Shown here: piece after piece, positions 1-23,359 of the stretch
How positions within the stretch are numbered: position 1 is the first letter of the stretch
How the letters are laid out: each line of letters begins with the position of its first letter
Source of the DNA: Deinococcales bacterium
Lineage (GTDB): Bacteria; Deinococcota; Deinococci; Deinococcales; JAAFIG01
Assembly (NCBI GenBank): GCA_013298595.1
Contig: JAAFIG010000051.1
Coordinates: forward strand, 1 to 23,359
Length of the DNA: 23,359 nucleotides
Reading direction: 5' to 3'
Translations under genes and position numbers: made by a program
Notes under the pieces: generated by a model
Seen by the model: only the letters and a program-made list of their open reading frames with translations
Databases searched by the model: none
Told to the model about the DNA's origin: nothing

Positions 1-29
1 AACTGTTCGAGCTTTTCTCAAGTTTTTTG

Positions 30-92
30 GTTGTGGCGATCTGGCTACGACACGAACTCTTTTGGTTCTAGGGGCGAACGATCTGCCACAAC
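30..92. repeat. Imperfect palindrome in the left intergenic region
   Basis: GTTGTGGC at 30-37 is the exact reverse complement of GCCACAAC at 85-92, and the pairing continues inward with GATC/GATC displaced by one base. The stem is long for chance, but the arms are 47 bp apart and no T-run follows, so it does not look like a terminator. It may be a second type of small intergenic palindromic element. I recognise no gene in 1-302; the rest of that stretch holds only the 56-bp element at 120-175 and one CTCGAG at 252-257. Confidence 0.4.
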
Positions 93-119
93 TTTTCTAA
101 CCACTCTTAATATACAAGG

Positions 120-175
120 GGCGAGGCTTCTTGACCATATACGTACACCTGACGGGCATGGTCGCATGCCTCGCC
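120..175 (-). repeat. 56-bp REP/MITE-like palindromic element, copy 1
   Basis: A 56-bp unit bounded by GGCGAGGC and GCCTCGCC. Its ends form imperfect terminal inverted repeats: GGCGAGGCTTCTTGACCAT pairs with the complement of ATGGTCGCATGCCTCGCC around a core of about 19 bp. It matches 2092-2147 in inverted orientation with only two or three base differences, all in the core. It encodes no protein. Its size and folding resemble REP or MITE-type intergenic elements. No transposase is seen nearby. Confidence 0.75.
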
Positions 176-302
176 CTACGATGCGATAACTACGAATTGT
201 TGATGAGAAATGTTTTTGGACAAATAATTTAATGAATATTTACCCCAGTATCTCGAGTCATGGTGTGCATAGAACAAGTTTTTTAGCAAAACCTGACAGT
301 CT

Positions 303-1805
303 TCAACGATTTTGCGGGAAGCCCAAATCTATTTTACTGGTGCTTGGGTCTGGGTAACGACTGGTTACCACTTTGCCTCGAGTGTAAAATTGAATTCCTT
401 CAGGACCGTACATGTGTGTATCGCCAAATAAACTGGCTTTCCAACCACCAAAACTGTAATAGGAAACGGGTACTGGAATAGGCACGTTAATGCCAACCAT
501 GCCAACATTGACTTCGTATTGGAATTGCCTTGCAGCACCGCCATCTCGAGTAAAAATCGCAGTACCATTGCCATATTGGTTATCGTTGATTAAAGCTAAA
601 CCTTCTTGGTAAGTGTTGACTCGAGTGACACCAAGTACGGGTCCGAAAATTTCATCGTCGTAGCATTTCATGCCCGGTTTGCAATGATCTATGAGACTGA
701 CACCTAAGAAGTATCCGTTGCCTGGAACAGTGTTTTTGCGACCATCTACCACCAGTGTTGCGCCTTCGAGTGGTGCATTCTCGAGGTAACTTGCCACGCG
801 ATCACGGTGTTCTTTGGTAATTAACGGACCCATTTCGGCGGTTGGGTCGGTGCCTGGTCCGACTTTAATTTTTGGTAAGCGTTCTTTGACTTTGGCAATG
901 AATTCATCGGCAATATCGCCAACAGCGATCACCATGCTAATTGCCATGCAGCGTTCGCCTGCGCTGCCGTAGGCGGCGTTAACAGCGGCATCGGCTGCCA
1001 TATCCAGATCGGCATCGGGTAAAAGCATCATGTGGTTTTTGGCACCACCAAGGGCTTGTACGCGTTTGCCGTGCTTGGTGCCTGTTTCGTAAATGTACTT
1101 AGCAATCGGGGTGCTGCCAACAAAGGAAACCGCGCTGATATCTGGGTGCTCGAGTAAACAATTCACGGCTACTGCGTCGCCTTGAACGATATTAAAGACA
1201 CCATCGGGTAAACCAGCTTCTTTTAAGAGTTGCGCGAGGAACAACGCCGCACTCGGGTCTTTTTCCGATGGTTTCAGAATAAATGTGTTACCACAAGCAA
1301 TTGCATTTGCCATCATCCACAGTGGCACCATCGCAGGGAAATTAAATGGGGTAATACCAGCCACCACTCCCAGTGGTTGGCGAATACTGTACACATCTAT
1401 GCCTTTAGAAGCCTGCTCGGAGTAACCACCTTTAAGTAAATGCGGAATACCACAGGCAAATTCAACATTTTCTAGTCCTCGAGCAATTTCACCAGCTGCA
1501 TCCGATGGGACTTTGCCGTGCTCGCTCGAGATAATGCGAGCTAATTCTGAGCGGTTGGCTTCGATCAGTTCGCGGAAACGAAACATGATTTCGGCTCGGC
1601 GGCTTAAACCTGTGGCTCGCCATGCAGGAAAAGCGGCTTTGGAAGCTGCCACAATACTATCTATTTCTTCGATTGAAGCCAGTTCAACATTGGCAGCATG
1701 TTCGCCAGTGGCAGGGTTAAAGACTTTACCTGTGCGCCCAGATTTACTTGCATGAACTGCGCCATTGACCCAACTCGAGATGCGTTTCAAATCAACCATT
1801 GTCAT
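303..1805 (-). CDS. mmsA: Methylmalonate-semialdehyde dehydrogenase (CoA-acylating)
   Basis: A 500-aa aldehyde dehydrogenase of the MmsA/IolA branch. This family oxidises methylmalonate semialdehyde (and malonate semialdehyde) with NAD and CoA to propionyl-CoA (acetyl-CoA) in valine and inositol breakdown. Visible landmarks are the N-terminal WVNGAVHASKSG, the TPFNFPAMVPLW segment typical of MmsA, the NAD-binding FVGSTPIAKYIY, and the catalytic SAGERCMAIS with the nucleophilic Cys near residue 286. The length is normal for the family. The ATG at 1805 has a strong Shine-Dalgarno (GGAGGA) five bases upstream, which fixes the start; an in-frame ATG lies two codons later. It diverges from the tautomerase gene. 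No clear terminator is visible after the stop. It is bracketed, together with the tautomerase, by the two inverted 56-bp elements. The family assignment is firm; substrate is inferred. Confidence 0.93.
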   Translation of the reverse strand: MTMVDLKRISSWVNGAVHASKSGRTGKVFNPATGEHAANVELASIEEIDSIVAASKAAFPAWRATGLSRRAEIMFRFRELIEANRSELARIISSEHGKVPSDAAGEIARGLENVEFACGIPHLLKGGYSEQASKGIDVYSIRQPLGVVAGITPFNFPAMVPLWMMANAIACGNTFILKPSEKDPSAALFLAQLLKEAGLPDGVFNIVQGDAVAVNCLLEHPDISAVSFVGSTPIAKYIYETGTKHGKRVQALGGAKNHMMLLPDADLDMAADAAVNAAYGSAGERCMAISMVIAVGDIADEFIAKVKERLPKIKVGPGTDPTAEMGPLITKEHRDRVASYLENAPLEGATLVVDGRKNTVPGNGYFLGVSLIDHCKPGMKCYDDEIFGPVLGVTRVNTYQEGLALINDNQYGNGTAIFTRDGGAARQFQYEVNVGMVGINVPIPVPVSYYSFGGWKASLFGDTHMYGPEGIQFYTRGKVVTSRYPDPSTSKIDLGFPQNR

Positions 1806-1876
1806 AATTTCCTCCGAATGTGTTTAGTGTATCTTACAGCTTAATACTCGAGACGTATTTCTGGGTGTGTTCGTGG

Positions 1877-1882
1877 CATACT
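1877..1882 (+). promoter_or_regulatory. -10 box of leaderless promoter (tautomerase)
   Basis: CATACT ends 7 nt before the ATG at 1890, and there is no Shine-Dalgarno. Transcription would begin at or next to the start codon. No convincing -35 is seen. The same arrangement recurs at six other genes in this window. Confidence 0.55.
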
Positions 1883-1889
1883 GCTGCTT

Positions 1890-2090
1890 ATGCCTTATGT
1901 CAATGTGCGAATTACCAAGGGAAATGTGACTGTGCAACAAAAAAAGCAGATTATCGCGGAAATCACGGCAACACTGCAAAATGTGCTGGGTAAAAAACCC
2001 GAGCACACCCACATTGTGATTGACGAAATAGACCCTGATAACTGGGGTTTTGCGGGTGTCACCACCACCGAGTACCGCCAACAAAAGTAG
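1890..2090 (+). CDS. 4-oxalocrotonate tautomerase family protein
   Basis: A 66-aa protein beginning Met-Pro-Tyr-Val-Asn-Val. After Met removal, Pro1 would be the catalytic base, as in the 4-oxalocrotonate tautomerase superfamily. The length and the beta-alpha-beta pattern (PYVNVRITKG, then a helix QQKKQIIAEITATLQNVLG, then THIVIDEIDPDNWGFAG) fit the small hexameric members. The DxxNWGFAG ending also occurs in many tautomerases of unknown substrate. The gene diverges from mmsA and is probably leaderless. Its stop codon lies directly against the second 56-bp palindromic element, so that element would be in its 3' untranslated region. The physiological substrate cannot be read from sequence. Confidence 0.88.
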   Translation: MPYVNVRITKGNVTVQQKKQIIAEITATLQNVLGKKPEHTHIVIDEIDPDNWGFAGVTTTEYRQQK

Positions 2091-2091
2091 G

Positions 2092-2147
2092 GGCGAGGCA
2101 TGCGACCATGCCCGTCAGGTGCATGTATATGGTCAAGAAGCCTCGCC
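2092..2147 (+). repeat. 56-bp REP/MITE-like palindromic element, copy 2
   Basis: Inverted copy of the element at 120-175. It starts one base after the tautomerase stop codon and has the same GGCGAGGC/GCCTCGCC ends. As RNA it folds into a long imperfect hairpin without a T-run, so a role in 3'-end protection or chromosome structure is more likely than intrinsic termination (inference). Confidence 0.75.
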
Positions 2148-2203
2148 TTTGCAGGACGGTGTTTTAAACGAATTGTAGGCAATTTTAAACACCTGTCGAG
2201 AAG

Positions 2204-2764
2204 TCAGCTGATTTGAAGTAACTCGAGTTCACTTTTCCCTGCAAAGTACGAACCTATACGAATTGGGTGGTAAATTCCAAATTTGCTTGGTTTCTCGAGG
2301 CTGTCGCCATCGGTTGCTAAGTCGCCATCCAGCGGTGTGAGTTGTGTGGCTTGCCAGTCTATTTCAATGCTGACTTCTGCTAAACGCAAAGAATTGCCGC
2401 TGGAATCGTTTTCGCAATCTTCCATCAGGGCTTGTAATTTTCTTTTTTCAGCCGCTTTGAGTTTAGCTGCAAAAATCCCTCTGCGTGGTTTGTACGTAAA
2501 CTCAGCTTCAATACCTTGAATAGTAATGGTGGCTGCCGAAAATGGTGTGATACTGTCATCTGTGACCACACCATTTTCGACTCGAATCACTTCTAAATAA
2601 ATTCCGTATTGAAAATTCAGGTATGGCGACCCGCGTAAAAGCATGACAATAAATTGTTTTAAGTATTCAAGGTTCGCAGTCACAAAATCCAATTCGTGAA
2701 AGCCACCGCCAGCCTCGGTGTAATAATACGCGTAGTAAAAAGACTTATTTGCTAAAGAAGTCAT
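2204..2764 (-). CDS. Hypothetical protein, 186 aa
   Basis: I do not recognise this protein. It is soluble, has no signal peptide and no Cys-rich or membrane segment, and mixes beta-type stretches (YAYYYTEAGGGFHELDFV, YGIYLEVIRVENGVV, AATITIQGIEAEFTY) with one charged helix near residues 100-118 (AAKLKAAEKRKLQALMED). It is the last gene of the hisZ-hisG-oxidoreductase operon, starting 8 bp after the oxidoreductase stop, with a weak AGGGA ribosome site between them. Codon use and CTCGAG content match its neighbours, so it does not look recently acquired. The context suggests co-expression but gives no function. Confidence 0.75.
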   Translation of the reverse strand: MTSLANKSFYYAYYYTEAGGGFHELDFVTANLEYLKQFIVMLLRGSPYLNFQYGIYLEVIRVENGVVTDDSITPFSAATITIQGIEAEFTYKPRRGIFAAKLKAAEKRKLQALMEDCENDSSGNSLRLAEVSIEIDWQATQLTPLDGDLATDGDSLEKPSKFGIYHPIRIGSYFAGKSELELLQIS

Positions 2765-2772
2765 GATTTTCC

Positions 2773-3789
2773 CTAAACAATTTCCTCGAGTTTAACAACA
2801 CGTTTTTCTTTGTAAGACAGCGTAACTGCTAATGCTAATCGCAAACTCTCGAGGGCATCGGATGCACTGGGGTTGGGGTTTGTACCTGTCTCGAGGCTTT
2901 TGAAAAAAGCTTCTAACTCGAGTTTATAGGCTTGGGCGAACCGATCCATAAAAAAATCGTAATGATCGGCGTGTAACATACCTACGCCATTGGTGTTTTG
3001 TCCGTACTGCCAGAGTGGGGTTTTTGGTGTGGCATCTAAACAAATTTTGCCATTGGTACCAAAAATTTCGGTGGTCACATCGTAGCCGTAAGCACTGGTT
3101 CTCGAGTTTTCGATCACACCTACCGCGCCATTTTTAAATTTCAGCATGGTCGTGGTGGTGTCTGAATCGCCTAGTGCAGCAATGTCTGGGTTGTGGGCTG
3201 TACCCCAAACCATAACCTCTTCGACTTCGCCAACAAAGAAACGGGCAATATCGAGGTCGTGGACAGCTTGGTCGATAAATTGCCCACCCGAAATTTTTAA
3301 GTACTCAAGACTCGGTGGGGCTGGGTCGCGTCCAACAGCCCGAAATTGGCGAATCGTGCCAAGTTCGCCATGCTCGAGTTTTTGTTTAGCCAAGGCAAAC
3401 GGTGGGTCAAAACGCCGATTAAAACCAATTTGAAAAGGCACACCTGCTTTTGTAACCACCTCGAGGGCAGCTTTGGTACGGTTAAGCTCGAGAGCCACAG
3501 GTTTTTCGCAAAAAATAGCTTTGCCTGCTCGGGCAGCCGCTTCGATTAATGGCGCATGGGTTGGGGTTGGCGTGACAATCAGTACGGCATCTACCCCAGG
3601 GGCAGTAATGGCATCTTCGGGATTGGCAAAATCTAAATCGGCTCGAGTTAACGCCTTAGCTGCTAAACGCGCTGGTTCAAACGGGTCTGCCACTGCCACC
3701 ACTCGAGCATTGGCAATACCAATTAAGGTTCGGGCATGTTCGATGCCCATCCGACCACAACCGAGTAGTGCCACTCCAAATACTTTCAT
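2773..3789 (-). CDS. Gfo/Idh/MocA-family oxidoreductase, inositol 2-dehydrogenase-like
   Basis: A 338-aa NAD(P)-dependent sugar or polyol dehydrogenase. The N-terminal Rossmann fold shows GCGRMG at residues 10-15. The family's EKP (residues 95-97, with the conserved Lys) is present. GFNRRFD at 122-128 and HDLD at 177-180 (catalytic His) are typical of myo-inositol 2-dehydrogenase (IolG) and close relatives, which oxidise myo-inositol to scyllo-inosose. I start it at the ATG at 3789, which has TTGGAG six bases upstream and clears hisG; an upstream in-frame ATG at 3819 would overlap hisG and lacks a ribosome site. It lies 14 bp after hisG in the same operon, where a polyol dehydrogenase is unexpected. 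No other inositol-catabolism gene is adjacent, so the substrate is open. Confidence 0.85.
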   Translation of the reverse strand: MKVFGVALLGCGRMGIEHARTLIGIANARVVAVADPFEPARLAAKALTRADLDFANPEDAITAPGVDAVLIVTPTPTHAPLIEAAARAGKAIFCEKPVALELNRTKAALEVVTKAGVPFQIGFNRRFDPPFALAKQKLEHGELGTIRQFRAVGRDPAPPSLEYLKISGGQFIDQAVHDLDIARFFVGEVEEVMVWGTAHNPDIAALGDSDTTTTMLKFKNGAVGVIENSRTSAYGYDVTTEIFGTNGKICLDATPKTPLWQYGQNTNGVGMLHADHYDFFMDRFAQAYKLELEAFFKSLETGTNPNPSASDALESLRLALAVTLSYKEKRVVKLEEIV

Positions 3790-3803
3790 GCTAACTCCAA
3801 TCT

Positions 3804-4406
3804 TTATTTTGCTAAACAATGAATTAATTCGCGTAAACGGCTGGCTTTGAGTTTTAAGGCGGCTCGATTAACAATAAACCGTGTCGAGAGCTGCATCAGG
3901 ATTTCGTTTTCGATTAAGCCATTTTCGGTTAAAGTCCGCCCTGTTTCTACAATATCTACAATCGCATCGGCAAGCCCTGTTAAAGCAGCCAGTTCAATTT
4001 TGCCATTTAAAGCAATCACATCGGCACTGATACCACGTTCACGCAGAAAAACTCGAGTAGCTCGAGGGTACCTAGTAGCAATGCGCTCAATGCGGTTTGT
4101 GCTACCAGCCACTCGGATTAAGGAGAATCGGTAGTTGTTGCCACCTAAATCCACGGGTTCGTAAGTATCTCTGGCGGCTTCCAGAATCCAGTCTTTGCCG
4201 ACAATGCCACAATCGGCTACACCCACATCCACATACACAGGAACATCGGGGTCTTTAACCAAAAGCAAGGTCACATCTGGGAAATCAAATTGCAAACTAC
4301 GCGATTGCTCGAGTTCGGGAATAACTAACCCAGCTTTGCGTAAACAAGTTAAAGCAAAAGTTTTGCTACGCTCACCACTAGGAATTGCAATGGTTAAAGG
4401 GGTCAT
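3804..4406 (-). CDS. hisG: ATP phosphoribosyltransferase, short form
   Basis: A 200-aa HisG of the short type, which lacks the C-terminal regulatory domain and works only in complex with HisZ. It catalyses the first step of histidine synthesis: ATP plus PRPP gives phosphoribosyl-ATP. Landmarks are the GVADCGIVGK loop (62-71) and the PRPP-binding signature from E138 to T158, including GLADAIVDIVETG. The ATG overlaps the hisZ stop by 4 bases (ATGA), so the two subunits are translationally coupled; GGAG lies inside the hisZ 3' end. With no ACT-like domain, histidine feedback would act through HisZ. The length is normal for short HisG. Confidence 0.95.
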   Translation of the reverse strand: MTPLTIAIPSGERSKTFALTCLRKAGLVIPELEQSRSLQFDFPDVTLLLVKDPDVPVYVDVGVADCGIVGKDWILEAARDTYEPVDLGGNNYRFSLIRVAGSTNRIERIATRYPRATRVFLRERGISADVIALNGKIELAALTGLADAIVDIVETGRTLTENGLIENEILMQLSTRFIVNRAALKLKASRLRELIHCLAK

Positions 4407-5533
4407 AAGTGCTCCAAATCAATTTTTGTACCATCAGCTAAACGAATCGCATAATTCTCGAGTAGCAAATAAGGCACGCCCCAAGCTTTGGCAGCTTCCT
4501 CGAGTTCGGCTTGGTTATTTGTCCAAGCTTGCACAATACGTTTACCTTGGGTACGAAAAACCTTGGCAATACGGTTTGAAGTAGCAATGGCAAACGCAGG
4601 TACAAGGTTTGGTGCTTCACCAAGCGCAGTCATGACACGCTCGAGTCCGACAGCAAAACCAACAGCGGGTAAACCAACATCGTAACGACCACCACCGCAG
4701 AGTGGTTGACCAAAATCTGGGGTGTACGCTTGGAAAATCACACCAGTGTAATAATCCCAAGCTCGAGCAATACCTAAATCAAATAAGAAGCGTTCGGGTG
4801 GTAACTCAGCTGCTACTAAACGCACATTCTCGAGCGCCGCTTTAGCTGCTTGCGAATGTGCAATACCAGCCGCTTCTTTGAGCACATCAACACCACCATA
4901 CAAATCGAGTAATTGCAGCACAGCTTCTCGGGTTGAACCTTTAATTTTGTATGTTTCAAGTAATGCCTGTAATTCAGGAGCATTCTTACGATGAATCGCA
5001 GTTCGCAATGCTTGAATAGCTGTTTCCTCGAGTTCGGTACTGGCAAGCACTGCTTTGACAAATCCAGGATGCCCAATTTCCACAGCGGCTTGAGGGAAGC
5101 CAACAGCATCTAAACACTCGAGAGCAACGGATAAAATTTCAGCATCGGCTTGGGTGGTAGAAACCCCAAGTAATTCGCCACCAACTTGGGTGTACTCGCG
5201 TTGCCGTCCAAGTTCAGCATCTCGAGTACGAACCCAAAGTGTGCCGCTGTAACGCAAACGCACAGGGTAGGTTGGTTCGGGCATCCCATGTACCAAATTG
5301 GCGATGCTGGTTGTGTACTCACCACGCAGCATCAGTACCGAACCGTCACGGTCAACCAATTTAAAAGCTTTATCGGCTTGTGGATGAACAGGATTAAAAA
5401 CCTCGAGACTTGGGGTTTGCACAGGATCAAATCCCCATGAATGCAGCACTCGCTCGAGTTTGCCACGCAAATCTTCGCGCCATGTTTCGTCTTTAGGCTG
5501 GTAGTACCGTGTTCCATCGGGAATCAATCGCAC
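4403..5533 (-). CDS. hisZ: ATP phosphoribosyltransferase regulatory subunit HisZ
   Basis: A 376-aa histidyl-tRNA synthetase paralogue. It has class II motif-2-like REYTQVGGELLG at 112-123, the HisA-like DYYTG at 260-264, CGGGRYD at 279-285 and motif-3-like GFAVGLERV at 292-300. It lacks the anticodon-binding length of a real HisRS and directly precedes short HisG, so HisZ is the right call rather than hisS. The family binds HisG and senses histidine. The start is GTG at 5533 with no Shine-Dalgarno but a TACGAT box 7 nt upstream, which suggests a leaderless mRNA. The intergenic region upstream carries a large hairpin element. Confidence 0.93.
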   Translation of the reverse strand: MRLIPDGTRYYQPKDETWREDLRGKLERVLHSWGFDPVQTPSLEVFNPVHPQADKAFKLVDRDGSVLMLRGEYTTSIANLVHGMPEPTYPVRLRYSGTLWVRTRDAELGRQREYTQVGGELLGVSTTQADAEILSVALECLDAVGFPQAAVEIGHPGFVKAVLASTELEETAIQALRTAIHRKNAPELQALLETYKIKGSTREAVLQLLDLYGGVDVLKEAAGIAHSQAAKAALENVRLVAAELPPERFLFDLGIARAWDYYTGVIFQAYTPDFGQPLCGGGRYDVGLPAVGFAVGLERVMTALGEAPNLVPAFAIATSNRIAKVFRTQGKRIVQAWTNNQAELEEAAKAWGVPYLLLENYAIRLADGTKIDLEHL

Positions 5534-5540
5534 AAAAAGT

Positions 5541-5546
5541 ATCGTA
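5541..5546 (-). promoter_or_regulatory. -10 box of leaderless promoter (hisZ operon)
   Basis: On the minus strand TACGAT is followed by ACTTTTT and the GTG start. The 7-nt spacing puts the transcription start at the start codon. No -35 is evident. Confidence 0.5.
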
Positions 5547-5580
5547 CCAAGATTGAGGACTGAACGGCTAGGCAGTGGTG

Positions 5581-5717
5581 ATACGGAATTAACTTAATCA
5601 CTCTCGTTTGACCAAAAAACGGTCAAACTGTCGTTCAAACATTAATTCCGTGTTGTTGTTACTCCTGTTAGTCGGTTAATCAGTCAAAATACACGACTGA
5701 TTAACACAATTCCGTAT
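5581..5717. repeat. Compact palindromic element with nested hairpins
   Basis: Outer arms at 5581-5600 (ATACGGAATTAACTTAATCA) and 5698-5717 are inverted repeats matching at 17 of 20 positions. Inside are two perfect hairpins: GTTTGACC/GGTCAAAC (5606-5613 with 5621-5628) and an 11-bp stem GTTAATCAGTC/GACTGATTAAC (5675-5685 with 5695-5705). A further perfect 9-bp arm, CGGAATTAA (5584-5592), pairs with TTAATTCCG (5642-5650), so alternative foldings compete. TGATA occurs at both borders (5579-5583 and 5717-5721) and could be a target duplication. No ORF. It sits between divergent hisZ and the acyl-CoA dehydrogenase gene, outside both predicted leaderless transcripts. Confidence 0.7.
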
Positions 5718-5764
5718 GATACAGCTCGGTTTGCATTTCTCGAGCATTGTTAGACTTTCTCGCA

Positions 5765-5770
5765 TAGAAT
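5765..5770 (+). promoter_or_regulatory. -10 box of leaderless promoter (acyl-CoA dehydrogenase)
   Basis: TAGAAT ends 6 nt before the ATG at 5777. The AGAGG in the gap is too close to the ATG to serve as a ribosome site, so initiation is probably leaderless. Confidence 0.5.
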
Positions 5771-5776
5771 AGAGGC

Positions 5777-6922
5777 ATGTCCCTCAATTTTTCTTTAAGC
5801 AGTGAACAACTGCAACTCCAAGCCCTCGCTCGAGAATTCACTGCTAAGGAAATCATTCCTATTGCCGCAGATTTTGATCGCCGCGAAGAATACCCGCCCC
5901 AAATTCTCGAGAAAGCTTTCGAGGTTGGACTATCCAATATTATTATTCCAGAACACGCTGGTGGACTGGGTTTGGGAATGCTCGAGGAAACCATTATCGG
6001 TGAAGAAATGGGTTATGGCTGTATGGGCATTTATACTATTTTAATGGCTTCAGAACTGGGTATCACCCCAATTTTAGTCGGTGGCACAACCGACCAACAA
6101 AAACGTTTCCTCGAGCCGTTAACCCAAAAACCAGGATTGGCTAGTTTTGCGCTTTCCGAAGCCAACAACGGCTCAGATGCAGGGGCAATGCGAACCAAAG
6201 CGGTGCTCGAAGGTGATGAATGGGTTTTAAATGGTACAAAAATGTGGATTAGCAACGGTGGTATTGCCGAGTTTGCCGTGGTTTTTGCTTCAGTGGATTA
6301 TGCTTTAAAAGCCAAAGGGACAGTGGCAATTGTGGTACCAAAAGGCACACCTGGTTTTTCGCACAATAAAATTCATCATAAAATGGGGCAACGAGCCACC
6401 TATACTGCTGAACTGGTTTTTGAAAATGTTCGTGTGCCTAAAGAAAACATGCTAGGTGGAATCGGTGATGGTTTTAAAATCGCTATGAAAACCCTTGATA
6501 AAACCCGTATTCCTGTGGCAGCAGGGAGTGTCGGCATTGCCCGCCGAGCACTCGAGGAAAGTATTCAATACGCTAAAACAAGAGAAGCTTTTGGTAAGCC
6601 AATTGGTGATTTTCAAATGATTCAAACCAAACTTGCCAATATGTACATGGGACTCGAGACAGCGCGGCTGATTACCCAAAAAGCAGCATGGCTGGTGGAT
6701 GCTGGTAAACCACATAGTATGGAAGCAGCCTTGGCAAAAGCTTACGCTTCGGATATTGCCTTTGATGCTGCCAACGAAGCGATTCAAGTTCATGGTGGCT
6801 TTGGGTATGTTGGCGAGTACCCTGTCGAAAAATTATTGCGCGATGTTAAATTAAACCAAATCTACGAAGGTACCAACGAAATTCAGCGAGTCATCATGGC
6901 TCGAGGTTTATTAAAGGATTAA
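5777..6922 (+). CDS. Acyl-CoA dehydrogenase
   Basis: A 381-aa FAD flavoenzyme of the short/medium-chain acyl-CoA dehydrogenase family, which makes the trans-2-enoyl-CoA in fatty acid or branched-chain amino acid breakdown and passes electrons to ETF. It has the FALSEANNGSDAG substrate/FAD loop and MWISNGG in the middle domain. TREAFGKPIGDFQMIQ, VHGGFGYVGEYPVEKLLRD and YEGTNEIQRV lie in the C-terminal helical domain. The catalytic base is the Glu of YEGT (about residue 364). Full length, no defects seen. Chain-length specificity cannot be read; isovaleryl/isobutyryl/butyryl types are all possible. The next gene begins 9 bp after the stop. Seven CTCGAG sites fall in this gene: five in frame as Leu-Glu and two as Ala-Arg. 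Confidence 0.93.
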   Translation: MSLNFSLSSEQLQLQALAREFTAKEIIPIAADFDRREEYPPQILEKAFEVGLSNIIIPEHAGGLGLGMLEETIIGEEMGYGCMGIYTILMASELGITPILVGGTTDQQKRFLEPLTQKPGLASFALSEANNGSDAGAMRTKAVLEGDEWVLNGTKMWISNGGIAEFAVVFASVDYALKAKGTVAIVVPKGTPGFSHNKIHHKMGQRATYTAELVFENVRVPKENMLGGIGDGFKIAMKTLDKTRIPVAAGSVGIARRALEESIQYAKTREAFGKPIGDFQMIQTKLANMYMGLETARLITQKAAWLVDAGKPHSMEAALAKAYASDIAFDAANEAIQVHGGFGYVGEYPVEKLLRDVKLNQIYEGTNEIQRVIMARGLLKD

Positions 6923-6931
6923 GGTATTTTT

Positions 6932-8227
6932 GTGACTATATTTTGGCATTTGGTAATTTCTCGATTTGGTATCAAAATACGTCAGGCAGTAGTGAATCTC
7001 TGTGTTTTCTTTGGGGTAAAAAATTGGTTTTTATGGTCTGAATTCAATACAAAATGGGTTGGTCAAATCGTTGGTATTTTTGCGCTGTTTCTCTATGGCT
7101 CGAGTGGATTAGCCAGTACTAACCCACCGCCAAGATTGTATGCTCAGTGCAAAGTCACGCATTTTGGTACAGAGCAACACCGCTTCAATCTCGAGGCTCG
7201 AGGTGCTTGGTGGCGTAGCGCAACATTAGACACGCATTTAAAAGTGTTTCAAATTATTGTTTCTGACCCACAAACCCGTGCAGTACTGCAAACGCTTGAT
7301 GTGAAGGCTGGGCTTGTTGCTAAAAATTATTTTCATCATGTCTGTAATACCCAAGATACCAATGGTTGGACAATGCTCGAGTTGCCATTGCAATTTAAGA
7401 CTGTACAAACATGGATTTATAACCAAAATAAACGGGTTTGGCAGCATGGACAAAATCCGATTCCAAGCCGTCGATTTCAAACTTGGACATTGAACCCAAA
7501 GAAGAAAATCTGGCAAGGTGGCACCATTCGTCTCGAGCCACTAGAGTTGGTGCATCGCAGCTCAAAGTACCGTATGGCTGCTCGAGATTTACGTTTTGAA
7601 ACATGGGGTTATCTTGCCAAATCACCAAGTTCTGATGAAACCCATGTCGAACTGATTCGGGTATTAGACGCAAAAACCAATGAAGTGGTGCAGGATATGA
7701 TAGTGGATGCCTCACCTGTCACCGAAGCAGAATTAGACATTGGTGATTTCAATTTTGATGGCTATACCGATATTGGTATTATGCTATTTTTACCAGCCGC
7801 GCCAAATATCCCACATGCTTACTGGACGTATCAGCGACGCACTGGGCAATTTGTTCACGATGAGGTATTAAGTAAGATTACCTCGGCAGAATTTGATCAG
7901 AAAAAAAAGATTATTTCCGAGTTTTATCGTGCCAGTTGCTGTATTCATGGTGTGAATATCTACAAATATATTGCTGGTAAATTAACTTTGATCGAAAATA
8001 CTGATTTTGGTTTAACTGCGGATGGTAAAGATTATTGGACGCGTAGTTTATTGGTTGCTGGTAGCTTACAAGTTGTAGATGGTCGTCTCGAGTGGTTTAG
8101 CACTGATTGCAAGCGTTTTTTTCAGCAACGCAGTGTCCTCCGCCGAGGCAAGTTGCGTTTGGTGACCAATATCGCTCGAGCTACAACCAAAGCTGAACAA
8201 AAAGATTGTCGGGTTTTACCAAGATAA
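6932..8227 (+). CDS. Secreted protein with XAC2610-like C-terminal region
   Basis: A 431-aa protein of unknown function. After a basic N-terminus there is a hydrophobic segment at about residues 42-60 ending SSGLAS, consistent with a signal peptide or anchor; if so, the true start may lie downstream of the GTG at 6932 (which has AAGG seven bases upstream). The C-terminal half has GDFNFDGYTD (271-279) followed by a Pro/aromatic-rich stretch and YWTYQRRTGQFV. This pattern resembles proteins annotated as XAC2610-related or FG-GAP-like, where the Asp-rich loop may bind calcium. Tryptophan-rich repeats (QTWIYNQNKRVW, QTWTLNPKKKIW) occur near residues 152-190. Its stop overlaps the next ATG by one base (TAATG), so it is coupled to the glycosyltransferase. 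The family call is tentative. Confidence 0.75.
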   Translation: MTIFWHLVISRFGIKIRQAVVNLCVFFGVKNWFLWSEFNTKWVGQIVGIFALFLYGSSGLASTNPPPRLYAQCKVTHFGTEQHRFNLEARGAWWRSATLDTHLKVFQIIVSDPQTRAVLQTLDVKAGLVAKNYFHHVCNTQDTNGWTMLELPLQFKTVQTWIYNQNKRVWQHGQNPIPSRRFQTWTLNPKKKIWQGGTIRLEPLELVHRSSKYRMAARDLRFETWGYLAKSPSSDETHVELIRVLDAKTNEVVQDMIVDASPVTEAELDIGDFNFDGYTDIGIMLFLPAAPNIPHAYWTYQRRTGQFVHDEVLSKITSAEFDQKKKIISEFYRASCCIHGVNIYKYIAGKLTLIENTDFGLTADGKDYWTRSLLVAGSLQVVDGRLEWFSTDCKRFFQQRSVLRRGKLRLVTNIARATTKAEQKDCRVLPR

Positions 8228-9345
8228 TGAATCCACTCGAGATTGGTTATTTATTAGTGCAAGGTGGTTTAGCAGCTTTTGCTGTGATCAACAATTTTTT
8301 TTGGCATAACCTCGAGCCTAGTCAGGCGAATCACTTAAAAATTTCGATACTCATTCCAGCCCGTAATGAAGCCCGTAACCTCGAGCAATTACTGCCAAGT
8401 TTATTGGCTCAGGACGCTGCAAACCTCGAGATTCTTGTTTTAAATGATCGTTCCGAAGATGATACAAAAATGGTGCTTGAGCAATTTACTGATTCGCGTT
8501 TGCGGGTACTCGAGGGAACACAATTGCCTGATGGTTGGCTTGGTAAGAATTGGGCATGTCATCAACTTTCCTTAGTAGCCACAGGGCATATTCTGATTTT
8601 TACCGATGCTGATACACTTTGGCAATCATTTACCGCTAATGCCATTGCCGCGCAATTCGAGCAACGCAATGCAGATGCACTTTGTGCTTGGGCGGCGCAA
8701 ACAGTGACAGACCCAATCTCGAGATTAATTCAGCCTTTGCAGCAATGGAGTTTGCTGGCATTCCTCCCACTTTTTTTTGTGCCAATGCGGGCTTTTCCTG
8801 TGGCTGTGGCAGCCAATGGGCAGTGCTTGGCGTTCACTCGAGCTGCGTATAACCGTATTGGTGGGCATGAAGCAATAAAAAATAGCATCATCGAAGATAT
8901 GGCATTGGCTCGAGCTGTCAAACGCAGTGGTGGTAAATTTGTATTACTTAATGGTGCTCATGCCATTCGTACCAAAATGTATGCCAATAGCCAAGAAGCT
9001 TTTGCGGGGTACGCAAAAAATGTGTATCCCGCTTTTGGTGCCTCTCGAGCTGCTTTTTTTACGGCTACACTTTTTAATTTTTTAGTATATGTATTGCCGT
9101 GGTTGCTGTTGCCATTTTGGGATGTCGCACCATTGGCAATACTGGCATCCATGTTGGCTCGGGGAATTTCCGATCAGCGCAATCATTACAATCCACTGTG
9201 GACGTTGTTGCATCCGTTGGGTATTGCTGTTTGGGCAATAATTGGTTTTGAGAGTATGCAGCGTTTTGAAACGGGCAGAGTAACTTGGAAGGGGCGCGAG
9301 TACGATTTGCGCCAAACCAATAAAAACTCGAGTGACTTAAAATAA
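8227..9345 (+). CDS. Membrane family-2 glycosyltransferase (CrtQ/CruC-like)
   Basis: A 372-aa GT2 enzyme. It has an N-terminal hydrophobic helix (about 5-27), the nucleotide-sugar fold start ISILIPARNEARN (39-51), LNDRSEDDT (72-80) and the metal-binding DADT at 127-130. Then come an ED-containing segment (SIIEDMALARAVKRSGG) and at least two hydrophobic C-terminal helices. This arrangement is common in glycosyltransferases that act on carotenoids or hopanoids at the membrane. A carotenoid desaturase gene follows 345 bp downstream on the same strand, so a carotenoid glycosyltransferase is the best inference. I start it at the ATG at 8227 (TAATG overlap with the previous stop). Its stop codon lies inside the first 85-bp repeat. 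Confidence 0.85.
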   Translation: MNPLEIGYLLVQGGLAAFAVINNFFWHNLEPSQANHLKISILIPARNEARNLEQLLPSLLAQDAANLEILVLNDRSEDDTKMVLEQFTDSRLRVLEGTQLPDGWLGKNWACHQLSLVATGHILIFTDADTLWQSFTANAIAAQFEQRNADALCAWAAQTVTDPISRLIQPLQQWSLLAFLPLFFVPMRAFPVAVAANGQCLAFTRAAYNRIGGHEAIKNSIIEDMALARAVKRSGGKFVLLNGAHAIRTKMYANSQEAFAGYAKNVYPAFGASRAAFFTATLFNFLVYVLPWLLLPFWDVAPLAILASMLARGISDQRNHYNPLWTLLHPLGIAVWAIIGFESMQRFETGRVTWKGREYDLRQTNKNSSDLK

Positions 9346-9372
9346 AAATCGCGCCACTTCTGGGCGCTGATA
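9340..9372 (-). ncRNA. Putative tiny hairpin RNA or terminator, copy A
   Basis: Read on the minus strand, GCGCC, a 7-nt loop and GGCGC (9367-9351) are followed by GATTTTTATTTT, a typical rho-independent terminator. The predicted start from the promoter just upstream (9379-9407) is near 9372, so the transcript would be only about 33 nt: essentially the hairpin itself. It would be antisense to the last bases and stop codon of the glycosyltransferase. Predicted only; it could also simply stop antisense transcription. Confidence 0.4.
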
Positions 9373-9378
9373 AACAAA

Positions 9379-9407
9379 ATAGTAGCACACTATGCGTTAT
9401 GCGTCAA
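9379..9407 (-). promoter_or_regulatory. Sigma70-type promoter on the minus strand, copy A
   Basis: TTGACG (9407-9402), 17-bp spacer, TACTAT (9384-9379). The tandem heptamer ACGCATAACGCATA runs from the -35 into the spacer, and another GCATA lies upstream of the -35, which could be operator half-sites. No gene follows; only the hairpin/U-tract does. In copy B the spacer is partly divergent yet both hexamers and the spacing are kept, which supports a real promoter. Confidence 0.5.
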
Positions 9408-9513
9408 GACTATGCACTCGAGGGTAGTGCTGAACAGCAAAAAACAATTTGGAAAGCACCAAAAACCCGAAATAAACTTAGAAATCTCCTAAAGCATCCA
9501 ATGGACTCAGCGG

Positions 9514-9519
9514 TATACT
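9514..9519 (+). promoter_or_regulatory. -10 box of leaderless promoter before the micro-ORF and desaturase
   Basis: TATACT is followed by exactly 7 nt and then ATG at 9527, the same spacing as the leaderless genes in this window. It is the best plus-strand promoter candidate upstream of the carotenoid desaturase gene. The transcript would run through repeat copy B before reaching the desaturase start. Confidence 0.45.
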
Positions 9520-9526
9520 AAAACAT

Positions 9527-9559
9527 ATGACTCGACAAAACTCTGAAGGTATAAAATAA
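9527..9559 (+). CDS. Possible 10-codon leader ORF
   Basis: ATG to TAA encodes MTRQNSEGIK. The ATG has the window's leaderless architecture (TATACT plus 7 nt). Its TAA occupies the same position in repeat copy B as the glycosyltransferase stop does in copy A. This could be a leader peptide for the desaturase mRNA, or a remnant created when a gene end plus the 85-bp repeat was duplicated. It is too short to judge by composition. The gap 9346-9680 holds otherwise only the two repeats. Confidence 0.25.
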   Translation: MTRQNSEGIK

Positions 9560-9586
9560 AAATCGCGCCACTTCTGGGCGCTGATA
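9554..9586 (-). ncRNA. Putative tiny hairpin RNA or terminator, copy B
   Basis: Same GCGCC/GGCGC hairpin (9581-9565) and U-rich tail as copy A, preceded by a minus-strand promoter. The predicted RNA of about 33 nt would be antisense to the end of the 10-codon ORF and to the desaturase mRNA leader. Predicted only. Confidence 0.4.
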
Positions 9587-9592
9587 AGAAAT

Positions 9593-9621
9593 AGTGTATC
9601 ACGGTATGCGTTATGCGTCAA
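9593..9621 (-). promoter_or_regulatory. Sigma70-type promoter on the minus strand, copy B
   Basis: TTGACG (9621-9616), 17-bp spacer, TACACT (9598-9593). The spacer half next to the -10 differs from copy A, but both hexamers and their distance are preserved. Confidence 0.5.
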
Positions 9622-9689
9622 GTATATGCACTCGAGACCGTGCCAGACGGAAAAATTTCGCTCGAGTGATGAGATAAAAGGTGTTAAGT

Positions 9690-11201
9690 GTGAATGTCAT
9701 TGTGGTGGGTGCAGGGGTTGGTGGGTTAAGTGCAGCCATTCGATTGGCGGCAAAAGGTGTATCAGTACGGGTCCTAGAGCGATTACCTCGAGCTGGTGGC
9801 AAATTGAATCTGCTCGAGGATGCTGGATACCGCTTTGATACGGGTCCAAGTTTAGTCACACTGCCTTGGGTATTTGAAGATTTGTTTGCTGCCGCGGGCG
9901 AGAAATTATCAGATTGGCTTGAGTTGATTCGGCTTGAGCCTGTGTGCAGGTATTTTTATGCAGATGGTACAGGTTTTGATGCTAGCGCTGATATGCCAAC
10001 TATGATGGAGAATCTCGAGGCGTTCAGTATAGGTGCTGGCGAGGATTTCAATGCTTTTTTTGGTCATGCGGCTCGGGCATGGCGTGGTAGTCGTAAAGCA
10101 TTTTTAGAAAGTAGTATCTCGAGTCCACTGGATTTTATTCGTGATGGAATTCCGTGGACAGATTTAACCGCTTTGCTGCCCATACCAACACTGCATGGTT
10201 TAGCCAAACGTTACTTCAAAGACCCACGTTTGCAACAATTTATTGGACGTTATGCAACCTACACTGGCTCAAGTCCGTATCGTGCTCCTGGTACCCTAAG
10301 TACAGTGTTGTACTCCGAGTATGCGTATGGGGCTTGGTATGTACGTGGAGGCTTGTATTCAATAGCTCAGGCGCTCGAGAAACTTGCACGAAAATTAGGA
10401 GTGGAATTTTATTTTGATACGACTGTGCAAAAAATTCTGCTCGAGGACACCACACCATTTATTTTACCCGATAGAAAAACCTGTGCTGTCGAAGCAGTCC
10501 AACTCGAGGATGGGCAAATTCTTGTCTGTGATGCGATTGTTTGCAATGCCGATGCGGCGCATTTGTACGAGCATTTACTCGAGAAAAACCTTGATCCTCG
10601 AAAACAAAAACTCGAGCCGAGCATTTCTGGGTTTGTGATGTTGTTGGGTGTGCAAGGCAAAACCACAGGTTTAGAGCATCATAATATTTTCTTTTCAAGC
10701 GATTATCAAAAAGAGTTTCAACAAATATTCTCGGAATTACAACCTGCTTCTGAACCAACCATCTATGTTTGTATCTCGAGCAAATCCGATACCACCCAAG
10801 CACCACCTGATTGCGAGAATTGGTTTATTTTGGTCAATGCACCACCCACAGGCAAAATGGATTGGCAAAGTGAAGCCTCTGGGTACGCAGCCCGAATTCT
10901 CGAGTTACTGGCAAAGCGTGGTTTTGATATTCGTGAACGTATTCAAGTGCAGTATATTGTCACACCCACCGATCTCGAGAATACGTATTTAACGCATCGT
11001 GGTGGGATTTATGGCAGCAGCAGCAACACAGTCTCGAGTGCGTTTTTACGCCCACAAAACCGTAGTCAAACCGTGCAGGGTTTGTACCTTGCAACAGGTA
11101 GTGCTCATCCTGGTGGTGGATTACCATTGGTCATGCTTTCGGGCAAACTGGCAGCCAATGCTTTGCTCGAGGATTTTAAAGTAAATGAAGCGCAGTCTTA
11201 G
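9690..11201 (+). CDS. Carotenoid desaturase, CrtI/CrtD family
   Basis: A 503-aa FAD-dependent phytoene-desaturase-type enzyme. The N-terminal dinucleotide motif GAGVGG is at residues 7-12 and is followed by RAGGKLNLLEDAGYRFDTGP, diagnostic of the family. The C-terminal FAD-binding segment contains HPGGGLPLVMLSG at 473-485. That C-terminal form is closer to what I recall for 3,4-desaturases (CrtD) than for classical CrtI, but this cannot be settled by eye. I prefer GTG at 9690 (AAAGG seven bases upstream, protein starting MNVIVVGAG) over GTG at 9681. Together with the upstream GT2 gene it suggests synthesis of a glycosylated carotenoid. The 3' end overlaps the convergent amidohydrolase gene by 26 bp. 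Confidence 0.92.
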   Translation: MNVIVVGAGVGGLSAAIRLAAKGVSVRVLERLPRAGGKLNLLEDAGYRFDTGPSLVTLPWVFEDLFAAAGEKLSDWLELIRLEPVCRYFYADGTGFDASADMPTMMENLEAFSIGAGEDFNAFFGHAARAWRGSRKAFLESSISSPLDFIRDGIPWTDLTALLPIPTLHGLAKRYFKDPRLQQFIGRYATYTGSSPYRAPGTLSTVLYSEYAYGAWYVRGGLYSIAQALEKLARKLGVEFYFDTTVQKILLEDTTPFILPDRKTCAVEAVQLEDGQILVCDAIVCNADAAHLYEHLLEKNLDPRKQKLEPSISGFVMLLGVQGKTTGLEHHNIFFSSDYQKEFQQIFSELQPASEPTIYVCISSKSDTTQAPPDCENWFILVNAPPTGKMDWQSEASGYAARILELLAKRGFDIRERIQVQYIVTPTDLENTYLTHRGGIYGSSSNTVSSAFLRPQNRSQTVQGLYLATGSAHPGGGLPLVMLSGKLAANALLEDFKVNEAQS

Positions 11202-12312
11202 CCAGCAAAGCAGCGCCAATCGGTAAAATATCTTCGTGGCAGCGCACCATCGAGTGATGCAAACCGTATTGCTTGAAACCTGTTACGCTCGAGCCAAGCA
11301 TGGCGTAAGCGCTGGGAATTTGTTGTGAGATATAAGCAAAATCTTCGACTCCAAGACTTGGTTCGATGGTTTGAATACTCAGCCCAAGCTCGAGTGCTGT
11401 GTTTTTCAGGGCTGCATTAATACTGGGGTTGTTGAAAGTGCTGGGTAGAATCGGTGTGGCAATAAATTCGAGCGTTGCACCATGGGCTGTTGCAATACCT
11501 TTAGCTATTTGCTCGAGGCGTTGCTGTAAGTTCTGGGCAGTGCTGAGTTTCATGGCTCGAATCGTGCCGCGCAGGATTAGTTCGTCGGCTACAATATTTT
11601 CGGCTCTGCCGCCTTGTATCACACCAAAACTGACCACACCAGCATCGAGTGGGGCAACATACCGACTGACCAGTGTTTGGGCTTGCAAAACAATACTCGA
11701 GCCAATGACAATAGCATCTATGCCACGCTCGGGTTCAGCTCCTGCATGTGCTGACAACCCATGCACCACAATTTTAAAATCTAAGCAGCAGCCCATGATT
11801 TCGGCATCACACATACCAAGAACACCCACAGCTAAACTTGGTTCGTTATGCAAAGCAACAGCTGCATCCACACCTGTATACGCACCAGCCTCGAGCATTC
11901 GTTGTGCACCTGATTTCAGGTCTGGGTCGTCGCCATGACTTTCCTCGGCAGGTTGAAAAACCAAACGAATAGTGCCTGAAAAACTTTCCTCCATCAGTAA
12001 ACGTGCCGCGCCAATTAGCATGGTGGTGTGCGAATCATGACCACAAGCGTGCATTTTACCAGCTTCAAGACTGGCATAATCTAAACCTGTTTGCTCGAGA
12101 ATTGGTAAGGCATCCATATCGGCACGCAAAGCAATGGTTTTACCGCTGCCTCGGACAATATCAGCAATCACACCTGTTCGCGCAATACCCGTTTTTGGTG
12201 TTAAACCAAGGGCAGTTAATTCTCGGGTTACCACTGCCGCTGTGCGGATTTCTTGGTAACACAATTCTGGGTGTTGGTGTAAATCACGATAAATTTCGGT
12301 CAGACTGAGCAT
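11176..12312 (-). CDS. M20-family amidohydrolase (aminoacylase/hippurate hydrolase-like)
   Basis: A 378-aa metallohydrolase of the M20D group, which cleaves N-acyl amino acids or related amides. RADMDALP is at 63-70, the HACGHDSH metal/catalytic motif at 88-95, the PAEES motif with the general-base Glu at 121-125, ALHNEP at 153-158, and the dimerisation domain is in the middle. The length is normal and all expected metal ligands are visible. The ATG at 12312 has no Shine-Dalgarno but TAGACT lies 6 nt upstream (leaderless type). It also follows the 97-aa gene by 21 bp, so it may be transcribed both alone and with that gene. The substrate is unknown. Its 3' end overlaps the desaturase gene tail to tail. 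Confidence 0.92.
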   Translation of the reverse strand: MLSLTEIYRDLHQHPELCYQEIRTAAVVTRELTALGLTPKTGIARTGVIADIVRGSGKTIALRADMDALPILEQTGLDYASLEAGKMHACGHDSHTTMLIGAARLLMEESFSGTIRLVFQPAEESHGDDPDLKSGAQRMLEAGAYTGVDAAVALHNEPSLAVGVLGMCDAEIMGCCLDFKIVVHGLSAHAGAEPERGIDAIVIGSSIVLQAQTLVSRYVAPLDAGVVSFGVIQGGRAENIVADELILRGTIRAMKLSTAQNLQQRLEQIAKGIATAHGATLEFIATPILPSTFNNPSINAALKNTALELGLSIQTIEPSLGVEDFAYISQQIPSAYAMLGSSVTGFKQYGLHHSMVRCHEDILPIGAALLAKTALHLL

Positions 12313-12318
12313 GAAGTT

Positions 12319-12324
12319 AGTCTA
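12319..12324 (-). promoter_or_regulatory. -10 box of leaderless promoter (M20 amidohydrolase)
   Basis: TAGACT, then AACTTC, then ATG on the minus strand. It lies in the 21-bp gap after the 97-aa gene, giving the amidohydrolase a possible promoter of its own. Confidence 0.45.
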
Positions 12325-12333
12325 TACCAAAGC

Positions 12334-12627
12334 TCATACCTGAATTGGTGTGCTGTTTTGTGGTTCATGGATGTATAACAAAGCTGTCTCGAGTCGTAAG
12401 GCTTCTATTTGTTTAAACCATTTGTCTGGCTCGAGATGGTCTTGGCTGGTTTCTAAGTCCAGAAGTTGTGTGTGTAATCGGCGTTGCCTATTGCTGGGGC
12501 GTGTGCGTTGTAAGGTTAAACGAATCTCGAGGAGCACATCGAGACTGCGATGTTGTGATGCCTTGAGGGTCGGTTGGGCTTCAACTGTCAACATAGACAA
12601 AAAGTGTAGTCTTTCTGGAGTGAGCAA
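12334..12627 (-). CDS. Hypothetical protein, 97 aa
   Basis: Unrecognised. The translation is rich in Leu, Arg and Glu with heptad-like spacing (SLDVLLEIRLTLQRTRPS, RRLHTQLLDLETSQDHLE, WFKQIEALRLETALLYI), suggesting helices that may pair. The longest reading uses TTG at 12627; ATG at 12594 would give an 86-aa protein. Neither has a clear ribosome site; a TACACT lies 10 nt before the TTG. The opposite-strand ORF over the same bases reads as Ser/Arg/Cys-rich noise, so the minus strand is the better choice. It sits 21 bp before the amidohydrolase start. The 149 bp between it and the next gene contain a small GGAAA-CA-TTTCC palindrome at 12649-12660. Confidence 0.5.
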   Translation of the reverse strand: MLTPERLHFLSMLTVEAQPTLKASQHRSLDVLLEIRLTLQRTRPSNRQRRLHTQLLDLETSQDHLEPDKWFKQIEALRLETALLYIHEPQNSTPIQV

Positions 12628-12776
12628 GCTGCAACTTAGTGTACAGTTGGAAACATTTCCGTAGTTTTTAGGATTGTAATATTGAACACGTACTTCGGGA
12701 GAGGGTGTTACAAAGATATTTCTTGTACAATTATAGACTCAAGATAGTAAAGTTGCGCTTGAACTTCGGGGTTTTT

Positions 12777-14525
12777 GTGTCAGATATTGCTGAACAACTT
12801 GTAGAAACCACCGAACCAGATCAGCGTTTAACGCTGTTACTACAACTGGCTGATAGCCAAATATTCTCGAATCCACAACAAAGTATTGTCTACGCAAAAG
12901 AAGCTGCCAGTATCGCCGAACAACACCCCAGTCAAAGTTTAGCTTTGGCTCGAGCTTGGCGTTTGCAAGCAGGTGCTAATGTCATGCTTTCCGAATACGA
13001 AATAGCAGTGCAGTTTGCATTTGCAGCAGAACAAATTTGTATGACCCATAACGATTTAGGTTTACTGCGTGAATGTATCAATGTTCGTGGTTTAGCTCGG
13101 CTCGAGCAAGGCAAACTTGCAGAGGCACTGCAATTATTTGAATCTGCCCTCGATATTGCTGAACGCGATAACAACCGTGCAGGACAAGGCAGCGCACTGC
13201 ATAACATCGCCATTATTTATAAAGAATTCGCCGATCACGAACGGGCTTTAGAATTTAATCTACGTAATTTAGAATTACAGCGCGAACTTGGTAATACACG
13301 TTTGGTTGTGTTGTCGCTGAATTCGGTAGGACTCGCTTTACTGGAAGAAGCCGAAACAAACACAGATTTTGCCGAACAACAAAAATTATTAGAACAATCG
13401 CATCAGTATTTTACCGAAGCCCTCGAGTTACACGACCCAAATGATTTACAAATCAAAGCCGCACTGCATAACAATATTGGTAGTGTTTACTTAACGTGGC
13501 AACAACCACAACGTGCTTTAGACTTTTTTGCTACGCAACTCGAAATAACTCGGCGGCTTGGTAATGCCCGAGGTATTGCAGGCAGCATTGCCGATACCGC
13601 TCGAGCAAAAATGCAGCTTGGTCATATTGATGAGGCATTATTGCAGTTTCAAGAAGCCCAAACCATGTTTGAGCATTTAGATTTAAAAGACGAATTATTT
13701 AAGTTGCACCGTGATTACTCAACTGCCCTCGAGCAAGCTGGGCAAATCGCATTGGCATTTGAGCATTTTAAGCAATTCCATGCTTTAGAAAGTGTTGTTA
13801 AATCGCAAAGTGCTCAGCAACATGTTCATGCCATCAGTGCTCGTTTTGACCTCGAGAAAGCACAGATGGAAACAGAAATTCAGCGTTTACGCAGCGAAGA
13901 ACTCGAGATGCTGGTGCAACAACGCACCTCAGAAGTTGCAGCTACACAATTTGAAATGCTCGAAAGACTAGCGAGTGCTGTTGAACTGCGTGATTTTACA
14001 ACAGGTAAGCATGTACGGCGCGTTTCGGAGTACAGTGCTGCGGTGGCAGCCCGCTTAGGAGTCTCGAGCCATGAAGTGCATTTGTTGCGTTCGGCTGCTC
14101 AGTTACATGATATTGGAAAAATTGGTATTGCTGATTCGATTTTACAAAAACCAGGTCAGTTAAGTGCCAGCGAATGGGAGATCATGAAAACCCATACCGA
14201 AATTGGGGCAATGATGCTGGCAGATAGTCAGTTGCCTGTTTTGCAAATGGCAAGAGAAATTGCGATAAGTCACCATGAACGTTTTGATGGTACAGGTTAT
14301 CCATTTGGTTTAACTGCCCAAGCGATTCCGCTGATGGGTCGAATTGTGGCAATTGTGGATGTTTTTGATGCGTTAATCAGCAGCCGACCCTATAAAGCTG
14401 CTTGGACTCGAGAAGCAGCCATCGCCGAGATTCAACAGTCTAGTGGCTCACATTTTGATCCAATGGTGGTCAAGGCTTTTATTGAAGTATTACACAGCGA
14501 ATCAGTTGACATGCAGGTCACATAA
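12777..14525 (+). CDS. TPR-repeat protein with C-terminal HD-GYP domain (cyclic-di-GMP phosphodiesterase)
   Basis: A protein of about 582 aa. The first 360 residues are tandem TPR-like helical pairs with alternating Ala, Leu, Tyr and Gly/Asn positions, for example around GLARLEQGKLAEALQLFESA and GSALHNIAIIYKEFADHERA. A short coiled coil (DLEKAQMETEIQRLRSEELE) then links to an HD-GYP domain. HDIGKIGI starts at residue 444 and HHERFDGTGYP spans 499-509, so the metal-binding and GYP residues are intact and hydrolysis of cyclic-di-GMP is expected. There is no receiver domain and no membrane segment: the TPR part is the probable sensor or docking module. The GTG at 12777 is preferred because the upstream extension looks non-coding, but no ribosome site confirms it. 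Confidence 0.85.
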   Translation: MSDIAEQLVETTEPDQRLTLLLQLADSQIFSNPQQSIVYAKEAASIAEQHPSQSLALARAWRLQAGANVMLSEYEIAVQFAFAAEQICMTHNDLGLLRECINVRGLARLEQGKLAEALQLFESALDIAERDNNRAGQGSALHNIAIIYKEFADHERALEFNLRNLELQRELGNTRLVVLSLNSVGLALLEEAETNTDFAEQQKLLEQSHQYFTEALELHDPNDLQIKAALHNNIGSVYLTWQQPQRALDFFATQLEITRRLGNARGIAGSIADTARAKMQLGHIDEALLQFQEAQTMFEHLDLKDELFKLHRDYSTALEQAGQIALAFEHFKQFHALESVVKSQSAQQHVHAISARFDLEKAQMETEIQRLRSEELEMLVQQRTSEVAATQFEMLERLASAVELRDFTTGKHVRRVSEYSAAVAARLGVSSHEVHLLRSAAQLHDIGKIGIADSILQKPGQLSASEWEIMKTHTEIGAMMLADSQLPVLQMAREIAISHHERFDGTGYPFGLTAQAIPLMGRIVAIVDVFDALISSRPYKAAWTREAAIAEIQQSSGSHFDPMVVKAFIEVLHSESVDMQVT

Positions 14526-14561
14526 TTGCAGTAAACTACTGACAGTTTCAAAGGAGGATGT

Positions 14562-16208
14562 ATGATTTCACGCCGTGATATTTTAAAAATCTTTGGTCTA
14601 GCAGGTGCAGCCACTGCTATCGAAAACACCCAACAGGCAAGTGCACAAAGTGGTGCTTTAACCGTAACTTTATTGCACACCAACGATACCCACGATCATC
14701 TCGAGCCAACTATTTACACAGGTAAAGACGCAGCTGGTAAGGATTTTCGTGCTCAGTATGGTGGTGTTGCACGCATTAAAACCGCTATCGAAACCCTGAA
14801 AAAAACAGCTACTAACCCAATCGTTTTAGATGCTGGTGATGTTTTTACAGGCACTATTTACGGCATGATTTACAAAGGACTTGCTGACCTTGCCTACATG
14901 GAAGCCTTTGGTGTACAAGCTCAAACCATTGGTAATCACGAGTTTGATGGTGGTCCAAGCCAACTTGCCGAATACCTCAAAAATGCGACTTTTCCAGTGG
15001 TCAGTGCTAACATAGATGCCAGTGCCGAACCACTGCTCAAGGATCTAATTAAGAAATCCACGATTCTCGAGGTGGCAGGACAAAAAATCGGTATTGTTGG
15101 CGTCACCACACCAGATACGCCCATTACCTCAAGTCCTGGTGATACTGTGAAATTCCTCGAGCCTAAAGCGGCTGTTCAAGCCGAAGTGGATCGTTTGCGT
15201 GCCAGTGGTGTGACAAAAATTATTTTGTTATCGCACCTTGGTTACTCCAAAGACGTTGTGTTAGCAAAAGAATTGCGTGGTGTTGGTGTGATTATTGGTG
15301 GTCATTCGCACACCCCACTGGGCAAATACGAGGGTAATGGTTTGCCAGCTTCCGAAGGCGATTATCCAACTGTTTTAAAAGATGCCAATGGTAAAACCAT
15401 TTTGGTTTTGCAAACTTGGGAATGGGGCAAATTTTACGGCAGTATGCGAATTACTTTCTCTGCCGATGGTGTGCCACAATTCTGGAAAGGTATACCAACA
15501 CCAGTCACCGAAACCTTCAAAGCAGATACCCGTTTAGCTGCAACCCTGAAAGCTTTTACAGTGCCTATAGATGCTTTCCGTCGTAATGTGGTTGGTACTG
15601 CAGCTGTGCGCTTAAATGGCGACCGTGCCGATGTGCGTAAACGTGAAACCAATCTCTCCAATGTCATTGCCGATGCCAACCTCTGGAAAACCCGTTCGTA
15701 TAACACCACTATTTCTCTGCAAAACGGTGGTGGTGTTCGAGCCAGTATCGAAGCAGGAGCAGTCACTCAAGGACAACTGATAGACGTGCAACCCTTTGGT
15801 AACACCTTATACGTGATGGAATTAACAGGCGCAGAATTACGTGCTTCACTCGAGAATGGTGTGTCGCAATGGGAAGCTGGAGGTGGACGGTTCTTGCATG
15901 TTGCAGGTCTGCGTTACACTTTCGATTTAGCCCAAAAACCAGGCTCGAGAATTCAAAAAGTCGAAACAGGTAACCTCAAAGATGGTTTTGTTGCTCTCGA
16001 GAATAGCAAAGTCTACAAAGTTGTGGTCAACAATTTTATCGCTGGTGGTGGTGATGGTTTTGATTCTTTGAAGAATGCTAAAGGCTCGAGAATTGATACG
16101 TACTTACCTGATTACAGTGTCATGACTGAGTACTTCCAAGCGTTAAAAACCATTGATGCTAAAGTCGAAGGTCGTATTACGATTTTGAACGAACCTAAAC
16201 CAGCTTGA
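14562..16208 (+). CDS. Tat-exported 5'-nucleotidase / metallophosphatase
   Basis: A 548-aa UshA/NutA-type enzyme that removes phosphate from extracellular nucleotides. The N-terminus SRRDILK (3-9) plus a hydrophobic stretch and an AxA-like end near residue 28 form a twin-arginine signal peptide. The metallophosphatase motifs are all present: HTNDTHDH (39-46), LDAGDVFTG, IGNHEFDGG, LLSHLGYS and IIGGHSHTP. The C-terminal nucleotide-binding domain has SLQNGGGVRASIEAG and NNFIAGGGDGFD. AGGAGG five bases before the ATG makes the start certain. It lies 36 bp after the HD-GYP gene on the same strand and ends at a strong terminator. Confidence 0.93.
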   Translation: MISRRDILKIFGLAGAATAIENTQQASAQSGALTVTLLHTNDTHDHLEPTIYTGKDAAGKDFRAQYGGVARIKTAIETLKKTATNPIVLDAGDVFTGTIYGMIYKGLADLAYMEAFGVQAQTIGNHEFDGGPSQLAEYLKNATFPVVSANIDASAEPLLKDLIKKSTILEVAGQKIGIVGVTTPDTPITSSPGDTVKFLEPKAAVQAEVDRLRASGVTKIILLSHLGYSKDVVLAKELRGVGVIIGGHSHTPLGKYEGNGLPASEGDYPTVLKDANGKTILVLQTWEWGKFYGSMRITFSADGVPQFWKGIPTPVTETFKADTRLAATLKAFTVPIDAFRRNVVGTAAVRLNGDRADVRKRETNLSNVIADANLWKTRSYNTTISLQNGGGVRASIEAGAVTQGQLIDVQPFGNTLYVMELTGAELRASLENGVSQWEAGGGRFLHVAGLRYTFDLAQKPGSRIQKVETGNLKDGFVALENSKVYKVVVNNFIAGGGDGFDSLKNAKGSRIDTYLPDYSVMTEYFQALKTIDAKVEGRITILNEPKPA

Positions 16209-16222
16209 GATTTGAAAGTATA

Positions 16223-16250
16223 GAAGCGAGACATTGCTCGCTTCTTTTTT
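16223..16250 (+). terminator. Rho-independent terminator after the 5'-nucleotidase
   Basis: Perfect 8-bp stem GAAGCGAG/CTCGCTTC with an ACATTG loop, followed by six T. It lies 14 bp after the stop codon and separates this transcript from the convergent aminotransferase gene. There is no T-run in the other direction. Confidence 0.9.
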
Positions 16251-16252
16251 GT

Positions 16253-17431
16253 TTAATCTTTTTTCTCGAGCGCATCAAATAATGTATCTAAATCGGTTTG
16301 GGTTGTGTAATGGGCAATGCTGGTGCGGATTGCACCCGTTGGATACAACCCCAAAGCATTCATAGGTAAAGTGGCATAGTAATGCCCGCCTGCCACACCA
16401 ACACCTTGTTCGCCAAGGTATTTAACAACCTCGAGTGGGTTGGCTTGACCTAAGTTAAAACAAAAAGTACCAACCCGATTTTGACTGCTTGGTTCGCCGT
16501 ACATGATGGCATTGGGTAAATTTTTAATGCGCTCGAGTGCATAGTCTACTAAGGGTTTTTCGATGCTTTCAATTTTTTCATAAGCTCGAATTAAACCAGC
16601 TCTGGCGGGTAAACTATTTCCCAGTTCTGTGCGAAGATAACCAAGGGTGCCAAGCCAACCTGCCATCCCTTCGTAATTATTGGTACCTGGCTCGAATTTT
16701 AGTAAGCTATCATCGGGAATAAAATGTAGTTTTTGAGCAGGTAAAGCCTCGAGTAAAGCCTCTCGGATGTACATAAAACCAAGGTGGGTACTAAAAACTT
16801 TGTAAGCACTGAAAAAAGCAAAATCCACATTGCTGGCTTGGATATCGGGCAGATGGTGTGGGCTGTCATGTACAACATCATTGACTACCCAAGCACCAAC
16901 ACTGTGCGCCAAAGCTGTTGCCCCTGCCACATCAGGGCGATTACCAAGGCTGTTGGCGGCGGCTGTGATGGCCAGTAAACGTGTGCGTGGTGTTAACAAC
17001 GCCGCTAAATCAGCTAACTCGAGTCGCCCTTCAGTCCATTTAGCTTGCCAAATTTTAATCACACAACCAATACGCTCGAGTTCACGCCACGGGCTGGCAT
17101 TGCATTCATGCTCGAGTTCAGAAATAATAATTTCATCACCTGCTTGAAAAATTCTCGATAAGGCTGTGGCTAGACGAAAAGTTAAAGCCGTTGCGCTAGG
17201 TCCTATAACCACTTCTTCGGGTTTACAATTGAAAAACTGGGCTGTTTCGACCCGAGTTTGATCGCGGATACGGGTAGAAAGTTGCGAACCTGCATAAGGC
17301 ATACCTACATTGCAACTGGCAGACTCGAGAAAGTTGGTGATTGCTGTGATACAAGCCTGGGGTACTTGTGCACCAGCGGCATTGTCAAGAAAAGAAAAAC
17401 CAGAAGCCAGCGCGGGAAAATGTTGTTTCAT
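16253..17431 (-). CDS. Class V aminotransferase, cysteine-desulfurase-like
   Basis: A 392-aa fold-type I PLP enzyme. FLDNAAGAQVP near the N-terminus, GPSATALTFRLATAL, SELEHECNASPW, NDVVHDSPHH (PLP-contacting Asp/His) and SAYKVFSTHLG with the PLP Lys at 211 match the 'cysteine desulfurase-like' subgroup rather than IscS or SufS. The SufS/IscS active-site Cys loop near residue 330-360 is not evident. Real substrate unknown; selenocysteine lyase-type and kynureninase-like chemistry are alternatives. The ATG at 17431 begins the family-typical MKQHFPAL and has TAGACT 7 nt upstream; the longer upstream reading overlaps the next gene and is rejected. It starts 25 bp after the AGPS-like gene. Confidence 0.87.
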   Translation of the reverse strand: MKQHFPALASGFSFLDNAAGAQVPQACITAITNFLESASCNVGMPYAGSQLSTRIRDQTRVETAQFFNCKPEEVVIGPSATALTFRLATALSRIFQAGDEIIISELEHECNASPWRELERIGCVIKIWQAKWTEGRLELADLAALLTPRTRLLAITAAANSLGNRPDVAGATALAHSVGAWVVNDVVHDSPHHLPDIQASNVDFAFFSAYKVFSTHLGFMYIREALLEALPAQKLHFIPDDSLLKFEPGTNNYEGMAGWLGTLGYLRTELGNSLPARAGLIRAYEKIESIEKPLVDYALERIKNLPNAIMYGEPSSQNRVGTFCFNLGQANPLEVVKYLGEQGVGVAGGHYYATLPMNALGLYPTGAIRTSIAHYTTQTDLDTLFDALEKKD

Positions 17432-17438
17432 GCGCTGT

Positions 17439-17444
17439 AGTCTA
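17439..17444 (-). promoter_or_regulatory. -10 box of leaderless promoter (class V aminotransferase)
   Basis: TAGACT, 7 nt, ATG on the minus strand, in the 25-bp gap behind the AGPS-like gene. Confidence 0.45.
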
Positions 17445-17456
17445 GCATTCTTGGCA

Positions 17457-19184
17457 TTATTGGTTACCAATGCCAAAGATATTATCTGGGTCAAGATGCT
17501 GTTTTGCCCCTTCAATCCAAGCAAGTCCAGCGCTACTTTTGACATCTTTAACAAATCCAGCCCGAAGTTTACCAACACCATGATGATGCGAAATCGAACC
17601 GCCATGCTCGAGAATGGTTTCTCTGGCAGCATGTTCAAGGGTTGCAAATTGCTCGGCAGGGTTTTTTACACCTGTGACAAGTGTGCCAAGATAAAAATAA
17701 ACCGCTGCTCCTGAGTGGTACAACTGTGTGACACGCCAAGAAATGATGACGTTACCTGGCAATCCAAGGCGTTTATGTTCACTGAGTATTCGTTGTTTGA
17801 CAGCTTCGCACATGCTGGGTAGTTCTGACCATGAGACACTGGTTTCAAAGGATTCTGCCATGATACCAAAACGCATTAAAAAATCGCGGATATAGGCAAT
17901 GGCAAATGTTAACTGATAACCACGTTTACCATTTTCACCACCAGCCCGAAAACCATTAAATTGCTTAGCCAGTTGTCCAATACGCGCAGATTGTGCTGCC
18001 ACTTCGGCTCTCGAGCCTTCGTATAATAAAGTGCAAGCGCACATGCTGTCTGGTTTAAAACCAAGAGGACCCGTCACAATGGCTCGTTCAATTTTGGATT
18101 TTTGTAATTTCCAACCTGTGGTTTCGGGTTTTAAAGCTTGTCCAAATTGAAATTGAAAATTATCCATTAAACGAGCACTAGCAGGGTAAGGTGGGTATTT
18201 GGCTAATTCTTTCATAAATTGATAGCCACTGGCAAAATCATGAAATAACACAGAATCAAATTGTTGCACTTCTGGGAGTTTAAAAATTTTCACTCGAGCA
18301 CTGGTGATAATGCCAAAATTCCCTTCTGAACCAAATGCTAAAGTGCGCGGATCGGTGCCCATGCTTTCTCGAGGCATGGCTTTGCCTTGGATTAATCCTT
18401 GCGTGGTTATCATCCGTAAATCAAGAACTAAATCTTCGATGTTGCCATACCGATTTTTTTTCATACCACTCGAGCGGGTTGCAATCCAACCACCAAGGGT
18501 ACTAAATTCGTTACTATCTGGTTCGTGACCCAAGGTGTAGCCACGTTTCTCGAGTTCAAGTTGTAATTCTGAACCAATAATGCCTGCTTGCACATGGGCT
18601 ACGCGATTCTCTGTGTCTAATTCAAGAATTTGGTTCATGCGTCGCATATCCACTGAGACAATGGCGCGTGGATCGTGTTCAGGGCAAGCCAGTGCATGAC
18701 TGACATTAGAACCACCACCAAAAGGTACCAGTAGCACCTTATGATCCTTACCGAGTTGCACAATACTTTGCACTTCGGCTTCTGAAATTGGGTAGACAAT
18801 CATATCTGGTACACGCAGTAAACGCCCATGACGAATGGCGTACACTTCCTCGAGCGCATGTCCATGTCCGTGTCTACGCCGAGCAGTTTCATCCTGAGAC
18901 CAAGCAATAGAACCTAAAGCTTGAATAAAAGAACCCATTTCTCGAGCAGCATTGATAGGTGTTAAACCTTGGCTTTGAAATTCGGGTTGTAACACCAAAT
19001 CCGTACCAAGTACACCATTTGCCCAATTTAACAAATACGGTAAGCGTTTGCCCGACATTTCGTACCTCGAGCCAATGAGTTTAGCGCCAGTACTATCGAT
19101 ATCTAAACCAGAATCGGTGAAACCCCAACCATCGAATCGTTCGCCGCGAGGCACAGAAGGATCAGTAAACATTTTTTCGGACAT
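17457..19184 (-). CDS. Alkyldihydroxyacetonephosphate synthase-like FAD enzyme
   Basis: A 575-aa flavoprotein of the VAO/PCMH family that resembles eukaryotic alkyl-DHAP synthase (AGPS) along its whole length. HGHGH at 105-109, IRHGRLLRVPDMIVYP, the FAD loop PFGGGSNVSHAL (154-165), GHEPDSNEFSTLGGW (219-233) and SSGMKKNRYGNIEDLV all match. So do ARLMDNFQFQFGQALKP, RGYQLTFAIAYIRDF, the SFETS segment and the active-site HHHGVGK at 533-539. AGPS swaps the acyl chain of acyl-DHAP for a fatty alcohol, making the ether bond of ether lipids. ATG at 19184 is chosen because TATACT lies exactly 7 nt upstream; the longer reading is not supported. A related FAD oxidase with another substrate cannot be excluded, since bacterial homologues are often annotated generically. 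Confidence 0.88.
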   Translation of the reverse strand: MSEKMFTDPSVPRGERFDGWGFTDSGLDIDSTGAKLIGSRYEMSGKRLPYLLNWANGVLGTDLVLQPEFQSQGLTPINAAREMGSFIQALGSIAWSQDETARRRHGHGHALEEVYAIRHGRLLRVPDMIVYPISEAEVQSIVQLGKDHKVLLVPFGGGSNVSHALACPEHDPRAIVSVDMRRMNQILELDTENRVAHVQAGIIGSELQLELEKRGYTLGHEPDSNEFSTLGGWIATRSSGMKKNRYGNIEDLVLDLRMITTQGLIQGKAMPRESMGTDPRTLAFGSEGNFGIITSARVKIFKLPEVQQFDSVLFHDFASGYQFMKELAKYPPYPASARLMDNFQFQFGQALKPETTGWKLQKSKIERAIVTGPLGFKPDSMCACTLLYEGSRAEVAAQSARIGQLAKQFNGFRAGGENGKRGYQLTFAIAYIRDFLMRFGIMAESFETSVSWSELPSMCEAVKQRILSEHKRLGLPGNVIISWRVTQLYHSGAAVYFYLGTLVTGVKNPAEQFATLEHAARETILEHGGSISHHHGVGKLRAGFVKDVKSSAGLAWIEGAKQHLDPDNIFGIGNQ

Positions 19185-19191
19185 ACCCCAT

Positions 19192-19197
19192 AGTATA
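19192..19197 (-). promoter_or_regulatory. -10 box of leaderless promoter (AGPS-like gene)
   Basis: Consensus-like TATACT followed by 7 nt and the ATG at 19184, without a Shine-Dalgarno. No clear -35 at 16-18 bp. Confidence 0.6.
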
Positions 19198-19278
19198 AGC
19201 AATTTGGGTGTAACGACCAGAGACTCATGGTGCTTTCCTACGGTCATGGCTGAGCAACTCGAGGTAGAACTGTGGTCT

Positions 19279-20241
19279 ATGAAAAAATTCTTCTTACTTG
19301 GTTTACTATTTTTGGCTGCTTGTATGCCTGTGGCTCGAGATACCAATGCTCCATCGGTGGCAGAAACACCGCCCGCACCACGCTTAGCTGGTATGACCTC
19401 GAGTGCTTATGTTGTACTGGCTGGCGAACGGGTCTATTACGAAGTGGGTGGTTCGGGTTCGCCTGTGGTGTTAGTGCATGGTATTGGTGCAGGTAATTCA
19501 ATGCACTTGTACCGTCGGAACACAGCTGCCTTAGCTAAAGAACACCGTGTTTATGCGTTTGATTTTCCTGGTTTTGCCCGTTCTGGCGCACGCCCAATTC
19601 AGTACACCAACGATTTATATGTGCGGGTACTCGAGGAATTTTTGCGCCAAGTGGTGCGTGAACCAGCTGCGCTTTTTGGTGGTAGTTATGGTGCCGATTA
19701 CATTATTCGAGTGGCTGTCGAACAACCAACGCTGGTTAGTAAACTTTTACTTTCTAACCCCAGTGGTTATGGTTTTTCTAATGAAGCTCGAGCCGAACGC
19801 CGTGCGGGTAATGCCCGACGCGACCCAGCGTTATTCGAGCAATATGCCACCACACCACTTGGTGCACTGATTTTCCAAACGCTGCAAGGTGAAGGCGGTC
19901 TCAATTTCTTTTTGTACAACTATGTGTACCTCGACCCGACTTTGGTAACACCAGAATTAACTCGGATTTATCAGCAAAATCTCGAGGGAGCCAATAAAGC
20001 CTTTGCCCCATTCTCTTTTTTCTCGGGTTTACTCGACCAAGATGTTTCGGATTTATGGGCAAAAGTCAAACAACCCACCTATATGGTTTGGGGTTCAGAT
20101 GATATTTTCACACCGATTTCCGAAAGTCGGTACTTTCTCGAGGCTCGTCCTGTGCCATTTGCTGTTTTGCGTGCGCGCACAGTTCCTTACGATGAAGCTT
20201 TTGAAAAATTTAATCTCTTGGCGCTCAGATTCCTCAAGTAA
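19279..20241 (+). CDS. Lipoprotein alpha/beta-hydrolase, catalytic His apparently missing
   Basis: A 320-aa protein beginning MKKFFLLGLLFLAAC, with a perfect lipobox LAAC (Cys15), so it should be lipid-anchored. The alpha/beta-hydrolase fold is clear: LVHGIGAG oxyanion segment (65-72), DFPGFARSG, nucleophile elbow GGSYGAD with Ser136, and the acid region VWGSDD (Asp274/275). The place where the family has GH-x-P-x-x-E reads ARTVPYDE, with Thr301 where His should be; no His occurs anywhere in the last 45 residues. Either a pseudo-enzyme or a non-standard triad. I start at ATG 19279 because of the signal peptide, though the ribosome site is weak; ATG 19246 is an alternative. It diverges from the AGPS-like gene. 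Confidence 0.85.
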   Translation: MKKFFLLGLLFLAACMPVARDTNAPSVAETPPAPRLAGMTSSAYVVLAGERVYYEVGGSGSPVVLVHGIGAGNSMHLYRRNTAALAKEHRVYAFDFPGFARSGARPIQYTNDLYVRVLEEFLRQVVREPAALFGGSYGADYIIRVAVEQPTLVSKLLLSNPSGYGFSNEARAERRAGNARRDPALFEQYATTPLGALIFQTLQGEGGLNFFLYNYVYLDPTLVTPELTRIYQQNLEGANKAFAPFSFFSGLLDQDVSDLWAKVKQPTYMVWGSDDIFTPISESRYFLEARPVPFAVLRARTVPYDEAFEKFNLLALRFLK

Positions 20242-20266
20242 AAACCCCTGTTCAGTTGAACAGGGG
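20240..20266 (-). terminator. Rho-independent terminator of the lipoprotein gene
   Basis: Perfect 9-bp stem CCCCTGTTC/GAACAGGGG with a 4-nt loop. On the minus strand it is followed by TTTTT, so it terminates the leftward transcript 22 bp after that gene's stop. It also abuts the hydrolase stop on the plus strand and may slow that transcript, although there is no T-run on that side. Confidence 0.9.
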
Positions 20267-20288
20267 CAAGAAGGCTTTACTGCTTGGT

Positions 20289-21191
20289 TTATGGTTTTGG
20301 GGTGATGCTAATAGCTGGCAATACGCCGCAACCCTGGAACGTCATAACAATGGTGCTCTTGCTGTCATCAAGGGTAATCGAACCTGCAACTAAGCGGTTG
20401 GTGGCACAAGTTGCACGATTATTGAAGACTAAGCCGTTGCTCGAGACTTGGAAGTTGCGTTCGGCATTGCTGCCACGCTTGGATTTCCAGATGCCACTCA
20501 TGGCAACAGTGCCGTTTGGTAATTGTGCGGTATTGCTGATTGTGCCTCCTGCATCAGCGGTGTAACTAGCGGTCAGTTGATTAGTCCAAGCGAAGCTAAC
20601 TCCGTCCACACCATTGACACTACGAACTGAACTGCCTGTGACATCATGGACTCGAGCCAAGGTGGTGCTGGTGCCTTGGGCGATGTTGCGGCTACCATTA
20701 CGGGTGGTTGTCCAAGCCACGGTTTTGCCATTGATGGTACGAGTCCAAACAGTTTGCAAGTTGCTCAGGGTTTCTGAGTGGTTACGGTCGTTGGTGTTGC
20801 TGGTATCGGCAATGGTCTTGCTACCGCTACGGGTGATGGTGCCACCACCGGGTAAGTTACGAAGGCAATTAGTAGCATCAAAACTGACGGTCACATTATC
20901 TGGGATGTTATCTGCATCGGTATCGGTTGCAAACGATCCTGCTGTGATACTACGGCAACCTGCTGGTAATGCCAGTAAACCAATACTTTGTATGGTCACA
21001 CCTGTGGTGCTAAAACCAACAGCGGTACTGTCTGAAAACCCAAGAGTATCGGCTAATTCTTCGGCATCGTCGGATGCCAATTCCGCATTGGCGGTATTTT
21101 CCTCTTGTAAGTTATTGCCCGCAGGTGTTTGACCACATGCCACGAAGGTTAATCCGAACGCCACTGCCAATGCTAATTGAAACTTTTTCAT
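20289..21191 (-). CDS. Secreted lipoprotein of unknown function, 300 aa
   Basis: MKKFQLALAVAFGLTFVAC is a lipoprotein signal with the modified Cys at residue 19 (the -3 Phe is slightly unusual). The mature part starts with an acidic linker, then has a DTDADNIPD motif reminiscent of calcium-binding thrombospondin type 3 loops. After that comes a long Thr/Ser/Asn-rich beta-type region with alternating strands (TITRSGSKTIAD, TVWTRTINGKTVAWTTTRNGS) and four spaced Cys (CRS, NCL, TCAT, GCG) that could form two disulfides. The family is not recognised. ATG at 21191 has AAAGGTGG five bases upstream, so the long upstream extension is rejected. Two signal peptidase II genes lie upstream on the same strand. 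Confidence 0.83.
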   Translation of the reverse strand: MKKFQLALAVAFGLTFVACGQTPAGNNLQEENTANAELASDDAEELADTLGFSDSTAVGFSTTGVTIQSIGLLALPAGCRSITAGSFATDTDADNIPDNVTVSFDATNCLRNLPGGGTITRSGSKTIADTSNTNDRNHSETLSNLQTVWTRTINGKTVAWTTTRNGSRNIAQGTSTTLARVHDVTGSSVRSVNGVDGVSFAWTNQLTASYTADAGGTISNTAQLPNGTVAMSGIWKSKRGSNAERNFQVSSNGLVFNNRATCATNRLVAGSITLDDSKSTIVMTFQGCGVLPAISITPKP

Positions 21192-21248
21192 ATTTTCCAC
21201 CTTTCTCGAGCGTCTGCTCGCTAACGAGACACAAGGTACACAGGTGGG

Positions 21249-21290
21249 CGTTCCAAAAACGTTCCAAAGATTTTTATCTAGCGTTCCAAA
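21249..21290. promoter_or_regulatory. Three helically phased direct repeats CGTTCCAAA
   Basis: CGTTCCAAA occurs at 21249, 21260 and 21282: steps of 11 and 22 bp, that is, on the same face of the helix. The last two share 13 bp (CGTTCCAAAGATT). They lie between acpS and the lipoprotein gene, 58-99 bp upstream of its ATG; the last one includes the final acpS codons. On the minus strand they read TTTGGAACG, and the GGAAC core resembles -35 elements of ECF sigma factors. An operator array or ECF promoter is possible. Confidence 0.5.
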
Positions 21291-21649
21291 GATTCTAATA
21301 CCACTGTGGCAACAGCATTCTCGAGCGTATGAGACAAGCTCAGATGGGCTTTCCAGTGATTCTCGAGCATGGTTTTTTGTAAGCTTGGCACTACACAAAT
21401 GATTGGTTTTACACCAACAAATTCAACCCAAACATCTTGCCAACCATGCGATTCAAACCACGTTTTTTGAAAAGCTTCTTTGGCTGCAAACCGAGCCGCT
21501 AAACTTGGCACAGGATTTTTTTTCTCAAGACAATACGCCAATTCTTGGCTGGTAAAAGTACGTTCCAAAAAGCGTGCTCGAGTACTGGAACTCAGTATTT
21601 TTTCAATCCGATGCAGTTCGATTAAGTCCACACCAATGGCAACAATCAC
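21278..21649 (-). CDS. acpS: Holo-[acyl-carrier-protein] synthase
   Basis: A 123-aa phosphopantetheinyl transferase of the AcpS type, which moves 4'-phosphopantetheine from CoA to acyl carrier protein. The N-terminus IGVDLIELHRI holds the Mg-binding Asp8, and AARFAAKEAFQK holds the Mg-binding Glu58; both are in their usual places and the length is typical. The start is GTG at 21649, overlapping the stop of the upstream lspA-GNAT gene (GTGA), so the two are translationally coupled. Confidence 0.95.
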   Translation of the reverse strand: MIVAIGVDLIELHRIEKILSSSTRARFLERTFTSQELAYCLEKKNPVPSLAARFAAKEAFQKTWFESHGWQDVWVEFVGVKPIICVVPSLQKTMLENHWKAHLSLSHTLENAVATVVLESLER

Positions 21650-22656
21650 ACCTCGAGTATATCGGGTTTACGGCGTTCAAGTTGGGTGATGTGTAAATTT
21701 TCGGCAACCGTGATTTCGCCAAGGATTGTAAAACCAAGACGTTGATAGAGTTGCAAAGCTGGGATGTTACGACTACCTGTTTGAACAATGGTTTTTTCAA
21801 CATCAGGGTGTTGTGCTAATAAATGCTCGAGTAAACGTTTAGCGATACCTTGACGGAAATGATTTGGATGCACCACTAAACGGTGAATATCTAAAGTGTT
21901 GTCAATAAGTTTATAAGAAACCGCACCTGCCAATTCACCATAAGTGTAAAATCCATAAAAACTTTCTTGGCAATGCTGTAATTCCTCGAGTGTTTCGTGC
22001 AACGCTGGAATACCCGCAAAACCAATCAGATTGGCTTCGACTTGGTACGAAGCACGTTGTAACTCGAGTAAACTTTCAGCTTGGGTTTCGATAGTTAAAA
22101 CTTGGATTTCAAAAGGTGGTGCGGTAATTTCTAGGGTTTGTTTAGTGTTTAGGGTTTGTTGGTTACTCTCAAGTTTTTTAGTTGGTAAGAAACTTGCTAA
22201 AACCAAAAGTAATACTCCACCAACCACACCTGTATCAGCAATATTAAAAATTGGAAAAGTACTACCCGGCTGAATAATTCGGTATATAGCTGTCAACCAA
22301 TGGCTTTGCAACATATCAACCACATGTCCATAACGAAGCCCATCAATTGCATTGCCCCATGCACCAGCCACAATCAAGGCAAAAGCAACATTCTCGAGTA
22401 AAGATTTTGGTTTACGCAATAACCAAACCAGTATGCCTGCCCCAACAATGATGCGTATTACAATCAGTACAGGTGTTGCTCCAGAAAATAAACTCCACGC
22501 TGCGCCTTTATTAATCACATGGGCAAGCGACATAAAACTTGGGAATTCTTGATAGGGATAAACAGTGTTCAATGGAACATTCGCAACTGTCCAGAGCTTT
22601 AAGGCTTGGTCAAGTCCTATCCATAAAATCACAATGCCAATAATCAGTGCTTGCAC
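21646..22656 (-). CDS. lspA: Lipoprotein signal peptidase fused to a GNAT acetyltransferase
   Basis: A 336-aa protein with two parts. Residues 1-158 are signal peptidase II: four hydrophobic helices, NKGAAWSLF (49-57), GNAIDG with catalytic Asp105, VVDML, and FNIAD with catalytic Asp141. Residues 160-180 form a polar linker (KKLESNQQTLNTKQT). Residues about 183-336 are a GNAT acetyltransferase with the acetyl-CoA loop HFRQGIAKRLL (266-276) and NIPALQLYQRLGF (297-309). No frameshift is needed: it is one continuous ORF. The acetyltransferase would face the cytoplasm if LspA has its usual topology. The start is GTG at 22656, 9 bp after the neighbouring lspA; there is no clear ribosome site. Confidence 0.9.
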   Translation of the reverse strand: MQALIIGIVILWIGLDQALKLWTVANVPLNTVYPYQEFPSFMSLAHVINKGAAWSLFSGATPVLIVIRIIVGAGILVWLLRKPKSLLENVAFALIVAGAWGNAIDGLRYGHVVDMLQSHWLTAIYRIIQPGSTFPIFNIADTGVVGGVLLLVLASFLPTKKLESNQQTLNTKQTLEITAPPFEIQVLTIETQAESLLELQRASYQVEANLIGFAGIPALHETLEELQHCQESFYGFYTYGELAGAVSYKLIDNTLDIHRLVVHPNHFRQGIAKRLLEHLLAQHPDVEKTIVQTGSRNIPALQLYQRLGFTILGEITVAENLHITQLERRKPDILEV

Positions 22657-22665
22657 TCGAGCAGT

Positions 22666-23187
22666 TTAACTGGTTTTGTGAAGGGTTACAGGTACACTTG
22701 GTTTTCTTTGCATTTGTGTTATTGCTCCAAGAATCACACCACCAACCACACCTATATCGGCGATATTAAAAATTGGGAAAGGTGTGCCAAAAATCGGTTG
22801 ATAAATCGCGGTTAGCCAATGGCTTTGCAACATGTCTACTACACCACCACGTAAAATGCCATCAATTGCATTGCCCCATGCACCAGCTACAATCAAAGAA
22901 ATGGCGATTGTCTCGAGCATTGGTTTAGGAGTTTTCCACAACCACAACAGTAATCCAAGTCCGACAAGGCTACGTACAACAACCAGTATGGGTGTAGCCC
23001 CTGCAAATAAACTCCAAGCTGCTCCAATATTGATATCGTACCCAAGCGATAAAAAACCTGGGATTGGCTCGAGGTAATTAAAAGCTCTGAAAGGAATATT
23101 CGCCATTGTCCAGAATTTCAGGGCTTGGTCGGCGAGGATCCAAAACAAAATAATACCAAGGCTGATTTTGAATGAGAGTTTGTGCAT
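22666..23187 (-). CDS. lspA: Lipoprotein signal peptidase (signal peptidase II)
   Basis: A 173-aa membrane aspartic protease that cleaves prolipoproteins before the lipidated Cys. It has four hydrophobic segments, NIGAAWSLF (53-61), GNAIDG with Asp109, and FNIAD with Asp144. It is a close paralogue of the LspA half of the next gene; 22859-22887 and 22340-22368 share 29 identical bases across the first active-site region, which suggests duplication or gene conversion. ATG at 23187 is preferred: TAAAAT lies 7 nt upstream, and the longer ORF would add 19 residues of non-typical sequence. Confidence 0.92.
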   Translation of the reverse strand: MHKLSFKISLGIILFWILADQALKFWTMANIPFRAFNYLEPIPGFLSLGYDINIGAAWSLFAGATPILVVVRSLVGLGLLLWLWKTPKPMLETIAISLIVAGAWGNAIDGILRGGVVDMLQSHWLTAIYQPIFGTPFPIFNIADIGVVGGVILGAITQMQRKPSVPVTLHKTS

Positions 23188-23194
23188 TTTTAGG

Positions 23195-23200
23195 ATTTTA
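23195..23200 (-). promoter_or_regulatory. -10 box of leaderless promoter (lspA operon)
   Basis: TAAAAT, then CCTAAAA, then ATG on the minus strand; no Shine-Dalgarno. It would drive lspA, lspA-GNAT and acpS. Confidence 0.5.
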
Positions 23201-23318
23201 GCAAGCTCAAAATGAGTTATTAAAATTCCTATACTCAGGTTCACGTTCCTCGAGTATAGTTTCTAAACCTAGTAACCAAGTTGTATTTCACGCATTCCAC
23301 CCGACCCCACCTTACAGC

Positions 23319-23347
23319 TTGACAGTTAATCAAATGGGTGATACATT
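23319..23347 (+). promoter_or_regulatory. Strong sigma70-type promoter reading out of the window
   Basis: Consensus TTGACA (23319-23324), exact 17-bp spacer, TACATT (23342-23347). It is the best -35 in the window. Transcription would start near 23354 and serve a gene beyond the right edge, which cannot be seen here. Confidence 0.65.
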
Positions 23348-23359
23348 CTTCGTCGCCCT

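Follow-up and report, generated by a model that had tools for sequence, protein, structure and literature searches.

Why should a single six-base palindrome recur, on average, once per 164 bp of a bacterial chromosome? The question is raised by a window of 23,359 nucleotides (the whole stretch of DNA analysed here, contig JAAFIG010000051.1 of a Deinococcales bacterium, from a group of uncultured kin of Deinococcus and Thermus), in which the word CTCGAG occurs 142 times. A preliminary description of this DNA had reached about that figure by hand counting, which proved exact; shuffles preserving dinucleotide composition gave a mean of 1.8 copies and a maximum of 7, so the excess is larger than it had claimed. 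Among all hexamers of the window CTCGAG ranks first, and the runner-up palindrome, TTGCAA, is found 21 times.

The pattern is not confined to the window. For DNA statistics we used 504 kb of the genome from which the window comes (G000; 4,582,226 bp) together with whole-genome counts. In this genome CTCGAG is present 27,159 times, i.e. once per 169 bp or about 5,900 times per Mb, and its letters make up 3.6% of the sequence, while the reversed control word GAGCTC has 15 copies in all. A genome-wide count near expectation would have spoken against a highly iterated palindrome, and the count is far from it: with the sites masked, CTCGAG exceeds an order-2 Markov expectation about 68-fold in G000, 64-fold in G001, 34-fold in G002 and 54-fold in G003, these three being a second species of the window's genus and members of two other genera of the same family, with 26,600-28,200 copies each. 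The same calculation gave 59-fold for G012, which belongs to a second family. Similar density is seen in public Deinococcales metagenome-assembled genomes (110 copies in 21 kb of JAAFJQ010000009.1 and 125 in 21 kb of JANXTZ010000065.1), whose assemblies may coincide with some of our numbered genomes. Since the assemblies showing it stem from more than one project, the iteration is not the fault of a single assembly.

Codon usage and dipeptide content were the obvious confounders, and the excess survives control for both. With expectations computed from the proteins and from codon usage outside CTCGAG sites, the numbers observed in the three reading phases were 1448, 576 and 426, against 37.5, 34.6 and 14.1 expected. 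The chance that base composition, codon usage or proteins rich in Leu-Glu produce the iteration is practically nil, for although such effects account for part of what GC-rich genomes of the order show (Thermus-like G007 has 16 coding sites, 14.5 expected), coding CTCGAG in G000 stands at 37 times the codon-based expectation, strict non-coding DNA (70 kb with no open reading frame of 90 or more codons on either strand) is enriched 62-fold, and Leu-Glu is in excess (2158 against 942 expected) with no counterpart in the control Glu-Leu (945 against 942). The phases, the non-coding excess and this asymmetry led us to reject explanations by codons, dipeptides or GC content for family f1. Densities are 5.94 sites per kb in genes and 5.63 outside them, and the iteration is strong enough to double Leu-Glu in the proteome.

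The features located in the window are collected in Table 1. In the acyl-CoA dehydrogenase reading frame five sites (starts 5906, 5981, 6110, 6551 and 6653) lie in phase 0 and read CTC GAG, and two (5829 and 6900) lie in phase 1, exactly as had been reported. Several intergenic segments are repetitive. Positions 2090-2148 (GAGGCATGCGACCATGCCC...) have dozens of short scattered matches on contigs of G001, G002 and G003 and, judged from these matches, represent a dispersed repeat common to the family. Positions 9340-9425 and 9556-9650 are two copies of a dispersed repeat (AAAATCGCGCCACTTCTGGGCGCTGATAA...GCGTTATGCGTCAAG...) that include CTCGAG, with more copies in G001-G003, and positions 5578-5710 contain inverted repeats with short matches in several G001 contigs. 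At 21646-23244 there is an adjacent pair of genes whose predicted products resemble lipoprotein signal peptidases; one of the two seems to be joined to an acetyltransferase-like domain.

Table 1 Positions of the iterated palindrome and of associated features in the window
Feature	Position	Strand	Remark
CTCGAG palindrome, 142 copies (first to last start)	252..23254	.	In genes of both strands and in intergenic DNA
Acyl-CoA dehydrogenase open reading frame	5777..6922	+	Seven CTCGAG; used in searching for site conservation and for relatives
CTCGAG in intergenic DNA, upstream of the acyl-CoA dehydrogenase gene	5739..5744	.	Example outside the main open reading frames
Intergenic CTCGAG in one copy of a dispersed repeat	9417..9422	.	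Located in the window sequence
Intergenic CTCGAG in the second copy of the same repeat	9631..9636	.	

The individual sites are old. At aligned positions the proportion of the window's CTCGAG sites that were intact was 63% for G001, 61% for G002, 57% for G003 and 54% (7 of 13) for G012, while control hexamers were intact in 22, 10, 13 and 12%; the check in sister genomes thus sets 54-63% against about 10-23%. Those window sites that were not intact stood one step away from the palindrome in 0-8% of sites, as against 28-36% for the controls. Sites are therefore actively kept and maintained one by one, and their positions predate the split of the two families. Of 111 genomes covered in the phylum, all from this order, those of family f1 and of genus g11 of family f2 show extreme iteration. 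Elsewhere, in the genomes sampled, the codon-corrected excess was 17-fold in f3/g29, 13-fold in f3/g22, 7- to 10-fold in f5/g13 (which we take to be, probably, Meiothermus), 4- to 5-fold in G008 and G006 and about 1- to 2-fold in Thermus-like g7 and in f4/g16; G004, G041 and G052 showed none. Enrichment climbs with genome size across the order. The description of CTCGAG as a highly iterated palindrome is thus fully borne out, and the behaviour reaches the whole family and, more weakly, the order.

What is maintained is the exact hexamer. The core comprises six bases, flanking positions carry no more than 0.06 bits each, and a preceding G or a following C is enriched only 1.26- to 1.37-fold. 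Words differing from CTCGAG by one base were found at 1.3 times expectation in the 504 kb of G000; this small excess consisted mostly of transitions, at all three half-site positions, and was similar in non-coding DNA. Repair consuming one specific near-miss form was rejected, as no class of such words was consistently and strongly depleted. When perfect words (68.7 times expectation) and one-off words (1.31 times) are entered into a two-state equilibrium, the drop is about 52-fold, for which a population-scaled advantage of about 4 per site, ln(52), suffices; we infer that it is all-or-none for the exact hexamer, near misses having almost none.

Several described systems share part of these properties. 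Highly iterated palindromes (HIPs) are over-represented many-fold throughout the genomes of related species and lost in some reduced lineages, e.g. obligate symbionts (PMC4390886). CTCGAG shows the same genome-wide excess, within genes and between them and driven neither by codons nor by dipeptides, and is likewise long-lived and shared by related species. Like cyanobacterial HIP1 (GCGATCGC) and the alternate HIPs (GGCGCC, rCCGGy, GCsGC), it is iterated genome-wide with losses in some lineages; unlike them it is found in another phylum, with another palindrome, a core of exactly 6 bp and a visibly altered proteome, and its 5,900 copies per Mb make it 2-12 times denser than most HIPs, for which the figure is roughly 500-2,500. 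Two further traits, a GmeC flank and a bias of one-off words to the outer positions, belong to HIP1 and one model and not to all HIPs; the outer-position bias is absent from CTCGAG. To our knowledge cyanobacteria are the only well-known case of HIPs, what HIP1 does and how it arose has been a puzzle since 1995, and CTCGAG is the densest such pattern that we know of.

Neisseria DUS and Pasteurellaceae USS resemble CTCGAG in being iterated as exact matches with a steep fall at one mismatch, the drop from perfect to one-off words being 92-fold for Haemophilus uptake sequences and 82-fold for those of Neisseria (PMC1939737). Known uptake sequences are, however, 9-12 bp long and non-palindromic (also PMC1939737), whereas CTCGAG is a 6-bp palindrome and much denser. 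In Nocardia the same hexamer is the target of an orphan methyltransferase and forms a local cluster near dnaA (PMC4752239), and there too it lacks a restriction context; that cluster is local and comes with an enzyme, in contrast to the 27,000 genome-wide sites here. The earlier statement that no system based on CTCGAG had been described must consequently be narrowed: it holds for genome-wide iteration, of which we found no description in the open literature searched (subscription journals lying mostly outside it), and fails for Nocardia. The hexamer is also the recognition site of XhoI/PaeR7I restriction-modification. Such a site is normally avoided in its host, and CTCGAG is here in extreme excess, the opposite of restriction avoidance, as had been pointed out.

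Which force keeps the palindrome? Our preferred reading, to which we give a probability of about 0.4, is a recombination-coupled drive running through natural transformation. Alleles with an intact CTCGAG would be favoured, at DNA uptake or during heteroduplex resolution, by a putative factor that reads the palindrome; mutated sites would be restored from neighbours' DNA, point mutation would make new sites which could then spread, and lineages that lose transformation (DprA, ComEC) would lose the palindrome. Natural transformation is the best lead that we have. Among 85 genomes at least 90% complete DprA is present in 82, and the three genomes without it, G004, G041 and G052, have the three lowest CTCGAG densities of the 85 (about 283-297 per Mb, the next being about 630); the rank probability of this coincidence is 1e-5, with DprA and ComEC having been picked after the non-iterating genomes were known. 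Their codon-corrected excess is 0.8, 1.3 and 1.3, and out of the Leu-Glu phase they have 6 sites where 11.2 are expected, while G013, a DprA-bearing congener of G052, reaches 2.6-fold. As the three fall in f2/g4, f3/g20 and f3/g12, separate losses of DprA are suggested. ComEC was found in 56 of 61 genomes searched, being absent from G004, G041, G021, G050 and G016 (the last 58% complete), and G000-G003 carry both genes. The DprA pattern points to transformation recombination as the vehicle, short of proof.

The drive also gains from the 52-fold perfect-to-one-off drop, comparable to that of uptake sequences, and from a recent-looking island that is nearly free of sites (L041:4589-8147; one CTCGAG in 3.6 kb, 33% GC). 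The predicted genes of this island, a 432-aa N6/N4 methyltransferase and a DUF262-like protein, make it a possible defence locus, apparently acquired recently. Against the drive, the three genomes lacking DprA (1.8-2.3 Mb) belong to the smallest, and as larger genomes tend to be more enriched, the association could be due to genome reduction; the losses of CTCGAG iteration and of DprA, which recall uptake sequences, are confounded in the same way. Thermus-like g7 genomes retain DprA, and all those searched retain ComEC at least partly, but iteration in them is almost nil. Five genomes of lower completeness (G016, G030, G060, G097 and G098; 58-89%) gave no DprA match and still have raised CTCGAG counts, perhaps owing to assembly gaps. 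With one site per 169 bp, kilobase fragments all hold several, so a plain yes/no uptake filter should saturate, and an exact 6-bp palindrome with no flank is closer in appearance to what a dimeric type II enzyme recognises than to an uptake sequence. A fuller version, in which an order-wide drive keeps a 6-bp signal by DprA-dependent recombination and places Leu-Glu across the proteome, we consider doubtful.

Type II methyltransferases, too, typically act on perfect 6-bp palindromes with no flank information, which brings in methylation-linked maintenance. Here a solitary methyltransferase would mark CTCGAG, and the marked sequence would be copied back by mismatch repair or by some other system that tells the strands apart; the enzyme would be lineage-specific or come from a family outside the five searched. 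HIP1 and the alternate HIPs are generally accompanied by a matching methyltransferase (PMC4390886), the Nocardia enzyme demonstrates that an orphan methyltransferase can have this specificity, and G000 holds at least one enzyme of unassigned specificity, of the D12 class, which is a possible candidate although the enzymes of the sister genomes include no close homologue of it. Nevertheless, searches with PF07669, PF02384, PF01555, PF00145 and PF02086 returned many enzymes but no methyltransferase common to the iterating genomes G000-G003 and G012, although all of them inherited the iteration; in this CTCGAG may differ from the HIPs, and the orphan enzyme implied by the preliminary description did not materialise among these five families. 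The sole conserved enzyme, a C5 methyltransferase of G000, G001 and G012, is 58% identical to plasmid enzymes. Because one of these homologues carries an HpaII-type nuclease beneath the match, the C5 enzyme probably reads CCGG, and it was rejected as the CTCGAG methyltransferase on account of this resemblance. The remaining G000 enzymes appear to comprise a NotI-type system, a type IIG-like protein, one enzyme in the nearly site-free island and a gamma enzyme whose nuclease may be encoded by an unrecognised gene directly upstream. In its GmeC version the model calls for a preceding G or a following C, a preference that is slight here, and one site per 169 bp is far above the saturation of about one per kb expected by Elhai's model. 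Methylation-linked maintenance is in our judgement rather unlikely.

Spacing bears on another possibility, direct selection for a chromosome-wide binding site with a small benefit per site, read by a hypothetical order-wide nucleoid, segregation or repair protein. Additive maintenance of each site at a scaled strength of about 4, equal in and between genes and with no phasing to genes, is what such selection would give, and gaps longer than 500 bp are somewhat rarer than random. On the other hand, over 504 kb the gaps between sites are close to random (CV 0.97), and the sites keep no fixed register with the starts or ends of genes or with the DNA helix. The sites had earlier been called evenly dispersed; they do lie in genes of both strands and between genes, and are even only loosely. 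Gaps shorter than about 19 bp are underrepresented over the same 504 kb, but the deficit is weak or absent in non-coding DNA, so that a protein footprint drawn from it was dropped. About 27,000 sites are very many for one dedicated protein, and a binding site does not predict loss in DprA-less lineages. We regard this explanation as unlikely.

The genomes with the strongest iteration shun other palindromes too. In G000, 20 of the 63 other hexamer palindromes fall below 0.1 of expectation, and GAGCTC is one among many, so a special tie between CTCGAG and the depletion of GAGCTC was rejected. Loci of G000-G003 and G012 display extreme avoidance of words containing GGCC or CCGG, and of TTCGAA, TGCGCA, GGCGCC and CTGCAG, i.e. 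more specificities than the methyltransferases found would suggest. Such avoidance fits a defence role, in which heavy restriction pressure leaves CTCGAG as the sole protected palindrome, a mark of self by which a defence system is spared or guided. Protection, however, removes avoidance only and creates no 60-fold excess, and no site-linked defence gene was found. Avoidance by itself does not yield iteration: Chloroflexi with similar avoidance have almost no CTCGAG (many relatives at L302-L325 strongly avoid CTCGAG along with other palindromes), while moderately iterating G008 displays little avoidance. A defence role is accordingly very improbable.

Four pattern scans of IMG/VR for host viruses returned mostly GC-rich contigs and none that pairs iteration with palindrome avoidance at moderate GC as the host does; a host virus is weakly suggested by L351. 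The GC-rich viral contig IMGVR_UViG_3300036798_000479 (L246:1-8234) carries 45 CTCGAG in 8.2 kb, in three phases and at about 25 times expectation, perhaps a separate iteration of CTCGAG in a phage. A simple finder detected no CRISPR arrays for spacer matching in the retrieved DNA.

CTCGAG extends highly iterated palindromes to a new phylum and a new word. It provides a second, far stronger case, graded across an order with clear losses, and makes hypotheses on HIPs comparable between lineages; methylation-linked repair, recombination drive and a binding site can all be tested, by comparing genomes and in cultured members. The case also shows a short DNA motif reshaping amino-acid sequence proteome-wide, which is relevant wherever selection is inferred from codons or dipeptides. 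If the recombination-coupled drive is true, and true also for cyanobacterial HIP1, highly iterated palindromes would be the same phenomenon as DNA uptake sequences.
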